A program made the position numbers and the translations under genes. Source: a virus. From it: a DNA stretch of 64,000 nucleotides. Where the stretch lies: positions 30,120-94,119 of the IMG/VR virus record IMGVR_UViG_3300017960_000001, one strand, 5' to 3'. The notes under the pieces are model-generated. The model did no database searches. It was not told the DNA's origin and saw nothing but the letters and a program-made list of their open reading frames with translations. Shown here piece after piece: positions 1-64,000 of the stretch (its first letter is position 1; each line of letters opens with the position of its first letter).

Positions 1-2
1 CG

Positions 3-92
3 TCGGAGGAATTGCGGTTACGGGTCGCCGATGATCTGGGCAGCGGGATCGACTATCTTAAGTGCAGGATCAAGGCAGTGAAGCGAGGATAA
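3..92 (+). CDS. C-terminal end of an upstream gene (partial)
   Basis: The frame starting at base 3 is open from the window edge to a TAA at 90-92 and encodes 29 residues ending IKAVKRG. The next gene starts one base later, the spacing seen between other genes here. The fragment is too short to identify. Confidence 0.55.
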   Translation, partial: SEELRLRVADDLGSGIDYLKCRIKAVKRG

Positions 93-93
93 A

Positions 94-1194
94 ATGCCAA
101 CACGTGTAGAGGGGAACATCGATCTTGCCGTTGCGATTTCCACCGGTCGCGTCACAATGGCGGGGTTGCTAACGGTCGACGTCGGCGGGTTCGGCTACAA
201 CCTCGGCGGTGTCTATAAGGAATTCGTTGGCGCCGCCGGTCAGGCCGTGACGCCGTCCGAGGTCAACTACGTTTACGTCGACGACGCTAACGAGCTGCAA
301 GCCAATACGACCGGCTACCCTGCGGGAGAGCACATCCGGCTCGCTCGAGTGGTGGCTGACGCGAGCGTCATCACCGCGATCGTCGACGACCGCGCGTTCT
401 TGAGTTGCACCGCCGAGGACGGTTCGGCCGACATCTACAAGCTCGACCCGTACCAAGTGACCGACGACTACGCGCCGACCTACGCTCAGCTGATGTCGAA
501 CGGCCCGGTGATCATCGTCGACTCGACGGCGGGCGACGTGACCGTGACGCTCCCCGCGGCGGACACGGCGCCGGCCGATAGCAAGATTCACCGAGCCTGG
601 GTCCACCACCTCGGGGGTGGGAACTTGTGTCAGGTCGAGGTCGCCGGTTCAGAAAACTTCTTCGACGGGCTGGTGGAGCTTCATCTGCCGGTCGGCAAAA
701 CGGCGCAGCTTGGCGTGATGAACATGGGGGACGACGCGCCGGGGTGGCTGAGAATCAGCGACATCGATACGGTGTGCGCGGCGCGCCGTCAGGCGACGTG
801 GGCCGCGGCTAACTTTTCGTCGTGGACCTCGATCCCGTTCGACCAACAGACGGCTGAGGACAACCCGCACGTAATCGAGTGGGCGCCGGGACAACCGACC
901 CGGATCACGGCGAAGCTCACCGCACGATACTGGGTTCAATACGTGTGTTCACTGGACAGCACCGGAGGCGGCGGGGCGTGGTCGATTCTATCCCGAATCC
1001 TGCTCAACGGATCCGACATCCCGCAACCCGGCAAGCTGAGGAGCGGAAACTACTCGAACGAGGACGCTAGCATCTCGCACCCCGGGTTCCCGTTGGACCT
1101 CAACGCCGGCGATTACATCGAGCTTCAGCTAAACCACAACGGGCTCGTCGGCAACATGAACAGCGCGCTTTTGTCGGTGCGGATCGAGGTGTAG
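94..1194 (+). CDS. Putative virion appendage or fibre protein
   Basis: This is a 366-residue protein without transmembrane segments, rich in short beta-prone stretches with Gly, Val and Asp. The first 110 residues (IDLAVAISTGRVTMAG, VNYVYVDDANELQANTTGYP, IRLARVVADASVITAIVDDR) resemble the opening part of phage fibre proteins, in which a shaft leads to C-terminal beta structure. It is followed at once by three other small unknown genes and lies upstream of the head-tail connector genes, so a head- or neck-associated appendage is as likely as a tail fibre. No enzymatic motif is visible. The role is inferred from position and composition only. Confidence 0.6.
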   Translation: MPTRVEGNIDLAVAISTGRVTMAGLLTVDVGGFGYNLGGVYKEFVGAAGQAVTPSEVNYVYVDDANELQANTTGYPAGEHIRLARVVADASVITAIVDDRAFLSCTAEDGSADIYKLDPYQVTDDYAPTYAQLMSNGPVIIVDSTAGDVTVTLPAADTAPADSKIHRAWVHHLGGGNLCQVEVAGSENFFDGLVELHLPVGKTAQLGVMNMGDDAPGWLRISDIDTVCAARRQATWAAANFSSWTSIPFDQQTAEDNPHVIEWAPGQPTRITAKLTARYWVQYVCSLDSTGGGGAWSILSRILLNGSDIPQPGKLRSGNYSNEDASISHPGFPLDLNAGDYIELQLNHNGLVGNMNSALLSVRIEV

Positions 1195-1195
1195 C

Positions 1196-1675
1196 ATGGC
1201 GGAATATCTGAAGGAAAACCTGAGCGGCGAACTGGACCTCGCCAAGTTCGAGCACGACATCGCCGCGGCAGGGTTCGGCGCGACCATGACCGACCATAGC
1301 TACGACCCCGTCGAGCACTGGATCAGGACGTCGTGGTCAGGCGACCTCACCGCCGGAGAGCAGACGCAGCTTGACGGGTTGATCGACGGGGCGATCGACC
1401 TGCCGGTCAAGTTCGAGCGGGACGCCGGTTCGGAATACTTCGAGCTAACGATCCGGCAGGGGCGGCGATGGCATCGGCATCGCCAGCGGGTCCGGTTTCA
1501 CTCGCCGTTCAGCGGTGTGCCGACGGTAGCAATCGGCGCGCATTCCTTCGACGGCGCCGCCGACCTCTCGATCCGGGCAATTACGCCGACGTCGTTCGAT
1601 TTCGTAATCCAAGCCCGCGGCCGCAACGGCGGTTTGTCCGTGGTATCCTTCGATTGGGAGGCAACATATGTCTAA
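1196..1675 (+). CDS. Hypothetical protein, probably virion-associated
   Basis: The product is a 159-residue soluble protein beginning MAEYLKENLSGELDLAKFEHD. It starts one base after the previous stop and its end overlaps the next start by 8 bases, so it belongs to the same translationally coupled run. It has an acidic N-terminal half and a basic stretch (RQGRRWHRHRQRVRFH) near residue 90. I do not recognise the family. Confidence 0.6.
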   Translation: MAEYLKENLSGELDLAKFEHDIAAAGFGATMTDHSYDPVEHWIRTSWSGDLTAGEQTQLDGLIDGAIDLPVKFERDAGSEYFELTIRQGRRWHRHRQRVRFHSPFSGVPTVAIGAHSFDGAADLSIRAITPTSFDFVIQARGRNGGLSVVSFDWEATYV

Positions 1676-2213
1676 GCAACTCAGCGATCTGCCGGCCGAG
1701 GCCGACAGCTGGGAATCGATCCCGACGCACGAATTCACCGACCCGGACACGTGGCAACGCAAGCCGGAGGGGGGCTGGGTCGATCCGCCGAACGACTACG
1801 ATAGCACGTTCGAGCTTGAGCCTCCCGAGGGGAAAGCCTACGCGATCCATTCGGTGCGGATCAGGTACAGCGCGCACGCAAAACTCCACGCCGCGTTGAT
1901 CGTGGAGTATTGGGCCGGCGAGTTGAAGGTGGGCGAGACGGTCTACGCAAGCAAGGCTGACTTCATCGACCGGTGTCCCGATTTCGAGGTGCTCGACGTC
2001 ACCGGCAACGGCGACTACACCTCGCCGATCTGGGCGCACTCCTACGAGTTCCAAGAGCCCCTCGTCCTGTGGTCGACGCCGGGCCCCGGCCGGCTCACCA
2101 AGATGGTGCTTAAGATCGAGGACCACCAACCCTTCAAGCAGGAAGGCGGGGCCGACGCCGAGGCGGTCAAGGTCCGCTACCCGGACATCGCGGTTTATAC
2201 GGAGCCGAGCTAG
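1668..2213 (+). CDS. Hypothetical protein
   Basis: The 181-residue product has no signal peptide or membrane segment. It is rich in aromatic residues and appears beta-rich in the middle (YAIHSVRIRYSAHAKLHAAL). It overlaps the previous gene by 8 bases and shares its last base with the GTG of the next. Its position in the appendage cluster suggests a structural or accessory virion role; nothing more can be said from sequence. Confidence 0.6.
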   Translation: MSKQLSDLPAEADSWESIPTHEFTDPDTWQRKPEGGWVDPPNDYDSTFELEPPEGKAYAIHSVRIRYSAHAKLHAALIVEYWAGELKVGETVYASKADFIDRCPDFEVLDVTGNGDYTSPIWAHSYEFQEPLVLWSTPGPGRLTKMVLKIEDHQPFKQEGGADAEAVKVRYPDIAVYTEPS

Positions 2214-2746
2214 TGATCGACGATCCGAAAGTCCTGATCTGCCTGTCCGCCTCCGATGCGTGGTACGGGCGGATCATCCGGTGGGCCTCGCGGTCGAGGG
2301 TCAATCACACCTTCTTGCTCTACCGGTCCGACGTGTGGGGTTGGTTCGCTGTCGAGATCAACGAGAACGGCGTGCAATTGATCCCGCCCTCCCGGCTGAC
2401 CCGGGTCGATTACCTCGAGTGTTGGAGGTGCGACGAGGACCTCCTCCACGGGCTCGCTGGCATGCGCCGATGGATTGGGGCGGGCTACGATTGGCGGGGA
2501 CTCTTGAGCGGTCTGGTGCGTCTGGTGGTGCGTCGACTGTTCGGCATGTCGATCGACGGCGCGTCACACTCTGCCAAGCGGCTGTTCTGCTCTGAGGCAG
2601 CTGCGGTGGTCCTCCGTAACGCCGCGGCGCCGGGGTCCGATAGCATCGACCCGCCGAACACTTCACCCGGCGACCTACGCCGGCTGTTCCGGGCGCACCC
2701 GGCCTACCACAAGGTCAGCTGCCCGGTCACCCGATACGGGGGCTGA
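2213..2746 (+). CDS. Permuted papain-like (YiiX/YebB, NlpC/P60-type) hydrolase
   Basis: The 177-residue protein matches the permuted NlpC/P60 amidase layout. A His sits early in the strand VNHTFLLY (H32), followed by an acidic residue in AVEIN (E48), and the candidate nucleophile Cys comes late, in RLFCSEA (C126). The late DPPNTSPGDLRRLF is typical of these YiiX-like proteins. Such enzymes cleave amide bonds in peptidoglycan peptides or lipoproteins. The GTG start shares its G with the preceding TAG stop. Placement among virion genes suggests a particle-borne hydrolase acting at entry, which is an inference; a processing protease is the alternative. Confidence 0.7.
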   Translation: MIDDPKVLICLSASDAWYGRIIRWASRSRVNHTFLLYRSDVWGWFAVEINENGVQLIPPSRLTRVDYLECWRCDEDLLHGLAGMRRWIGAGYDWRGLLSGLVRLVVRRLFGMSIDGASHSAKRLFCSEAAAVVLRNAAAPGSDSIDPPNTSPGDLRRLFRAHPAYHKVSCPVTRYGG

Positions 2747-2749
2747 GTC

Positions 2750-3352
2750 GTGAGCCTGAGCGTCGCATACGGGGCCGGGGTCGTCGACCAATTCCCGGCC
2801 TACGAAACCGACGGATACACCAAGCGGTCGGGGCTGACAGTCGGTGGCGGCGACCTCTCCGTGACGGTGTGGCACGACGGCGTCGAGCAATCCGGGTACC
2901 CGGTGACGATCACCGAGGACGGGACGTCAGGCGAGTACGCGGTGACCTACACCCCGAGCGACGTGGGGCTTTGGTTGGTCGAGGTTCTGATCGATTTCAG
3001 CAAGGACGTGTGGGCCGGTGAGCACGTCGTCCGCCGGACCTTCACCAAGGTCGACGCCTCGCTCTCTGACAACGCCACGAACTGTCGGTTCGCGGTCTGG
3101 TTCGAGGACGAGGGCCAACCGCGGACCGACCTCGATCAGGTGGCGGCGAAAGTCTACGAACCGGACGGCACCGAGAAGAAGGACCTCGGGATCAAGCTCG
3201 CCGCGGCGATGTCGCCGCAGGGTGTGTTCGAGTTCGTCGAGCCTAGCGGGGACTTCGATCCACACGTGCCCTATATGCTCGAGGTGGTGGCGACCAAGGG
3301 ATCTTTCACGTGGACCTCGCAAACCGGATTCGTGAAGGTGCCCGATGCTTAA
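2750..3352 (+). CDS. Putative structural protein with Ig-like domains
   Basis: The 200-residue, GTG-started protein contains two probable beta-sandwich stretches: roughly residues 20-80 (GEYAVTYTPSDVGLWLVEV, the pattern of bacterial Ig-like domains) and 100-190. It has no membrane segments or enzymatic motif. Similar Ig-like modules decorate head and tail proteins of many phages and are thought to bind weakly to cell-surface sugars. The assignment rests on strand pattern and context. Confidence 0.55.
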   Translation: MSLSVAYGAGVVDQFPAYETDGYTKRSGLTVGGGDLSVTVWHDGVEQSGYPVTITEDGTSGEYAVTYTPSDVGLWLVEVLIDFSKDVWAGEHVVRRTFTKVDASLSDNATNCRFAVWFEDEGQPRTDLDQVAAKVYEPDGTEKKDLGIKLAAAMSPQGVFEFVEPSGDFDPHVPYMLEVVATKGSFTWTSQTGFVKVPDA

Positions 3353-3827
3353 CGCCCGCCGGCTCAGAGTGATCGGTGGCGGGCTGGCGAACCGGGTCCG
3401 GGCGGTCACGTTCTGGCGTGTGCCGCTCGGCTTCGGCGCGCAACTGGAAGGACTGCCCCCGGTGATGACCCGGGTCCGCGACTTGATCCCGGCGGTACGG
3501 CATGCAATCGAGCCGAGGCCGCGGGTTCAGAGGTTGCGGGCGGACCTCGCGGCGGCGATGAGAGCTGCGTCCTGTCCTGCGCCGCAGCTGGCCTCTGCTT
3601 CTGCCCGGCTACGCCCGGCGGTGGTGTCGGTCGGATCGGCGGTGGTCCGTATGCAGTCCGCGTCGGCGCCCGCTGAACCCGAGCCCACGTCCGCGAAGCA
3701 GCTGCGCCCCAAAGCTTCGAGCGCAGCTGTGGTAGGATCGGTCGAGATGCAGAGCGGCAAGGCGCCGCGACCGAAGGCGCCGCGGCGGCCGGTGCCCCTG
3801 CGGCCCCGCATGACAAAGGTGAGGTGA
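3345..3827 (+). CDS. Hypothetical basic, low-complexity protein
   Basis: The 160-residue ORF overlaps the previous stop by 8 bases and ends 4 bases before the connector gene, so it fills an otherwise empty gap. The product is strongly basic and Ala/Pro/Ser-rich after residue 60, ending in a PKAPRRPVPLRPRM-type tail. No domain is recognisable. Because composition is biased and several antisense ORFs cover the same bases, its reality rests mainly on spacing. Confidence 0.45.
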   Translation: MLNARRLRVIGGGLANRVRAVTFWRVPLGFGAQLEGLPPVMTRVRDLIPAVRHAIEPRPRVQRLRADLAAAMRAASCPAPQLASASARLRPAVVSVGSAVVRMQSASAPAEPEPTSAKQLRPKASSAAVVGSVEMQSGKAPRPKAPRRPVPLRPRMTKVR

Positions 3828-3831
3828 CCCG

Positions 3832-5127
3832 ATGGCGACCGTAATCAAGCTCCGGTGGGAAGTCCCAGAGCTAGAAAACATGCTGACTCTCTACAACACG
3901 CAGAAGGTGTACCGGTCCACCACCGGGCCCGGCGGGGCGTGGACGGAGATCACGACGCCGGCGACGCGGATCCCTCTCGTCGAGGGGCAGGAGAGCTACC
4001 TATACGACGACACCGCGGGCGACCTGACCTATTGGTACTGCGTTGCGTTGTTCAACACCGACACCCTCGCCGAAGGGGAGAAGGCAGAGCCGATCCAAGG
4101 CGAGGCGGTGGTGACCCCGCTCAGGCTGGCGTGGGAGGTCGAGAACCTCACCACGATCTACGACGCCGGGTACACCGAACAACGCATCGAGCGCAGCACC
4201 GACAACGGCACAAGCTGGACGGAGATCAGCCGGTCGACCACGCGGATCCCGTTGGTGACCGAGGTCGAGCGGTACGTGTACGCTGACCCCCGCGGACATC
4301 GCTCGTACCTGTACCGGGTCCAGTTCTACGACGCCGACGGGAACGACAACGGCTCGCCGCAGACCATCGCAGAGATCGACCTCGACGGCTACTGCTCTCT
4401 CGGTGAGATCCGGGCCGAGGGGTTGACGCCGGACGACGCGGACAGCGACGCAGTCGAGCGCGCGATCACCGCGGCGAACGCCTATATCGATCGGTACACT
4501 CGCAGGTACTTCACGCCGCGGTTCGCTCGGAAACGGTTCGACGGTGTCGGCCGGGGCGACATGCTGCTCCTCGGCGACGTGCCCCTCATCGCTCTGATCG
4601 GAGTGTACGTCGACGGAACCGAGGTCCCGCGGACTTCGCTGGTGGTCTACAACCGCCACCTTCGCGCCGAGCAGATCGACGACCGGGCGTCACCGAAGAT
4701 CATGATTTCGGACGACATCCTCTATGACGACGAAGGAGAGCGGCGGGTCACGTGGAGCTACTTCGAAAAGGGGACACAGAATATCGAGGTGGTGGGGATC
4801 TGGGGCTACACCGAGCTACCGCCGGGCGCCGTCGCCGGCGACACCGACACCGACTCGCAGACCCCGATCGAGTACGGTGAGACGCCGGACCTGATCCGGT
4901 GGGCCGCTCGCAAGTTGGTGGTCGACCGTGCGGCCGGCATGGCGTCCGCCGAGGCAGAGGAGGCGGTGGCGTCGTCCCGGTTGAAACGGCTCAAGACCAG
5001 GGACCAAGAGGTCGAGTATTTCGAGTCGGGATCGGCCACCGCGGCGGGCGGGTCGTTCGCTATCGATCCCGCTGTCCATGAGGTACTCGAAGGGTTCCGG
5101 CTGACGTTCGGAGTGGAGGCGATCTAA
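3832..5127 (+). CDS. Head-tail connector protein with two N-terminal FN3-like repeats
   Basis: Residues from about 184 to the end match phage head-tail connector (gp6/gp8-like adaptor) proteins: YCSLGEIRAEGLTPDDADSD, then ERAITAANAYIDRYTRRYF, then the helix near residue 350 (PDLIRWAARKLVVDRAAG). Such proteins form the ring below the portal. The first 180 residues are an unusual addition: two tandem copies of a fibronectin-III-like module. LRWEVPELE, GAWTEITTPATRIPL and TYWYCVALF in copy one correspond to LAWEVENLT, TSWTEISRSTTRIPL and SYLYRVQFY in copy two. Connectors of this family are usually 100-200 residues, so the 431-residue length reflects this fusion. Confidence 0.75.
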   Translation: MATVIKLRWEVPELENMLTLYNTQKVYRSTTGPGGAWTEITTPATRIPLVEGQESYLYDDTAGDLTYWYCVALFNTDTLAEGEKAEPIQGEAVVTPLRLAWEVENLTTIYDAGYTEQRIERSTDNGTSWTEISRSTTRIPLVTEVERYVYADPRGHRSYLYRVQFYDADGNDNGSPQTIAEIDLDGYCSLGEIRAEGLTPDDADSDAVERAITAANAYIDRYTRRYFTPRFARKRFDGVGRGDMLLLGDVPLIALIGVYVDGTEVPRTSLVVYNRHLRAEQIDDRASPKIMISDDILYDDEGERRVTWSYFEKGTQNIEVVGIWGYTELPPGAVAGDTDTDSQTPIEYGETPDLIRWAARKLVVDRAAGMASAEAEEAVASSRLKRLKTRDQEVEYFESGSATAAGGSFAIDPAVHEVLEGFRLTFGVEAI

Positions 5128-5927
5128 TGGTGGCATCCTGGCTGATCGAGCGGTTCACGGTCGAGATCCGGCGCCTCGCGTCGTCCCTCTCCGCGGCGGC
5201 GTCGGTCGCGTCGGACGCCACCGCACCCTTCGACTTCTCCGGGGGCGACGTCGACCTCGAGCTTGAGGTGGACGGCGGGGCTCAGACTGTCACGATCGCG
5301 GTCGCCGGCATGGCCGCCCCGTCGAACGCCACCGCCGACGAGGTTGCAGCTGCGATCATCGCCGGGGGGCTGACCGGGGGCACCGCCTACGTCACCGAGT
5401 CCGGGGCGGTGATCGTTAGCACCAACACGGTGGAGGGGGGCAGCATAGAGATCACCGGCGGGGCGGCGAACGCGATCCTAGACTTCCCTGAGACGCTCGC
5501 AGAGGACCCCTACGACGACGTTTTCGGAGGGTTGCGGCGGGTACCCGGCAACACGCAGGAAGGGCAAAGCGCGAGGCGTGAGCACCCGCTGGTGACCCTC
5601 CCCTGCCAGGTTGACCGGGGGAACTGGGGCCAGATCAGTTTGAACGCCGCCGGCGGGCAGACTGTCGTCGAGCTTGTGCTGACGTTGGACCGGCGCAACG
5701 TGGTCGCCGCGGGGCTGGTCAGGGGGGACGGAACGCCGATGCTGAAACGCGGCGATCGGATCGTTCGGATCCGCAACCGCGAGGGCGAAATCGAGGAGGA
5801 GTTCTCGGTCGACGATCCGGTGTTCGTCGAACGGGTCGAGCGGTCGGGCCACGGGCTCAGCCTCCGGCGGCCGAGGTTCAACCTGTTCTACCTGCACTGC
5901 GCCCGACCGGACAAGGGGCCGGCGTGA
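5127..5927 (+). CDS. Head completion/neck-type protein with inserted beta module
   Basis: The 266-residue protein lies between the connector and the gp10-like protein, the usual place for a head completion or neck subunit. Residues about 34-119 form an insert that starts PFDFSGGDVDLELEVDGG, continues ATADEVAAAII and ends GGAANAILDFP. The same module recurs in the tail sheath and the tail-I-like protein of this phage. The remainder (residues 125-266, including TLPCQVDRGNWGQISLNAAG) is consistent with a small neck protein. The function is inferred from position. Confidence 0.6.
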   Translation: MVASWLIERFTVEIRRLASSLSAAASVASDATAPFDFSGGDVDLELEVDGGAQTVTIAVAGMAAPSNATADEVAAAIIAGGLTGGTAYVTESGAVIVSTNTVEGGSIEITGGAANAILDFPETLAEDPYDDVFGGLRRVPGNTQEGQSARREHPLVTLPCQVDRGNWGQISLNAAGGQTVVELVLTLDRRNVVAAGLVRGDGTPMLKRGDRIVRIRNREGEIEEEFSVDDPVFVERVERSGHGLSLRRPRFNLFYLHCARPDKGPA

Positions 5928-6568
5928 CGCAGATCATGATCAGGCCGCGCGGTCTACTGGCCGGCGCGATGGCTCTCCAACGATGGAAGCTGAAGGTAAA
6001 GAACGGCGTCCGGCGGGCGGTCGAACGTGAAGCCAATTTGTGCAGACGAACCATGGTTGAGGGGTTGAAGATGCAAGCCCCGGGCGGGAACCAGATCCGC
6101 CCGTTGTCCGCTATGACGATGCAGCTGCGCCGGCTCGGCAAGGGGGGCGACTCCGGCAAGCGGCGCGGGCGGTTGGGGACCGGATCCTCCAAGGCCCTGA
6201 TCGATTCCGGGGACCTGCTCGCTTCGATCAACGTACAGGACGCAGGTCAGGACGGCATGGCGTACACCGTCGGAGTCCACCGCGGCACGCGGGGCAACCG
6301 CGGCGGAAAGGACATGGTCGACCTCGCTCGGGTCCATGAGTACGGGACCGGAAAGTACACCGTCCGCGTCACTCGAAAAATGCACAAGTTCTCGAAATTC
6401 TTGGTGCACATGGGGATCCTCAGAGTGCCGTGGCGCGAGGGGCAGATCCTGCGCCGCGAGGTCCCGGCGCGTCCGTTCCTGCGACCGGGCTATGAGTTGT
6501 GGCGCGAGGAGGCGGACGAACGCTTCGACCGAGAGATCCAGCGGGTGCTATCGACGGGAGGCTTCTAG
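5924..6568 (+). CDS. Tail completion / virion morphogenesis protein (HK97 gp10-like)
   Basis: The 214-residue basic protein has the family pattern of tail completion or virion morphogenesis proteins: a helical N-terminus, a central LIDSGDLLASI, then YTVGVHRGTRG, ARVHEYGTGKYT and the C-terminal VPARPFLRPGYELW. These proteins join head to tail at the neck. It overlaps the preceding gene by 4 bases, and the tail terminator starts one base after its stop. An ATP-free assembly role is expected, and no catalytic residues are visible. Confidence 0.75.
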   Translation: MTQIMIRPRGLLAGAMALQRWKLKVKNGVRRAVEREANLCRRTMVEGLKMQAPGGNQIRPLSAMTMQLRRLGKGGDSGKRRGRLGTGSSKALIDSGDLLASINVQDAGQDGMAYTVGVHRGTRGNRGGKDMVDLARVHEYGTGKYTVRVTRKMHKFSKFLVHMGILRVPWREGQILRREVPARPFLRPGYELWREEADERFDREIQRVLSTGGF

Positions 6569-6569
6569 C

Positions 6570-7568
6570 ATGGCGACACCGACAGTGAGCAGCGCCACGC
6601 CGGACGGCGGGCTGACCCGCGGCGGCGAAGTGATTGAGATCGCGGGCACGAACTTCCGCACGGTGCCGACCCCGCCGGACGGATACCTCGGCGGCGAGGA
6701 GCAGCAAACGGTGGCGGTCTACTTCGGGGACGACCGGGCGCCGTTCGCCGCCACCGTCACCGACTCTCTGATCCACGCGAAAGCTCCGACCTACACCGGC
6801 GACTACCAGACTAAGCAGACGGTGGACGGCGAGCAGAAAGTGGTCGACGCGCTCCCGGCCGCGGTCGATCTGCGGGTGGTGAACCTCGACGACAACGGCG
6901 ATCCGATCGTGGGCGAGGAGGCGACGCTCGCCGGCGGGTACGAGTTCCGCCGGGTGGATCTCCAACAGACGGGCCAAGCCGAGCAGGTAATCCGCGAGTT
7001 TATCGAGATGCTCCGGCGCCATATCCACCGAAATACTTGGTGGACCATGCACCGGGATTATGACTCGACCCCGGAGGACTTGCTCGAATACCTGCAAGCG
7101 AAGGGGCTGCCGTTGGTGCGGTTGCAGGGGCCGACGTGGGAGGAGGACCGCGACCGGTGGATCCAAGAGGCCACCCCGGAGGACCACCCCACCGAGGCTG
7201 ACCAGTACATCCGAAACCAGCGCGAGCGGTGCGTGATTTTCGAGTTCGTGCTGGACGTGTGGTCGAACGCCGAACACCCGGCCGAGCTACTGAACCTCTC
7301 GACGGCGGTTGTGCAGATGTTCCACGATCTGCCGTGGGTCACGCTCGAGGTGAACGGAGAGCCCTGGCAATGGGAGCTTGATATGCCCCCCGACGGACAC
7401 CCCGTTTTCGACATCGGGCCGAACCTCGACGGGCTCACGAACTTCAGGTGCACGGCGATGATCAAGGGGATCGACATCTCCGGCGCGGAGCTTGCTATCA
7501 TCGAGCGCGGGTGGACGGTGTCCGATCCTGATTCACCAAAGGTCGAGGACGAGGGGCTATCGCTATAG
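6570..7568 (+). CDS. Tail terminator-like protein with N-terminal IPT/TIG domain
   Basis: I start this gene at the ATG at 6570, one base after the upstream stop; the longer in-frame ORF would be antiparallel noise over the previous gene. Residues about 5-75 resemble an IPT/TIG Ig-like domain (PDGGLTRGGEVIEIAGTNF, VAVYFGDDRAPF). From residue 130 the protein has a helix and mixed alpha/beta region, and it precedes the sheath gene, as tail terminators do. The 332-residue length exceeds typical terminators (about 130-180), and the IPT domain accounts for much of the excess. The terminator role is inferred from synteny. Confidence 0.6.
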   Translation: MATPTVSSATPDGGLTRGGEVIEIAGTNFRTVPTPPDGYLGGEEQQTVAVYFGDDRAPFAATVTDSLIHAKAPTYTGDYQTKQTVDGEQKVVDALPAAVDLRVVNLDDNGDPIVGEEATLAGGYEFRRVDLQQTGQAEQVIREFIEMLRRHIHRNTWWTMHRDYDSTPEDLLEYLQAKGLPLVRLQGPTWEEDRDRWIQEATPEDHPTEADQYIRNQRERCVIFEFVLDVWSNAEHPAELLNLSTAVVQMFHDLPWVTLEVNGEPWQWELDMPPDGHPVFDIGPNLDGLTNFRCTAMIKGIDISGAELAIIERGWTVSDPDSPKVEDEGLSL

Positions 7569-7647
7569 AGATCAAAGACTAGACGCGGGGGCTTGGTTCC
7601 TGCTAGGGTCGAAGAAAGCGGCCCCCTGACGGGCAACGGAGGAGAGC
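7569..7647 (+). other. 79-bp gap before the sheath gene
   Basis: Apart from the ribosome binding site (GGAGGAG) nothing convincing is visible. A TTGGTT hexamer near its centre has no -10 box at a usable spacing, so I do not call a promoter. Confidence 0.4.
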
Positions 7648-9927
7648 ATGGCAACCGGACGATCAAGAGTCACTTCGAAATTCCGGCAGGGTACGCGCAA
7701 CGTTACCGGCCTGCCGACGAGTCAAGGCGGGGTGGTGGCGATTACCGAGCGGGGCCCGGTCGGGCAGCGGACCGCGGTCACCTCGGCGGAATCTTTCAAA
7801 CGGACATTCGGCGGCATCACCGAGGAGGGCACGCTGGCCCACCTCATGGAGGCGTTCTACGCCCTCGCACCCGGCGCCGAGCTTTACGTGACGCGGACCT
7901 GTCACTACACCGACATCACCGACCCGAACAGCTTCACCGCGGTCGCGGCGACGCTCATGCTCGACACCGCAGGGGCGTTCGCGTCTGCCGCGTCGGTCGA
8001 CGGTACGATCGCCGGGCCATGGAACCTGCTTCCCGCGGCGCCGGACATGGACATCACGACCAACCTCGGCGGTCCGAACAGCGCGCAGATTACCTACGCC
8101 CCGGCCGCGTTCTCGAGCTTCGTCGTGTTCCCGATCGCCCCACTAGCCGGTGGCGAGAACATGACGATCGACACCGGCGACGGCAACGGGCCGCAGACGA
8201 TCACCGCGGCCGGCGGCGAGGTGTCGTTGCTGGACATGATAAACCTGATCAACGGACAGCTGCTCGGCGGTGCCGCGAAGGACGTTGGCGGGCAGCTGAC
8301 CGTCGAAACCGATCAGCACGGTTCCGGCGCCACGCTGACCTTCGCCGCGGGGGCCCCCGACCTCGCCGTGCTGCTGGGGTTGGCACCGGCGGTGCACAGC
8401 GGAACGGGCAACGTCGTCGACGCATCGGCCGCCACCCCGGCCGAGTTGGAGACGATCATCGAGGCCGCTGACGGCAACGTCGCTGTGACCGTGAACGGGG
8501 ACGACACGATCACGATCGCCACCGTGGCAACCGGCGCCACCGCGACCTTGCAGATCGGCGCCGGGTCGCCGGATCTGTCAACCATCCTCGGGATCGACAA
8601 CGTGCTGCACTCCGGCTCGGACGCCGCGGCGCAGAACACCCTCAAGGTCGACGGCAAAACCCCCGGCACCTATGCGCACGATTTGGAGATCCTGATCGCC
8701 ACCGCGAGCAACGGCAACGCCGATTACTTCGACCTGTCGGTGATGAAGGACAGCGTCGCGCAGGAGGTGTTCAAGAACGTCACGATGGACACCTCGGCTT
8801 TGCGCTACGTCGAGACGGTGATCAACGCGGCCGGGATCGGGTCGGACCTGATCGCGGTCACCGATCAGGGAGTCGGTGCGCCATGGTCGGACGCCAAGCC
8901 CGCGAGCGGGACGACCGGTCCTCTCGCCGGAGGCGACGACGGCCTCACCTCGCTGGACGATAACGACTTCATCGGAAGCTCGGCCGGCGCAACGGGGCTC
9001 TACTCGTTCGACACCCTCGAAACCCTCAGGCTGTACGCGATCCCGTACCGGGCGAGCACGGCGGTCCACGCGGCGATCAACACCTACACCGAGTCGAGGG
9101 GGAATGACTGCTACGGGTTGCACCCGACGCCGGACTCTCCGAACGACTCCGTAAACACCGCCGACCTCATGGTCACGTGGGCGCAGTCGAACACGTTCGG
9201 GCTCACCGAGTTCGCGGCGCCGCCGTGCTGGCCGTGGCCGGCGATCGCCAACCCGGACGCCGCGATCTACACCCCCTCGAATCAGTACGTCGACGCCGAC
9301 GACGACAGCTTGCTGTACGTCGAGCCGAGCATGTTGAAGATGGCGAGGTTCATCGGCAACGACCGCCAACACCCCGACGGCCTATACACCTCGGCGGCGG
9401 GCCTGGACAACGACCAGGGGATCCTGCCGATGGTCGTGGGGTTGCAGTTCTTCGACGAGGTCATGGACGCCGGCAAGCGCGACCGGCTGGCAGACGTGAA
9501 CGTCGAGCCGATCGTGAAGTTCGAGGGGACCCCGTACCATTTCGACGGCGGCGACAACTGCAAGACCACCGGCGACTGGCCGCGGCAGTGGCATACCCGC
9601 GCATCGATTCACATCGTCGAATCGATCAAGGCTGCGTGGATCGTTTACAAGCACGTGAAGAACACCACGACGATGCGACGCGAGGCTGCTCGCAACGCGG
9701 AGAAGTGGGTCAACGCAGAGGTTCCCGAGGACGCCTGGGAGACGAACGACGACGGGGCGATCGCGTACCTCGAAGAGGACGCGCCGCTGTTCTACGTCGA
9801 CACGTCCGACGAGCTGAACCCGTCCGAGGTTCGGGCGCTCGGGGAGTTCCGAGCGCGGATCGGGCTCGGGTGGGCCTACGACGCGAAGTTCATCGAGATC
9901 GAAGTCTCGCGCCCGGCGCTGCCGTAG
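7648..9927 (+). CDS. Contractile tail sheath protein
   Basis: The 759-residue protein has the sheath signature at both ends. The N-terminus contains GLPTSQGGVVAITERGPVG and SAESFKRTFGG. The C-terminus contains DVNVEPIVKFEGTPYHF and a domain ending GWAYDAKFIEIEVSRPALP. The tail tube gene follows 23 bases later. A good ribosome binding site (GGAGGAG) precedes the ATG. The protein is larger than simple sheaths because residues about 160-325 carry two copies of a beta-rich module (GATLTFAAGAPDLAVLLGL and GATATLQIGAGSPDLSTILG). It polymerises around the tube and contracts to drive it into the host envelope. Confidence 0.9.
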   Translation: MATGRSRVTSKFRQGTRNVTGLPTSQGGVVAITERGPVGQRTAVTSAESFKRTFGGITEEGTLAHLMEAFYALAPGAELYVTRTCHYTDITDPNSFTAVAATLMLDTAGAFASAASVDGTIAGPWNLLPAAPDMDITTNLGGPNSAQITYAPAAFSSFVVFPIAPLAGGENMTIDTGDGNGPQTITAAGGEVSLLDMINLINGQLLGGAAKDVGGQLTVETDQHGSGATLTFAAGAPDLAVLLGLAPAVHSGTGNVVDASAATPAELETIIEAADGNVAVTVNGDDTITIATVATGATATLQIGAGSPDLSTILGIDNVLHSGSDAAAQNTLKVDGKTPGTYAHDLEILIATASNGNADYFDLSVMKDSVAQEVFKNVTMDTSALRYVETVINAAGIGSDLIAVTDQGVGAPWSDAKPASGTTGPLAGGDDGLTSLDDNDFIGSSAGATGLYSFDTLETLRLYAIPYRASTAVHAAINTYTESRGNDCYGLHPTPDSPNDSVNTADLMVTWAQSNTFGLTEFAAPPCWPWPAIANPDAAIYTPSNQYVDADDDSLLYVEPSMLKMARFIGNDRQHPDGLYTSAAGLDNDQGILPMVVGLQFFDEVMDAGKRDRLADVNVEPIVKFEGTPYHFDGGDNCKTTGDWPRQWHTRASIHIVESIKAAWIVYKHVKNTTTMRREAARNAEKWVNAEVPEDAWETNDDGAIAYLEEDAPLFYVDTSDELNPSEVRALGEFRARIGLGWAYDAKFIEIEVSRPALP

Positions 9928-9950
9928 CGTAAAAGAGGAGGCAACCAACC

Positions 9951-10406
9951 ATGGCGAAGCCGAGGACCTATTACGACGCATTCCGCTTCCGGGCGGAGAT
10001 CGCGGGCGTGACCGCCGGACACTTCTGGAATGTCGGCCCGTTCAAAATGACCGTGAGCGGGGTCGAGGTTCCGGTGCCGCACGGCGCCGTGCTCGAGGAC
10101 CTTCCCGGTCAGGCGAAAATGCAGCCGTTCACCATCGAGGGACCGTTGTCCGAGTTGGTGGATCTCTACAATCTCTTCAAGCAGACGGTCGACGTGGCGA
10201 CCGGCCTCGGAGAGACGGAGCCGAACCTGTATCAGGACATCGACTTCGTGCAGCTGGACCGCGACGGATCCGACCTCGAAATCGTCCGGGTTTTCAAAGC
10301 CTGGGGTATCGATTACGAGATGACGAAGTTCGACAAAAAGGAGAACGACAAGCGACGGGAACTGCTCGAAATGCGGGGGCAGTATTTCCAGCGGCTACCC
10401 GTCTAA
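9951..10406 (+). CDS. Tail tube protein
   Basis: The 151-residue protein directly follows the sheath, as tube genes do. It has the gp19-like pattern: a strand-rich N-terminus (FRFRAEIAGVTAGHFWNVG), a central PFTIEGPLSELVDLYNLFK, and a C-terminal strand pair with EIVRVFKAWGIDYEMTKFD. It forms the inner tube ejected on sheath contraction. A GGAGG site lies just upstream. Confidence 0.85.
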   Translation: MAKPRTYYDAFRFRAEIAGVTAGHFWNVGPFKMTVSGVEVPVPHGAVLEDLPGQAKMQPFTIEGPLSELVDLYNLFKQTVDVATGLGETEPNLYQDIDFVQLDRDGSDLEIVRVFKAWGIDYEMTKFDKKENDKRRELLEMRGQYFQRLPV

Positions 10407-10457
10407 CCAACGTCCACCAACTCCCAACGAGGGGCAATCGGCAGAGGGAGGTAACCC

Positions 10458-11261
10458 ATGACCCAAGGCACACTTGCCAGCGGGCTCGTCGTCGAGTTCC
10501 GCGGCACCAAAAACCGCGAGCTTGCAGCGTTCCGCAAAACCCTGGAGGAAAAGGGGCACGCGGTCGCGCTCACCGAGATGCTGAACGCTTGCACCGAGCA
10601 GGTAGTCGACCCCGGGCCGACGAACATTCTCGACGAGGACGGCAAACCAGACTGGTCGAAGGCGTTGTCCGGCGACCGGCTACAAGCTGCGATCCTCTTG
10701 CGGATCGCGTCGTTCCCAGAGGGGCACAAGTACAAGCTGGACCTGAAGTGTCCGCGGTGTCCCGCGTCGCGTCCGTCGTTCCCGAAGGTGCTCGACCTGC
10801 GCGCGATCCCGAACGGCGATCTTCTGTGGTATCCGATGCCGGAGGAGGCGATCGAGTCGGTGCGGAAAGAGCAGCCGTTCGTGTGCACCGTCGACGGCAA
10901 GATGGTGAGCTTCCTGCTATCCGACGGGCGCATGGAGGCCCAGCTGGAAGAAGTCTCTCGGGGCGACCGGGTCGAGGACGCGGCGATCGCTCAGGCCCGG
11001 CTACGGATCACCGAGGTGGAGGACGTGCACGCGAACGACGTGCACCGGTGGCTCGGTGATCTGACCGTGGCCGAGTACGAGGTGCTCGAGGATGCAATGG
11101 ACGCGGTCGAGGGAGGCGTCGACATTGCGATCGAGGCGGTGTGTCCCGAGGGTCACGAATTCCAGGCCGCGGTCCCTTTCGACGTGTCGTTCTGGCGGCC
11201 GCAAGAGGGGATGCGGAATCGGCGGAAGGAGAGGCTGGCCGCAGCGCGATCTGGGGTGTGA
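10458..11261 (+). CDS. Tail assembly chaperone / baseplate-type protein (T4 gp26-like) with zinc ribbon
   Basis: The 267-residue protein sits between tube and tape measure, where myophages encode assembly chaperones or T4 baseplate-family (gp26-like) proteins. A probable split zinc site is visible: LKCPRCPASRP near residue 95 and AVCPEGHEF near residue 230, the latter followed by the strand AAVPFDVSFWRPQ, typical of this family. The stop codon overlaps the GTG start of the next ORF (GTGTGA) in the -1 frame, which echoes the two-frame chaperone genes of other phages. Confidence 0.6.
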   Translation: MTQGTLASGLVVEFRGTKNRELAAFRKTLEEKGHAVALTEMLNACTEQVVDPGPTNILDEDGKPDWSKALSGDRLQAAILLRIASFPEGHKYKLDLKCPRCPASRPSFPKVLDLRAIPNGDLLWYPMPEEAIESVRKEQPFVCTVDGKMVSFLLSDGRMEAQLEEVSRGDRVEDAAIAQARLRITEVEDVHANDVHRWLGDLTVAEYEVLEDAMDAVEGGVDIAIEAVCPEGHEFQAAVPFDVSFWRPQEGMRNRRKERLAAARSGV

Positions 11262-11557
11262 ACGAAGCGATCCGGGTCAGCTGGACCCGGGCCCTAGCGA
11301 CCGTCGTCGGCGCCGAGCCTCTGTTCGAGTTGTTCGACGAGATGGAGGTCGCAAAGTTGCAGCTGGAACTGTCCTACACCTCGCCGCTCGGCGGTGGCGG
11401 GATCATGAGCTACGCCGAGGCGGGCGAGCTTTCAACGCGGGAGAGTTTCGTAATCCTCGACGTGCTCGCCGACCGGCGGGAGGCCGAGGCTGACCTGTCC
11501 GTGCGACCGTTCGAGTACGTGGTGAAATCGATCGCCAAGATGTTCGGAGGTCGGTAG
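11258..11557 (+). CDS. Second tail assembly chaperone-like protein
   Basis: The 99-residue product begins VNEAIRVSWTRALATVVG at a GTG that overlaps the preceding TGA. It is helical and acidic (ELFDEMEVAKLQLEL, ADRREAEADLSV) and immediately precedes the tape measure gene. Lambda-type phages make their second chaperone as a -1 frameshift extension of the first. Here the frame relation is -1, but I see no canonical slippery heptamer, so coupled re-initiation is the simpler reading. Confidence 0.6.
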   Translation: MNEAIRVSWTRALATVVGAEPLFELFDEMEVAKLQLELSYTSPLGGGGIMSYAEAGELSTRESFVILDVLADRREAEADLSVRPFEYVVKSIAKMFGGR

Positions 11558-14107
11558 GTGGCTAGCTCGTTCAAGACTTTCTTCGACGTAATCGGCCGCG
11601 ACCTTGCGACTCCGGTTTTCGCCAAGGTCGGCGCCGGCCTCCGCGCTCTCCAAGGACAATCGGCCGCGGCCCAAAAGACTGCGATGGGGGCCGGGGCGGC
11701 GACGGCCAAAGCTCATAACATGATGGCAAAATCGTTCTCGACCATGGCGGTCGGGGGCGGTTTCCTCAGTGTCGGCCGCGGGCTGATCGACGCCCTAGGC
11801 AGGACCACCGAGATCGCGGGCGAGTTCGGGCTCGGACTCGCGGCCGTCGGTGCCGTCACCCGGGCCACCGCCGACGAGATGAGGCAGCTCGAGGACGCCG
11901 CGATCCAAGCCGGTATCAAAACGCAGTTCTCGCCGGTCGAGGCGATCCAAGGGTTGCAGGACTTGGCGACCGCGGGGCAGGTTTCCGCCGACGCTATCAC
12001 GTCCCTGGATCACGTCCTGAACCTCGCGGCTGGGTCGTTGGGGCAAATGACCGTGTCCGAATCGGCGCAGGCTGTGGTGGGCTCTCTGAACGCCTACGGG
12101 ATGGGGGCGGAAAAGGCCCGGGTGGTCACCGACAAGCTGCTAAGGATCACGCAGCTGACGAACTTCCAAGCGCGTGACTTTGCGGTCGGTCTGTCCAAGG
12201 CGGCGGCCGCCGGTGCGACGTTCGATCAGAAGATGGACGACGTCCTGATCACGATGGGTCTGATCAGAAACAGGAACATCGACGCCTCGGTGGCGGCGAC
12301 CGCCTACCGAGCTTCGCTACGCCGGCTCGGTGCCCACCAGGGAGCGCAACAAGCTCTCCAAAAGAAGGGCATCGAGGTGTTCGAGGGCGAGGAGCGGCAG
12401 ATGCGATCCGCGGTCGACATCATGCTCGACCTCGCCGAGAAAACAAAGACGTGGACCGACGAGGAACGAAACCGGATTGTGGTGCAGTCCTTCGGCGCTC
12501 GCGGGTTGTTCGCGTTCAACGCGATCCAGAAGGCAACCTATACCCGGATGATCCACGGGACCAAGGTCACCCTCGAAGGACGCGAGGCGATCGCCGCTCT
12601 CCGCGAGGAAATGGAGAACGCCGGGGGCACCGCGGTCGCGTTCAAGAAGAAGCTGCTCGAAACCTACGCCGGCCAGAAAACTCTCCTCCGCGGGACACTC
12701 GAAACGATTCAGGTCGTGGTCGGCAAGCCGCTCACCAAGTTGCTCGGACCTGTCGTCGGGTTCGTCACCGAGATGCTGAACAAGTTCATCAAAGCTTGGC
12801 AGGGTCTACCCGAGCCTGTGCAGAAAGCGGTGATCGGTTTCGTGGGGATCGTCGGTGTCGTGTCCGCGATCGCCGGCGGGTTCCTCATCCTCCACGGCAT
12901 CATGAACCTGCTCGGGATTTCGTTCACCGGGTTGGCGATCACGATCGGCAAGGTGCTGCTACTCGCGGGCCCGTTGGTGCTGGCGATCTCGGCCCTCGGC
13001 CTCGGCGCCGGCGGCATCATTCGAACGCTACAAAAGAACCTCGGCGGGTTGGGGGAATCCTGGGATTCAATGGCGGACAAGGCGAAGCTCGGAATGCAGG
13101 GAGTGATCGAGCTATTGCGGACCGGCGCGCTCGCAGAGGACACCTTGAAGAAGCTCGGCGAGGACCGCAACAAGGGGGTGGCGAAGTTCCTCGAAATGAT
13201 GACCGGTGTAATAGGGAAAGCGAAGGCGTTTTTCAAAGGAGTTAAGGAGGGTTACGACTCCGCTCTCGCCGGACTACAGGAACCGTGGAACCGACTGAAA
13301 CAGGCGATCGAAAGTGTGTTCGGCCGGTGGTTCGACCTCACCGGTCAAGGCACCAAGTCGGTGGACGGCTGGGCGGCGAAGGGGCGCAAATTCGGAGGGG
13401 TGATCGCCGGTGCAACCGAGGGCGTGCTCGAACTGGCTACGCACATGATCGAGCTTGGCGGGCAGATTCAGGAGGCAATGGCCGACGTCACGATGGAGGA
13501 CATCATAGCCGGCGCGCAGGAGTTGTTCGAACTACTGAAGCAGATCGCGTCCGCGTTGGGGACGATCGCCTCTGGTGTGAACAAAACCGCCTCGGTGCTC
13601 GGCGGCGGCGGTGGCGAACTACGATCCGCGTTGCTCGGCGACGCCTCGGAGATGTCGCTTCAGCAGATGCACCAAGCGATCGATTTCGCGGCGACGCAGG
13701 GCGACGCGCCGCAGGTCCGCGAGGCGTGGCGGACGCAGGTCAAGGCCCTCGAATTGATGAAGCAAACCCGGGGGTTCGGCGCCGGCGAAGCTGGCGAACA
13801 GCGATACCGCAAGGCCCTCGAATCTGTGTTCCGACGTCAGGCCGCGGCGGGCTACATGATCGCCACCGGCGACGTGGAGAAAGGCACCCGGGCGCAGGAC
13901 ACGGTGACGCAGCTTGTCGACATGATGCTCGCCCGCCAGGCTCAGTTCTACGCGCAGCAATTGAAACGCCCTCTGAAAATCGATTTGAAGGTGGGCACCC
14001 GCGAGCTTGGAAACATCGTCACCGACCTGCAAGAGGAGGTGATCGAGGAAGGGCTCGCCGGCGGTGCGGCCGGGACGCCAGCACCGGCGCCGGCGGGAGG
14101 TCAGTAG
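11558..14107 (+). CDS. Tail tape measure protein
   Basis: The 849-residue GTG-started protein carries the TP901-type tape measure domain. Residues about 90-330 include ELGxxT-like helices such as [36 protein letters not shown] and [13 protein letters not shown]. The central region (about 425-490) is hydrophobic, with two or three membrane-spanning helices ([37 protein letters not shown]), as expected for a protein that inserts in the host membrane. At roughly 0.15 nm per residue its length predicts a tail of about 125 nm, an estimate rather than a measurement. Confidence 0.88.
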
Positions 14108-14110
14108 GCT

Positions 14111-14668
14111 ATGCCGGACCCCAAATTTTATAAGCGATACAAGACCGGCGACGAGGCTTGGCTGGTCGATACCGAGGGGCTGTCCGGGGTGCGGTTCCCG
14201 TGGCCGCCGAAGGTGTCAGGGCAGACGGGAGCGAACTACGAAGAGGCGGCGCCGATCGGGGGGGCCTCGGCGCACCTCGACTTCGGCCACACCGGCAATC
14301 GGGTGGTGAACCTCGAGGCGACCTACAACCGGATCCACCTCGCACACGCTCGGCCGAACGGCAAACCCCTGACCCCGACCGAGGCGACGCAGGTTATCCT
14401 CGACCATTGGTCATATTTCGAGGCGGTGATGGTGCCCTACGAGTTGCCCGACGGATTCACCGGGGGCGAGGCGCCGTTGCTGGTGTTGACCGTTCCCGGT
14501 GTCGTCGAGATGTACTGCCGGCTCGTTTCTCTCAGCTGGGACGTGATTCGAAAAGATCCGCGGGGGCGGATCGTGCACATGGTTTTTCGGCTGCAATTCA
14601 AGGAGGATCCGCAGGTGAGGTTCACCACGCAGAGCATCCTCGAACGCGGCATCGTGAGCAGGGCGTAG
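14111..14668 (+). CDS. CIS-tube-like / tube-initiator baseplate protein
   Basis: The 185-residue protein resembles the contractile injection system tube family found directly after tape measure genes: VRFPWPPKVSGQT early, a strand-rich middle, PLTPTEATQVILDHW, and a C-terminal VHMVFRLQFKED. Such proteins sit at the hub where the tube starts. It is followed after 3 bases by a LysM-like gene, the usual partner. The alternative is a generic tail protein with no defined role. Confidence 0.65.
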   Translation: MPDPKFYKRYKTGDEAWLVDTEGLSGVRFPWPPKVSGQTGANYEEAAPIGGASAHLDFGHTGNRVVNLEATYNRIHLAHARPNGKPLTPTEATQVILDHWSYFEAVMVPYELPDGFTGGEAPLLVLTVPGVVEMYCRLVSLSWDVIRKDPRGRIVHMVFRLQFKEDPQVRFTTQSILERGIVSRA

Positions 14669-14671
14669 GCG

Positions 14672-15046
14672 ATGGCATTCCGAACGGACAGCAGGTTTCG
14701 CAATAGCTACGAGACGATCGACGACGACGGGCTCACGTTCGTCGCGGAGGCGGACCCGTTCGAGTACGAGGACCTCCCCGACAACGCGGTGCACCAAGTC
14801 GCAGAGGGCGAGACGTGGCACTCGATCGCGGGCGACCGGTTCGCGGCGTTGCTGCGTCAGCCGGAGGCGGCCCGGTTCAGCCAGCGGTTGAAACCCTCCG
14901 GGTTGTTCTGGATCATCATGGACTTCCAACCGGTGCCCTACCTCGACCCGTACACCCCGCCGGCACCCGGCACCGAGCTTTTCGTGCCGTCGGTCCGCAC
15001 GGTGATCGAGCGCATCTTTGATTCCGACCGACAAAGGCTGGCGTAA
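14672..15046 (+). CDS. LysM-like baseplate protein (gp53-type)
   Basis: The 124-residue protein contains a LysM-like stretch at residues about 45-115: VHQVAEGETWHSIAGDRF, later SGLFWIIMDFQPV and PAPGTELFVPSV. In contractile tails this small protein joins the tube initiator to the hub and can bind peptidoglycan. Its stop overlaps the ATG of the hub gene. Confidence 0.7.
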   Translation: MAFRTDSRFRNSYETIDDDGLTFVAEADPFEYEDLPDNAVHQVAEGETWHSIAGDRFAALLRQPEAARFSQRLKPSGLFWIIMDFQPVPYLDPYTPPAPGTELFVPSVRTVIERIFDSDRQRLA

Positions 15047-16425
15047 TGGGTAGCGGCCCCGTCATCTGGCTGTCGTTGATCCAATCCGACGAGGGCGGGG
15101 ACGAAACGCTCGAGCTGGTACAGGACCGGCTCGAATCCTTCACCTTCATCGACCGCGACCGGGGCAAGGATGTGTGCGAGCTTCGGTTCCGCGATCGGGA
15201 CATGGCGCTGCTCGACAACCCCGCTTTCCGCAAGGGACAGAAGCTCGCGGTGACGTGGGGTTGGCCGGACAACATCGCCACCCCGCGACGGATGATCGTG
15301 AAGCGCACAAAGGAAGTGAACCTCGTCAAGCTGCTCGACGAGTCCGTGCTGCTCGACCGCTCTCGGAAGTCCCGGGTGTGGCACGATGTCTACGACTCTG
15401 ATGTGGTCTACCAGATTGCCGAGGAGAACGGCTACGAGGGGATTCTGGCGGACGTACTCCAAACGTTTGTCATCCGTCACGCGATCACGCAGGAGGGCAC
15501 AGACGCCGCCCTGCTCAACCAGCTGGCGCGTCGCAACGGGTTCGTCTGGTACATCGACGCAGCCGGGCTCCATTTCCACCCTCGGCGGTGGGGCGTCGAA
15601 CCGACTCACTTCTTCACCTACGTGAACGCGCCCGGGCTCGGCGACGTGCTCTCGCCGCCGGTGATTCAGGGGAATGTGCAGGACGTCTCGAAGATCCGGG
15701 TGGTCGCGCGGGACCCGATCACCAAGGAAACCGTCGAGGCCGAGGTCGGCGCCACCACCGACGACGAAACCCTCGGCGACTACCTCGAACACTACTACTC
15801 GCTCGGCGACGACGAGGAGATCGGCGACCCCGACAACCCGGACGGGCGACGGCAAGCGAGGGCGTCGTCGAAGGAAACGATCAACATCGGCCTCGCCACG
15901 CAGGAGGAGGTGTCGAACGAGGCCGCGGCCCGGTATTTCGAGACGGCTCAGGGACGGTACAAAATGGAGGTGACGCTGCGCGGTAACCCGCAGGTCGGGG
16001 CGAAGCAGCTGCACTATTTCAAGCTTCCGTCCGAGGCTTTCACCGGGCTATACTACTGCACCGAGGCGCGCACCGAAATCACTCCCGGTAGCTACAAAAT
16101 CATGGGGAAATACAGGAAGGACGCGCTCGGAAAGTTGGCGGCGAAGAAGGTCCTCTCGGTCGGCCGGAAGAAGAACAAGAAACCGGCCGACGTTCCGCTC
16201 GACGAGAACGGTCAACCGGCGGACACGTCGTCCCTCGAAAAGATGCTGACGTGGGGAGAGGAGAACGGGCAACCTGTGCCGAAGTGGCAATACAAAGACA
16301 AGTCGGGGACGTCGGTCGGTAGCAGTACAGCGGTCACCGCGGCCGAATGGTCGGCGCTACCGGCGAACCAACGCGACGACCTGATCAGCAAGTCCGCGGG
16401 CGGGCTCGTCCTGCCGGGAGAATAG
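15046..16425 (+). CDS. Baseplate hub protein (gpD / gp27-like)
   Basis: The 459-residue protein has the late-control gene D architecture. Early beta-barrel segments contain ESFTFIDRDRGKDVCELRF and KGQKLAVTWGWP. A central region contains GTDAALLNQLARRNGFVWYI and GLHFHPRRW. A C-terminal strand is followed by Lys-rich sequence (KKNKKPADVP). It forms the hub ring that carries the spike, whose gene follows 3 bases later. It is slightly longer than P2 gpD. Confidence 0.82.
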   Translation: MGSGPVIWLSLIQSDEGGDETLELVQDRLESFTFIDRDRGKDVCELRFRDRDMALLDNPAFRKGQKLAVTWGWPDNIATPRRMIVKRTKEVNLVKLLDESVLLDRSRKSRVWHDVYDSDVVYQIAEENGYEGILADVLQTFVIRHAITQEGTDAALLNQLARRNGFVWYIDAAGLHFHPRRWGVEPTHFFTYVNAPGLGDVLSPPVIQGNVQDVSKIRVVARDPITKETVEAEVGATTDDETLGDYLEHYYSLGDDEEIGDPDNPDGRRQARASSKETINIGLATQEEVSNEAAARYFETAQGRYKMEVTLRGNPQVGAKQLHYFKLPSEAFTGLYYCTEARTEITPGSYKIMGKYRKDALGKLAAKKVLSVGRKKNKKPADVPLDENGQPADTSSLEKMLTWGEENGQPVPKWQYKDKSGTSVGSSTAVTAAEWSALPANQRDDLISKSAGGLVLPGE

Positions 16426-16428
16426 GCG

Positions 16429-17016
16429 ATGGAGCTTCCTCACTGGGGCCCCTACATGGGGACGATCCTGAAGCGGGAGAATGACCCGGACGACGACCCG
16501 GCGACCACCTTCGCCGAGGACGATTTGATCGGCCGGATCAAGGTCAGCATCCCGGGGTGGATCGAGGAGACAGCCTGGGCCCAGCCGCTCGGATGGGGCG
16601 GGTCTGCACAATTCGGGATCAACGCGGTTCCGCCGATCGGTGCAGACGTGGCGGTGTTCTTCCCGAACGGCAAGATCGACCGGCCGCTTTGGATCGCCGG
16701 GCCGCCCGGACGGGGCGAGGTGTTTCCTGAGTTCGTCCACCCGGACGTGATGGTGATGGGGACCGAGAGCTTCCGGTTCGTGCACGACCAACGCGAGGGC
16801 CAGCGGTTCGCCGCGTTGCGGGTAATCAAAACGATCGGCGACGCCGAGGAGGCCGTCGTCGAGGTGCTGTTCAATATTGAGGAAAACGGTCTACGGGTGT
16901 TCTGCGAGTCGGCGCTCGGGCTCGAAAGTGGGAGCCTGATCAACGCCGACGCCAACGGCGGGGACATCCAGATTCGAGGTCGGAAAGTGCTGCCGAGCAG
17001 CAAGCCGATCCAATGA
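16429..17016 (+). CDS. Baseplate spike protein (gpV / gp5-like OB fold)
   Basis: The 195-residue protein begins with an OB-fold typical of tail spikes: GRIKVSIPGWIEETAWAQPL, NAVPPIGADVAVFFPNG and DRPLWIAGPPG. The C-terminal half is strand-rich (VVEVLFNIEENGLRVF, DIQIRGRKV), consistent with a beta-helical needle. It mounts on the hub and punctures the envelope. No lysozyme domain is present. Confidence 0.82.
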   Translation: MELPHWGPYMGTILKRENDPDDDPATTFAEDDLIGRIKVSIPGWIEETAWAQPLGWGGSAQFGINAVPPIGADVAVFFPNGKIDRPLWIAGPPGRGEVFPEFVHPDVMVMGTESFRFVHDQREGQRFAALRVIKTIGDAEEAVVEVLFNIEENGLRVFCESALGLESGSLINADANGGDIQIRGRKVLPSSKPIQ

Positions 17017-17025
17017 GGTAGCGAC

Positions 17026-17805
17026 GTGCCAGTGTGGGCCCCCAGCGGTGACGTGATCTGCTTCCCGGTGCCGGACATCCCGAGCACCGACGACCTCTGC
17101 TTCCCGGGCGGGTTCTGCCTGTCCCACGTGTGGAACGGGATCAATCAGATTCCGAGCGCGGCCGACGTGTGGCTGCAATTCTACTCGCAGATCGGGCCGG
17201 CGATGTCATTCCTGGCTCCGTTCTTCAACGTGCTCGACACGTGCCTCGCAATCTTCCGCTGCGTGCAGGCGGTGCCCGACGCGATCACGAATCTCGACCC
17301 CACCGAGTTGTTCCAGTGTGTCCCCGAGCTTGTCGAAAAAATCAACGATCTGCTCGGGTTGATTCCCCAACTCTCGATCCCGCGAATGGTGAAACGGATC
17401 CTCGAAGGGTTGGCGACTCTGCTCCGGGCGGTCGCGTCGGACCTGCAATACATCCAACAGCAACTAGCCAGAATCGCAGACCAAATCGATCGGGCCGCGG
17501 ACCTCAACGACGTGACTATGTCGGGGTTCCTCAGCTGCGCCGAGTCGACGGTGAACGACACCACGTTGAGCACCGCCGAGGCGTTGAAGGGGATCGGCCG
17601 GATCATCCTCCTCTGCAACCTGCTAATTTCTCTGTTCGGCGGCCCAGAGATCCCGTGCTTCTCGTCGTTGTTGGAGGACCTCGACGTGCTCGACACGGTG
17701 ATCGATGCGTTGCTATTGCTGGCGAATTTGATCGACGAGATCGCCGACATGATACCGGACCCGCAGCTGGCGATCACGTTGCTGCTCGAAAGTCAGGAGT
17801 GCTAG
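17026..17805 (+). CDS. Hydrophobic, cysteine-rich baseplate-region protein of unknown function
   Basis: The 259-residue GTG-started protein has ten cysteines, unusual for a cytoplasmically assembled tail component, and several hydrophobic helices (SFLAPFFNVLDTCLAIFRC, IILLCNLLISLFGG, DALLLLANLIDEIADMI). A helix at about residue 145 (LQYIQQQLARIADQIDRAA) could form a coiled coil. It lies between spike and gp25 genes, a slot usually occupied by baseplate parts. A membrane-active component delivered with the spike is possible, but I recognise no family. Confidence 0.65.
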   Translation: MPVWAPSGDVICFPVPDIPSTDDLCFPGGFCLSHVWNGINQIPSAADVWLQFYSQIGPAMSFLAPFFNVLDTCLAIFRCVQAVPDAITNLDPTELFQCVPELVEKINDLLGLIPQLSIPRMVKRILEGLATLLRAVASDLQYIQQQLARIADQIDRAADLNDVTMSGFLSCAESTVNDTTLSTAEALKGIGRIILLCNLLISLFGGPEIPCFSSLLEDLDVLDTVIDALLLLANLIDEIADMIPDPQLAITLLLESQEC

Positions 17806-18183
17806 ATGTCAAGTGACCGACACGGATTCGGGATCGCGGTTCCGCTGACCGTCGGGTCGACCGACCTGATCCTCGTCCGCGGCAACGACCTGCTCGCGTC
17901 GGCGGTGCTCATGTCGCTGTCGATCCACCGGGGCGAGCTACGCTACGACACCACAAAGGGATCGCGGCTCCGCGAGTTGAAGCACAGGCACTTCCCGGGG
18001 ACCACCGGCGACGCCGTGGCGACCTCGCTTGTGTCCGAGGTGCTGACCCGCGAGGAACCGGCGATCCAAGTGTCGCCGGCCGAGGTCGACCGGGACAAGG
18101 ACGAGTTCAAGGTCTTGGTGTCCTACACCGAAAAAAGCTATGATGGGGCAGACTCGCGTCGCACCGTAACCTTGGAGGTTTAG
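17806..18183 (+). CDS. Baseplate wedge protein (gp25/gpW-like)
   Basis: The 125-residue protein has the size and motifs of gp25-like wedge proteins: VLMSLSIHRGELRYDTTKGS (the short-wedge signature region) and a strand-rich C-terminus with DKDEFKVLVSYTE. It is followed by baseplate J, the conserved order in contractile systems. Gp25 initiates sheath polymerisation. Confidence 0.8.
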   Translation: MSSDRHGFGIAVPLTVGSTDLILVRGNDLLASAVLMSLSIHRGELRYDTTKGSRLRELKHRHFPGTTGDAVATSLVSEVLTREEPAIQVSPAEVDRDKDEFKVLVSYTEKSYDGADSRRTVTLEV

Positions 18184-18184
18184 C

Positions 18185-19696
18185 ATGGCCGCACCCGCGA
18201 TCGACTACGACCGCACCGCCCGGGACTTCGACAGTCTCGACGATCGGCTGTGGGATCTCATGTTGTCGGTGTTTCCCAACCTGACCGACCGCGACCGCAA
18301 CAACACTCTCAACCTGCTACGGTGGGCCTTCTCGGACGCCGGCAACAACAACGACTATTACATGAGCAGGTTGTTCCGTCAGGCATTCGTGCCGACCTGC
18401 ACCGAGCGAAAATGGATGCAGATCCTGGGTCGCCGGACCGGGTACGAGTTGGGCGGCGTCGGGGCGGCGTCGGTGGACCTCACCATAACGCTTCAGAATG
18501 GCCCCCTCGCCGGCGATGTGACGATCCCGGCCGGTACATTGATCCGAACGAAGGACGCGACTGCGCCGGTGATAGGAGAGCTTCAGGCGGACGTGGTGAT
18601 CACCGCGGGCTCGACCTCGGCGACCGGCAGCTGGCGCCACGCGCAGAGCCGAACGTACACCGCGACGTCGAACGGGCTCGCCGATCAGGAGTTCTACCTG
18701 CCGGAGGGATCCTACATCGACGGGTCGGCCGCTTTCTCGACGGTGCTCGGCGCATGGGAGGAGCAGGACACGCTGGCCTTCTCGTCCGGCATCGATCGGG
18801 ACTTCACGATCCGGGTCGACCAGAACGATCGCGCCACCGTCCGCACCGGCGACGGGGTTAACGGGGCGATCCCTCAGGCTGGCAGCTTCACCATCTCCTA
18901 CGAGATTGGAGGGGGCGAGGCCGGCAACGTCGACCCGGGCTCGCTCGAGCGCATGCCGTCCGGGTTCACCGATTCCTTCGGGACGACCGCGGTGCTGACC
19001 GTCACCAACGCCGAGGCGGCCGACGGCGGGACGGCGCGCGAGACTGTGAACGCGGCGCGGATCCAGATTCCGCTGACCAACACGGCGGCGAGAACGTCGA
19101 CCACCCGCGAGGACTTCGAGGTTCACGCGCTGGAAATCGTCGGGGTCGCCCGGGCGCTCATGTTGACCGCCGACGAGGCGAGCTTCGTCCCCGAAAACGA
19201 GGGCCGGCTGTACGTCGTCCCGACCGGCGGCGGCACCCCGTCCTCTGACCTACTCGCTCTGGTCGAAACGGCGGTGACGGAAACCTACCCACCGCCCCCG
19301 ACGTTCGAGACTCTCGTCGTCGCTCCGACCTACCTCGACATCGACGTGGTCGCGTGGATCTGGCTGGCCGAGGGCTACTCCGCGGCGGCGGTCAAGGCAT
19401 CGATCGAGGCGAACCTCGAGGCGTGGTTCTCTCCGCTCGACACCGACGGATCGCCAAACGCCAACGTCGACTTCGGCTACAACTTCAAGGACGCCGACGG
19501 GGCGCCCTCCGGCGAGGTTCCGTGGTCGGACATCTTCAACGAGGTGCGCGATACGACCGGGGTGAGGAAGGTGGGCGCCGGCGCCGACGACTTCACCCTC
19601 AACGGCGCGCGAGCGGACGTGTCGATCGCAAACCATGAGTTCCCGCGGCTCGGCACGGTGACGATCTACAACGGGGAAACCGGGACGGTGATCTAA
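18185..19696 (+). CDS. Baseplate wedge protein J (gp47-like)
   Basis: The 503-residue protein matches baseplate J: a helical start (MLSVFPNLTDRDRNNTLNLL), a central region with AGDVTIPAGTLIRTKDA and SFTISYEIGGGEAGNVDPGS, then TTREDFEVHALEIVGVARAL and the C-terminal VVAPTYLDIDVVAWIWLAEG. Together with gp25- and I-like proteins it builds the wedges around the hub. Its last base is the A of the next ATG. Confidence 0.85.
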   Translation: MAAPAIDYDRTARDFDSLDDRLWDLMLSVFPNLTDRDRNNTLNLLRWAFSDAGNNNDYYMSRLFRQAFVPTCTERKWMQILGRRTGYELGGVGAASVDLTITLQNGPLAGDVTIPAGTLIRTKDATAPVIGELQADVVITAGSTSATGSWRHAQSRTYTATSNGLADQEFYLPEGSYIDGSAAFSTVLGAWEEQDTLAFSSGIDRDFTIRVDQNDRATVRTGDGVNGAIPQAGSFTISYEIGGGEAGNVDPGSLERMPSGFTDSFGTTAVLTVTNAEAADGGTARETVNAARIQIPLTNTAARTSTTREDFEVHALEIVGVARALMLTADEASFVPENEGRLYVVPTGGGTPSSDLLALVETAVTETYPPPPTFETLVVAPTYLDIDVVAWIWLAEGYSAAAVKASIEANLEAWFSPLDTDGSPNANVDFGYNFKDADGAPSGEVPWSDIFNEVRDTTGVRKVGAGADDFTLNGARADVSIANHEFPRLGTVTIYNGETGTVI

Positions 19697-22600
19697 TGAG
19701 GCGACCGTATATCGACTGGGACCCCGCCGAGAACCGCGAGCTTGTGCTGGCGCGGGACGGCGGGCCCTACGTGTTCACGGCCGACGACCACCAAACTCTG
19801 AGGAAGCTCGTCACGTTCAACGGCGGGCCCCGATCGATCAACTACGACTCGCCTGTCCACGCGATCCAGAGGTTGCGGTTCGCCGCCGGTTCGCCCGGCG
19901 GGGTGATCGTTGATCAGTGGCCGGTGATGCCGAACAAGTGGGGCTACGCCGGGCACCCGTCCGGCGAGCCTGAGCCTCAGTTCCTCTGCAACAACTACGG
20001 CTCTCCCTACACCCGATCTGGGGCGCGACTTCCCCTGCGTGGCTACCTCGCCACGGGGCTCGGCGGGATCGAAACATCGATCGCGGCGAAGTGGACCGAC
20101 GCGCTCCTGCGCGACGCACCCGAGACTCCGGTCCGCGGGGCGTGGACCGGGGTGGTGCTGTCCGCGCTGAACCTGACCTCGATTTTCCCGGGGTCGCACG
20201 TCGACTTCTATTCGGTCCACGGCAAGCGCGCCGGCGACACCGGATGGAAGCACAGGGGCGGCGACACGTTCACCACCGCGGAGTCGATCGCGGTGGCGAA
20301 CGACATCTTTTCGAGCGGCAACAAGGTGGTGGTCGACCCCGGTCCTCTGGACGACATCACAGTCCGCGCCCTGTACGAGTCCGGGGGATGGCAACCCCTC
20401 CACACCACCGCCAACGGGGACGCGACTCAGGGGGGCGCTCACGCGGCCGAGGACATCGCCGCGGTGGCGGCGTTGGTGCAAGGTGGAGCGGCGGTTTACG
20501 GGGGCTATCCTCCCGCGGATCCGCAGACCCGCTATTACTTCACCGAGCTTGAGCTGGCGCAGTTCGAGCCGTTCGTGATGAACAAGGCGGTGTGGGAATA
20601 TCGAGACTTCCTCGACGCATTCAATCACCTCTACTTGTTCCCGTTTCCTCCTCCGTATGCGGCATTTGGGAGCACGGTCTACTCGTACCCGGACCTGATC
20701 CACCCGCCGCTCGGATCGACGCACGCCCCGCTGAACCTGCGGGTCAACGACCCCGACCTCGGGTGGTGCGTCGAGATGGGGCAGGACTCCTACTTGTTGG
20801 GCTACGGTGCCGACGAATTCTGGCCGGTGGACACGCAGTCTCCGACCGAGCTTTGCACGTCTGACCCGTGGACGTTTACCGACGATGCACCGTTCGCTTT
20901 CGCTATCAGGCTGAAGCTCGAAGGGGCGTCGTTCGAGTACCCGGAAAAGAACATCTTCAGCTTCGGCGACGTGTACCAACGGGGCAGCAATTTCAGCAAC
21001 GGGATCGGCATTGCGATCCAAGTCGGTTTTATCAACGTCCGCTATTGGGACAACGGTTTCTGGAATCTGCTACAGGCGCAGGTCTCTCCCGAGGTGCTCT
21101 CGTCGGCGCCGCTCGACCTCGCGGTGGCGTGGACCGGGGCCGATGGTGATCGGTCCGGCTACGGTCCGAGGATCCTGCGGTTGCTGGTGAACGGGCGCAC
21201 GGTCGCCGCCGTCGAGACGTCCGGTGTAAATCAATACTTCGCCGGGACGGCTCGCGCCTTCATCGGGCACTCGCCTGAGTCTGGACCGTACCCGGGTTTC
21301 GAGGGCAAGTTCCGCCGGGCCCGGGTGTGGTGCTACGACCTGTCCGACGACGAGCTTCGCCGGGCGTTCGACGACGCTGAGTCTCCGGTGGTGACGTCGG
21401 GGAACTTCGACGAGCCGGCGGCCGACGGCGCACCGGGAGAGGCCGAGGGGTGGACGTGGTCCGAGCACGGATCGGAGAACCCGCTCGCCGCGTTCCGTAG
21501 CAGCCCGTGGGCGACGCCGGAGGAGGAGTTCGGGTGGGGAGACGAGGCTCCGTCGGTCACGTTCGAGGGGCCGACATGGGATCTGAGGATCGCGGTTCAG
21601 CATTCGGTGGGGGCGGTGACCCCGGCGCCCTCGAATCGGATCATCCTCTACAACAACGACTATCGACAATACCTCAGGACCGGGTGCGGGATCAGGATCC
21701 AAGGGTCGACCGGGCTCGACGGATACTGGACCGTTTCGTCTTTCTGGTATGCCGGTTCGCACACCTACATCGAGACGGTCGAGGACATCCTGACCACGAC
21801 GGCCGACGGGCTCTGTGAGATCCCGCGGGTGGCCGATTTCTCGTCGCACGTGTTCACCGGGCAGTGGGCTCAGTTCTGGGATATTTGGTTCGACGACCCG
21901 GCCGCGGTCACCGCCGACGAGCTTGCCCTCGTCCTGAACTCCTACTTGCAGCACACCACCGCCCGGGCGCGTGGCGACAACGTGACCCTGCGATCGAACT
22001 ACGCCGGGTCGACGGTCCTACTGCAATGGGATTTCGAGGGGAACACTGGCTCGGATTGGGGGGTGGACGACGTCGGGATCGCCGACACCTGGGACGACGT
22101 GTCCGCGATCGCAGCTGTGTTCGCCGAGGGGTCGGACATCGCCGGCACCGCCGAGACGTTTTTCTGGTTCGAGCAATACGACGATTTCGAGAGCGCGGGC
22201 CCCGTCGAGGCCGAGTTCCTCTCCTACTACGAGGTGCTCAACGGTGTCGGTGTGCCGCGGGTCCTGCCCCGCGACGCGGACACGTTCGGCGAGGGGTGGA
22301 ACGACGACCCGCTCTCGCTACCGGTGGGGGACTGGTACTCGCCGCAGCAACGCAACGGCAGGATCTACGGGGACCCGGTCAGCTTCCCGTTGCAGATCAA
22401 GGCGAACCGCGATCAACTCTGGGCCTGGGACTACTCCGATCCGACCAACCTGTACGAGGTGGCGGTGACGTCGGGGATCTACGACACACCGGCCGCGCTG
22501 CTCACCGACCTGCAAACTCTGTGGGCGGCGCAATTCCCTCTGTCGCCGAACACCTTCGGCGCCGAGGAGCAGCCCGACGGGACCTACCGGATCTGGCTCG

Positions 22601-23058
22601 GGTGGGACGGGGTGACCGCGGTTCCGACGGTCGCCGCGGCGCAGCTTTACGCGGGGCCGAATCTGTCCTACGAGGAGGGAGCCCGCGAAGCTCTCGGGTT
22701 CAACGGCACCGGACCGAACGACACCACCGGAGAGATCCGGGCACCAGAGGAGGCGATCGAGGGGACGTCGCCGCCGTGGGACGAGAGCGAGCTATACGGA
22801 TCGGACAAGTGGACCCTCGCCTCGTACTCGCTATATGCGATCGGAGGCGGACATCAGGACGACCCGATCTGGCCGGGGCTACAACCGGCGATCTTCGACG
22901 TGTCGATCGGTTCACCTCAGGGCGTCGAGCTGATCGACCCGGCGGGGTGGGGCGGCGCGTTGATCGATCCGCTGACCTACGTGTGGACAGATGACTGCTT
23001 GTTCGATACCGACGTCGGGCCGGGCGAGTTGTTCGAGGACTTCGAGGAAGGATGGTAA
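19696..23058 (+). CDS. Large adhesin-like tail protein with LamG-type domain
   Basis: The 1120-residue protein follows baseplate J. Residues about 390-560 look like a concanavalin/laminin-G sandwich: FAFAIRLKLEGASF, SAPLDLAVAWTG, ILRLLVNGRTVAAVETS and FRRARVWCYDLSDDELRRAF, the last being the typical LamG ending. Further on are strand-rich stretches with TADELALVLNSYLQ (about 745) and AREALGFNGTGP (about 995), which recall the recurrent module of the neck and sheath proteins. No hydrolase motif is visible. A sugar-binding baseplate or fibre role is inferred. The gene ends 3 bases before the next. Confidence 0.65.
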   Translation: MRRPYIDWDPAENRELVLARDGGPYVFTADDHQTLRKLVTFNGGPRSINYDSPVHAIQRLRFAAGSPGGVIVDQWPVMPNKWGYAGHPSGEPEPQFLCNNYGSPYTRSGARLPLRGYLATGLGGIETSIAAKWTDALLRDAPETPVRGAWTGVVLSALNLTSIFPGSHVDFYSVHGKRAGDTGWKHRGGDTFTTAESIAVANDIFSSGNKVVVDPGPLDDITVRALYESGGWQPLHTTANGDATQGGAHAAEDIAAVAALVQGGAAVYGGYPPADPQTRYYFTELELAQFEPFVMNKAVWEYRDFLDAFNHLYLFPFPPPYAAFGSTVYSYPDLIHPPLGSTHAPLNLRVNDPDLGWCVEMGQDSYLLGYGADEFWPVDTQSPTELCTSDPWTFTDDAPFAFAIRLKLEGASFEYPEKNIFSFGDVYQRGSNFSNGIGIAIQVGFINVRYWDNGFWNLLQAQVSPEVLSSAPLDLAVAWTGADGDRSGYGPRILRLLVNGRTVAAVETSGVNQYFAGTARAFIGHSPESGPYPGFEGKFRRARVWCYDLSDDELRRAFDDAESPVVTSGNFDEPAADGAPGEAEGWTWSEHGSENPLAAFRSSPWATPEEEFGWGDEAPSVTFEGPTWDLRIAVQHSVGAVTPAPSNRIILYNNDYRQYLRTGCGIRIQGSTGLDGYWTVSSFWYAGSHTYIETVEDILTTTADGLCEIPRVADFSSHVFTGQWAQFWDIWFDDPAAVTADELALVLNSYLQHTTARARGDNVTLRSNYAGSTVLLQWDFEGNTGSDWGVDDVGIADTWDDVSAIAAVFAEGSDIAGTAETFFWFEQYDDFESAGPVEAEFLSYYEVLNGVGVPRVLPRDADTFGEGWNDDPLSLPVGDWYSPQQRNGRIYGDPVSFPLQIKANRDQLWAWDYSDPTNLYEVAVTSGIYDTPAALLTDLQTLWAAQFPLSPNTFGAEEQPDGTYRIWLGWDGVTAVPTVAAAQLYAGPNLSYEEGAREALGFNGTGPNDTTGEIRAPEEAIEGTSPPWDESELYGSDKWTLASYSLYAIGGGHQDDPIWPGLQPAIFDVSIGSPQGVELIDPAGWGGALIDPLTYVWTDDCLFDTDVGPGELFEDFEEGW

Positions 23059-23061
23059 CTC

Positions 23062-23766
23062 ATGAGCAGTGTTGATTGGACGGAGCAAGGAAACTCACTC
23101 TCGGCCGGCATCGTGGCCCGCGGGGCGACCGGCGGGATCACGCCGCCGAACGGTGGAGGCTCCGCGGTGTACGCGATGAACTGTCTGGACGGGACGGTGA
23201 TCGGCGGCGTCGCTCTCCGCGTCGCGCTGTCGGACTACAACCCGACCGCGAAAGGTGCGTCGGTCCGGGGCACGGTGAAGAAGCTTTCGAGCGCGTCCAA
23301 CACAGGCTTCACCCCGTTCCTATTCTGCATGTGCGGGGGCACGGACATCGACGACAACGCCTATATTCTCGGCCTCGAAAACCGGCACCCGTACCGGATC
23401 GTTTTGGTGAAGGGATCGCTGCTCGCCGGTGTTCCCGAGGCGGTCGACGGTGCCTACCTGCGACGGTCCTCCGACGAGTACCAGATCACCGAGGACAAGC
23501 ACCACCACCTCAGGCTCGACGCGATCGCACAACCCTCCGGGGACGTGTACTTGCAGGTCTACGAAAACGACCTCGACGTCAACCCTGTCACCGCCCCGGT
23601 GTGGACGGCGATCCCGGGAATGGCTCAGTTCGTGGACGACGTCGCGGGGATCAACTCTGGCTCGGTACCGTACACCGCCGGTTACCTGGGGTTCGGGTCG
23701 ATCTTCCAAGAGGCGGTGTCAACCCGTGTAGCGTTCGACCACTTCCAAGCTCTGAGGCAGACCTAG
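23062..23766 (+). CDS. Putative tail appendage protein
   Basis: The 234-residue protein is beta-rich without membrane segments. Its order of strands (NCLDGTVIGGVALRVAL, GASVRGTVKKLSS, HHLRLDAIAQPSGDVYLQVY, then TAGYLGFGSIFQ) suggests a single concanavalin-like jelly roll, the fold of carbohydrate-binding phage proteins. This fold guess is weak. It sits between two other putative fibre or baseplate genes. Confidence 0.55.
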   Translation: MSSVDWTEQGNSLSAGIVARGATGGITPPNGGGSAVYAMNCLDGTVIGGVALRVALSDYNPTAKGASVRGTVKKLSSASNTGFTPFLFCMCGGTDIDDNAYILGLENRHPYRIVLVKGSLLAGVPEAVDGAYLRRSSDEYQITEDKHHHLRLDAIAQPSGDVYLQVYENDLDVNPVTAPVWTAIPGMAQFVDDVAGINSGSVPYTAGYLGFGSIFQEAVSTRVAFDHFQALRQT

Positions 23767-23768
23767 CG

Positions 23769-24239
23769 ATGGGGATCACTCCACCACTCCCGGGGACGCC
23801 GTCCGACGGGCAGCTGCCCCCGATGCCGGACCCGCCGAAGGGTGACCCGACGGTGTACCGCGGAGACGGTACCTTCTTCAAAGCGAGCCGGGCAATTCTG
23901 ACCGGTCGCCGCGAGGACGCGGATGGGGTTTATCGGTTCATCCTCGGCGCCGACGATCCGAACGAGGTTGTCGAGCTTTCCGAGGGCGGATCGGAGGTGT
24001 CGGCGGTGATCGACTTGACCGACGCCGACCTGATCAGCTTCAACGCCGAGGCGGTGGTGCCTGCGGTGCCGGCCGGGGCGAGTGAGGCGTGGGTTGTCAG
24101 CATCCTGATCGACGGGGTTCTGCTCGCCCGGCACGACCTCGCCGCCGAGCAAACCACCGATCTCTCTGACCTCGGCGCGCCGGTTCGTCGGTACACCGGC
24201 GAGCACGAAGTAACGCTCCGCTTTTGGTGGCAGGTGTAG
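23769..24239 (+). CDS. Putative fibre accessory protein
   Basis: I start at the ATG at 23769, just after the upstream stop, which gives 156 residues. The N-terminus is Pro-rich (PPLPGTPSDGQLPPMPDPPK) and includes VYRGDGTFFKA, a pattern found at the start of short fibre or collar proteins. The rest is a probable beta sandwich ending EVTLRFWWQV. The function is unknown. Confidence 0.55.
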   Translation: MGITPPLPGTPSDGQLPPMPDPPKGDPTVYRGDGTFFKASRAILTGRREDADGVYRFILGADDPNEVVELSEGGSEVSAVIDLTDADLISFNAEAVVPAVPAGASEAWVVSILIDGVLLARHDLAAEQTTDLSDLGAPVRRYTGEHEVTLRFWWQV

Positions 24240-24242
24240 ACC

Positions 24243-26531
24243 ATGGGAATCACGACCGGACAGCTGCTCGCAATGCTCTCCTCGGAGGAGGCGAGCGTCG
24301 CAACGATCGTCGGGGACTTCGCGCTCGTCATGCGGGCCCCGTTGCCCGACGAAGTGCAGGTCCCGCTCGGGTCGACGGTGGCGCTCAGGGTGGTCGCGCT
24401 CGAGGGGGATCCGGTCGTCGCCGGCGAGGGGGTTTCCGAACTGGAAATCCGGGTCGACGGGACTCTCGTTTTCGACCTCACCGGAGGGTTGTTCGTCGAC
24501 GTGGATTGGCAGGGGGCCGGGAACGCTCAGGCTCCGCACACCGCAACCGATCCGTACACCTTTCATGAGGTGACGCTGGACCCGACGTCGCCGCCTCAAT
24601 GGACCACCGAGCAGGTCGTGACCGTCGAGGTGTCCGGCGAGGATCACCTGTCGAACACGTTCTCGGAGAGCTACAGTTTCACCGCGCTGGACGTCACACC
24701 GCCGCAGGTTGTGTCGGCCGAGGCGATCGATCGACAGCAGGTCCGGGTCACGTTCTCGGAAGCAATGGCGACGACCCCGCAGAACGGCGCCGCGGAGGTG
24801 ACGTCGACGAACGCCGGCCCGTTCAACCTCTCTGGCGGTGAGACTCTCATCGTGGCGATCGGGGGCGAGCAGCAAACGCTAACCTTCGATGCGCCGATGT
24901 TCCTCGCTCCGGGGGCGGCGACCGACGCCGAGGTCGCGTTCGCTATCTCAGCCTTGCTGGACGGCGCCGCTGGCTCAGAGGCCGCGGGCGGGGGTGTCAC
25001 CATCGCCACCGACGACCGCGGCGACTCAGTCTCGCTTCAGGTCCTCGGAGGGACGGCGAATGCAGTGCTCGGGTTTCCGGTCGCGGCGGCCTACGGATCC
25101 TCGGCCTACGTGCTCGCGGCCGAGAACTTCACGTTCACCCGGCACAACGTCTTTCCAGAGGTGGCGGTCAGCCTGACGGCCGAATCGGTGCAGCTGGTCG
25201 ACGGGTCCGGCGATACTCAGGTGGACGTCTCGACGCAGTGGGCCATGACCCCGGGCGCACCCTACCGCGTGACGGTCGACGACGACGTCGAGGACGCGCA
25301 TTCTGTGCCGATCGACCCCGACTACCTATCGGCCGAGTTCGACGGTTGGAGCCCGCCGTGGCCGGCGAGGCGGGACGCGAGCCTCGAGGTCCCGGCTGAC
25401 CTGTACGAAAAGGACGCCACCGGGCACGCGACCGCGATCATCAATTGCTTCCAAGAGGTCGAGGACCTGATCCTCTACGACATCGACACGCTGATCGATC
25501 CGATCGACCCGGACCTTGCGTCGGACGCGGAGATCGACCTGCACCTGACCGAGTTGGGGAACCCGTTCGATTGGGCCGACCTCGACCTGACCGCGGCGCA
25601 ACGACGCAAGCTCGCCGAGTTGTTGCCGACCCTGTACCAGTACCGCGGGACGGCGCAGGGGATAGAGGCTGCGATCCGGTTGCTACTGGAAATCGAGGTC
25701 GAGGTGGTGCCGCATTGGGCCGAGGTCTGGGTGCTCGGCGAGGACCTCCTCGGAGATTACTACCCGGCGCAAGTATTGTCGGCCAACCCGCAGACCTACA
25801 ATCTTTCGGCGGCGTCGCTCGACCTTTGGATTGCGGTGGACGGGGGGCACACGATCCAGGGAGTCGACACCGGCGCGCCGAGCTTCACGGTCCCGGGGCC
25901 GGTGGCCTCCCTGTTCACCGCCGGCACGATCTTCCGGGTGGTCGACTCTACTGGCAACGACGCGACCTATGAGGTCGACGCGGCCGGCTCGACCGACACC
26001 GGCGACGAGACGATCATCCCGCTGACCACCACCCCGCCGAGCGCGCTGGCGGACGGGCGCATCGTCGACCGGATCGAGTTCTCGAACGTGGCGGGGATCG
26101 ACTTCGCCACCCCGACCGCGGCGACGGCCGACGAGGTCGCCACGGCGATCGCGGCCCGCACGGAAGCAGGCGCAGCTGCGCTCGATCCCGGGGGCGGTAC
26201 GGTGGTCGCTGTGATCTCGACCAACCCGACGGGAACGATCCAAGTAGTAGGGGGCACCGCCAACGCGGTGCTCGGTTTCGATACGAGTCTGCACAGTTCG
26301 ACGGGCGGTTGTGTCCTCGGTCCGACAGACTCTCGCGGGATTCGAACCTTTGACATCGTGACGAACGAAACGCTATCGTCTTTGGAGGAGTCGTTGATCG
26401 AACGGATCGCGGTTCGCTTCAAGATGGTCAACGAACACTTCGGCAGGATCCGCACCGGCTACGTGGTTTCCGACGACGGAATCTGGCGGCTCGGATCAAG
26501 CCGGCTAGGGGACGACACGGTCCTCGGCTGA
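24243..26531 (+). CDS. Tail protein I-like baseplate protein with nested Ig-like and repeat modules
   Basis: Residues about 395-510 match tail protein I (P2 gpI-like): CFQEVEDLILYDIDTLID, LPTLYQYRGTAQGIEAAIR and LLLEIEVEVVPHWAEVWVLG. Ahead of it lies an Ig-like SbsA/Big_5-type domain starting near residue 157 (DVTPPQVVSAEAIDRQQV, FSEAM), which appears split by the recurrent module at about 193-280 (PFNLSGGETLIVAIGGEQQ to GGTANAVLGFP). A second module copy, at about 600-690, ends GGTANAVLGFD. The 762-residue length is therefore several times that of ordinary tail-I proteins (about 180). Confidence 0.72.
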   Translation: MGITTGQLLAMLSSEEASVATIVGDFALVMRAPLPDEVQVPLGSTVALRVVALEGDPVVAGEGVSELEIRVDGTLVFDLTGGLFVDVDWQGAGNAQAPHTATDPYTFHEVTLDPTSPPQWTTEQVVTVEVSGEDHLSNTFSESYSFTALDVTPPQVVSAEAIDRQQVRVTFSEAMATTPQNGAAEVTSTNAGPFNLSGGETLIVAIGGEQQTLTFDAPMFLAPGAATDAEVAFAISALLDGAAGSEAAGGGVTIATDDRGDSVSLQVLGGTANAVLGFPVAAAYGSSAYVLAAENFTFTRHNVFPEVAVSLTAESVQLVDGSGDTQVDVSTQWAMTPGAPYRVTVDDDVEDAHSVPIDPDYLSAEFDGWSPPWPARRDASLEVPADLYEKDATGHATAIINCFQEVEDLILYDIDTLIDPIDPDLASDAEIDLHLTELGNPFDWADLDLTAAQRRKLAELLPTLYQYRGTAQGIEAAIRLLLEIEVEVVPHWAEVWVLGEDLLGDYYPAQVLSANPQTYNLSAASLDLWIAVDGGHTIQGVDTGAPSFTVPGPVASLFTAGTIFRVVDSTGNDATYEVDAAGSTDTGDETIIPLTTTPPSALADGRIVDRIEFSNVAGIDFATPTAATADEVATAIAARTEAGAAALDPGGGTVVAVISTNPTGTIQVVGGTANAVLGFDTSLHSSTGGCVLGPTDSRGIRTFDIVTNETLSSLEESLIERIAVRFKMVNEHFGRIRTGYVVSDDGIWRLGSSRLGDDTVLG

Positions 26532-26544
26532 GGGAGAGCACGGC

Positions 26545-28980
26545 ATGGACAAACGAGATTTCTATTACCTCGAGCGGGTTTTGGAGAGCGACTTGGATCA
26601 GGTCCAAGCGTTCGTCGAGACTGCGATCAAGGCGTCGCGCTCGGACCTCGGCGAGTTCGGGATCCACGACGGCGGCGACGTGGTGCAGAACGCCCCGCCG
26701 GATCTCAATGTGTTGGTCGGCGGACCGGCGCAGCTGTCCGACGCCGAGGGCAACCGGATCGCGTGGTCGACTCAGCAAACCGTCGACTGCTCGCAGGACT
26801 ACCTCGGGTCGCCGACGACGGTCACCAACCCCGCCAACGAGAGATGGATCGCGGTGGTCGCCGAGTACGATCAGACGTTGTCCGATCCCGAGACGGACGG
26901 CAACGGAGTGATCGTCTATACGAGGGTTTACGATAGCTTCAATATCTACGTGGTGATGGCAACCGAGCAAGCTCTGGGCACGGGGCTGAAGGCGTCGGTC
27001 CCGTCCGACGCGGTGCTGCTCGCCGACATCCTTTTGGTGAATGCCCAGACTCAGATCCTCAACGCCGACATCGACGAGGACCGCCGCGAGGACTACACCC
27101 GGGAGACGGGCACCACGATCGCGGACCTCGTCGCCGGCACCCCGGCGGCCGCTATCACATGGCTCTACGGAGTGCTCGACGGCGTCGCGTCCGCGTCGGG
27201 GATCGTGTTCACCCCATCCGGCACCTGGCACGACGGCTCCGCTCTGGTGGCGACCAACGTCGAGGACGCGATCAACGAGGTGGTGGCCGACCTCGCCAGC
27301 GACACCGCGGCCGACGCCGGCGCTGACCGCGTCGGCGCCGAGGCACACACCACCGCCGGGGGCTACGCCGACCTCGCGCAGGGATCGGTCGAGGACCAGC
27401 TGCAATCGGTGGCCGACGACGTCGACGGACACATCGGAGGCGGGGCACCCCAGCACGCCGCGTCGGTGATCACGTTCTCGCCGGTGGGGATCATCGCGGC
27501 GACCGACGTTCAGGCTGCGATCGCCGAGTTGCTGACCGACCTCGCGGCGCAATCGGCGCCGACCGGAGCAGCTCAGGTCGGGTACCTCTCGCCGTGGGCC
27601 GTCGGGATGACGGTCAACTCCGCGCTGAACCTCAGGCCGGAACGTGACAAGCGCGAAGCACTGACCGGCGATTGGATCTCACACGCCGACCACCCGCTCG
27701 ACAAGACCCGCCTCGGCGGTACCGTCCCGCCGGGGCTCGGACTCTCCGAGGAGCTACCGCGTCAAGGGTTCTGGAATGAGAACTGGTCCAATCCTTTCTC
27801 GGGTCGGAACAGCTACCAGCTGACCGCCTTCAATCACCCGGACGTGTGCATGCTCTGGCACTCGGAGGAAGGGCTGACCGGTTCCGGCTCGACGGTGCTC
27901 CGGCCGTTCATCGCTGTACTACAGCAGATCGACGGCGGCGGCGCCGGCAACTATCCGCACATCCTGATCTTCGATCCCGAGGACATCGCCGGCGGAACGA
28001 TCGCCGACTTCACTCTGTCCGGTTTCACCGGGCACACCACCGGCCCGCTCTACGGTGAGGCGATGTGCTCGAACGGCGGCGAGCTTCTCGTCTGCATCAA
28101 CGACGGCGCGGCGGACTTCGTCGGCAAGTTCACGATCGCCTCCGGCGTGGGCACACACGGCTGGGTGTTCAACTTCGGAGCGAACGTGTACGGGGCCTAT
28201 CCGTCCAACCGGATCAGGATCGTGAACGACAACGGCGACATGGTGATCGCGCTCGGAGGAGTCGCCACCGGTGGCGCGGGCGTGCTCCAATGCCTCGACA
28301 AAAACGGGGCGTCGAACTGGCGAGCGGACGGTGACGCCGGCGCGGCGCAGGGCAACCCGTCCGGCGGGCTCTGTTCCGACGGGACGAACGTCTATTTCAC
28401 CACCGACGCCACCGGCACCGCGACGCAATACTCGCTCTGCTCGGCGACCATCGCCGCGGGTGCCGACCCGGGGATCGTCCTGCCGCAGAACATGGCGAAC
28501 AGTCGAACCCTCCTCGATTGCTGTTTTGATGGTCGGTTCGTGTGGTTCGTCACCGGCGCCGACACGATTGGACCGGGGGCGGCCTACATCGGCTGGTATG
28601 ACCCGACCACCGACGCGGTGCAGCTGCCGGCGCACACGATCGGAGCGGCCGGCGCCGCGGCGATCGATCAACGTCATTCGGGGATGTGCTGCACCGACGG
28701 GCTGAACCTTTGGTTCCACGACTTCAACGAGCTTGCCGCAGTGGCGAACGCGATCTCGCGGTTGTCGGCGGTGCCGCTCGGCAATATCTACGACCGGCTG
28801 CAACCGGGCGACGACCCCGGCGGTTCGTGCCAGTACCTGAAGCTCCCGGGCAACGGGATCGGAGCGAAGGCGAGGCTCGGCCGGTTGGCCTTCGACGGCG
28901 ACGCGATGTATGCGATCGTCGACAACGGAACGAACACGAACATCTTGCAGAGAGTACCGCGGGCCGGCTCGCGGAATTAG
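26545..28980 (+). CDS. Tail fibre with probable C-terminal beta-propeller
   Basis: The 811-residue protein starts with a helical segment (YYLERVLESDLDQVQAFVE). It then has two short repeats of the fibre-shaft type, FTPSGTWHDGSALVATNVED and FSPVGIIAATDVQAAIAELL. From about residue 410 it has blade-like repeats of the form DGxxxYFxT: SDGTNVYFTTDATG, FDGRFVWFVTGADT, TDGLNLWFHDF and FDGDAMYAIVDNG. That arrangement suggests a receptor-binding propeller at the fibre tip. The fold is inferred from repeat spacing only. Confidence 0.7.
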   Translation: MDKRDFYYLERVLESDLDQVQAFVETAIKASRSDLGEFGIHDGGDVVQNAPPDLNVLVGGPAQLSDAEGNRIAWSTQQTVDCSQDYLGSPTTVTNPANERWIAVVAEYDQTLSDPETDGNGVIVYTRVYDSFNIYVVMATEQALGTGLKASVPSDAVLLADILLVNAQTQILNADIDEDRREDYTRETGTTIADLVAGTPAAAITWLYGVLDGVASASGIVFTPSGTWHDGSALVATNVEDAINEVVADLASDTAADAGADRVGAEAHTTAGGYADLAQGSVEDQLQSVADDVDGHIGGGAPQHAASVITFSPVGIIAATDVQAAIAELLTDLAAQSAPTGAAQVGYLSPWAVGMTVNSALNLRPERDKREALTGDWISHADHPLDKTRLGGTVPPGLGLSEELPRQGFWNENWSNPFSGRNSYQLTAFNHPDVCMLWHSEEGLTGSGSTVLRPFIAVLQQIDGGGAGNYPHILIFDPEDIAGGTIADFTLSGFTGHTTGPLYGEAMCSNGGELLVCINDGAADFVGKFTIASGVGTHGWVFNFGANVYGAYPSNRIRIVNDNGDMVIALGGVATGGAGVLQCLDKNGASNWRADGDAGAAQGNPSGGLCSDGTNVYFTTDATGTATQYSLCSATIAAGADPGIVLPQNMANSRTLLDCCFDGRFVWFVTGADTIGPGAAYIGWYDPTTDAVQLPAHTIGAAGAAAIDQRHSGMCCTDGLNLWFHDFNELAAVANAISRLSAVPLGNIYDRLQPGDDPGGSCQYLKLPGNGIGAKARLGRLAFDGDAMYAIVDNGTNTNILQRVPRAGSRN

Positions 28981-28995
28981 CGGAGGAACGGCGAC

Positions 28996-29541
28996 GTGAC
29001 AGGGGGAGCGGAGGACGGATTGAACGGTGACGCCAAAGCTGTAATTGACCACGTCGACACCTTGTTCGAGGGGTTCGACAAGCGCATGCTCGAACTGCAA
29101 AAGCTCACCGGCGAGGGGGCCACGGCGATCGCAGGGATCTCAAGGGATGTCAAGAACCAAGGACGAGAGATCGGCGAATTGAAAACGGCGACGAACGACC
29201 TCCGGCGCAAGACCGAGGCGTTCCCGGGGATGATCGCTCAGGCGATCCGCGAGCACAAGCACGATTGCCCGGTGGTGGTCGCGCCGACGGTGGCGCCTCG
29301 CGGCGACGAACCGAGCCAGGTTGTCCCGGTTCCAGTTGGACCGGTCCGGCCGGACGTGGTGCCGACGGCAAGCTCGTCGTTCTTGCCATCGTCGACCGCG
29401 GTGAGGTATGTGATCCTCGTCGGGCTGTTCGTCGGGACCATGATCGCCGGCATCGTGATCGGCTCGGTAGTAAAAGCGAACGCCCCTGAGTTGGGGCCAA
29501 CACCGCCGGCCGCAGGAACGGCCGCGCGAGCAGAGGAGTAA
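28996..29541 (+). CDS. C-terminally membrane-anchored coiled-coil protein
   Basis: The GTG-started 181-residue protein has an amphipathic coiled-coil N-terminal half (DHVDTLFEGFDKRMLELQKL), a Pro/Val-rich linker and one transmembrane helix near the end (YVILVGLFVGTMIAGIVIG). The layout resembles haemolysin XhlA-type phage membrane proteins or membrane-bound accessory proteins of the lysis cassette. Its place at the end of the structural block allows either role. Confidence 0.55.
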   Translation: MTGGAEDGLNGDAKAVIDHVDTLFEGFDKRMLELQKLTGEGATAIAGISRDVKNQGREIGELKTATNDLRRKTEAFPGMIAQAIREHKHDCPVVVAPTVAPRGDEPSQVVPVPVGPVRPDVVPTASSSFLPSSTAVRYVILVGLFVGTMIAGIVIGSVVKANAPELGPTPPAAGTAARAEE

Positions 29542-29546
29542 GGGAT

Positions 29547-29936
29547 ATGACGATCGAGAATTTGACCAACGAGCAGGCCGCCGGCACTGGCTTCTCGGAA
29601 GCACACGGCGCGATCGAGGGCGGGCACCTCGCCAAAATCAACGAGATCATCGACACGATCAACGGGTTGGACACCCCGAGCGAGTTCCCGTACACCCCGA
29701 CCACCGAGGCCGATTGGCCCGACCCCGACCCGACCACGTTGCAGGAGGGGCTCGACCAGCTGGCCGCTCGCCTCGAGACGACCACGACCGCGCTCGAAGC
29801 GATCGACACCGCGGCCGAGTATCCGTTCGTCGAGGGGACCCCGGGAGATTGGGCGGTGCCGAACACCAACTTGCAGCAAGCGATCGACCGGATCGCGGCG
29901 CAAGTGGCGATCCTGCTCGGCGTTCCGATTCCGTAG
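29547..29936 (+). CDS. Small fibre-like protein with internal duplication
   Basis: The 129-residue acidic protein contains two copies of a roughly 40-residue unit. EFPYTPTTEADWPDPDPTTL with QEGLDQLAARLE corresponds to EYPFVEGTPGDWAVPNTNL with QQAIDRIAAQVA. The repeat DW...P..TLQ.alD.laA is the pattern of trimeric shaft or collar segments. It is the last gene of the structural run, followed by a terminator-like hairpin. Confidence 0.6.
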   Translation: MTIENLTNEQAAGTGFSEAHGAIEGGHLAKINEIIDTINGLDTPSEFPYTPTTEADWPDPDPTTLQEGLDQLAARLETTTTALEAIDTAAEYPFVEGTPGDWAVPNTNLQQAIDRIAAQVAILLGVPIP

Positions 29937-29946
29937 GACTCTCCGC

Positions 29947-29965
29947 GGGCCCGGCGACCGGGTCC
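29947..29965 (+). terminator. Terminator-like hairpin after the virion module
   Basis: GGGCCCGG and CCGGGTCC pair over 8 positions (one G-U) around a CGA loop, 10 bases after the stop of the last structural gene. Only a weak pyrimidine tract (ACTTCTCC) follows, so it is not a textbook intrinsic terminator. The rest of the gap to 30140 is featureless. Confidence 0.45.
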
Positions 29966-30145
29966 ACTTCTCCACCCCCGCACGGCAACGCCACGGGGAC
30001 GCACACCGGCTCGGTAGGGTCGACCCGCGTCCTTGCCCCCGTCACAGAGAACGGCCCTCAGATTGGCGTACAGGCTGCCTCAGAGCGAGGTGGCCGGCAC
30101 CCCGCCACACGCCCAGGAAAAACGACAGGCACCTGCTTATTTTTG

Positions 30146-30187
30146 TTGACACGGCCGGCGGACCGCGTTACATTCCTACACATGATG
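30146..30187 (+). promoter_or_regulatory. Promoter cassette copy 1
   Basis: TTGACA (30146-30151), a 17-base spacer, TACATT (30169-30174), seven bases, then ATGATGACG from 30182. An A-tract (GGAAAAACGACAGGCACC) and T-tract (TTATTTTTG) lie upstream of the -35, like an UP element. The predicted transcription start falls at or next to the first ATG, so the mRNA may be leaderless. Confidence 0.75.
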
Positions 30188-30214
30188 ACGCACACACAAA
30201 CCCCGGAGGATGCC

Positions 30215-30415
30215 ATGGCCGACGACATCAATCACGTTGAGCTGGAAATGAAAGCCCGCAACTGCACCGACGCCGAACTGATATTCATGCGGGACGACGC
30301 CGGCGCCGCGTGGCGCGCGATGCCGGACAATCCCAAGGCCAAATTCTACCGGTGGGAAATGTGCTACGCCTGCAACGAAATCGCCCGCCGCGGGTTGTCC
30401 GCGGACGGTTGCTAG
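30215..30415 (+). CDS. Small hypothetical protein
   Basis: GGAGG lies 5 bases before the ATG at 30215, giving a 66-residue acidic protein (MADDINHVELEMKARNCTDA) with helix and a Cys pair (MCYAC). An in-frame ATGATG at 30182, at the predicted transcription start, would add 11 residues (MMTHTQTPEDA). It is the first gene of the accessory region. I do not recognise the family. Confidence 0.55.
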   Translation: MADDINHVELEMKARNCTDAELIFMRDDAGAAWRAMPDNPKAKFYRWEMCYACNEIARRGLSADGC

Positions 30416-30427
30416 AAAGGGGGCGCC

Positions 30428-30733
30428 ATGCGCGCACCGATCGATTCCGTCGCCCGTTTCTGTAACGCCCTGCTGGACCGCGTCGTTTCCGCGGTCCTAA
30501 TCGCCGGGCCCGACACCCGGATCGGCCGGGCGCGCGTCGCGCTCGGCAACGACCAGCTGGCAGCGATCACGTCGGACGTGATGCGCCCGCTGCTCAAGGA
30601 CGCGCTCCACGGCGACCGCTACGCCGAGGACCGGGCCGCCGTGGTCGACGGGATCTACGGGGCCGAGGCTGCGTTCGCCGCGGCGATCATCGCCGACGCG
30701 GTCAAGGGGATCGGCGACCGCTGCCCCGCGTAG
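30428..30733 (+). CDS. Small hypothetical protein
   Basis: The 101-residue helical protein (MRAPIDSVARFCNALLDRVV) is in the same operon as the preceding gene, 12 bases downstream, with an AAGGGGG ribosome site. It has no recognisable domain. The next promoter cassette starts 43 bases after its stop. Confidence 0.55.
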   Translation: MRAPIDSVARFCNALLDRVVSAVLIAGPDTRIGRARVALGNDQLAAITSDVMRPLLKDALHGDRYAEDRAAVVDGIYGAEAAFAAAIIADAVKGIGDRCPA

Positions 30734-30776
30734 AGCCTACCCTTCAGAAAAAACGACAGGCACCGTATTCTTTTTG

Positions 30777-30817
30777 TTGACACGGCGGGCGGGGCGTGCA
30801 ATGATGTTCTCATGATG
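30777..30817 (+). promoter_or_regulatory. Promoter cassette copy 2
   Basis: TTGACA (30777-30782), 17 bases, AATGAT (30800-30805), six bases, ATGATG at 30812. The upstream sequence AAAAACGACAGGCACC is identical to that in copy 1 and is followed by CTTTTTG. Confidence 0.75.
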
Positions 30818-30850
30818 ACGGACACACAAACCAACGCAACGGAGGAAAAA

Positions 30851-31369
30851 ATGCCGACCCTGACCAACGACGAAGCCGCCCTGGCAATCACCGCGATCGA
30901 GCACTACATCAACACGCTTCACCACATGGCGGGGGACACCAACCCCGACCACGCCAAGGCGTTGCACGCCCGCGCCGACGAGTTGCGGGGGGTCCACCGC
31001 TCGCTGCTGAAGTCCGACGAGCCGGGGACCGACGCGGACACCGACGCCGACACGAACACCGCCCCCGACGAGGACGCGATGAAGGACGCCGCCGCGGCCG
31101 AGTTCGGGATCACCCGGACCAGCCTCGATGTGCTGCTCGACTACGCCGGCGACGCCGGAAATTGGAGCGGGTCGCCGTTGGTCGGTGGCAACGTCGGCGG
31201 GACGAAAGAAGAACGGGGCAACCTGACCCAACTGAAAAAGGCCGGGCTGATTTCGACGTGGGTGGAGGAGGGGAATTCGTGGGTGGACTTCACCCCGAAG
31301 GCCGCCGACGCGATCCGCGCCGCCGGCGACACCAAGCTGGCCGACTACATCGCCACCGTTGCCCGCTAG
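30851..31369 (+). CDS. Hypothetical protein with possible winged-helix C-terminus
   Basis: GGAGG five bases upstream selects the ATG at 30851 (MPTLTNDEAALAITAIEHYI, 172 residues). The cassette ATG at 30812 is also in frame and would add 13 residues. Two regions are separated by an acidic linker (DADTDADTNTAPDEDA). The second (FGITRTSLDVLLDYAGDAGN, then LTQLKKAGLISTWVEEGNSW) looks like a winged helix with the K-AGLI turn of MarR-like folds. A DNA-binding role is plausible but unproved. Confidence 0.55.
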   Translation: MPTLTNDEAALAITAIEHYINTLHHMAGDTNPDHAKALHARADELRGVHRSLLKSDEPGTDADTDADTNTAPDEDAMKDAAAAEFGITRTSLDVLLDYAGDAGNWSGSPLVGGNVGGTKEERGNLTQLKKAGLISTWVEEGNSWVDFTPKAADAIRAAGDTKLADYIATVAR

Positions 31370-31378
31370 GAGGACACG

Positions 31379-32032
31379 ATGCGAAACGCAATAGGGAACA
31401 AGTACGAAGCGACCAAGGACGAACCCGCCACGGCGATCGCCAAGCGGATCCGCACGGACATCCGAGCCGCGGTCCGCGCCGGCGATCTCCCGGCCGAGCT
31501 TCGCGTGTCGGTCCGCACCGACCGGAGCACCTACCACGAATCGATCAGGATGGAGGTCACCGCCTACGACGGGCCGATCTGCAACCGGGTGTGGTTCGCC
31601 CGCAAGATGACCGGCGAGCACTTGCTGCTCAACGATTGCAACCGGCACGGGGTCGAGGCCGACGCGCTCCTCGCCAAGCTCACCGCGATCGGCGACGCCT
31701 ACAACTACGACAAGTCCGAGCCGGAAACGGACTACTGGAACACGCGCTTTTTCCAGACGGTGGATTACGCCCTCGCGCTCACCGAGGACGACTACATCGC
31801 CGCCGCTCACGACGTCGCCGGGTGGACGTTGGGGGTGGAGAAAACGGCGCCCCGTTACGACGACGACGACCTGCTCTGGACGGTGTTCGCCGAGCTACCC
31901 GGGGAGGTGATCCCGGGCAAGCCGGCGCCGGTCAAGCTGGCACTGGCGACGACCCCCGAGGCGGCCGACGAAACCGCCGACTCGCTGGCCCGTCTGCCCC
32001 AGCTTGCGCTCGAGGGGGACCTGCCATGGTAA
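31379..32032 (+). CDS. Hypothetical protein resembling LPD29-type domain proteins
   Basis: The N-terminal 60 residues of this 217-residue protein (TAIAKRIRTDIRAAVRAGDL, then LRVSVRTDRSTYHESIRMEV) resemble the LPD29 domain, which is common in polyvalent proteins of actinobacterial phages and plasmids and whose activity is unknown. The remainder is acidic. The gene starts 9 bases after its neighbour and overlaps the next start by 7 bases. Confidence 0.55.
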   Translation: MRNAIGNKYEATKDEPATAIAKRIRTDIRAAVRAGDLPAELRVSVRTDRSTYHESIRMEVTAYDGPICNRVWFARKMTGEHLLLNDCNRHGVEADALLAKLTAIGDAYNYDKSEPETDYWNTRFFQTVDYALALTEDDYIAAAHDVAGWTLGVEKTAPRYDDDDLLWTVFAELPGEVIPGKPAPVKLALATTPEAADETADSLARLPQLALEGDLPW

Positions 32033-32244
32033 CCGGTGATTGGATCGTCGAACGGGTCGATCGGACGGACGACATTCGCTACCCGTTCAGGGTGATCGGC
32101 AGGTTGCGCGAAACCGGCGAGCTGTTCCGGTGGTGCGTCCCGTCGGTCGCCTCGAAACGCTACGACCTAAGGCTCGCTGAGATGGACCAGAAAACGAGGG
32201 CGGCGGTGGACGTCGCCCGCTATCAACCGGAGGCTCAACAATGA
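32026..32244 (+). CDS. Small hypothetical protein
   Basis: The ATG at 32026 lies inside the end of the preceding gene and the stop overlaps the next start (ATGA), giving a 72-residue protein (MVTGDWIVERVDRTDDIRYP). It is beta-rich and has no known domain. Its tight coupling to the receiver-domain gene suggests they are made together. Confidence 0.6.
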   Translation: MVTGDWIVERVDRTDDIRYPFRVIGRLRETGELFRWCVPSVASKRYDLRLAEMDQKTRAAVDVARYQPEAQQ

Positions 32245-32612
32245 AGCGGATTCTCTTGGTGGACGACAACGACCTCGTCCGGCGGTCCCTAGCCCGGGTG
32301 CTGTCCAGCACCGGCGTCGAGGTCGACACGGCGGACGACCTCACGAAAGCGGTGCTGCTCATGTGCGTCGCCGCCGACCTCTCTCCCTACGACGCAGTGA
32401 TCTCCGACATGGACCTCGGCAACGGCCACGACGCCGGCGGGCTCGCCGTGCTCGAGGTGGCGCGTCGGATCCTGCCCGGCGCCCGCCGGGTGCTGGTTTC
32501 CGGGTCGACCTTCGAGGAGGGGCCGGTGCGGGAGGCGATCGACACCGGCGCCTGTGATCGGTTCCTCCCCAAACCATGCCGGGCGGACGACTTGCTGAAG
32601 GCCCTACTCTAA
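32241..32612 (+). CDS. Stand-alone CheY-like receiver domain protein
   Basis: The 123 residues are a complete response-regulator receiver and nothing else. The acidic pocket is D8/D9 in ILLVDDND, the phosphoacceptor is D56 in DAVISDMDLG, the conserved Ser/Thr is S87 in VLVSG, and the invariant Lys is K111 in FLPKP. No output domain and no kinase gene are nearby. A phage-encoded single-domain receiver could take phosphate from, or compete within, a host two-component system. This is inferred from the intact catalytic set. It overlaps the upstream gene by 4 bases. Confidence 0.85.
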   Translation: MKRILLVDDNDLVRRSLARVLSSTGVEVDTADDLTKAVLLMCVAADLSPYDAVISDMDLGNGHDAGGLAVLEVARRILPGARRVLVSGSTFEEGPVREAIDTGACDRFLPKPCRADDLLKALL

Positions 32613-32651
32613 GCGGCCCACCGACCTCGCAAAATTTATTGCTTATTTTTG

Positions 32652-32692
32652 TTGACACGGCCGGTGCTGCGTGCCAAGATTTACTCATGATG
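32652..32692 (+). promoter_or_regulatory. Promoter cassette copy 3
   Basis: TTGACA (32652-32657), 17 bases, CAAGAT (32675-32680), TTACTC, ATGATG at 32687. TTATTTTTG precedes the -35 box. Confidence 0.75.
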
Positions 32693-32722
32693 ACGGACAC
32701 ACACACAACGGAGGGCAACTAA
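32687..32722 (+). CDS. Possible leaderless 11-residue leader peptide
   Basis: In this cassette the ATGATGACG reading frame closes after 11 codons (MMTDTHTTEGN) with TAA, two bases before the next gene. GGAGG inside it would serve the downstream ATG. Whether the peptide is made depends on leaderless initiation. Confidence 0.3.
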   Translation: MMTDTHTTEGN

Positions 32723-32724
32723 CC

Positions 32725-32823
32725 ATGGCGCTGAAAAAGAACGACCGCTCCCGCAAGACCCGCAAGTCTCACCACAAGAAGCTGCGCCGCCGCGCCGACC
32801 GCGCCGCGTGCGCCGGCCGCTAG
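32725..32823 (+). CDS. Highly basic 32-residue protein
   Basis: A GGAGG site precedes this ORF, whose product runs MALKKNDRSRKTRKSHHKK onward and contains about 15 Lys or Arg among 32 residues. The next gene follows after 10 bases with its own GGAGGG site. The charge suggests nucleic-acid binding. Short Lys/Arg-rich ORFs can be spurious, but the position directly behind a promoter cassette supports it. Confidence 0.5.
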   Translation: MALKKNDRSRKTRKSHHKKLRRRADRAACAGR

Positions 32824-32833
32824 GGAGGGCACC

Positions 32834-34144
32834 ATGTACGCCGACACCAACGACACCAACACCGACCCCGCCGCCGACGCCGCGGCGGTGGTCGCCACCC
32901 CGGAAGCTCCCCCGACGTTTTGGTTCACCGCGGGCGAGCTAGATCACATCGACGACCTGCTGAAGCTGACCACGACGGGCACCCCGTTCGCCGGGGCCAG
33001 CTGGCGCCGCACCGGGGAAAAGACCCACGTCGACCGGTACGGATACGAGGTCACGGTGTACGCGGTCGAGCTAATCGCCGACGTGACCAGCTACCTTGAG
33101 ATTCCAGACCACACGTTGATCGCCACCGCCAAGGCCGCGGCCGAGGGGGAATGGTTTGTGAACCTGCTCGGCGAGACGACCTACGCCGACATCGCCGAGG
33201 ATTTGGACCCGCGGCGGTGCGATGTGTGCGGCATCCGGCACAACCGGACCAAGCTCTACATCATGGTCGAGGACGCCACCGGGGATCACGTTGTCACCGG
33301 CGGAACGTGCGCGCGGAAGTTCCGCAACGTCGACCTGCTCTCCGCGGTCGATGCGTGGTTCCGGCTCCGGTCCGAGGTCGCCGGCGACATCGACGAGAAA
33401 ATGGACAAGCTCCGCGGGGCCCGCGACTTCTGGATCGAGCTTGCTGCGGCGGAACACATCGTCACCGAGCGCGGCTACGTTTCGGCCGCCGACGCCGAGG
33501 AAAAACGGACCACGTCGACCACCTCTGAATTGGTCTACTGGTGTGACCGCGGGTGGAAAGAAATGGACGCGAAAACCGCCCGCGGGATCTACACCCGGGC
33601 GACCGAGCTTATGGACGGCGGCGCCGCTGAACTGCTCGCTTGGATCGACGCCCGGAACGCCGATCGCCCGTCGTCGTTCTGGCACAATTGCGGGGTGGCA
33701 CTCCGCACCGGCGACCCCGGCCGCGGCCGCGGGTTGGTAGCGTTCCTCGGTAGCGTCAAAATGAGGATCGCCGAGGACGCGATCCGGGCCGCCCGCCCGC
33801 CGGCGAAAAACTACGCCGACGCCCCGCTCAAAAAGATGATCGACCTCGACGGGTGGTGGACGGTGCTCCGCTCCAAATGGTTCGACGGCTACGGGTACAC
33901 CGATTCGATCGGGTACACCATGACGAACGAGGACGGGGTCAAAATCTGGTGGAAAAGCTCGGTCGAGGGGAACGCCGCCAACGCGATCTTCTCTGCCGAA
34001 AACGACGCGAACCTCAACGGCGTCGACCACGACCGGATCCAATACCGGCTCCGGGGGAAGGCCAAAGAACACAAGGACGGGATTTCGTTTTTCACTCACA
34101 TCAAGGTACTGGACACTCGCGTCGTCGACGGCGCGGACAACTAG
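32834..34144 (+). CDS. Zinc-binding protein of unknown function
   Basis: The 436-residue protein has a zinc-knuckle-like core at about residues 133-160: CDVCGIRHNRTKLYIMV, then HVVTGGTCARKF. This CxxC...GxxC arrangement resembles a widespread uncharacterised family in phages and plasmids with a CDxCxxxRxR signature and a later VGxxC. The C-terminal region (about 310-430) is mixed alpha/beta with WWTVLRSKW and HIKVLDTRVV. A nucleic-acid-associated role is likely but not shown. Confidence 0.6.
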   Translation: MYADTNDTNTDPAADAAAVVATPEAPPTFWFTAGELDHIDDLLKLTTTGTPFAGASWRRTGEKTHVDRYGYEVTVYAVELIADVTSYLEIPDHTLIATAKAAAEGEWFVNLLGETTYADIAEDLDPRRCDVCGIRHNRTKLYIMVEDATGDHVVTGGTCARKFRNVDLLSAVDAWFRLRSEVAGDIDEKMDKLRGARDFWIELAAAEHIVTERGYVSAADAEEKRTTSTTSELVYWCDRGWKEMDAKTARGIYTRATELMDGGAAELLAWIDARNADRPSSFWHNCGVALRTGDPGRGRGLVAFLGSVKMRIAEDAIRAARPPAKNYADAPLKKMIDLDGWWTVLRSKWFDGYGYTDSIGYTMTNEDGVKIWWKSSVEGNAANAIFSAENDANLNGVDHDRIQYRLRGKAKEHKDGISFFTHIKVLDTRVVDGADN

Positions 34145-34151
34145 ACGAACC

Positions 34152-34175
34152 GGACGGGGTCCTCTGGCTCCGTCC
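34152..34175 (+). terminator. Hairpin between genes
   Basis: GGACGGGG pairs with CTCCGTCC (8 positions, one G-U) around TCCTCTGG. No U-tract follows, so it may attenuate, or process the mRNA, rather than terminate. Confidence 0.4.
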
Positions 34176-34176
34176 A

Positions 34177-34194
34177 CTAACCGAAGGGGGTTAG
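34177..34194 (+). promoter_or_regulatory. Ribosome-site hairpin
   Basis: CTAACC and GGTTAG form a perfect 6-bp stem around the loop GAAGGG, one base before the ATG at 34196. The ribosome binding purines are presented in the loop and stem. Similar hairpins precede 38083 and 40062. Confidence 0.55.
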
Positions 34195-34195
34195 G

Positions 34196-34423
34196 ATGCC
34201 GATAACCTGCGACGACGGAAGGACGACCCTCCACGCGCCCGACAAGCTGGCTGCGAGGACGGCCGCGATCCCGGGGTGGGTCTACGACTACGAGGACCAG
34301 CTGGCCGCCGAGGTCGGCGACGTGACCTGCCCGGAGTGCGGCGAGCTTGTCCCCGAGGAGGACGCCGGCGAGCGGTGCCCCGGCTGCGGCTGCGATGTCG
34401 ACGCGGCGGGGGGGGGGGCGTAG
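34196..34423 (+). CDS. Small zinc-ribbon protein ending in an 11-G tract
   Basis: The 75-residue protein has two CxxC pairs, CPECG and CPGCGC, forming a zinc ribbon in its second half. Its last codons are an uninterrupted run of 11 G (34408-34418), three bases before the stop. One extra G would remove the stop and continue in frame through GTA GAC into the ATG of the next gene, giving a fused protein. The zinc ribbon is solid; the fusion is a prediction. Confidence 0.65.
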   Translation: MPITCDDGRTTLHAPDKLAARTAAIPGWVYDYEDQLAAEVGDVTCPECGELVPEEDAGERCPGCGCDVDAAGGGA

Positions 34424-34425
34424 AC

Positions 34426-35175
34426 ATGGCAACGATCAGAACAAGCTACGAGGCGGCCCGCGGCTGCGGCTTTCGGAAGGCCGGCGGGCTCTACTTGGTC
34501 GCCGGTTCGGAGGGCGAGCCGTGCGGCCGATTGCCGATCGACCTGCGGGTGTGCCCGTGCTGCGGCCAGGGGATCAAGCCCGCCCGATCGTGGACGTGGA
34601 TCGAACCCCGGCAGCTGATCACCGGGACCCTGTGCCGGACGATGCAAGCCGACCCGCAGTCCTGCGCCGGGCGGTGCATCCTCTCTGATCTGAGGTGCCC
34701 GGAACGCGCCGGGCTCTTGTGGATCGGCGGCAAGTTCTACCCGACCCCGGCGGCCTTCTCTGGCGAGGCGGCGAGGATGGGAGTGTCCCGCCGGATCACC
34801 GCGGTTCCGCGAGGGTTCGTCGTCGGCGAGACGTGGGTTCTGCTCGCTCACCGCGAGGTGCTGAACCGGAACGGCGACCGCGTCCCGGCGATCTTCTCCG
34901 CGTTCCTACCGACGGCGATCGAGTACATCGTCAAAGGCACTGAGACGGACGAGGAACTCGACAAGCTCGAAGCGCGGGGGCTGACATTGGTCGACGTCAA
35001 ACCGTTGCAGGCTCCCCTCGAGGCGGTCCCTGACGAACCCGACGACGGCGACCCGTGGACGTGTCCGCGGTGCGGCGCCGAGGTCGAGCCCGGCGCGCCC
35101 CGGTGCGGCGACTGCGGATCCGATCCCGACGGCGCGCCGCCGGACCAGCTGGACCGGGATCCGCTGCCCAACTAG
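34426..35175 (+). CDS. Zinc-ribbon phage protein of unknown function
   Basis: I choose the ATG at 34426, two bases after the upstream stop (249 residues). The N-terminal half is Cys-rich (RVCPCCGQGIKPARSWTW, LCRTMQADPQSCAGRC), followed by AGLLWIGGKFYPTPAAF and WVLLAHREV. The C-terminus is a classic zinc ribbon (CPRCGAEVEPGAPRCGDCG). This full-length arrangement occurs in many uncharacterised phage proteins. No enzymatic residues are evident. Confidence 0.65.
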   Translation: MATIRTSYEAARGCGFRKAGGLYLVAGSEGEPCGRLPIDLRVCPCCGQGIKPARSWTWIEPRQLITGTLCRTMQADPQSCAGRCILSDLRCPERAGLLWIGGKFYPTPAAFSGEAARMGVSRRITAVPRGFVVGETWVLLAHREVLNRNGDRVPAIFSAFLPTAIEYIVKGTETDEELDKLEARGLTLVDVKPLQAPLEAVPDEPDDGDPWTCPRCGAEVEPGAPRCGDCGSDPDGAPPDQLDRDPLPN

Positions 35176-35238
35176 CCGGCCGCCCGCCCGCTCTCCAAGC
35201 GGCCCCCAGAAAAATCAGCACCGCCATGCTTATTTTTG

Positions 35239-35279
35239 TTGACACGGCCGAGCCTGCGTGTAACGATAGCTTCATGATG
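35239..35279 (+). promoter_or_regulatory. Promoter cassette copy 4
   Basis: TTGACA (35239-35244), 17 bases, AACGAT (35262-35267), AGCTTC, ATGATG at 35274. AGAAAAATCAGCACC and TTATTTTTG lie upstream. The gap from 35176 otherwise holds only a weak 5-bp hairpin at 35188-35202. Confidence 0.72.
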
Positions 35280-35309
35280 ACGGGGCAACACAACGGACCG
35301 GAGGGCAAA

Positions 35310-35498
35310 ATGAATAGGCTCGGAATCGTAGAATATACCCATTACCACCACGCGATCTACGTCGACGGCTACCGCCTCGGCGACCTCCACAAAGACCACG
35401 ACGGAACGTGGTCGGTCCACCACCGCGAGGCTGTCGTTGGCTCCTCGCTCGGCTACGTCCGGGCGATCGCCGCACTGCGCCGCGCGGCGGGGATCTAG
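35310..35498 (+). CDS. Small hypothetical protein
   Basis: GGAGG precedes the ATG at 35310; the cassette ATG at 35274 is in frame and would add 12 residues. The 62-residue product (MNRLGIVEYTHYHHAIYVDG) is a probable small alpha/beta fold. Its TAG stop opens a run of 10 G that leads to the next ATG. Confidence 0.55.
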   Translation: MNRLGIVEYTHYHHAIYVDGYRLGDLHKDHDGTWSVHHREAVVGSSLGYVRAIAALRRAAGI

Positions 35499-35511
35499 GG
35501 GGGGGGGCGGC

Positions 35512-35697
35512 ATGGGACGCCGGATCAAACCGAAACCGACCTGCGCCGGCTGCGGCAAGCCGCTGGTGAAGTTCCACGACTACCCGGTCGAGGGTATCAA
35601 GTACAAACGCCGCCGCAAGGGCAAGGACGTGTGGGTCACGCCCCGGGTGTGCGAAACCTGCAACGAGATGGACAACAGAATGGAGGGCACCGAATGA
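35512..35697 (+). CDS. Small zinc-finger protein
   Basis: The 61-residue basic protein has two CxxC pairs, CAGCGKPL and CETCNEM, around a Lys/Arg-rich segment (KYKRRRKGKD). The stop overlaps the ATG of the GHKL ATPase gene (ATGA), so the two are probably translated together. Confidence 0.6.
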   Translation: MGRRIKPKPTCAGCGKPLVKFHDYPVEGIKYKRRRKGKDVWVTPRVCETCNEMDNRMEGTE

Positions 35698-37118
35698 AAA
35701 AACAAGGATGGTTCGACGTGGATCGCGGTGGTCTACGTCAGCTGGTCGCCGACCGCAACCCCGGCTTCATCCTCGCCGAGCTGATTCAGAATGCGTGGGA
35801 TGAGCCGGGGGTGACCCGGGTCGACGTCAAGCTTGAGCCGGTGGCCGGAGCCCGGTCCGCGCTGCTCGTCGTGAAGGACGACGCGCCGGAGGGGTTCTAC
35901 GAACTGGCCCACGCTTGGACGTTGTTCTCGGACACGCGGAAGCGAACCGACCCCTACGCCCGGGGCCGGTTCTGCCTCGGTGACAAGCTGGTCCTCGCGC
36001 TCTGTCGCTGGGCTGAGATCACCACCACCACCGGGGCGGTCCGGTTCGAGTCCGACGGCACCCGCAAGCGGCGCCGGCGCAAGACCGAATCCGGCTCCGT
36101 GTTCGAGGCCGAGGTCCCGATCACCCGCCAGCAAATCGACGACGCTCTGAGCCTGGCTCGGACGTTCATTCCGCCGGACCTGATCGACACCACGATCAAC
36201 GGCGACAAGCTCCCGAGCCGGGAACCGCGGGCGAGCTTCACGTGCACGCTCCCGGTGCCGCTCGCCGACGCCGACGGGGTGATGAGGGAATCCCGGCGCA
36301 AGGTTGCGGTGCGGGTGTTCGACACGCTCCGCGGCGAGTCCCCGACGCTCTACGAGATGGGGCTGCCGGTTGTCGAAACCGGCGACCGCTGGCACGTGGA
36401 CATCGGCCAGAAAGTCCCGCTCAACGCCGACCGCGACAACGTCCGGCCGAGCTACTTGCGCCGGGTGCGTGCGTTCGTGGCTAACGAGTTGGTCGACGAC
36501 CTGAGCCCGGACGATGTGTCGGAGGCTTGGGTCCGCGACGCGACGACCTCTCCCGACATCGACGGCGACACCGTGCGCCGGGTCGCCGACCTGCGATGGG
36601 GCGAGAATCGGGTGGTGGTTTCGCCCGGTGATCGATGGGGCAAGGAACGGGCGATCGCCAACGGCTTCACGATCGTCGGATCGCGGGAGCTTTCCGCGGC
36701 CGAATGGGAGCAATTCCGATCGGCCGACGCGGTCCCGGCGACCACCGACAAATTCAAGCGGGGCACCGCCAACGCGAAGATCCTGAACCGCAACCAGCTG
36801 ACCCCGGGAATGCTCCGGGTCGAGCGCATGACCAAGGCCGTGGCCCGGATCGGGCTGAACATGGACGTCCGGGTCACGTTCCTGCACTCGCCGGAGGCCA
36901 CGGTGTCCGCCGACTACACACCCGGTCACGTCCGGTTCAACGTCGCGCTCCTCGGCAAGTCGTGGTTCGCCGGACCGGCCGTCCCGATCCTGCGATTGGT
37001 GATCCATGAGTTGGGACACGAAGGCGGGGGCCACCTCGAGGCTGGCTACTACGACACCCTGGCCCGGATCGGTGCACGGTTGGCCGTCGCATCCGACCGG
37101 CTGAACACGGAGGTCTGA
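35694..37118 (+). CDS. GHKL-type ATPase with C-terminal HExxH motif
   Basis: The N-terminal domain of this 474-residue protein carries GHKL ATP-binding boxes: ELIQNAWDE (N box, residues 29-37), KDDAPEG (G1-like, 61-67) and GRFCLGDK (G2-like, 91-98). A middle region (about 210-290) with MGLPVVETGDRWHVDIGQKV and PLNADRDNV resembles the transducer part of HSP90/MutL-type proteins. Near residue 437 is LRLVIHELGHEGGGHLEAGY, a zinc metallopeptidase signature with a third His. Known relatives are uncharacterised phage and plasmid ATP-binding proteins. ATP-gated proteolysis is a guess. Confidence 0.8.
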   Translation: MKKQGWFDVDRGGLRQLVADRNPGFILAELIQNAWDEPGVTRVDVKLEPVAGARSALLVVKDDAPEGFYELAHAWTLFSDTRKRTDPYARGRFCLGDKLVLALCRWAEITTTTGAVRFESDGTRKRRRRKTESGSVFEAEVPITRQQIDDALSLARTFIPPDLIDTTINGDKLPSREPRASFTCTLPVPLADADGVMRESRRKVAVRVFDTLRGESPTLYEMGLPVVETGDRWHVDIGQKVPLNADRDNVRPSYLRRVRAFVANELVDDLSPDDVSEAWVRDATTSPDIDGDTVRRVADLRWGENRVVVSPGDRWGKERAIANGFTIVGSRELSAAEWEQFRSADAVPATTDKFKRGTANAKILNRNQLTPGMLRVERMTKAVARIGLNMDVRVTFLHSPEATVSADYTPGHVRFNVALLGKSWFAGPAVPILRLVIHELGHEGGGHLEAGYYDTLARIGARLAVASDRLNTEV

Positions 37119-37120
37119 AC

Positions 37121-37492
37121 ATGGGTCACGACAACGACAACGACATCACCGCGCGGATCGCCAAGCTCCCGCGGTGGGCCCGGCAACACATCGACAAGCT
37201 CACCGCCGATCTCGAATCCGCCAACCGCAAGCTGCGCGCCTCCACCGACCCGGGGTCCCGGGTCCGGTGGGGGCACCTCGGCATCGACAACGACCGCGGG
37301 ACCCCGATTCCCGAGGGCGAGCCGATCATCTTTTCCATGGTGCCGTTCTCCGAATGCAAGCACCGCGTTCGGATCAAGGCCGCCTACGACCCGGACACCG
37401 GGACGCTCGAAATCAGCGGTGGCGATGCGGTCGACGTGGAGCCGGTGGCGCGCAACGTGATCCGCGTCCGGTGCGGCAAGCTTTTCGACTAG
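37121..37492 (+). CDS. Hypothetical phage protein
   Basis: The 123-residue protein opens ITARIAKLPRWARQHIDKLT, a helical start seen in a family of small phage proteins (DUF7239-like, from memory), and then becomes strand-rich with ECKHRVRIKAAYDPDTGTLE. It follows the GHKL gene after 2 bases. No function can be assigned. Confidence 0.6.
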   Translation: MGHDNDNDITARIAKLPRWARQHIDKLTADLESANRKLRASTDPGSRVRWGHLGIDNDRGTPIPEGEPIIFSMVPFSECKHRVRIKAAYDPDTGTLEISGGDAVDVEPVARNVIRVRCGKLFD

Positions 37493-37498
37493 CAACGC

Positions 37499-37527
37499 TT
37501 GACGCGAACGGGCCCGCGGTGTATGCC
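37499..37527 (+). promoter_or_regulatory. Promoter for the double-HTH regulator
   Basis: TTGACG (37499-37504), 17 bases, TATGCC (37522-37527). The upstream AACGCTTGACGCG is identical to that of the promoter at 60173. GGGGAGG follows before the ATG at 37550. Confidence 0.55.
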
Positions 37528-37549
37528 TATCGGCGGGGAGGTTCATAGC

Positions 37550-38053
37550 ATGGACACTGACATCAGAATGCAAGTCAAAATCGCGGCGGCCGCGGCGGGG
37601 CTGAAGCTCGCCGACGTGGCGCGCTCTCTGAGCACCACGCCGCAACACCTCAACACGCTGCTCAGCCGGGAGAATCTGAGGCTACGGTGGGTCGAGCGGA
37701 TCGCCGGTGTGATCGGGGTCCGCCCGTCGTGGCTCTTGGTTCCGCCGGGCACGTCAATCGAACCGGCACCACCCCGGGCGAAACCCCCGACCGAAACGGT
37801 ACACGACAAGGTGCGAGTGCTATCGGCGCGGAGGGATCTCTCGGTGGCCGAGTTGGCGCGCCGGATCGGGATGTCGCGGCAAGCTCTCAACGAACTGCTC
37901 CGCACCGGCAACCCGAGCCTCGGACACGTCCGCCGGATCGCCGATGCGCTGGACGTCCCGCCGGCCGATCTGCTCCGCCCGGTTACCGAGGACGAGTGGG
38001 CGGACTTCGGGAGGTTCACCGCCGGGGCACCGTTGGCCCGGGCCGCGAGCTAG
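37550..38053 (+). CDS. Transcriptional regulator with two XRE-type HTH domains
   Basis: I start at the ATG at 37550, behind GGGGAGG, because the longer ORF would include the promoter. The 167-residue protein has two Cro/CI-type helix-turn-helix domains: residues about 10-65 (KLADVARSLSTTPQHLNTLL) and 85-145 (SVAELARRIGMSRQALNELL), each followed by the RIAxxxxVxPxxLL helix. The tandem arrangement would let one chain bind two half sites. It has its own promoter ahead of the recombination and replication block, so control of that block or of itself is likely. Confidence 0.8.
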   Translation: MDTDIRMQVKIAAAAAGLKLADVARSLSTTPQHLNTLLSRENLRLRWVERIAGVIGVRPSWLLVPPGTSIEPAPPRAKPPTETVHDKVRVLSARRDLSVAELARRIGMSRQALNELLRTGNPSLGHVRRIADALDVPPADLLRPVTEDEWADFGRFTAGAPLARAAS

Positions 38054-38064
38054 CTAGACCGACT

Positions 38065-38082
38065 CGAACGGAAGGGGGTTCG
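38065..38082 (+). promoter_or_regulatory. Ribosome-site hairpin
   Basis: CGAAC and GTTCG form a 5-bp stem around GGAAGGGG directly before the ATG at 38083; compare 34177 and 40044. Confidence 0.5.
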
Positions 38083-38901
38083 ATGGTCGACCATCATTCA
38101 AGCTCACAGATCGATATGTTCTGGCGGTGTCCTCGGCAGTGGTGCTACCGGTACGAGCAAGGGTTGAAGCTCCCGCCGGGGATCGCGTTGATCCTCGGTG
38201 GTAGCGTGCACGGCGCCGCCGAACTGAACTTCAGGGCCAAGCTGATCTCGCGGGTCGACGAGCCGGTGGACGTGCTGGTCGACGCCGCGGTCACCCGCTA
38301 CAACGAACGGCTCCGCGAGGACGGGATCCTTCTCTCCCGGGACGACCTCCCGGCCAAGGACAGGATCCTCTCTGAGCACAAGGACAAGGCCGTCCAGCTG
38401 ACCAAAGTGTTCGCGGCCGATGTCGCACCCGGGACCCAACCCGCCCTCGTTGAAGAGCGGCTGGAAATGTCTCTGCCCGGCGTCGACAAAACGGTGATCG
38501 GGTACGTCGACGTTTACACCGAGGACCGCCGGCTGACCGACCTGAAAACCTCCAAACGGAAGTGGCCGAAGCTACGACCGCACACCGAGACTCAGCCGAC
38601 GGTCTACGCCGAAATGATCCGCCAGCTTGAAGGATCCTACCCGGACCGGGTGACGTTCGACGTGCTGGTCCACACGAAAACGAAGGGGTGCTACCACCAA
38701 CCCCTCGACACAACCCGAGGGCCGGACGACATCGCCGCTCTCGCCCGCCGGGTGCAGATAATGGAAGCGATGCAGAAGGCGGGCAACTACCCGGGCGCGA
38801 AGCCTGAGCGGGATTGGTGGTGCTCGCATACGTGGTGCGGATATTGGGGCATCTGCGATCTGATACCGGATCGATTGCGACGCCTCCCCAACGTGGCATA
38901 G
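38083..38901 (+). CDS. RecB/Cas4-like PD-(D/E)XK nuclease
   Basis: The 272-residue protein has the RecB-family nuclease motifs: CPRQWCYRYEQGL at the N-terminus, H43 in GSVHGAAEL, D142 in VIGYVDVYTE, and D153/K155 in LTDLKTSK. Cysteines C16 or C21 with C247, C252 and C258 (WCSHTWCGYWGIC) could hold a 4Fe-4S cluster, as in Cas4 and AddB. Paired with the annealing protein downstream it forms a Red-like exonuclease-annealase system for recombination. The start follows a ribosome-site hairpin. Confidence 0.8.
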   Translation: MVDHHSSSQIDMFWRCPRQWCYRYEQGLKLPPGIALILGGSVHGAAELNFRAKLISRVDEPVDVLVDAAVTRYNERLREDGILLSRDDLPAKDRILSEHKDKAVQLTKVFAADVAPGTQPALVEERLEMSLPGVDKTVIGYVDVYTEDRRLTDLKTSKRKWPKLRPHTETQPTVYAEMIRQLEGSYPDRVTFDVLVHTKTKGCYHQPLDTTRGPDDIAALARRVQIMEAMQKAGNYPGAKPERDWWCSHTWCGYWGICDLIPDRLRRLPNVA

Positions 38902-38910
38902 GAGGGGACG

Positions 38911-40038
38911 ATGAACGAGCAGAAATCTGAGACTTTCGACGACGTGCCGGCGACGACACACGACGAACTGCCGGCGCAGCTGGCGCGCACCGACGACCCG
39001 GCCTCGCCCGGGGTGGCGATGGCATCGATCGCCGCCACCGGAGAACAGGCTCGCGCGGTGGCCGAGGTGCAGGTCATGATGATCGCCGCGCTCGGAAACC
39101 CGCGCGACGAGAAGGACGTGTGGACCCGGATGCGCCGCACGTGCAAGCGGGCGACCTTCGCCGACCGGGCGGTGTACGCTTTCAGCCGGGGCGGCCAGTC
39201 CATCACCGGCCTCGGGATCAAGGCGATCCGCGAGTTGACCGCGTGCTATCGCAACGTCGATTACGGCTACCGCGAGTTGGAGCGCGAGGGCGACGTGTCC
39301 AGGGTCGAAGCCTACGCCTGGGACATGGAGGCCAACGTCCGCGTCAAGCGCGAGTTCTGGGTGCGGCACGCCCGGGACAAGTCCGGCGGGGTGGAGTTGG
39401 TCACCGCCGAGCGCGACCGCTACGAGGTGATCGCCTCGATGGCTCAGCGTCGCGTCCGGTCCTGCTTGGAGCAGGTCCTACCGGCCGACTACCTCGACGA
39501 AGCGATGCGCCTCGTCCACAACACCCTGCGCGCCGGCGACGGCCGCCCGATGGAGGACCGGGTCCGCGATATGGTGATCCGGTTCGGCGAGCTTGGCGTC
39601 ACCGAGGCCCAGCTCGAGGGGTTCCTGCTCCACCCGTTGCGGTCCACCCGCCCGGAGGAGATGCCGCGCCTCCAACAGATCCACAACTCGATCCGCGACG
39701 GCATGGCCCGGATCACCGACTTTTTCAAGGCGGGGGCCGCGCCACCGGACTCTGATCCGCCGGCCGACCCCGGCCCCCCCGGCGACACCCCGCCCGACGA
39801 CGAGCCGGAGGTCGACCCCGAAACCGGCGAGGTGGTCCCGCCACCGGAGCCGCCCGCCGAGCCCGAGCCCGAGCCCGAGCCGGCCGCGGACCCGGCGCCC
39901 GATCCCGGGGCTGAGGCGAGCGACACGCCCCCCCCTGCCCCGCCGGACGACGAGCCCGACCCGTTCGCCGCGGGAGAAGGAGGGGCGCAGGGAACGCTGC
40001 TGGACCCCGGTGAGGAGGATCCGTTCGCACGCAAGTAG
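38911..40038 (+). CDS. Single-strand annealing recombinase (SSAP-like)
   Basis: Residues about 45-225 match a common phage annealing-protein family: AVAEVQVMMIAALGNPRDEK, TFADRAVYAFSRGGQSITGL, VEAYAWDMEANVRVKREFWV and RYEVIASMAQRRVRSCLEQV. The last 110 residues are Pro/Asp/Glu-rich and end in DDEPDPF and EEDPFARK, which recall the acidic tip by which SSB recruits partners. It lies right after the RecB-like nuclease gene, as expected for an exonuclease-annealase pair. The 375-residue length includes this tail. Confidence 0.72.
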   Translation: MNEQKSETFDDVPATTHDELPAQLARTDDPASPGVAMASIAATGEQARAVAEVQVMMIAALGNPRDEKDVWTRMRRTCKRATFADRAVYAFSRGGQSITGLGIKAIRELTACYRNVDYGYRELEREGDVSRVEAYAWDMEANVRVKREFWVRHARDKSGGVELVTAERDRYEVIASMAQRRVRSCLEQVLPADYLDEAMRLVHNTLRAGDGRPMEDRVRDMVIRFGELGVTEAQLEGFLLHPLRSTRPEEMPRLQQIHNSIRDGMARITDFFKAGAAPPDSDPPADPGPPGDTPPDDEPEVDPETGEVVPPPEPPAEPEPEPEPAADPAPDPGAEASDTPPPAPPDDEPDPFAAGEGGAQGTLLDPGEEDPFARK

Positions 40039-40043
40039 GCACA

Positions 40044-40059
40044 TAACCGAAGGGGGTTA
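40044..40059 (+). promoter_or_regulatory. Ribosome-site hairpin
   Basis: TAACC and GGTTA pair around GAAGGG two bases before the ATG at 40062, nearly identical to the hairpin at 34177. Confidence 0.5.
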
Positions 40060-40061
40060 CA

Positions 40062-40931
40062 ATGCCACGGAAAAAGAAACCGAAAACGAAGCCTGACCAC
40101 TACGTCCGATCGCAGCACGGCGCGCAACTCTGCAAGCTCGTCCGAGAGATCGACGGGACCGACGCCGGCCGGTGGCCGATCGACGTCGCCGAGAAGGTGG
40201 CCGCCACCGCCAACCGAGCCTTCAACGAGAAGGCGTCGCCGAAGTGCTGGCGCCAGCGGTACACCGCCGCGACCCGCACGCTCGACGCGAAGGGCCAGCA
40301 ATTGCGGGCCCGGATCCGGGCGGCGATGAAGGCGAAGGGGGTGTCGACGATCACCGACCTCGCCGAGCGGTGCCCGAACCTGAGCCGTCCGCAGCTGGAC
40401 TACCGCGTCCGGGGCCAGATCCCGTGGACCGACGACCAGCTGGCCGAGGTCGGCAAGGCTCTCGGGATCGACCTTGCCGGGCACATGGACGGGGACAAGC
40501 AGTCCGAACTGCCCCTCGCCGAGAACGGCGACGGCGACCCGTCCCTGGCTCAGCCGAAGGGGTTGGTCTACGACGGCCCGGGGTCCGGTATCGTCCCGCC
40601 GTTCAACGAACCGTGTCAGCTGGCACCGTCGGGGACCGTCGCCGCGGCGCGCGACTCTCTCGCCGCGTGGGCGAGGATGCACCTGCCCGCCGGGGTCAGC
40701 ATCTTCACCGCGCTCAAAGAGATGGGGATCCTCCCCGACGGCAAGGACGACGACGCCAACGCCCGGATCGAGTGCGCGAAGGAAATCCTGCGCGACCAGT
40801 GGAAGCGGTTCGTTCGGTCGGGCAAATGGTCCGACCCGCACCGGATCCACACGGCCCTGAGCGTGCTCGAGGGGGCCACGCCGCCGTGGCCGATCAAGGC
40901 TGAGAAGAACGGGGCCGAGGGGAACGGTTGA
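40062..40931 (+). CDS. DNA-binding protein with central HTH
   Basis: The 289-residue protein starts with a Lys-rich patch (MPRKKKPKTKPDHY). Around residues 85-145 it has a helix-turn-helix-like segment (ITDLAERCPNLSRPQLDYRV, then WTDDQLAEVGKALGID). The C-terminal region is helical. Sitting between the annealing protein and the replication initiator, it may take part in replication or regulate it. I do not recognise a specific family. Confidence 0.55.
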   Translation: MPRKKKPKTKPDHYVRSQHGAQLCKLVREIDGTDAGRWPIDVAEKVAATANRAFNEKASPKCWRQRYTAATRTLDAKGQQLRARIRAAMKAKGVSTITDLAERCPNLSRPQLDYRVRGQIPWTDDQLAEVGKALGIDLAGHMDGDKQSELPLAENGDGDPSLAQPKGLVYDGPGSGIVPPFNEPCQLAPSGTVAAARDSLAAWARMHLPAGVSIFTALKEMGILPDGKDDDANARIECAKEILRDQWKRFVRSGKWSDPHRIHTALSVLEGATPPWPIKAEKNGAEGNG

Positions 40932-40972
40932 CCGAGGGGGCTTGCCTCGTAAGATCGGGGCCGGCAACCTGT

Positions 40973-41014
40973 CGTGACGTCACGGCTGATAACGCTTGTC
41001 ACGGTGACGTCACG
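40973..41014 (+). repeat. Initiator leader: palindromes and 30-bp repeat copy A
   Basis: CGTGACGTCACG (40973-40984) is a perfect palindrome, and GTGACGTCAC recurs at 41004-41013. Between and over them lies repeat copy A (40979-41008): GTCACG, three bases, GATAACG, four bases, TCAC, one base, GTGAC. Copy B, with 25 of 30 bases identical, is inside the following gene. This looks like a binding region for the initiator or a repressor. A TTGTCA at 40996 lacks a well-spaced -10. Confidence 0.65.
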
Positions 41015-41034
41015 CTAGCACATGAGGCGAACCA

Positions 41035-41925
41035 ATGGCGCAAGCTGTCCTGATTAGCACGGGGTTCGACACGGATCCCGACGTGGTCCCGTTGGATGTG
41101 TTCGGCCGGGCGTTGGTGCTGTTCCTCGTCCGGCAGATCAAGCTCCGCAACGGGCGCGGCAAGCTGCCGCGAAAATACTGGAACGTCGAGTATTTAGCAC
41201 CGATGCTCGGCGCCGTCGGGTTCGAGAAAAAGGTCCTCGCGCAGATGCGTTTCCTGGCGTCCGAGCATAGCGCGATCCTGACCGTCGAGGCCGATCACGT
41301 GGTCGTCCACAATTACGGCAAGTTCAACGTCGACCCGACCGCAGCTGCACGGCAACAACGACACCGCCAGCGCAAGCGCGAGGCGTCCGTGACGTCACAC
41401 CCTGTCACGCCGGATAACGGTGGTCACAGTGACAGCCCGCTGTCACGCCGATCGGATCGGAAAGGATCGGAACCTCCCAAGGGAGGAGCGCGCCCGCCCG
41501 CGTTGGATGACTATACCGATTTCAAAGACGGACACCACCGGGCCGCGTTCGAGGCGATCCTGCTCGAACGGCCGAACGCCAACCCGCAGATCACGTGGGA
41601 AACCACCGCGATCCTCGCCGGGCGGTACGGTGCCGCTGCGCTCGAGCAAATCAAGCTCGCGTTCGAGTGGGACCGGACCCGGGCGCCCGGCTATCGGTGG
41701 CAGGATCACGCGGTCTGCTCGCACATCAAAAGCTGGGTAGAAAAGGAATGTAGCAAGGCCCCGCCCTCTGGCTCTGATCCGCCCGCCGACGAGTGGATCC
41801 CGTTCGGGTTGTTCGTGCCGAAGGGGATGACGGTCGAGGACGCGATCGCCAAGGCCGAGGCGGACGGGGAAGAACCCGAGAAGATCGCCCGGTGGCGGGG
41901 GGAAGTCGAGCGGCGCAATGGATGA
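41035..41925 (+). CDS. Replication initiator-like protein (lambda O / DnaD type)
   Basis: The 296-residue protein has an N-terminal winged-helix-like domain (DVFGRALVLFLVRQIKLRNG, EYLAPMLGAVGFEKKVLAQM). It is joined by a charged, Ser/Pro-rich linker (about residues 105-160) to a C-terminal domain with ITWETTAILAGRYGAAALEQ and WQDHAVCSHIKSWVEKE. That plan and its place directly upstream of a DnaB-like helicase (7-base overlap) fit an O/DnaD-type initiator and helicase loader. The linker-coding DNA carries a cluster of repeats, as the lambda origin does within O. The function is inferred from architecture and context. Confidence 0.65.
   Translation: MAQAVLISTGFDTDPDVVPLDVFGRALVLFLVRQIKLRNGRGKLPRKYWNVEYLAPMLGAVGFEKKVLAQMRFLASEHSAILTVEADHVVVHNYGKFNVDPTAAARQQRHRQRKREASVTSHPVTPDNGGHSDSPLSRRSDRKGSEPPKGGARPPALDDYTDFKDGHHRAAFEAILLERPNANPQITWETTAILAGRYGAAALEQIKLAFEWDRTRAPGYRWQDHAVCSHIKSWVEKECSKAPPSGSDPPADEWIPFGLFVPKGMTVEDAIAKAEADGEEPEKIARWRGEVERRNG
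41389..41470 (+). repeat. Candidate replication origin inside the initiator gene
   Basis: The segment contains GTGACGTCAC (41389-41398); TGTCACGCCG at 41403 and again at 41441; repeat copy B (41404-41433) matching the leader copy; GTCACAGTGAC (41423-41433); an inverted repeat GTGACAG-CCCG-CTGTCAC (41429-41446); and GATCGG three times (41450-41470). This density of related sites in a linker-coding region is unlike neighbouring coding sequence and matches the position of the lambda origin. Confidence 0.6.
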
Positions 41926-43309
41926 TATGGAACGCCGCGAGGGACAACGCCGGACACGGCGCCAGCCAGCGATGACGAGTCCCGAGGGGCGGGTCCCGCC
42001 TTACGATCGGGTGGCCGAGGAGGCGGTGCTCGGGTGCTGCCTCCTCGACGACCGGACGATCGCCCGGGCCCGAACGATCATTCCAGATCCGAGGATGTTC
42101 TACGTCCAGACCAACGGGATGATTTTCTACTGCGCCTGCAAGTTGAAGGACCGGGGCGAGCCGGTGGACGTGGTGACGATCGCCGCCGAGATGAAGCGTC
42201 GGGACTACTTCGAGCGCGCCGGCGGCGCAGCTGCTCTCTCCAACCTGACCGACGACGTGCCGTTGGTGAGTCGGATCGACAACTACGCTCAGGCGGTGCG
42301 GGATTCCTACGCCGTCCGGCAGATGATCTACACCGCTCAGCAAATCGTCGCCGACGGGTTCTCGAATCACGACCGAGCCGAGGACTTCCTGACCCGGGCG
42401 CGCTCGTCGGTGGTGACGGCCGCCGCCGAGAACCAAGTTGTCGAGGGGGTGCAGTTCGCCGACGACGGGATCCGCGATGCCTACGACGCGGCGACGTCGA
42501 CCGAGGAACCCCGCGACATGATCCCGGCAGGGCTCGGTGGAATCCGACTCCCGCGGGGGATCGTGTCGGTGCTCGGCGCCCGACCGTCGAACGGGAAATC
42601 TGTCACCGCGCTGAACATCGCCAGCAACGCAGCGTCGCTCGGCTATCGCCCGTTGATCATGGGATTGGAGGACACCAAGCAGCGCACGTGGACGCGGCTG
42701 CTCGCCCGTCACGCGAACATCGATGCCAATCTATTGCAGGATCGCAAGGTGCCGGACGACGCACACCCTCGGCTCATCGAGGCGGGCAACGTCGCCGGGT
42801 CCCTGCCGATCGCAATCTGCGATCGCAAAGGGGTGTCGGCGAATTGGATCCGGCAGTTCGCCGCGGGGCACAAGGAACAGCACGGGCTCGACCTCTTGAT
42901 CGTGGACTACTTGCAGCTGCTATCCGGCAAGGGTCGGGACCTCTACGAGATCGCCACGCTCGAAATGCGCGAGCTTGTCGCCGCGGCCGACGAACTGGGG
43001 TGCGCGTTGCTCGCGGTGTCGCAACTCAAACGGCCGGGCGAACAACGCGAGGGGAAACCGCCGCGACTCTCTGATCTGCGGCAGACCGGCGAAATCGAGC
43101 AGGTTGCGAAGCTCGTAATCCTGCTCCATTGGTGGTCGTTCTACGACGAACAACGCGACCCGCACGAACTACGGTGCGAGGTCGCCAAGAATTCCGAGGG
43201 GCCCACGGGGGTCAAGACGCTTTACGCGGACATGCCGACGATGTACGTTGGAGACGGTGACCGACACGGGGCACCGCCCGACAGCGAAAGGGGAACCGAT
43301 GAATACTAA
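41918..43309 (+). CDS. dnaB: Replicative DNA helicase (DnaB-like)
   Basis: The 463-residue protein has the DnaB N-terminal helical domain (AEEAVLGCCLLDDRTIARAR, DVVTIAAEMKRRDYF) and a RecA-like C-terminal domain. Walker A is GARPSNGKS (about 220-228) and Walker B is LLIVDYLQL (about 325-333), followed by AVSQLKRPGE and LSDLRQTGEIEQVA, the DnaB motifs around the arginine finger. It unwinds DNA at the fork, loaded presumably by the upstream initiator. Length is normal for the family. The extra 18 residues before MTSPEGRVPPYD may be optional. Confidence 0.9.
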   Translation: MDDMERREGQRRTRRQPAMTSPEGRVPPYDRVAEEAVLGCCLLDDRTIARARTIIPDPRMFYVQTNGMIFYCACKLKDRGEPVDVVTIAAEMKRRDYFERAGGAAALSNLTDDVPLVSRIDNYAQAVRDSYAVRQMIYTAQQIVADGFSNHDRAEDFLTRARSSVVTAAAENQVVEGVQFADDGIRDAYDAATSTEEPRDMIPAGLGGIRLPRGIVSVLGARPSNGKSVTALNIASNAASLGYRPLIMGLEDTKQRTWTRLLARHANIDANLLQDRKVPDDAHPRLIEAGNVAGSLPIAICDRKGVSANWIRQFAAGHKEQHGLDLLIVDYLQLLSGKGRDLYEIATLEMRELVAAADELGCALLAVSQLKRPGEQREGKPPRLSDLRQTGEIEQVAKLVILLHWWSFYDEQRDPHELRCEVAKNSEGPTGVKTLYADMPTMYVGDGDRHGAPPDSERGTDEY

Positions 43310-44177
43310 GCAAATCGACCTGACCGGGGCCGGATACAAGGACACCGAGGCGATCGCCGTCGGCGGGGTCTGTTACTCGATCGGCGTCGGGGTCCGGCGG
43401 TGGGATCACCCGCGCGGGCTCAACGCCTACCTCACCAACACGGCCCGCGTCGAGAAGGTCGACCGGCACACCGGCAAGGTGAAGGTGCGGATCATCAAAG
43501 GCCGGCGGTACGCAAAGCGGCAAGCCGGGCTCGCCGGGATCCGCCAGCTGGTGATCCACCATTCCGGCGGCGACCGCGAGGATCCGTCCATCATGTATCA
43601 GGTGCTCCACAACCAGCGGAAGCTCTCGGTGCAGTTCGCGCTCGAGGACGGCGGCGGGTTGGCCCACGGGGCGCCGATGCTCTGGCAATTCCTCGACGCG
43701 ATCGAGTGTGCGTGGCACGCGGGGGGCGCCTTCAATCAGGCGTCGGTCGGAGTCGAGTGCGCGCTATACCCGGAGTTCGAGCGGTGCCCGGACTACTACT
43801 CGCCGCGCGGCTGCCTCAAACGCAAGAACCTGCCCCACCCCGTCGTGGAGGAGGTGGTGCACGGTGTCCGGCGCGAGGTGTTCGGCATGCCGGACCCGCA
43901 GCTCATGGCCCTCGCCAAGTTGTGGGCCGGGGTGTGGACCGCGCTCCGCTTGCGCCAGCCGGACACGGACCTCCCGCCGCTCCCGAAGTTCCCGCGGGTG
44001 GACGGTGCGATCCCGAGGACGAAGGTCGAGGACGCGATCCAGCACACCGGGATGATCGGCCACTTGCAGATCACCCGGAGGAAGGTGGACCCGGCCGGGT
44101 TCCCGTGGGAAACGTTCGAGGATCAGGTCGAGCAGGAATGTCGGCAGATGGCGGCCGTCGCCGGGCTCGACATCTAG
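43299..44177 (+). CDS. N-acetylmuramoyl-L-alanine amidase (endolysin)
   Basis: The ATG at 43299 follows GAAAGGGG and gives 292 residues. The amidase_2 zinc site is visible: H86/H87 in LVIHHSGG, the His in CAWHAGG followed by NQASVGVECAL, and the late HLQITRRKVDPAGFPWE (the typical H...K.DPxxFPW). It cleaves the bond between N-acetylmuramic acid and L-alanine in peptidoglycan. There is no signal peptide, so it probably needs a holin. The first 75 residues are an additional domain of unknown role. Confidence 0.85.
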   Translation: MNTKQIDLTGAGYKDTEAIAVGGVCYSIGVGVRRWDHPRGLNAYLTNTARVEKVDRHTGKVKVRIIKGRRYAKRQAGLAGIRQLVIHHSGGDREDPSIMYQVLHNQRKLSVQFALEDGGGLAHGAPMLWQFLDAIECAWHAGGAFNQASVGVECALYPEFERCPDYYSPRGCLKRKNLPHPVVEEVVHGVRREVFGMPDPQLMALAKLWAGVWTALRLRQPDTDLPPLPKFPRVDGAIPRTKVEDAIQHTGMIGHLQITRRKVDPAGFPWETFEDQVEQECRQMAAVAGLDI

Positions 44178-44228
44178 CACAGGACGACCTACGAGACGAC
44201 CTCAGGCTCCGCGGCGAGGGGGGCGGTG

Positions 44229-44237
44229 TGGTATAGT
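44229..44237 (+). promoter_or_regulatory. Extended -10 promoter
   Basis: TGGTATAGT is an extended -10 element (TGN-TATAGT) in the 109-base gap after the endolysin. No -35 match lies 17 bases upstream (CCGCGG), which is acceptable for extended -10 promoters. Confidence 0.45.
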
Positions 44238-44286
44238 GGGCGCGGTTGCTCGCCCGGCTGAGAGTCTGAGGGGCAACGGAGATTGA

Positions 44287-45126
44287 ATGCGACACAGGAC
44301 GAAAAGAATCATTCGAGTGCTGGCGGTGATCGCCGCAACGCTACTCGCCCTCGTCTGCTACTTGCTGCTGTCCGCAGCTGTCAACCCGACCGAAGGATCC
44401 GCCGCGCCGATTGTACCGACCCCGACCGCCACCGCGACACCCTGGCTTAAGGCCCAGCCCGAGCCGGAGTGTTCGTGCATCCTCTGCCCGGAGGAACCTT
44501 GCCACCCGCCGGCGCCGGAGGACATACCCGAGTCGGAGGTTCCACGTGAAACCATGGTCGAGGAGTTGGTGATCCTCTGGAATCTGATGTTCGACGACGA
44601 CGACGCCAGCCCGGACGACTACCGGAGGCTCCGGTTCGAAGAGTATGCAGAGATGGTCGCCGACGCAGTGCTCATCTATCAAAACGAAGAGGCCGACAAC
44701 GGCGGCCGCCTCCCGCGGCACCCGAACACGCACATCCTGATCGGGGTGATGATCAAGCTCGAATCCTCGGTGCGGCCGGAGGTGGTCGGTCGTTCACACG
44801 GGGAGGTCGGGTTGATGCAGGTCCACGGCAAGGCCCTCGCCGGGTACGCTCCCGAGTACGTCCAGAAACGCCCGAACCTCGGCGTGCTGCTCGGGGTGCG
44901 GTGGTTCGCCTCGCGGATCCCGATCTGCTACCCGGACGGGTTCGACGATCACGAATGGACCAACGCCGATTGGATGGGGCCGCTATCGGTCTACGCCGCG
45001 GGCGAGCGAGGGATGAAGGAAATCGGCCACTGTTGGAAGATCAAGGTCGCCCGGGCTCGGCACGACATGATGCTGATGTTCCGCAACCGGATCGATCACG
45101 AAATGCGAATGATGAGAGAAGATTGA
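44287..45126 (+). CDS. Membrane-anchored lytic transglycosylase (SLT-like)
   Basis: The 279-residue protein starts with a basic patch and a transmembrane anchor or signal (IIRVLAVIAATLLALVCYLL), then a Pro/Thr-rich linker with a CSCILCPEEPC cluster. The catalytic domain starts near residue 150: IKLESSVRPEVVGRSHGEVG then LMQVHGKALAGY, in which Glu159 of LESS is the likely acid. SLT enzymes cut the glycan strand. Following the amidase, it probably assists lysis from the membrane. A virion-associated role is less likely because of its place. Confidence 0.78.
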   Translation: MRHRTKRIIRVLAVIAATLLALVCYLLLSAAVNPTEGSAAPIVPTPTATATPWLKAQPEPECSCILCPEEPCHPPAPEDIPESEVPRETMVEELVILWNLMFDDDDASPDDYRRLRFEEYAEMVADAVLIYQNEEADNGGRLPRHPNTHILIGVMIKLESSVRPEVVGRSHGEVGLMQVHGKALAGYAPEYVQKRPNLGVLLGVRWFASRIPICYPDGFDDHEWTNADWMGPLSVYAAGERGMKEIGHCWKIKVARARHDMMLMFRNRIDHEMRMMRED

Positions 45127-45473
45127 TGCCAGCTGCGAAGGGGGTCGTGGTCCCGATCGCGGTGACCCGGTGTTGGTACGAGGGCAAGCGGTCCGGCGCG
45201 CCGGAGTACACGGTGACGATCGTCCTGCAACGGGACGGCGATCACCGCGTCCGGCTCGACCACGGCGAGGCCGTCGGGATCTGGCGCACCGGGTTGGTCG
45301 CCGGGGACATCCCGAGGGCCGACGAGCTTCGCTACCTTGAGAAGCGTTTCTTCAACGGCGCCGCCGTGGTAAATACGAGGTCGGCACGCATCTATAACAG
45401 CCTCTACCTCGACGCCCTCCGGGCGCTCGAAACCGAGGCCGCCCGGGCCCGCCGGGCAGGAGGATCGACGTGA
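45126..45473 (+). CDS. Hypothetical protein
   Basis: The ATG shares its first base with the preceding TGA (TGATG). The 115-residue protein is strand-rich early (VVVPIAVTRCWYEGK, EYTVTIVLQRDG) and helical late (YNSLYLDALRALETEAARAR). Its end overlaps the next GTG by 4 bases. No domain is recognised. Confidence 0.6.
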   Translation: MPAAKGVVVPIAVTRCWYEGKRSGAPEYTVTIVLQRDGDHRVRLDHGEAVGIWRTGLVAGDIPRADELRYLEKRFFNGAAVVNTRSARIYNSLYLDALRALETEAARARRAGGST

Positions 45474-45820
45474 AGAAGAACACCGTAACTGTGCAGGTCA
45501 TGGAAACCCGGCCGTGGATCGACCGGTCGCAACCGGCACCGGCCGCCGTGCCCGTCGAGAAGCTCACGCTCGATGTGCCGAAGAACCAGCGCATGACGCA
45601 ACGGCTACCGGAGATCGAGGTCGAGATCCGCCGGCGCCTCGGGACGCGGTGCCGCAAGGTGTCGTTCGCCGCACCCGAGCAGGGGTTCGACGTGGTCGCC
45701 TACATCGACCCGGACAAGTCCGGCAAGCCTCTCAAGAAGGCGGGTCGCCCGGTCACGCGCGCCGGTGTCCACGGTGGGCCGATCGGCCGCGACGTCCAGC
45801 CCCGTCGGCGCAAGCGGTGA
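45470..45820 (+). CDS. Hypothetical basic protein
   Basis: The GTG start (GTGA overlap) gives 116 residues with a basic C-terminus (GRDVQPRRRKR). The middle (LPEIEVEIRRRLGTRCRKVS) is mixed alpha/beta. It is coupled at both ends to neighbouring genes. The function is unknown. Confidence 0.6.
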   Translation: MKKNTVTVQVMETRPWIDRSQPAPAAVPVEKLTLDVPKNQRMTQRLPEIEVEIRRRLGTRCRKVSFAAPEQGFDVVAYIDPDKSGKPLKKAGRPVTRAGVHGGPIGRDVQPRRRKR

Positions 45821-46272
45821 CGGACATCCAAGATCGGATCGCCTCGCTCGACGCACCGCACGACTACAGCCTCGAGCTGAAACCCGGCGACGTGATGCGC
45901 GCCGACGCGCCCGACCCAGAGATCGAGGTGGTCGACGCGAACGTGATGCACCCGAAGGCGATCGCGTGGCAGCAACTGACCGTGCGCGCCACCGACCAGC
46001 TGTCCGGCCGGGTCGAGCGGTTCGTCGTGGGGCGGGTGGTCGCGGTGTTCGACGGCGACGACGGCGAGACGGAGATCGAGATCGGCGAGCGGACGGTGAT
46101 CCCGGCCGCGCTGCTCGATCACCCGACCGCGGACCTGACCACGTGCGCCGCGTGCGGTGCTCCGATCATCGACCAACGCGAGGCGGTGGTCTACCGTGAC
46201 GCCGCGTACCACGCCGGCTGCTTCGAGGTGGACGAACCGAAACCGCCCGACGACGACACCGACGAGGAGTAG
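45817..46272 (+). CDS. Hypothetical protein with treble-clef/LIM-like zinc site
   Basis: The GTG at 45817 overlaps the previous stop and gives 151 residues. The C-terminal CAACGAPIIDQREAVVYRDA then YHAGCF is a compact CxxC...HxxC zinc site. The N-terminal half is beta-rich. The ending EPKPPDDDTDEE is acidic. No function is known. Confidence 0.6.
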   Translation: MTDIQDRIASLDAPHDYSLELKPGDVMRADAPDPEIEVVDANVMHPKAIAWQQLTVRATDQLSGRVERFVVGRVVAVFDGDDGETEIEIGERTVIPAALLDHPTADLTTCAACGAPIIDQREAVVYRDAAYHAGCFEVDEPKPPDDDTDEE

Positions 46273-46275
46273 ACC

Positions 46276-46611
46276 ATGGCAGCTGCCGACGACATCAAAA
46301 CCAAGGTGCGCGCCGAGGCCGACGGGCTGACCCCGTCCGAGGGCAAGTTCCCGGGGGCCCGCGCGGCTCTCGGAACACCGGACACAACGGTCGAGTGGGA
46401 GGGCGACGAGTACCCATGCGGGACCGCGTGGGGAGAGTCTCCGTTCGAGGCTCTCGTCCGCGGGATCGGGGCGTGGTCCGACGACGCCGGAGACGTATCT
46501 GCGATCAAGGCGAAGCTCAACGAGTTGATCGGCGAATTCAATCAGCTGCTCGACGACCACAACAACGGCGTGATTCCCTCGACCGCGTCGTCCGTCACGC
46601 CGCTGACATAG
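46276..46611 (+). CDS. Hypothetical protein
   Basis: The 111-residue acidic protein (MAAADDIKTKVRAEADGLTP) starts 3 bases after the previous stop. A C-terminal helix (VSAIKAKLNELIGEFNQLLD) may dimerise. It is the last gene before a promoter cassette. No domain is recognised. Confidence 0.55.
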   Translation: MAAADDIKTKVRAEADGLTPSEGKFPGARAALGTPDTTVEWEGDEYPCGTAWGESPFEALVRGIGAWSDDAGDVSAIKAKLNELIGEFNQLLDDHNNGVIPSTASSVTPLT

Positions 46612-46618
46612 AAACAGC

Positions 46619-46659
46619 TTGACACGCTCGCGGGGCGGTGTTACGATTCCCCCATGATG
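46619..46659 (+). promoter_or_regulatory. Promoter cassette copy 5
   Basis: TTGACA (46619-46624), 17 bases, TACGAT (46642-46647), TCCCCC, ATGATG at 46654. This copy lacks the upstream A and T tracts. Confidence 0.72.
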
Positions 46660-46713
46660 ACGGGAACAACCCAACCCACGAACGCAACGCCGCGCCTTCG
46701 CGGGATCGTCTGA
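46654..46713 (+). CDS. Possible leaderless 19-residue leader peptide
   Basis: From the cassette ATG the frame reads MMTGTTQPTNATPRLRGIV and stops at 46711-46713. The next gene starts 28 or 85 bases later in another frame. It may be an attenuator-type leader or simply an untranslated leader. Confidence 0.3.
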   Translation: MMTGTTQPTNATPRLRGIV

Positions 46714-46798
46714 GCAACCCTACCCGGTGCCCTCCGTGTAGGTGTCCGTCATCATACCCGCTCGGACGATCCCTCGAGGGCACGGCCCCCGGGGCACG

Positions 46799-47422
46799 AT
46801 GAACCAACGCCGACCGACACCCCGCGACAAAGCCTTTCTGAAATTCGTACACAGGTTCACGGCGGTCTGTTGTCAGTGCCGGGTGTCGCCGTTCGAGGAG
46901 GCTCACCATTTCGGCACCGGCGGGATCGGGTTGAAGGGGTCCGACTACCTGCAAGCTCGGTTGTGCCGGCGGTGCCACCGGATAGCGTTCAAACAGCACG
47001 CGCTCCAACGCAACGGCGATTACGAGACTCTCGTTATGTACTACGCCGACGCGGTCGACCTCATGGAGCGATACATCATTGAGCTACTCGAAACCCGACG
47101 CGGCCGGATGAAGATCCCGCGGTGCGTCGGGTGCGAGTTCTGCGACGGCGACGGGTGCCGGGCGCAGCTGCCGCACATCGAACCGCCGACCGAATGCGCC
47201 ACCGACGAGCTAGTCAACTGGCTCGCGGAGTCTTTCGAGGGGGACGACCCCGGCACCGCGGCCGCGTGGCTTTTGGATTGGGCGAACCGGCGCGCATCCG
47301 AGCAGAACGAGGTCCTCGTTGAGGCTCTCGAAACGATCGCCGACAACCCCGACGACGCGAACGGGGACAACGGACGGACAGCGATCGGCGCCCTGCGCCG
47401 GATCGGGAAGGTAGGTGATTGA
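46799..47422 (+). CDS. HNH-type nuclease-like protein
   Basis: The ATG at 46799 gives 207 residues; an upstream in-frame GTG at 46742 would add 19. The N-terminal third has an HNH/Ref-like zinc fold: CCQCRVSPFEEAHHFGTGG, then LCRRCHRIAFKQH. The HH pair is the catalytic His strand, and the two CxxC pairs bind structural zinc. A second Cys cluster (CVGCEFCDGDGC) lies near residue 105. Recombination or DNA processing is possible; no substrate can be named. Confidence 0.65.
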   Translation: MNQRRPTPRDKAFLKFVHRFTAVCCQCRVSPFEEAHHFGTGGIGLKGSDYLQARLCRRCHRIAFKQHALQRNGDYETLVMYYADAVDLMERYIIELLETRRGRMKIPRCVGCEFCDGDGCRAQLPHIEPPTECATDELVNWLAESFEGDDPGTAAAWLLDWANRRASEQNEVLVEALETIADNPDDANGDNGRTAIGALRRIGKVGD

Positions 47423-47634
47423 TGCCGAGGTTTGATCTGTCACATATCGACGTCGACGAGGTCGCCGACCTCGCCGAGGGCGTGCTGACCGAAACGCTAC
47501 ACGGTTCGGTGCCGATGGAGACCGTCGCCAAGCTGGCCGAGGGCGTGCTGGCGCTGAAGGAGGAGATCGACGATCTGCGCCTTCAGATGTTGGCCGACGG
47601 TGAGCGGGACGACATGGAGGCAGGGCGTGGCTAG
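47422..47634 (+). CDS. Small hypothetical acidic protein
   Basis: The ATG overlaps the previous stop (TGATG). The 70-residue helical product (MPRFDLSHIDVDEVADLAEG) contains two similar segments, VADLAEGVLTETLHG and VAKLAEGVLALKEEI, suggesting an internal duplication. Its stop overlaps the next gene. Confidence 0.55.
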   Translation: MPRFDLSHIDVDEVADLAEGVLTETLHGSVPMETVAKLAEGVLALKEEIDDLRLQMLADGERDDMEAGRG

Positions 47635-47857
47635 ACGCGGACACCGACGCCGACGCGATCGTCCACGCGGCCGCGGCCGTCGTGGTCCGCGGCGGGTGGT
47701 CGTCGGCCAGCGCAGATCGGGGGGCACCGTCTACAACATACTCGAGTGTGGTCACGAGATGCCGGCGGCCTCGCACCACATCGGGATCCCGCTCGAGTCG
47801 ATCAAGCCGCGGCAGTGCAGCCAGTGCCGCAAGGAGGCCAACGATGCCGACGTGTAA
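47627..47857 (+). CDS. Small basic protein with zinc-binding end
   Basis: GTG at 47627, preceded by GGAGG, gives 76 residues. The first 35 are Arg-rich (RRGHRRRRDRPRGRGRRG), and the rest holds LECGHEMP and QCSQCRKE, a Cys/His zinc site of a kind found in many small phage proteins. It overlaps both neighbours. Confidence 0.5.
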   Translation: MARRGHRRRRDRPRGRGRRGPRRVVVGQRRSGGTVYNILECGHEMPAASHHIGIPLESIKPRQCSQCRKEANDADV

Positions 47858-48050
47858 GAGCTGCGGCGCCGAGATCATTTGGGCAAAGACGCAGAAGGGG
47901 AAGGCGATCCCGCTCGACCCCAAGCCGGAGAAACGGGTCGTGCTCGAGCATCCCGACGGTCCGATGTTCGACGCGGTGGCGACGGTGGTCGACACCTACG
48001 TCAGCCACTTCGCCACGTGCCCGGACGCGGACAAACACCGCCGACGCTGA
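47844..48050 (+). CDS. Small zinc-finger phage protein
   Basis: The 68-residue protein starts CKSCGAEIIWAKTQKGKAIP, a signature common among small phage proteins, and ends with a second ligand pair (HFATCPDADKH). An ATG with AAGGAGG upstream decides the start. The function of the family is unknown. Confidence 0.65.
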   Translation: MPTCKSCGAEIIWAKTQKGKAIPLDPKPEKRVVLEHPDGPMFDAVATVVDTYVSHFATCPDADKHRRR

Positions 48051-48081
48051 CGCGGTCGGCGACAACTACGAAGGGGACACC

Positions 48082-49320
48082 ATGACCAGCAAACTGATCC
48101 GATTGGAGGCGACCAACTTCAAACGCCTCAGGGCGGTCGAGATTCGGCCGTCCGAGTCCGGGGTGACCGTGGTCGCGGGGAACAACGCGCAGGGCAAGTC
48201 GTCCGTGCTGGACGCGATCCAAGCTGCGCTCGGTGGCGGACACGCGGCGCCGACCAAGCCGGTGCGCGACGGCGAGAAAAAAGCTCTCGTCGTGTGCGAG
48301 CTGGACGACCTCACGATCCGCCGGTCGTTCACCACCAACAAGGGGGGCGGGACTCTCACAGTGACGGCCACCGACGGGGCGAAACTCCGCACGCCGCAGA
48401 AGGTGCTGGACCGGCTGTATTCGAGCCTGTCCTTCGACCCGTTGGCGTTCACCCGGATGGGGCCCACCGACCAAGCGAACGAGGTGCAGCGCATCGCCGG
48501 GATCGATGTCGACGACCTCCGCAAGTTGCACGCCGAGCAGTACGCCGCCCGGCGGGCCGAGCGGCAGGACGTGAAACGCCTCGAGGCGAAGCTCGCCGAG
48601 ATGCCGCACCACGACGACGCCCCCGACGAGGAGGTGTCGTTGGAGGATCTCGAACTGGAACAGGCCGCCGCGGTCAAGGCGCACGGTGAGAGAATCGTGG
48701 CGCAGGGCGAGGTCGACCGGTTGCGGAAGGACTACGACGAAATCTGCGAACGGATCGCAGGGTTGGTCGACGAACGCGAGCGGATCCGCGACGCCGGACG
48801 CGAGGCCAAGGAACGGCTCGACGCGATGCCGGATGTCGACCGCGACGCGATCGCCGAGCGCATCGCCGACGCGGCATCGATCAACCAGAAGGTGCGGGAC
48901 AACCTCGCCCGGGCCGGCGCCCTCGGCGAGTTGGACGGGCACCGCGCGAACGCGGCGACGCACGACGACCAGCTGAAACAACTGAAACAGCAGATCGACG
49001 ACGCGATCGCCGCGGCCGATCTACCGGTGGACGGGCTGGCCTTCACCGAGGACGGCGTGACGTTGGACGGTGTGCCGTTCGCGCAAGCGTCCCAGGCTGA
49101 GCAGTTGCGGGCGTCGGTTGCGATGGGGATCGCCGCCAACCCGGAGTTGAAGCTCCTCTTGATCCGCGACGGCTCGCTCCTCGACGACGCGCACCTGAAA
49201 CTCGTCGCCGAACTCGCCGAGGCCCACGGGATGCAGATCCTGATCGAGCGGGTCGGCACCGACGACCCGGCCGCGGTGATCATCGAGGACGGATCGATCG
49301 TGGACGGGGGGGCGGAATGA
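48082..49320 (+). CDS. Rad50/RecF-like AAA ATPase with coiled coil
   Basis: I start at the ATG at 48082 behind GAAGGGG (412 residues). It has an ABC/SMC-type head split by a coiled coil. The N-terminal part has IRLEATNFKRLRAVEI and Walker A GNNAQGKSS (33-41). Residues about 150-310 are coiled coil. The C-terminal part has the signature-like ASQAEQLRASVAM and Walker B LKLLLIRDGSLLDD. Such proteins work in DNA repair or recombination, often with a nuclease. No SbcD-type partner is adjacent. Confidence 0.8.
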   Translation: MTSKLIRLEATNFKRLRAVEIRPSESGVTVVAGNNAQGKSSVLDAIQAALGGGHAAPTKPVRDGEKKALVVCELDDLTIRRSFTTNKGGGTLTVTATDGAKLRTPQKVLDRLYSSLSFDPLAFTRMGPTDQANEVQRIAGIDVDDLRKLHAEQYAARRAERQDVKRLEAKLAEMPHHDDAPDEEVSLEDLELEQAAAVKAHGERIVAQGEVDRLRKDYDEICERIAGLVDERERIRDAGREAKERLDAMPDVDRDAIAERIADAASINQKVRDNLARAGALGELDGHRANAATHDDQLKQLKQQIDDAIAAADLPVDGLAFTEDGVTLDGVPFAQASQAEQLRASVAMGIAANPELKLLLIRDGSLLDDAHLKLVAELAEAHGMQILIERVGTDDPAAVIIEDGSIVDGGAE

Positions 49321-49538
49321 ACCCCCGGAACTACTGCCCGCGGTGCCGCTCTTGGTACCTCGCCGAGGACGGGTATTGCGAGTGCGAGGACTACACCGAC
49401 GAACAGCTGGCCGCCGGCGAGGCCGCCGCGGAGGAGGCCGCGATCGCCCGGTACGAGGACAGCCTCGAACCCGACGACCACGCCGCCGACCTCGCGGCCG
49501 ACGCCTACGAGCGGGACATCGAGCGGGGGTGGCCGTGA
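49317..49538 (+). CDS. Small zinc-ribbon acidic protein
   Basis: The ATG overlaps the ATPase stop (ATGA). The 73-residue product has YCPRCRSWYLAEDGYCEC, one zinc ribbon, then an Ala/Glu/Asp-rich helix. The function is unknown. Confidence 0.6.
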   Translation: MNPRNYCPRCRSWYLAEDGYCECEDYTDEQLAAGEAAAEEAAIARYEDSLEPDDHAADLAADAYERDIERGWP

Positions 49539-50035
49539 CCGTCCGCGCTCTGAACTACGACAAGGGACCCTGGCCCTTCTGCGAAGTGTGCCGCACCGCA
49601 CGGGCCGCACGTCGACCGGTGGCCCGAGGAGGTGACGAGAATCAGCCTGAGGTGGTATGGTTGGAACTGCCCGACGGCGATCGCATGGTGCGTCGCCGTG
49701 TGATCGTGTGCGAAGAGTGCTTGCGGGCGGGGCGCTTCGAGGAAACCCGGGAGGAAACGCTGCACCGGTTGTCGACTCCGGCTAGTCACGCGGGGTCGTT
49801 CGTCGGTGATGAGCACGGGCTCGAAGGGTGGACCGAGTTGAAGGGTCGGTTGGCCGACCTGACCCGGGGCACCCGCGAGGGCTTGTTTTTCCGGCGTCAC
49901 CCGGAGGGGAGAACCGACCATGGACCTAGTCAATCAGCTACTCACACCTCAGGTGCTCGCAATCTCCGCGGCGATCGTCGCATTGCTCTGGGGGGTCGGG
50001 CAGGTCAAGCTCGGCAAGGGCAAGCTCGCGGATAA
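49535..50035 (+). CDS. Zinc-binding hypothetical protein with long 3' overlap
   Basis: The GTG at 49535 overlaps the previous stop. CEVCRTARAARRP and VIVCEECLRAG form a likely zinc site in the first 70 residues. The ORF runs 116 bases into the next gene, and its last 40 residues look like an out-of-frame reading of that gene. The functional protein may therefore end earlier through a small sequence difference, or the overlap may be real. Confidence 0.5.
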   Translation: MTVRALNYDKGPWPFCEVCRTARAARRPVARGGDENQPEVVWLELPDGDRMVRRRVIVCEECLRAGRFEETREETLHRLSTPASHAGSFVGDEHGLEGWTELKGRLADLTRGTREGLFFRRHPEGRTDHGPSQSATHTSGARNLRGDRRIALGGRAGQARQGQARG

Positions 50036-50237
50036 CAAGTGGTGGCGCAAGTTCCTGCCGATCATCCCGCTTGCGCTCGGTGTCGCGGGCGCGTTCGCGG
50101 TGGGCCAGTTTGGCGACGGCGCCGAGAAGGTACAGGAACCGATCCTCACTGGATTGTGGGCCGGGTTCGTCGCGGCGCACGGCCGCAAGATTATCAAGCG
50201 GCTGGTGAAGGACAAGCTGGGAGGCGATGAAAAATGA
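49920..50237 (+). CDS. Putative holin-like membrane protein
   Basis: The 105-residue protein has two clear transmembrane helices (VLAISAAIVALLWGVGQV and FLPIIPLALGVAGAFAVG), a third weaker hydrophobic stretch (ILTGLWAGFVAAHG) and a basic C-terminus (KIIKRLVKDKLG). A GGAGGGGAG site precedes it. Size, topology and position before two other membrane proteins fit a holin that would release the amidase encoded at 43.3 kb. Small phage membrane proteins are easily mistaken for holins. Confidence 0.55.
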   Translation: MDLVNQLLTPQVLAISAAIVALLWGVGQVKLGKGKLADNKWWRKFLPIIPLALGVAGAFAVGQFGDGAEKVQEPILTGLWAGFVAAHGRKIIKRLVKDKLGGDEK

Positions 50238-50629
50238 AGTGCCAGGGATTCCGACCGGCCGAGGTGATCCGTTGGTTTGGTGCGCGGCCGACGTGGCAGA
50301 AAGTCCTGCTCGCGGTGCCGTTGGTTTTGGCGTTGGTCGCCGCCGTGCTGTGGTTCGTGATGCGGGGCCGACCGTCGGCACCGGGGACGGTGATCACCGC
50401 GGCCGGTGACGCGCACGATCGGGGCGTGGCCGACGCGCTCGAACGGATCGACGCTCGGGACAGGGAGGCCGCCGCCGTGTCCGAACGTGAACGGGCCGAG
50501 CGCGACGCGCGCAAGGCCGAGGGCGCCGCGGCTGCGGCGCGACGGGAGGAGGATCATGCTGCGATTGATGACGCTAGCTCTATTGGTGACGTCGACGCTG
50601 TGGTGTACGGTCGCCGGCGCCGACGATGA
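50234..50629 (+). CDS. Single-pass membrane protein with helical tail (i-spanin-like)
   Basis: ATG overlaps the previous stop by 4 bases. The 131-residue protein has one N-terminal transmembrane helix (VLLAVPLVLALVAAVLWFV) followed by a long charged helix (RIDAREREAA-type repeats of Arg, Glu and Ala). That is the shape of an inner-membrane spanin, and the next gene overlaps it out of frame, as Rz1 does. The partner lacks a good lipobox, so a spanin pair is only one reading. Confidence 0.45.
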   Translation: MKCQGFRPAEVIRWFGARPTWQKVLLAVPLVLALVAAVLWFVMRGRPSAPGTVITAAGDAHDRGVADALERIDARDREAAAVSERERAERDARKAEGAAAAARREEDHAAIDDASSIGDVDAVVYGRRRRR

Positions 50630-51035
50630 GCTTTTATTGGCCCCGCCTGAGTGGAGTCGGCCGGACCTGATCACACCACCGCTCGGCAAGGTAGTCGAGA
50701 TCGACGGGCTCGAACACAAGTGTTTCTCGCCGCCGGAGTGGAAGGTGCTCGGCCACCTGATCGTAGACTACCGCGACCTCTGGCTCGCGTCGGTCCGGTG
50801 GGAAGCAGACCGGGCGAGCTTCGCCCGGGACCTCGCGGCGAAGGACGTCCGAATCCAGGCCGGGCTCGATCGGGCCGCCGTGCTCGCCGGCGATCGAGAT
50901 TTCTGGCGCGACACCGCGAAGGCTCTGGACAAGCACCGGCTCGAACTGGACCGGCGGCACCGGTCGACTGGTTGGATCCCGTGGGCGATCGTCGTCCTCG
51001 AAGCAGGGTTCATCGTGGTGCAGGGGTTCCAATGA
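50556..51035 (+). CDS. Secreted/membrane protein with signal peptide and C-terminal TM
   Basis: I place the start at the ATG at 50556 (GGGAGGAGG upstream), 74 bases inside the previous gene, giving 159 residues. Residues 1-22 are a signal sequence (LMTLALLVTSTLWCTVAGA). A helical charged middle follows, and a membrane helix near the end (WIPWAIVVLEAGFIVV). The Cys after LW does not form a standard lipobox. It might be a spanin-like or other envelope protein. Confidence 0.5.
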   Translation: MLRLMTLALLVTSTLWCTVAGADDELLLAPPEWSRPDLITPPLGKVVEIDGLEHKCFSPPEWKVLGHLIVDYRDLWLASVRWEADRASFARDLAAKDVRIQAGLDRAAVLAGDRDFWRDTAKALDKHRLELDRRHRSTGWIPWAIVVLEAGFIVVQGFQ

Positions 51036-51502
51036 GCTACCCGATCGACGCCGACGGAACCGAGGCGATCCTGCTCGCGGTGGTCACCAAGGATCCGGTC
51101 GTCCTCCCGGGCGTGCCGGATGAACACCTCGAGGTGGCCGTCGAGGGGCGCACAGTCGCCCGCCTCGCCTGGGAGGGCACCGCACACCGGGTCGTAGCTC
51201 TCCGCTGTCACAGGGCGGCTCACGGCGTCCTGCCCGCATTCAAACGGCTAGCCGACAAGCTCGAAGAACTGTCCGGGCAGCGCATCGATCCCGAGGACTG
51301 TGAAACGTGCGGCGGTACCGGGTGGGTCCCGGTCGACAAGCCGGAGGCTCGGACGGTCGCCACCGCGGCTCTGTTCTTGCGAATGTTCCGGGGGATCGTT
51401 CTCTCGAAGGACACCGACGCCCTCGAAAAGTTGAAGGACCACGTCGACGCGGGGACCATGTTCGGCAGCCTCCTCGGCGGATTCAACAACGACGCCCGAT
51501 AG
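51032..51502 (+). CDS. Hypothetical protein with CxxCGGTG motif
   Basis: ATGA overlap with the preceding gene; 156 residues. A CETCGGTGWVP motif near residue 90 resembles one half of a DnaJ-type zinc knuckle but stands alone. The rest is helical (AFKRLADKLEELSGQ; LEKLKDHVDAGTM). The function is unknown. Confidence 0.55.
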   Translation: MSYPIDADGTEAILLAVVTKDPVVLPGVPDEHLEVAVEGRTVARLAWEGTAHRVVALRCHRAAHGVLPAFKRLADKLEELSGQRIDPEDCETCGGTGWVPVDKPEARTVATAALFLRMFRGIVLSKDTDALEKLKDHVDAGTMFGSLLGGFNNDAR

Positions 51503-51520
51503 GACTCTCACTCACAACCT

Positions 51521-51549
51521 TTGACACGGATCGCCGCGGGTATTACAAA
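51521..51549 (+). promoter_or_regulatory. Promoter, probably leaderless
   Basis: TTGACA (51521-51526), 17 bases, TACAAA (51544-51549), then five bases to the ATG at 51555. Transcription would begin at or just after the ATG. Confidence 0.55.
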
Positions 51550-51554
51550 GGGGA

Positions 51555-52046
51555 ATGGCGAACCGTCGCCGGGGCTGCACTGAGCGGATTTTTCGAGCGG
51601 TAATTGAAACCGTGAAGGGGAACCGTCGCCCGGCGACCCGCCGCGAGGTTCAGGAGTTCTGCGCGGTGTCGTCCGCCACCGCCCGCCGCGAGCTTGAGAG
51701 GTTGAGGGGCGCCGGCCGATTGTGGCGGGTGCCGATCATCGACCCCGATCAGGAGGGGGGCAAGTCCCGCCGCGGATACCTGCCCACCGACGACCGGCTC
51801 GTCGGCAACATTGCGATCGGCGAGTGCGACGTCGACGGGTGCATCGCGGTACCGGTGATCATGCTGACCCGGGGCGGCCGGAGGTGGAAACTTTGCCGGC
51901 GGTGCATGCGGGGATTCGACGAGGCCACCGGGCGCGGGTTCGGCGGGCCCACCGACGAACGAGCTTACAGCCTGTCGTTGTCCGCGGGACGCACGTCCTC
52001 GGCGTTGTTTTGCGGGGGGTGGGAACCGCCGACCGGGGACGACTAG
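51555..52046 (+). CDS. Winged-helix DNA-binding protein with zinc site
   Basis: Residues about 8-60 of this 163-residue protein form a winged helix (RPATRREVQEFCAVSSATAR then RELERLRGAGRLWRVP), similar to LexA-type or phage regulator domains. The second half contains CDVDGC and KLCRRCMRGF, a probable zinc site. It has its own promoter, so it is likely a regulator. It could start internally if leaderless initiation does not occur. Confidence 0.65.
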   Translation: MANRRRGCTERIFRAVIETVKGNRRPATRREVQEFCAVSSATARRELERLRGAGRLWRVPIIDPDQEGGKSRRGYLPTDDRLVGNIAIGECDVDGCIAVPVIMLTRGGRRWKLCRRCMRGFDEATGRGFGGPTDERAYSLSLSAGRTSSALFCGGWEPPTGDD

Positions 52047-52235
52047 CTCAGACATGCCAGCCAGGGGCCAGTGAGTCTCGCAGCAAGCCCGACCAGGGAA
52101 GGAATTTAGAGGGCCAATGATTACGGGGGTTTGCGCCGAAGCCAAAGGGACTGGTCAGCCAGTCGCAGCCAGGTAAGGGGCAGCGAAGGGGCAGGGAAGG
52201 TCGCAGCTGGACCAGTGGCAAGCCGGGCGCAAGGG
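52047..52235 (+). other. Non-coding gap with small repeats
   Basis: This 190-base gap has no credible ORF. It holds an inverted repeat GACTGG-TCAG-CCAGTC (near 52147-52162), repeated GCCAG and AAGGGGCAG words, and purine-rich sequence. An operator or regulatory leader is possible. I see no attachment-site evidence. Confidence 0.35.
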
Positions 52236-52265
52236 TTGACAACGGGACACAAACGGACATAGAAT
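52236..52265 (+). promoter_or_regulatory. Strong promoter with short leader
   Basis: TTGACA (52236-52241), 18 bases, TAGAAT (52260-52265), the best consensus match in the window. The start would fall near 52272, a few bases before the ATG codons at 52276 and 52282. Confidence 0.65.
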
Positions 52266-52275
52266 GCTAATCAGG

Positions 52276-52692
52276 ATGGCAATGGACCACGACAGGGCGC
52301 TGAAGGTCGCCGCGGTTGCGAAACGACTCAGCGTCACAGAGAAGATGGTCCGCGAGCTATTGAGGCGCGGCACGTTGCCCGGGTTCAAGATTGGTCGGGC
52401 GTGGCGTGTCGCAGAGTCAACCGTCGACGACGTGATCGCAGGTCGGTTGTCGTTGGAGGTTGGAGGGCAAGATGCGACCCCAGGATCTTTACATCGAGGC
52501 GACGCACACCCGGACGGAAACGGAGGAGGAAAAGTTGCAGCGCCAGCTGGAACTGCTCACCACCGAACGGCAACGGGACAAGCGGACGATTCGCCGGTTG
52601 GAGGATCTCGCCGACCGCCAAGCGCAGGAGTTGCTGCGATTGCGGCGTCGGCCGATCCCTGCCGCGGAGGTGCCGGCGCCCTGAAGGTGTGA
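52276..52692 (+). CDS. Excisionase/MerR-type HTH protein
   Basis: I place the start at the ATG at 52276 because the upstream ATG at 52264 overlaps the -10 box. Residues about 5-60 are a helix-turn-helix of the excisionase family (VAAVAKRLSVTEKMVREL, then GTLPGFKIGRAWRVAESTVD). After SLEVGG the ORF overlaps a better ORF in another frame, and its remaining 70 residues look random. The functional protein may be shorter or may be joined to the coiled-coil ORF by a frameshift. With no integrase present, a regulatory role is likelier than excision. Confidence 0.55.
   Translation: MAMDHDRALKVAAVAKRLSVTEKMVRELLRRGTLPGFKIGRAWRVAESTVDDVIAGRLSLEVGGQDATPGSLHRGDAHPDGNGGGKVAAPAGTAHHRTATGQADDSPVGGSRRPPSAGVAAIAASADPCRGGAGALKV
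52472..52684 (+). CDS. Small coiled-coil protein
   Basis: GGAGG five bases upstream selects the ATG at 52472. The 70-residue product (MRPQDLYIEATHTRTETEEE, then RQLELLTTERQRDKRTIRRL) is a clear coiled coil. It overlaps the HTH ORF by 213 bases in another frame. Coding character in this stretch favours this frame over the HTH frame. Confidence 0.5.
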   Translation: MRPQDLYIEATHTRTETEEEKLQRQLELLTTERQRDKRTIRRLEDLADRQAQELLRLRRRPIPAAEVPAP

Positions 52693-52845
52693 CGCGACCT
52701 CACGGAAGGGGGTTCGACCGCGCGACGGACACCGCGCGACTAGATAGCTTTTCCGGTTCGGGGAACGGTGCCGCGGGTGGCGGCCGGCAAAGGGGCGCCG
52801 CCGTGGCCCGCGGGACCTGACCCCGTCCGACACAGGAGGGCACCG

Positions 52846-52992
52846 TTGGATCCGTTCGAGTTGTTCTGGGCGATCGTGTGTTGGATCGTGATCGTGTTCG
52901 CGGTGGTGCTCATCATTGTGTCGTTGGTCGACATCTGGCTCCGATCGTATCGTGGCCGAGGAATGGACCTGCCCCGCCGCAAGGAAAAGTGA
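52846..52992 (+). CDS. Small single-pass membrane protein
   Basis: A TTG at 52846 behind GGAGGG gives 48 residues beginning DPFELFWAIVCWIVIVFAV, a single transmembrane helix, with a basic C-terminus (LPRRKEK). An upstream ATG at 52768 would add 26 residues of Pro/Ala-rich sequence and has a poorer ribosome site. It overlaps the next ATG by one base (TGATG). Confidence 0.5.
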   Translation: MDPFELFWAIVCWIVIVFAVVLIIVSLVDIWLRSYRGRGMDLPRRKEK

Positions 52993-53663
52993 TGTTCGAG
53001 CTAACGCACCCCGGATCAGAGGCCGGGGGCCGGGCCGAATCGGATCACTATCCCACCCCGCCGCTACTGGCGAAGCGAGGCGTTCAGCTGGCGCTCGAGC
53101 TACACGGTCTGCGGGCGATCCCTCTGTTCCTCGTCGAGCCCGGTTGTGGTGACCGGGCACCGTTCTGCCGGTGGGCCCTCGACGCGGGGATGGTAGCCCG
53201 CGGGATCGAGGCCCGCGACATCGACCCGCCGACGTTCCCTGACATCGCCGAGGAGCAGGTCTGGGAAGGGTTCCGGTTCAGCGGTGGGGCGGACTACCTG
53301 ACCATGGAGAAACCCGACGAGCGCGCCGACCTAATCGTCACCAACCCCCCCTTCTCTCTCGCCGAGGAGTTCGTGCGGCGCGCGATCGAGAAGTGGGTCA
53401 CGCCGACCGGGCTTGTGGTGATGCTACTCAAAACCAGTTTCGAGGCGTCGAACGACCGGCGGGAGTTCTGGCGCAAGCACCCGGCGATCTTCCGGTACGT
53501 GATCCGACCGCGTCCGGGGTTCACCGGTTCCGGCAACGACTCCGGCGAGTATGCTTTCTTCGTTTGGCCGGGGCCCGCCCTCGGCCGCAAGCTGAGCCGG
53601 ATCGGCAGGGCGTGGTGCGAGACTCGCTACATCGACAACGACGGACCTTGGAGGAAGGCATGA
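52992..53663 (+). CDS. DNA N6-adenine-type methyltransferase
   Basis: The 223-residue protein has the class-I methyltransferase SAM motif VEPGCGDRAPF (residues 48-58) and the catalytic DLIVTNPPF (113-121), the amino-methyltransferase signature with Phe that favours adenine. A YPTPP motif precedes it, as in several phage adenine methyltransferases. No restriction enzyme gene is adjacent, so self-protection of phage DNA against host restriction is likely. Confidence 0.82.
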   Translation: MFELTHPGSEAGGRAESDHYPTPPLLAKRGVQLALELHGLRAIPLFLVEPGCGDRAPFCRWALDAGMVARGIEARDIDPPTFPDIAEEQVWEGFRFSGGADYLTMEKPDERADLIVTNPPFSLAEEFVRRAIEKWVTPTGLVVMLLKTSFEASNDRREFWRKHPAIFRYVIRPRPGFTGSGNDSGEYAFFVWPGPALGRKLSRIGRAWCETRYIDNDGPWRKA

Positions 53664-54220
53664 CCTCAGACCAGCTGCCGGCCGCCGTGCTGGCGATCGA
53701 CCCGGGGACGGAACGTAGCGCGGTGGTGATGTACCGCCCTGCCGAGCAACGCTTCCAGTGGGCTGAGTGGATGCTGAACCCCGACGTCCTAACCATGATG
53801 CGAAGGTACGGGCGGGAGGCCGGCGGGCTACACGTGGCGATCGAGGACATCCAGAGCTTCGGGCTCGAGGTGGGCCGGTCGACGTTCGAAACCTGCGTCT
53901 GGATCGGACGGTTCGCCGAGGCGTTCGAGGGCGCCGCGCCGGGTCGGAACCAACCCGCGACGATGGTGAGCCGGCGGGACGTGAAGATCGTCCTGTGTGG
54001 GCGCATGACCTACAAGGATCCGCGGACCGGCAACCAGAAAAAGGTCGGCGATTCAGAGGTGCGGCGGGCGGTGCTCGGGAGGTTCCCGGCGACGGGGGGC
54101 GGGTCGACACCGCAGGTCGGCACCAAGAAGCAGCCCGGTCCGTGCTACTGTCTACGTGGAGATCAGGGGCACAAGTATCAGGCCGCGGCGATCGCGGTGA
54201 CCTACATCGAGACGAGGTGA
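53660..54220 (+). CDS. RuvC-like Holliday junction nuclease family protein
   Basis: The 186-residue protein has an RNase-H-type fold with D14 in AVLAIDPGTERS and E62/D63 in HVAIEDIQSFG, matching the first two RuvC catalytic sites. The third site, usually HxxDAxAxA, reads HKYQAAAIAV with Q174 where Asp is expected. A nearby acidic residue (D168) might substitute. The enzyme would resolve branched phage DNA, but activity is uncertain because of this change. ATGA overlap with the methyltransferase. Confidence 0.68.
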   Translation: MTSDQLPAAVLAIDPGTERSAVVMYRPAEQRFQWAEWMLNPDVLTMMRRYGREAGGLHVAIEDIQSFGLEVGRSTFETCVWIGRFAEAFEGAAPGRNQPATMVSRRDVKIVLCGRMTYKDPRTGNQKKVGDSEVRRAVLGRFPATGGGSTPQVGTKKQPGPCYCLRGDQGHKYQAAAIAVTYIETR

Positions 54221-54224
54221 GCAG

Positions 54225-54572
54225 ATGGCAGACGAGCGGGCGGTGATGTTCGGGCCGGTGTGCCCGGTGATCGAGCAAGGCGACGAGCTTTGGAACGTGG
54301 AGATCGGTGACGTCGCCGGCGAGCCTGCAATGGCCGGGATGTCAGCGGTCCGGGTGCAGCTGGTCGGCAAGCATGCTGAGTTCGTGATGGGGGTTCTGCC
54401 GTTGGCGGTGGTGATGGCACCGACACAGGACGACGCGATCAAGGCGTCGGTCGGCAGGTTGCACGCATACGCCCGGTACCTCGACAAGCTCGCCGGCGGT
54501 GCACGCGAGTTCGCCGGCGCGATCGAGAAGCTCGCCGAGGAGGGGGGCGTGGACAAGTGCATCGTGCAATAA
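54225..54572 (+). CDS. Hypothetical protein
   Basis: The 115-residue protein (MADERAVMFGPVCPVIEQGD) is alpha/beta with a C-terminal helix pair (HAYARYLDKLAGGAREFAGA). GAGGTGAG precedes the start. Its end overlaps the next gene by 16 bases. No domain is recognised. Confidence 0.55.
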   Translation: MADERAVMFGPVCPVIEQGDELWNVEIGDVAGEPAMAGMSAVRVQLVGKHAEFVMGVLPLAVVMAPTQDDAIKASVGRLHAYARYLDKLAGGAREFAGAIEKLAEEGGVDKCIVQ

Positions 54573-55120
54573 CACTCTGGCCTGAGTGGGCGTGGGCCGT
54601 TTGCTACCTCGGCAAGAACGTCGAGAACCGACCATGGAAACCTCCGATCCCGGCGGGCTCTCACCTCGCAATCCACGCGGGCAAGAACCCCGGCGGGACC
54701 GGCCGGCTCGGCGAGGCGATGGGGTCGATCAAGCTGCTCGTCGAGGCGGCGATGCGAGCGGGGTGGACCGGCACCGCGAAGATGATCGCCGACAAGCCAG
54801 GGCACGCCGACATCGAGATCGATTTCCGGCGGTACGAGCCCGGCTCGCTGATCGAAACCGAGGCCACGTTGAAGCTCAGCGAGATCACCCGCGGGGCGGT
54901 GGTCGCCATGGCCGAGCTTGGACACTTCACCTCGCCGGCGGCGCTCAATTCACCATGGGCCGCGGGCGGTCCGATGTGGGCGTGGCCGTTGCAGGACGTG
55001 CTCGTTCTGAAGCAGCCGATCCCGTGTCGGGGTGCTCAACGGTTGTGGTTCCTGCCGCCGGCGGTAGAATCAGAGTTGCGAGTGCAGCTCGCAGACGACG
55101 AAGGAGGGATCGATGCCTGA
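54557..55120 (+). CDS. ASCH-domain protein
   Basis: The GTG start gives 187 residues beginning AITLWPEWAWAVCYLGKNVE, then NRPWKPP and HLAIHAGK. This is the ASCH/PUA-like signature of a Trp-rich start, K-xVExR-like turn and IHAGK. ASCH proteins bind RNA or modified nucleotides. A C-terminal strand (WAWPLQDVLVLKQPIPCRGA) completes the barrel. Its function in phages is not established. Confidence 0.72.
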   Translation: MHRAITLWPEWAWAVCYLGKNVENRPWKPPIPAGSHLAIHAGKNPGGTGRLGEAMGSIKLLVEAAMRAGWTGTAKMIADKPGHADIEIDFRRYEPGSLIETEATLKLSEITRGAVVAMAELGHFTSPAALNSPWAAGGPMWAWPLQDVLVLKQPIPCRGAQRLWFLPPAVESELRVQLADDEGGIDA

Positions 55121-55787
55121 CAGCGGCAAAGAGGGGCCGAGCAGGGGGCAGCTCTACAAGTGGGCGCGCGAGGCTGGCGCGGCGTTCGTCGCGGCGGTGA
55201 TCTATTGGTGGAAGCGGGCGCTGGTCGCCGAGCGCGATCGGGACGAGGCGATCGCCGAGCGGACAGAATGGTTCACTCGCGCAGGCGTCGCACGGACCCA
55301 GGTCCACCAGCTCGAGCGGGACGGCGTCGAGGTGCGCGGGAATCTCGCCGCAGCCCAAAGGAAGATCGCCGAGTTGGGGGCAGAGCTGGCCGACAAGACC
55401 GCCTACCTCGAGGGCCAGCTGGAACGCGAGTGCGAGCAACGTCGGCGGGCGGTCGAACGTGCGAAGGAGTACGAGGCGGCAGCGAAACGCACGATCAAAG
55501 CCGAACGGAAAAAGGCCAAGGACGACAGCCTTCGCCGGCAGTTGGAGGACGCACACGCGGACATCCGACGGCTGCGACGCGAGGCTGAGGGACACGTGCG
55601 GAGGTTCGACGTCGCCAAACGCGAGAACGACGAACGGGCCGACGGTCTGCGCGAGAGGATCAAGCGGCTCGAATCCGAGTTGAAACCGCACCGCATACGC
55701 GAGGCTGCTCAACGGGCGGCGGCGGCGAAACGTGCGGCCGCGGAGAAGTCAGCGGCGTCCGGTCCACCGACCGCCCGGGACCTGTGA
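55113..55787 (+). CDS. Coiled-coil protein
   Basis: The 224-residue protein is almost entirely charged coiled coil from residue 60 onwards (RDGVEVRGNLAAAQRKIAEL; LRRQLEDAHADIRRLRREAE). A hydrophobic stretch near the start (AGAAFVAAVIYWWK) might be a short membrane anchor. No catalytic motif is present. Its end overlaps the ribbon-helix-helix gene by 4 bases. Confidence 0.6.
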   Translation: MPDSGKEGPSRGQLYKWAREAGAAFVAAVIYWWKRALVAERDRDEAIAERTEWFTRAGVARTQVHQLERDGVEVRGNLAAAQRKIAELGAELADKTAYLEGQLERECEQRRRAVERAKEYEAAAKRTIKAERKKAKDDSLRRQLEDAHADIRRLRREAEGHVRRFDVAKRENDERADGLRERIKRLESELKPHRIREAAQRAAAAKRAAAEKSAASGPPTARDL

Positions 55788-56077
55788 AAATGGACCAACG
55801 CCAACCCCGAAACAAACGCCTCATGATCCGGCTCACGCAGGACGAGAAAGTCCAGCTGGCCTCGATGGCGAAGGCCGCCGGCGCTCGCAACGTGTCCGAC
55901 TTCGTCCGCGGTCGGATGCTCGAACCCGAGGCGGCGGCCGACGAGCTTGCCCGATTGCGCGCCGACCTCGCGGTAGAGCGCGAGGCCCGGGCCGCGGCGG
56001 ACCGACGCGCAATGAAGGTCCTGACCCTAGAGAGAGAGGTTGAGCGGCTACGGAAGAAGCTCGCCGCCGATCGCTGA
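55784..56077 (+). CDS. Ribbon-helix-helix protein with coiled-coil tail
   Basis: The 97-residue GTG-started protein has a strand-helix-helix N-terminus typical of RHH/MobC-like DNA-binding proteins: NKRLMIRLTQDEKVQLASMA, then RNVSDFVRGRMLE. A leucine-heptad coil follows (LEREVERLRKKLAA). It is probably a dimeric regulator. It is the last gene before promoter cassette 6. Confidence 0.68.
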   Translation: MKMDQRQPRNKRLMIRLTQDEKVQLASMAKAAGARNVSDFVRGRMLEPEAAADELARLRADLAVEREARAAADRRAMKVLTLEREVERLRKKLAADR

Positions 56078-56131
56078 AGCCCCCGCCGAGTATAGCCAAG
56101 AAAAATTCAGCAGGACCCGTGTCTTTTTTTG

Positions 56132-56172
56132 TTGACGCGACCGGTGCAGCGTGCCATGATTTACTCATGATG
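56132..56172 (+). promoter_or_regulatory. Promoter cassette copy 6
   Basis: TTGACG (56132-56137), 17 bases, CATGAT (56155-56160), TTACTC, ATGATG at 56167. AAGAAAAATTCAG and CTTTTTTTG lie upstream, and GCTGAAGCCCCCGCCGAG further up is shared with copy 7. Confidence 0.75.
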
Positions 56173-56208
56173 ACGCACACCAAACACACAAACCGCGGGG
56201 AGGCTGAA

Positions 56209-56679
56209 ATGGCTCGCACTGTTATTTTCACGATGGGTCTGCCGGGCGCCGGCAAAAGCACCGTTGCTAACCGCATTCACCCCGACGCCGCTTGGATCGA
56301 CCCGGACGAGATTAAAAAGTCCCACCCCGATTACGACCCCAAGAACCCCGGCGCGATCCACGCCTGGTCCCAGGATGAGACCGAGCGGGTTTGGAATAAC
56401 CTCCTCGCCGGGAACACCGACGACGACGAGACTATCATGGACGGCACCGGCACCAACGCCGAGAAAATGATTCGCCGCATCCGGCAAGCACGGGCCGCCG
56501 GATTCCGCACCGCGCTGCTCTACGTGCGGGTCGGGTTGGACGTCGCAATCTACCGCAACGCCAACCGGTCGCGGGTCGTCCCCGAGCACATCATTCGCCG
56601 CAAGGCTCTGGACATCACCACCGCGTTCGACCTCTGCTCCGGCGAGGTCGACACGATTAACGTAGTCAACAACGACTAA
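56209..56679 (+). CDS. Zeta-toxin-like P-loop kinase
   Basis: GGGAGG five bases upstream selects the ATG at 56209 (156 residues); the cassette ATG at 56167 would add 14. Walker A is GLPGAGKST (10-18). Further features are IDPDEIKKSHPDYD, the substrate-like ETIMDGTGTNAEKM, and YRNANRSRVVPEHI, which carries the Arg lid. This is the plan of zeta toxins and polynucleotide kinases, and I favour zeta-like. No epsilon-type antitoxin lies beside it, so it is either a metabolic or nucleotide kinase or an unpaired toxin. Confidence 0.75.
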   Translation: MARTVIFTMGLPGAGKSTVANRIHPDAAWIDPDEIKKSHPDYDPKNPGAIHAWSQDETERVWNNLLAGNTDDDETIMDGTGTNAEKMIRRIRQARAAGFRTALLYVRVGLDVAIYRNANRSRVVPEHIIRRKALDITTAFDLCSGEVDTINVVNND

Positions 56680-56693
56680 AAACGGAGGGCACA

Positions 56694-57206
56694 ATGACCG
56701 ACGGAACAAACACCAACAACACCCCGGGAATCGACGCCACGCTCCGCTCCGACGACTACGAGCGGGCGGTGGTCGCATTGATGACGGACCCCGCGATCCA
56801 AACCATGCTCGCCGAGGTTCCGCCCGGTGATGAGATCGACTTCGCCCGCGCCATGATGAGCACGTCAGCTGTCAAACGCTACCACGCGATCTGGGATGCG
56901 TGGGAGAAAGCCGGGCTCGCCGACACGTGGGCCGCCGCGGGCAAGGCCAGGGTGAACGGTCCGATCGGCGCACCGATCGAAGCGTTGCGCCGGCTGCTCG
57001 AAAATCGTTTGCCCGACGTCGTGGCGGTGTACCTGTACCACTGCAACGGCGAGGCGGTCTACGGATGGGGGCCGAACATCGAGACGGCAAGGGCGGCCGC
57101 CGACGCGAGCTGGCGCGCCCGATGGGGAACCGTGGTGAAGAACCCGGGCCGGGTCCAGATCACCCTGAACGGCAAGGTCGTGAGCGACACCCGCAACGAC
57201 AACTAG
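56694..57206 (+). CDS. Hypothetical protein
   Basis: The 170-residue protein has a helical N-terminal half and an alpha/beta end (VVAVYLYHCNGEAVYGWG). A similar YVVTLYAEDGLAVVGRS segment occurs in the next gene product, so the two may share a domain. The operon starts at promoter cassette 6. The function is unknown. Confidence 0.55.
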   Translation: MTDGTNTNNTPGIDATLRSDDYERAVVALMTDPAIQTMLAEVPPGDEIDFARAMMSTSAVKRYHAIWDAWEKAGLADTWAAAGKARVNGPIGAPIEALRRLLENRLPDVVAVYLYHCNGEAVYGWGPNIETARAAADASWRARWGTVVKNPGRVQITLNGKVVSDTRNDN

Positions 57207-57215
57207 GAGGACACC

Positions 57216-57641
57216 GTGAAAGTCAACAACGCGATCAAGGAACTGGCGGATCGGGACGTGCTGGACATCCTCGGCGACGCTAGCGAGCTGCACCGCAAGC
57301 ACCTGCGACTCGCCCAGGAAAAGGGCAACCGGACCGTGGCCGAAATGTGGACCCGCCGGATCGAGAAAACCGATCGGCTCAAGGTGGCGGTGGTGACGCT
57401 GATGGACGCCGCCCGCGAGGTGGTCGCCGACGAGGTCCCGGCCGCCTACGTCGTGACGCTCTACGCGGAGGACGGGCTCGCGGTGGTCGGGCGTTCGAAC
57501 GAGGACGAGCACGACGCCGATTGCAGGGCCGAGCGGCTGTTCCTGTCCGCGTTCGGGATCGCGCCGGTGGTGCGACGGGTCGCCACCTACCGCGGCCGGC
57601 TGGTGTCCGACAAGAAGCTCTCAACGGGGACCGGGTCATGA
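57216..57641 (+). CDS. Hypothetical protein, possibly related to its upstream neighbour
   Basis: GTG-spaced after GGAGGACAC, the 141-residue protein has a helical start (IKELADRDVLDILGDASELH) and a C-terminal alpha/beta segment (YVVTLYAEDGLAVVGRS) like that of the preceding protein. Its stop overlaps the next ATG. Confidence 0.55.
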   Translation: MKVNNAIKELADRDVLDILGDASELHRKHLRLAQEKGNRTVAEMWTRRIEKTDRLKVAVVTLMDAAREVVADEVPAAYVVTLYAEDGLAVVGRSNEDEHDADCRAERLFLSAFGIAPVVRRVATYRGRLVSDKKLSTGTGS

Positions 57642-58024
57642 TGCCAACCGGCAACTGCTACGAGGCCGCGGGGAAGTTCCTGATGGACTACGACCTCGGC
57701 CGGGTGCAGCTGCCGATCCCGGCGAACGTGCGATCGCTATTCGGGGACGAGGTGCTATTGGTCCACGGTCGCCCGGTGCTCCAAGTTCCGCCGTTCATCC
57801 GGTACGGTCACGCCTGGATAGAGATCGGCGGGATGTTCTGCTACGACGCCGAGCGGCGGGAGGTTTTCCCCCGGGCGCTGTACTACGCCGCCGGCCAGAT
57901 CAAGCCCGACGTGGAGTGCTACCGGTACACGGCCGAGGACCTGCGCCGGTGGGTCACCCGCCGCGGACATTGGGGCCCGTGGGAAGGCATCGAGGCCGAG
58001 GGGCTCGACGACGATGCGAGCTGA
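57638..58024 (+). CDS. Phage family with papain/transglutaminase-like Cys-His pattern
   Basis: The 128-residue protein starts MMPTGNCYEAAGKFLMDYDL and continues LLVHGRPVLQ, YGHAWIEIGGMFCYDAE and YTAEDLRRW with HWGPWEG. An early Cys (C7) followed by HAWxE and D is the order of nucleophile, His and acid in papain- or transglutaminase-like folds. The full pattern is widespread in phages and plasmids but uncharacterised. Enzymatic activity is inferred only. Confidence 0.65.
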   Translation: MMPTGNCYEAAGKFLMDYDLGRVQLPIPANVRSLFGDEVLLVHGRPVLQVPPFIRYGHAWIEIGGMFCYDAERREVFPRALYYAAGQIKPDVECYRYTAEDLRRWVTRRGHWGPWEGIEAEGLDDDAS

Positions 58025-58077
58025 AGCCCGCGCCGAGAGCGGTCAGAATTTTTTTAAAAAAAAGTTGTGCGGCAGGG

Positions 58078-58118
58078 TTGACACGGCGGGCGAGACGTGC
58101 CAAGATTTACTCATGATG
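58078..58118 (+). promoter_or_regulatory. Promoter cassette copy 7
   Basis: TTGACA (58078-58083), 17 bases, CAAGAT (58101-58106), TTACTC, ATGATG at 58113. An AT-only island, seven T then eight A, lies at about 58049-58063, upstream of the -35 box, very different from the surrounding GC-rich sequence. Confidence 0.75.
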
Positions 58119-58148
58119 ACGGGCAACAACAACACGGGGAGCGCGACA

Positions 58149-58454
58149 ATGACCAACGAAACCAGCACGGCGATGATCATCGCGGCACAGATGGGGGGGA
58201 TCGGGAGACTGCGGGCGATGGTGGCGGCGAGCCACATGGCCGACCACGACAACGGGTTGAGCTTCCGGTTCAAGGGTAGCCGGGCCGCCAACTACGTGAA
58301 GGTCACGCTGGACCCCGACGACACCTACACCGTGGAGTTTTGGAAAATCCGCGGCGTGTTCAGCATGGACAAGGTCGAGGAATTGGGCGGGGTCTACTGC
58401 GACCAGCTGATCCCGTTGTTCGAGTCGACCACCGGCCTTTACCTGACTCTGTAG
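58149..58454 (+). CDS. Conserved small phage protein
   Basis: The ATG at 58149 gives 101 residues; the cassette ATG at 58113 would add 12. The pattern MGGIGRLRAMVAASHM, LSFRFKGSRAANYVKVTL, DDTYTVEFWKI and GVYCDQLIPLFESTTGLYL matches a family common in many phages whose function is unknown. It is probably a small single-domain alpha/beta protein. Confidence 0.68.
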   Translation: MTNETSTAMIIAAQMGGIGRLRAMVAASHMADHDNGLSFRFKGSRAANYVKVTLDPDDTYTVEFWKIRGVFSMDKVEELGGVYCDQLIPLFESTTGLYLTL

Positions 58455-58463
58455 GAGGACACG

Positions 58464-58685
58464 ATGTCAAACCAAACCGAAGCAACGTGCCCGCATTGCG
58501 GCGGCGAGCTGACCGCGATCCGCGAACAAGAAATCGAATACCGAAAGGTAATCGTCAACACGTCAACCGGCGCCGTCGACTACCACCAGCAAAAGTCGGA
58601 GCCACCGCGGATCACCCTCCGGTGCCCGGGGTGCTGCTGGAATTGCGCGCCCGACGAATACAAGCGAATCGTGACGGGGGGATAA
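58464..58685 (+). CDS. Small zinc-ribbon protein
   Basis: The 73-residue protein has CPHCGGELTAI near the start and LRCPGCCWNC near the end, a four-cysteine zinc ribbon separated by a strand-rich insert. GGAGGACAC precedes the start. No function is known. Confidence 0.62.
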   Translation: MSNQTEATCPHCGGELTAIREQEIEYRKVIVNTSTGAVDYHQQKSEPPRITLRCPGCCWNCAPDEYKRIVTGG

Positions 58686-58687
58686 TC

Positions 58688-59527
58688 GTGAATCTGTCGA
58701 AGGGACAAGTGACAGTGCTCGAGGAAGCGTTCCGGTGCGAGTACATCGCGCGGCGCCGGGTGGCGCCCGGGCTGCGTGTGTTGGTCGACGCGGGCTACCT
58801 CCGGCCGACCGACAAGGGGCACGTGGGGCAACGGTTCGAGATCACCGACGCCGGCCGCGTGGCTCTCTCCACGGCGCTGAACACCGGGGACAACGTCGCA
58901 CCCGACCCGCCGGCCCCGGGGTGGCAGGACACCGACACGGACACGGACGAGGACGCGGGGCCGGATCCGACACCGGCCGCCGAGCCTCCGACCGACGACC
59001 AAAAGCTGGCGAGCTTCGCCGAGGACATGACGGCCAAGGGCTACATGGTCGAGCGGGTCGACGACCGGACGATCCGAGCATCCCTCGGTGACGGGTGGTC
59101 GGCGGTGTTCGAGTTGACCGATCGCGGTTGGATGTGCCGGGACCACACGAACCCACCGACGGACGCCGACGCGCCCGCGGCGCCGACCGTCGCCGGGGCT
59201 CTGTTCAACGGCACCACCACGGGGCCCACCGCGGCCTCTGAGCCGGCGCCGGTCGAGCCGAAACCCGGAACCCCGGCCGCGTTCTTCGCGGCGAAGGACG
59301 CCGAACGGCTGGCGCGTGTGCGGACTCTGGCCGAGTCTGCCGCCGAGGTGATAGTATGGGGGGCGAACCCGGGGCTCTGCCAAGTCGAGCACGGCGACGA
59401 AGCTTTCTGGATGAAGCGCGACCTCGCCGAGGGCGAGCTTGAGCGGGGCGGGATGGCGCATGTCGACGACACCGAACGACCTGCGAAACCGTACCCGACG
59501 AGGGGCAAGGTTTTCCGCCGGGTGTAG
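58688..59527 (+). CDS. Hypothetical protein with winged-helix-like N-terminus
   Basis: The GTG at 58688 gives 279 residues. The first 65 (TVLEEAFRCEYIARRRVAPG, LRVLVDAGYLRPTDKGH, FEITDAGRVAL) follow the winged-helix pattern of phage regulatory proteins. Acidic Pro/Asp/Thr-rich linkers separate two later domains, including WSAVFELTDRGWMCRDH and FWMKRDLAEGELERGGM. A DNA-binding role is likely for the N-terminus only. Confidence 0.55.
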   Translation: MNLSKGQVTVLEEAFRCEYIARRRVAPGLRVLVDAGYLRPTDKGHVGQRFEITDAGRVALSTALNTGDNVAPDPPAPGWQDTDTDTDEDAGPDPTPAAEPPTDDQKLASFAEDMTAKGYMVERVDDRTIRASLGDGWSAVFELTDRGWMCRDHTNPPTDADAPAAPTVAGALFNGTTTGPTAASEPAPVEPKPGTPAAFFAAKDAERLARVRTLAESAAEVIVWGANPGLCQVEHGDEAFWMKRDLAEGELERGGMAHVDDTERPAKPYPTRGKVFRRV

Positions 59528-59548
59528 CTCAACGCGGGAGGTCTGCAC

Positions 59549-60169
59549 ATGGGACGGGACACCATTCTCTCAGTAGCACCGGGCACGCCGGGCCGGGTGA
59601 TCGCTTGGATCACCGGGCTACTCGTCGCAGCCGGCACCGCGGCGACGGCGATCGCCGGGGCGGTGTCTGCCTTCGGAGCCCAGGCTGAAACCGAAGCCAG
59701 CTACGCCGTGACGCGCACGCGGATCGAGTTCCTAGCGAAGCAGCTGGAATCCACTCAGGGCGAGCTGGCCCGGCTCAGAGCGGAGAACGACAAGCTCCGC
59801 GACACTGTGAACCGGGACCGAGAGAATCGGCTCAGGGACCGCGTGGCTGACGCTCTGCGGGTGGCCGACGGGCGGGACCGGATCGCCGCCCGGGGAGGTG
59901 GTGGCGGGTCGGGGGCTGGCTACGGGCTGGGAGCCGGCGGGTTGAGCGGTGGTGGCGGGTCGGTTTCCGGGCGCCGCGGTGGCGGGGCGAAACCGGCGAG
60001 CAAACCACCGACGACGAGCGGACCGCCCGACGAGCTAGACGACCTGCTCGCCGAGGGTGCAGCTGAACCACCGCCGAAGCCTGACCCGGTCCAGAAAACG
60101 GCGCCGGCGGGGCCGGGTGCGGACCCGTTGCCGAAGTCCCTGGACGCTGCGATGGAGGCCAAGCACTAA
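59549..60169 (+). CDS. Membrane protein with coiled coil and Gly-rich linker
   Basis: The 206-residue protein has one N-terminal transmembrane helix (VIAWITGLLVAAGTAATAIA), then a coiled coil (FLAKQLESTQGELARLRAEN) and a Gly-rich linker near residue 115 (GGGGGSGAGYGLGAGGLSGG) leading to a Pro-rich, acidic end. It might be a late membrane-associated protein, possibly in lysis or envelope contact. No family is recognised. Confidence 0.55.
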   Translation: MGRDTILSVAPGTPGRVIAWITGLLVAAGTAATAIAGAVSAFGAQAETEASYAVTRTRIEFLAKQLESTQGELARLRAENDKLRDTVNRDRENRLRDRVADALRVADGRDRIAARGGGGGSGAGYGLGAGGLSGGGGSVSGRRGGGAKPASKPPTTSGPPDELDDLLAEGAAEPPPKPDPVQKTAPAGPGADPLPKSLDAAMEAKH

Positions 60170-60172
60170 CGC

Positions 60173-60201
60173 TTGACGCGGGGGGCTGCCGGCAGTAGTA
60201 T
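60173..60201 (+). promoter_or_regulatory. Promoter
   Basis: TTGACG (60173-60178), 17 bases, TAGTAT (60196-60201). The stretch AACGCTTGACGCG matches the promoter at 37499. Transcription would start near 60208, before AAGGGGG and the ATG at 60225. Confidence 0.65.
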
Positions 60202-60224
60202 CACCACAACCGAAGGGGGCTACC

Positions 60225-60776
60225 ATGACCGACGACGCCGCCACCGGTGCGGACGCCACCGAAGAACTGACCGAGGACGCGCTGAAACGAGCGGCCGCCG
60301 AGGACCACCGGAGGATCCGGGCCCTCGAACGGGCGGTCGAGTTCGCCCGCGAGACTCTCCTCGCGTGGGACACCGACGACGCCGACGACGTGCCGACCGA
60401 CACAGTCTGCAAGGTGCTCGACAAGCTCGACGAGTTGGCCGACGGTGTCGGCGATGCTGAGACTTGGGATCGGGACGCGGCGATCGTATACGCCCGGGCG
60501 ATGGTGTGGGAGGCATACCACGAACTGCGCGCACCGGGCGCCGAGAAGATCAACGGCGCCGAGCGGTCGGAGCTTTTCCGGGCGTGCCGGGCGGTGCTCG
60601 CGTTCGACCGAGAAAAACGGTGCGCCGGGTGCGGGCTCACGAAAGGCGAGCACGTCGGGACCCGCAAGCTCTGCCCCGACGCGGCGACCAACGCGGCAAC
60701 CTGGCAGGATCCCGACGACCCTGCGCTGCTCACGAACATCCTCGCCGACGACGGCGACGACAACGGCAACCAATAG
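60225..60776 (+). CDS. Hypothetical acidic protein with zinc pair
   Basis: The 183-residue protein is helical and acidic (TEELTEDALKRAAAEDHRRI; VCKVLDKLDELADGVGD). A CAGCGLTKGEH segment then TRKLC near residue 130 could bind zinc. It is first in the operon from the promoter at 60173. No function is assigned. Confidence 0.58.
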   Translation: MTDDAATGADATEELTEDALKRAAAEDHRRIRALERAVEFARETLLAWDTDDADDVPTDTVCKVLDKLDELADGVGDAETWDRDAAIVYARAMVWEAYHELRAPGAEKINGAERSELFRACRAVLAFDREKRCAGCGLTKGEHVGTRKLCPDAATNAATWQDPDDPALLTNILADDGDDNGNQ

Positions 60777-60785
60777 GAGGGGCCA

Positions 60786-61295
60786 ATGTTCAAAGAAATC
60801 TTCAACCCGACCGTAACGAACATCGATCTCAGCCGAGCGAAGGGGGACGAGGACACCGGCGTCAAGGTGGTGATGTCTCTCAAGATGCAGTTGGAGGACG
60901 ACCACGCCGACGACCTCGGCGCAACCGTCAAGGCTTTGATCGACGCGAGGCTCGCCGACGACGGGGCCCGGGTGCATCCGTTCAGTAAGGTTCAGCTGGA
61001 CGTCACCTATTCCGACCTCGCGCTCACGGTCTACGACGGCAAGGGGGTGAAGTTCGAGGCGTTGCCGTGCACCGCGTCCGGGCTCGCTCTGGTGAAGTCG
61101 AAGGACGACCCGTGCAACGCGGTGCTGACTTGGAAGGTGTCGATCCCGCCGGTCAAGTGGACCGACCTCCAATACCTGATCGCGTTCCTACAGGCGCCGG
61201 AACCGATCAAGCTCAAGCTCGCCTACCGCCAGCAAGAGATGGACGTCGACCCGCCACCGGAGACGGACGGCGACGACGCCACCGACGCGGCCTAA
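60786..61295 (+). CDS. Hypothetical protein
   Basis: The 169-residue protein is strand-rich (VKVVMSLKMQLEDDHADDLG; VQLDVTYSDLALTVYDGKGV; AVLTWKVSIPPVKWTDL), suggesting a single beta sandwich, with an acidic tail. GGAGGGG precedes the ATG. No family is recognised. Confidence 0.58.
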   Translation: MFKEIFNPTVTNIDLSRAKGDEDTGVKVVMSLKMQLEDDHADDLGATVKALIDARLADDGARVHPFSKVQLDVTYSDLALTVYDGKGVKFEALPCTASGLALVKSKDDPCNAVLTWKVSIPPVKWTDLQYLIAFLQAPEPIKLKLAYRQQEMDVDPPPETDGDDATDAA

Positions 61296-61298
61296 CCC

Positions 61299-61721
61299 AT
61301 GCCGGGAACAGGAATACCACTCGAAGCCGAGCAGGTGCTGCCGTTCAACTGCCCTCAGTGCGAGGGCACCGGGGCGATCACCGTGTCGCCGACGTTGGGG
61401 ACGGGGGCCGAGCCTGAGTTTCAGCTACGGTGCGGGGCGTGCGGGTTCATATGGCGATGGACCGAGGCCCAGCTGGTCGAGGCTCAGCGTGCGTTCGAGC
61501 TACATTCCCGCGGGGTGCGCCGCCGGGACGGCGAGCCGCTGACCGCGGACGACGCGCGGCGCCTCACCGAGGGGTTTGCCAAGGTGGCGGTGCCGTTCAA
61601 GAAAATGAGCGAGGCGATCGCCGAGGCGGCGTCGGCGATGCTCGAGCTTGCGAAGCTCTACGACGTCCCGGGGATCACCGACGGGGCGGAAAGCGAGGAC
61701 GACGATGGACCCGAAAGTTGA
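61299..61721 (+). CDS. Zinc-ribbon protein with helical tail
   Basis: The 140-residue protein carries CPQCEGTGAI and LRCGACGFIWRW, a zinc ribbon in its first 50 residues. Two helices follow (AEAASAMLELAKLYDV) and an acidic end. Its stop lies inside the next gene (overlap 17 bases). It is possibly nucleic-acid-binding. Confidence 0.6.
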   Translation: MPGTGIPLEAEQVLPFNCPQCEGTGAITVSPTLGTGAEPEFQLRCGACGFIWRWTEAQLVEAQRAFELHSRGVRRRDGEPLTADDARRLTEGFAKVAVPFKKMSEAIAEAASAMLELAKLYDVPGITDGAESEDDDGPES

Positions 61722-62349
61722 GGCTCGGCTCGGGCTGGCGATGAAGGCCAGCGTCGCACGTCCGGCCCGGTATTGGCTGACCTACGTGTGGACGTGGCCG
61801 ACCGACCTGCTCGCGTGGGTCGCGGTGTTGTTCGTCCGGGTGGCGTGGGGTGCGAAGGTGTTCTGGCTGGACGGGCTGTGGTGCGAGCTACGGGCCGACA
61901 GCTGGCCGGCGCGCACGTGGTATCGAGGCTGGCTCGGGACGACCCTCGGCCACGGTGGGCTGCTTGGCCCGGGGGTCGGGGGCGGGCCGGGGTTGGACAC
62001 CGACACGGAACGCCACGAACTGCACCACGTCGAGCAGTACGAGGCAGCCATGCTCGCGGCGTTCGTGGTCGGGGTCGCGGTGGCGGCGGTCCTTCTCTCC
62101 TTCGGTCACCCGGTCGCCGCGGCGTGGACGGGTGGTGCGGTGTGGGTCACGGGCGGGGGGCTGACCTACCTCGCAGCCTTGCTGACAGCGTGGCTACGTG
62201 GGGAATCCGCCTACACCGGATCACACTTGGAAGAGAGGGCCTACGCCGCCGACACGATCCGCGAGGTGAGGGCGTGGGCCGGGCGCCACAAGCTCCCCTA
62301 CGTCGCCGACGTGGAGCTTCGAGAGATTCTCGCCGCGGGGCCCGAATGA
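61705..62349 (+). CDS. Integral membrane protein with HExxH motif
   Basis: The ATG at 61705 gives 214 residues with four or more hydrophobic helices (LTYVWTWPTDLLAWVAVLFV; MLAAFVVGVAVAAVLLSFG; AVWVTGGGLTYLAALLTAW). Between the first and second groups is TERHELHHVEQYEAA, a HExxH zinc-peptidase motif, with an acidic EHAxE-type third ligand not certain. The HExxHVxQ form resembles known membrane or secreted metallopeptidase motifs. A phage membrane protease would be unusual, and activity is not shown. Confidence 0.62.
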   Translation: MDPKVEARLGLAMKASVARPARYWLTYVWTWPTDLLAWVAVLFVRVAWGAKVFWLDGLWCELRADSWPARTWYRGWLGTTLGHGGLLGPGVGGGPGLDTDTERHELHHVEQYEAAMLAAFVVGVAVAAVLLSFGHPVAAAWTGGAVWVTGGGLTYLAALLTAWLRGESAYTGSHLEERAYAADTIREVRAWAGRHKLPYVADVELREILAAGPE

Positions 62350-62531
62350 ATCTCGACAACATAGAACCGCGGATCACGATCAACGACGACGGGGATCCGG
62401 TGATCGAGTGCACGCGGTCAGGCTGTCCGGCCTATGGAGATTGTCCCGAGTTCGGGGTGTTCGACGAGTCTCCCTGTATCCCGGGGTGGCGCCGGATGGT
62501 CCGCAATCTCCAATCGCACGCGGACAAATGA
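62346..62531 (+). CDS. Small Cys-rich protein
   Basis: ATGA overlap with the membrane protein gene; 61 residues (MNLDNIEPRITINDDGDPVI). Three Cys in CTRSGCPAYGDC and one in SPCIPG suggest a metal site. The function is unknown. Confidence 0.58.
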   Translation: MNLDNIEPRITINDDGDPVIECTRSGCPAYGDCPEFGVFDESPCIPGWRRMVRNLQSHADK

Positions 62532-62553
62532 TCCACTGAGAAAGGGGGACACG

Positions 62554-64000
62554 ATGCCGATCAAGGGATCCGTGACGGTGACCGACGCCGTCGAGCTACT
62601 GAACGCCGCAGCCGAGGCTGACCCGGACGCGATCGGGCGGTTGATGAACCACCGCGAGTGGTGCACCGGTAATCTCTTGAGCGTGAGGGGGGTGCAGATT
62701 ATGGCTGATCCCGTGCCGGGCAAGCCAGGGGAGTATACCAACACCCGGATCGGGATCCTCGGATTGCTCAACGGAATCTTCGGGGAGGACCGAGACGGGT
62801 GGGGAACGATCGCGGCGGTGTTCGATGTGGTCTGCCCCGGGGCTTGCGAGGTTCCCGAGGGGGCGGTCGCCGGCGACACGTGCCGAACGTGCGAGGCTCG
62901 GCTCGAGGTGGGCCAGCTCACCGGGTTCAAGAACCTCGGCCGCGGGGACAACGGACCGCTGCCCGACGGGGCTGCCGACGTGGTCCAGCTATCGGACCAC
63001 CGGCGGGCGATCGTGGTGGACGACCTGTGCGAGGCGTGGCGGGACTTCCTGCTCAACTCGCCGGGGGGGTTGGTGGAGTTCGGGGCGTGGCGGGACCGGG
63101 TGAAGGAAGTCCTTGTCGGTCACTACCCGGACATTGCAGACCTCGACCCCGGGATCGAGCGGTGCCCGAACCCGGTCAACACGGACTGCGACAAGCTCGG
63201 ACCGCGGGTGCGGTGCCGGCAGGGGAGCAGACCGGGGACGATCACTCTCGTAATCACCGACGCCGACGGCCGGGAGGTCGAGCGACGCGAGGACCTGATC
63301 GACGACATCGGGATCACCGACGAGGCTGTGACGCGCCCGATCCTCGGCGCCGTTCCCGGCATGGACTACCACGACTCCCTGATCGAAGGCGCCGACGAGC
63401 CGACCATCGACGAGGTCGCCGCGAACCTGAGCGTGGCCCACCCCGACCACTCTTTCTACGTCGACCGAAGCGAGGAGGTGGCGGTTATCGCGTGCCACTT
63501 GGATCGGGAGGGGTCCGACGGCCCGGCGCCGATGGATTGCAGCTGCGAGTGTTGCGGGTGCGACCTCACCGAGATCAACTACCGGCGCACGGCCGACGAT
63601 GCCGAGGTCTGCGCGGATTGCCTCGCGGCATTGGCGGCGGACACCGGGGCGCCCGCACAACCGAGCAAGGCTGAACTGGACGAGCGGATCGGCGGGGCGA
63701 TCCAACGGTCGGCACAACGGGACGACGGGACCACCGCCGAGCCGGGGCACCGGATCCACTTGCTCGAGGTGCAACTCAACAAGGCCGACGCGGCGATCGC
63801 CGAATGGAAATCCGCCAACGCCGAACAGGCCGCGCGGATCGAGAGGTTGGAGCGCGAGCTTGCGAACTGGAACTGCTCCGAGTGCGGGTGGCACAGGGCG
63901 GTTGACGGGGGCGCCGATACGGAGGGGCCCGATAGCCTCGTAGTTGACGAAGGCGGGGTTGTGGCGATCTACGAGCGCAGCGCCGAGCCTACCAGCGAGG
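62554..64000 (+). CDS. Large zinc-site-rich protein, truncated by the window end
   Basis: A GAAAGGGGG site precedes the ATG at 62554, and the frame stays open for 482 codons to the edge. I read helical and alpha/beta regions with repeated Cys pairs: CPGACEVP and CRTCEARL near residue 95-115, SCECCGCDLTE with VCADC near residue 330-355, and a coiled coil leading to WNCSECGWHRAV near residue 450. Other regions include IDDIGITDEAVTRPILGAVP. The gene may be several zinc modules in tandem. Its end and function are unknown. Confidence 0.68.
   Translation, partial: MPIKGSVTVTDAVELLNAAAEADPDAIGRLMNHREWCTGNLLSVRGVQIMADPVPGKPGEYTNTRIGILGLLNGIFGEDRDGWGTIAAVFDVVCPGACEVPEGAVAGDTCRTCEARLEVGQLTGFKNLGRGDNGPLPDGAADVVQLSDHRRAIVVDDLCEAWRDFLLNSPGGLVEFGAWRDRVKEVLVGHYPDIADLDPGIERCPNPVNTDCDKLGPRVRCRQGSRPGTITLVITDADGREVERREDLIDDIGITDEAVTRPILGAVPGMDYHDSLIEGADEPTIDEVAANLSVAHPDHSFYVDRSEEVAVIACHLDREGSDGPAPMDCSCECCGCDLTEINYRRTADDAEVCADCLAALAADTGAPAQPSKAELDERIGGAIQRSAQRDDGTTAEPGHRIHLLEVQLNKADAAIAEWKSANAEQAARIERLERELANWNCSECGWHRAVDGGADTEGPDSLVVDEGGVVAIYERSAEPTSE

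Follow-up and report, generated by a model that had tools for sequence, protein, structure and literature searches.

A small module of predicted flagellin-like fold recurs in four virion proteins of an uncultured tailed phage and behaves like a bolt-on part

Recurrence of FliD-like domains in phage virion proteins is already known, with examples in sheath, nozzle and auxiliary capsid proteins. In Vibrio phage XM1, the tail sheath protein gp6 carries an insertion domain (InD; PDB 7kh1/7kjk) that resembles FliD D3 and was thought to be unique and host-derived (PMC10457771). Phages Adele, phiTE and Sf14 possess a lateral sheath domain whose fold is also found in podovirus nozzles, auxiliary capsid proteins, FliD and flagellin (PMC12846349), and the auxiliary capsid protein gp36 of crAss001 contains an FD domain that is FliD/FliC-like (PMC10172136). 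Adhesive or stabilising roles have been proposed for extra sheath domains (PMC9230969), and the same paper cites Fraser et al. (2006) for the proposal that promiscuous phage Ig-like domains bind carbohydrates weakly.

Here we describe a module of ~86 residues that one uncultured tailed phage carries in four of its structural proteins. The insert in its sheath is of the XM1 type, placed in the N-terminal domain and related in sequence to the XM1 InD (E about 0.001-0.003); the module profile itself matches the XM1 InD at residues 123-187 (E 0.0013). The XM1 domain, however, was reported as a single copy in a single protein. Similarly, the remark on Adele, phiTE and Sf14 concerns one fold that recurs in different virion proteins, and our Foldseek hits include the phiTE sheath, but it is a single sentence on fold likeness across phages that offers no sequence family, multi-protein virion or evidence of gain and loss. 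The crAss001 FD domain is another FliD/FliC-like fold in a virion protein, yet it belongs to one protein and is larger (residues 75-237). Phage Ig-like domains, as represented by that citation, likewise appear to be accessory domains spreading among structural proteins, but with a different fold, the module having a helix between its strands and a GGxANAxLGF tail. What is new, and has no precedent in the literature searched, is that a single sequence family occupies several proteins of the same virion and can be seen present, absent, relocated and nested.

The DNA belongs to a 94,119-base IMG/VR virus record (IMGVR_UViG_3300017960_000001), of which the 64,000 nucleotides from position 30,120 to 94,119 were analysed (hereafter the window). 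Contractile tail genes (neck, sheath, tube, tape measure and baseplate) occupy 3832-28980, and the major capsid protein gene lies immediately upstream of the window. The neck protein holds one module copy, the tail sheath two and a leading half-copy, the tail-I-like protein two, and an 1120-aa protein one partial copy:

5127-5927, plus strand: neck protein, 266 aa; C-terminal core (residues ~145-255) phrog_14218-like, resembling phage neck/head-completion proteins
5226-5486, plus strand: module copy 1, neck residues 34-120; missing from shorter neck homologs
7648-9927, plus strand: tail sheath protein, 759 aa, phrog_15814 family
7969-8625, plus strand: whole sheath insert, residues ~108-326; exactly missing in sheaths L018 and L019
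8143-8355, plus strand: module copy 2, sheath residues 166-236, diverged
8383-8568, plus strand: module copy 3, sheath residues 246-307, a short form without the first strand pair
19696-23058, plus strand: 1120-aa baseplate-region protein; homolog in a syntenic cousin 916 aa, with two module copies
21580-22026, plus strand: composite in the 1120-aa protein, residues ~629-777: strand pair, nested small beta-domain and a half with TADELALVLNSYL; the profile score of the module half falls on residues 731-777
24243-26531, plus strand: tail-I-like protein, 762 aa; VTFSEAM-type domain (Big_5-like by eye) and weak P2 gpI-like domain
24819-25076, plus strand: module copy 4, tail-I residues 193-278, within the VTFSEAM-type domain; missing there in homologs L106 and L126
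25797-26282, plus strand: composite module copy 5, tail-I residues ~519-680, split by a ~75-aa domain; kept in the syntenic cousin

A detection profile trained on other viruses only, with window sequences excluded, found six copies in these four proteins at 20-63 bits (E 8e-19 to 2e-5): neck residues 35-120 (E 8.8e-14), tail-I residues 193-278 (E 7.7e-19) and 617-679 (E 1e-9), sheath residues 166-236 (E 5e-6) and 246-307 (E 2.7e-8), and residues 731-777 of the 1120-aa protein (E 1.6e-5). The profile matched nothing elsewhere in the window, and shuffled or reversed controls reached at most 7.3 bits. When 19 window structural proteins were compared by hhalign, the neck (99.2%), tail-I-like (99.3%), sheath (95.7%) and 1120-aa (50%) proteins stood apart from the other 15 (at most 1.3%). 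The profile confirms the single neck copy and the sheath and tail-I pairs that a preliminary description had proposed from the letters of the window, hhalign picks out the same four proteins, and the profile scores, set against the controls, bear out its view that the same module sits in unrelated virion proteins; the copies are homologous. Its suggestion of diverged relatives in the 1120-aa protein survived in part: one (TADELALVLNSYLQ) stood, as part of a longer composite, whereas the ALGFNGTG segment was rejected (p=0.24; hhalign probability 0.5%). A Pfam search with the modules returned no match.

In the predicted structure of the neck monomer, the module (pLDDT 82-97) consists of strands at residues 42-48 and 51-57, a helix at 70-79, strands at 85-89, 95-99 and 107-111 and a final helix at 113-118, and the remainder of the model matches phage neck and connector proteins (Foldseek). 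The leading PDB hits of the module were V. cholerae flagellins, E. coli FliD, the phiTE sheath and P. aeruginosa FliC, with weak E-values (best 1e-3, range 1e-3 to 0.2) and agreement among the top hits; against viral models, baseplate J-like, kelch and sheath proteins were found. By these models the module belongs with the flagellin/FliD D2-D3 domains, FliD D2-D3 and the outer domains of flagellin being the nearest folds. An Ig-like domain was considered and set aside, given the central-helix topology, the flagellin and FliD top hits and no Ig beta-sandwich. The order of elements had been likened at the outset to the flagellin IN motif, and both the predicted fold and profile-profile comparison with decoys uphold the resemblance. 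Strand pair, IN-type helix and strands follow one another as in Flagellin_IN (PF07196), and pairwise hhalign against FliD/flagellin IN segments from genomes gave 83.7%, versus 0.9% for the reversed profile and at most 1.0% for 60 column shuffles; since the segments were hand-picked around Pfam matches, this comparison is supportive, not conclusive, of a kinship between module and IN motif. The Pfam model of Flagellin_IN itself did not match the module above cut-off.

The module is inserted into intact carrier proteins, varies in placement and copy number, and can be lost. It lies outside the core of each family, as the first reading of the sequence had supposed, for orthologs without the segment keep their flanks intact. 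An insert of ~220 residues is present in 58 of 60 aligned sheath homologs; the remaining two, the near-identical L018 and L019 from two metagenomes, have five residues in its place and both flanks intact. Because these two are nested among insert-bearing sheaths in the sheath-core tree (12-row group, 100% SH-aLRT), the insert was lost in their lineage, and the L019 contig holds no module copy at all. The window sheath copies are too diverged for a firm pairwise link to other copies, and are tied to them through homologous sheaths, in which the same alignment position holds the canonical GGTANAxLGF. For the sheath model (pLDDT 88.7), the matches were sheaths of phages and other contractile systems. 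As a separate observation, phrog_15814 is annotated as a family of unknown function, but its members here are tail sheaths. Among neck proteins, phrog_14218-type homologs of 172-196 aa have no module and a homolog in a Terriglobia MAG has one. A module-masked tail-I query found L106, L107, L126 and L117 (E about 1e-24), whose modules are N-terminal (four in L117), with none at the window positions.

Nesting was seen twice. In copy 5 of the tail-I-like protein, the first strand pair (residues ~519-540, TYNLSAASLDLWIAVDGG) is parted from the helix (residue ~622) by a second small beta-domain of ~75 aa, giving the order strand pair, domain (GTIFRVVDSTGNDATYEV...), helix half (ATADEVATAI...GGTANAVLGF). 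The composite of the 1120-aa protein has the same order, its module again split by a second small beta-domain, and collinear comparison of the two composites scored 67 versus 33 +/- 5.5 for shuffles, none of 1000 of which reached it. The nested part alone was weak in this comparison (p=0.008), and was rejected as a sequence family of its own, phmmer giving no link between its two copies. The 1120-aa protein also contains a LamG-like stretch by eye (residues ~380-570, window ~20830-21400), missing from the 916-aa homolog.

In the syntenic cousin, found on contig C12 of a Terriglobia MAG, nearly all these tail genes have homologs and their order is kept; the same four proteins carry modules there, as does a 211-aa protein. 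Similarity between window and cousin is 0.49 for the orthologous module copies and 0.48 for the protein core in the neck, 0.44 and 0.46 in tail-I, and 0.33 and 0.49 in the sheath. Spread is therefore old in this lineage: window and cousin share the placements, their module copies are as alike as the cores in the neck and tail-I proteins, though less alike in the sheath, and the orthologous copies predate any recent transfer. In the head-tail adaptor (window 3832-5127), two similar N-terminal beta-domains (residues ~1-95 and 96-190) are FN3-like by eye; the cousin homolog aligns only with the part that begins at residue 96, as if another accessory domain had been duplicated in tandem. The 93-kb Terriglobia MAG contig (L190/L191) sits in an Acidobacteriota bin, and its syntenic cousin of the virion gene block offers a lead to host range.

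Other phages carry the module elsewhere. Relatives of baseplate J have one copy near residue 180; some have a second in tandem, L065 has its second at residue 367, and the window baseplate J has none. The 211-aa protein adjoins the capsid gene in the cousin and is decoration-like; it and a 213-aa protein of L155 hold one module each, and counterparts of 108 and 110 aa in L195 and the window phage hold none. A module search of IMG/VR matched at least 289 contigs, mostly in sheaths among the 80 examined, and 29 genome contigs, mostly of Myxococcota, also contained it. Among isolates, one of 50,697 phage records had the module, Myxococcus phage Mx1, where two baseplate-region proteins carry it, one of them kelch and the other J-like; whole-protein tblastn against isolate phages gave no neck or tail-I match and two weak sheath matches. 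In one Deltaproteobacteria MAG, two modules lie in a cellular protein that is probably secreted and has thrombospondin type 3 (TSP3) repeats (L145:1673-3949).

Spread between genes, also proposed in the preliminary description, is supported by differing placement in orthologs and by identities between modules of unrelated carriers, which reach 73% for the J protein of L065 and a PKD-domain protein of L090. No recent copying was seen at the nucleotide level, the best pairs from different carriers having about 0.6-0.7 nucleotide identity. In a poorly resolved module tree of 86 columns, the window neck and tail-I copies group with the cousin neck (SH-aLRT 94). Since related phages have the module in the same virion proteins, in other ones, or not at all, it behaves like a bolt-on part moving between phage genes; judged by its sequence matches, its presence and absence in orthologs of several unrelated virion proteins mark it as a promiscuous accessory domain.

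We consider it likely that the module folds independently, as an accessory domain of flagellin/FliD D2-D3 type, and that, inserted in several virion proteins and spread by recombination, it serves as an outward-facing add-on for weak contacts. It would comprise a strand pair, a helix, three strands and a short terminal helix with the GGxANAxLGF motif, and would have entered tolerant positions in the virion proteins of an uncultured contractile-tailed phage group. Transfer between genes and phages would proceed by illegitimate or homologous recombination, with multiplication in tandem and, at times, clean loss. Since the carrier proteins stay intact around their inserts, and by analogy with the XM1 sheath, whose structure is solved (PMC10457771), the copies would probably be exposed on the particle surface. 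There, repeated many times, they may make numerous weak contacts with host surface polymers, an adhesive role, or with neighbouring virion subunits, and would not be part of the assembly or contraction machinery.

The main rival, which we find somewhat doubtful, is that the module is structural cement, its lateral contacts stabilising virion subunits and binding neither host nor environment. Extra sheath domains have been proposed to stabilise the sheath in other phages (PMC9230969, discussing phage 812), and in crAss001 it is by the FliD-like FD domain that the auxiliary capsid protein touches the major one (PMC10172136); however, the module sits on proteins with different neighbours, in neck, sheath, baseplate and head, and is dispensable in L018/L019. 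Acquisition by each phage from the flagellar genes of its own host, as proposed for XM1, would account for the flagellin/FliD kinship but is improbable, as the phage copies are far closer to each other than to the IN motifs of flagellar proteins, and the module HMM barely picks up those motifs. It is most improbable that the segments are ordinary parts of each family core, alike only in being beta-rich and of low complexity: the window sheath copies do barely match others pairwise, but flanks persist without the segment and controls do not score.

Beyond the accessory domain of this phage, we tentatively suggest, as something short of probable, that one promiscuous flagellin-like family could decorate a single particle on its head, neck, sheath and baseplate and be a general surface add-on of many uncultured contractile phages, several of them in Myxococcota or Acidobacteriota bins, with flagellar outer domains and phage domains drawing on a common pool of modules. 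A profile now exists for a domain that is absent from Pfam and common in uncultured phages. Scattered remarks on single structures become one sequence family whose gains, losses, moves and nesting can be traced, and its natural pairs with and without the module make the function of such add-on domains for the phage testable.
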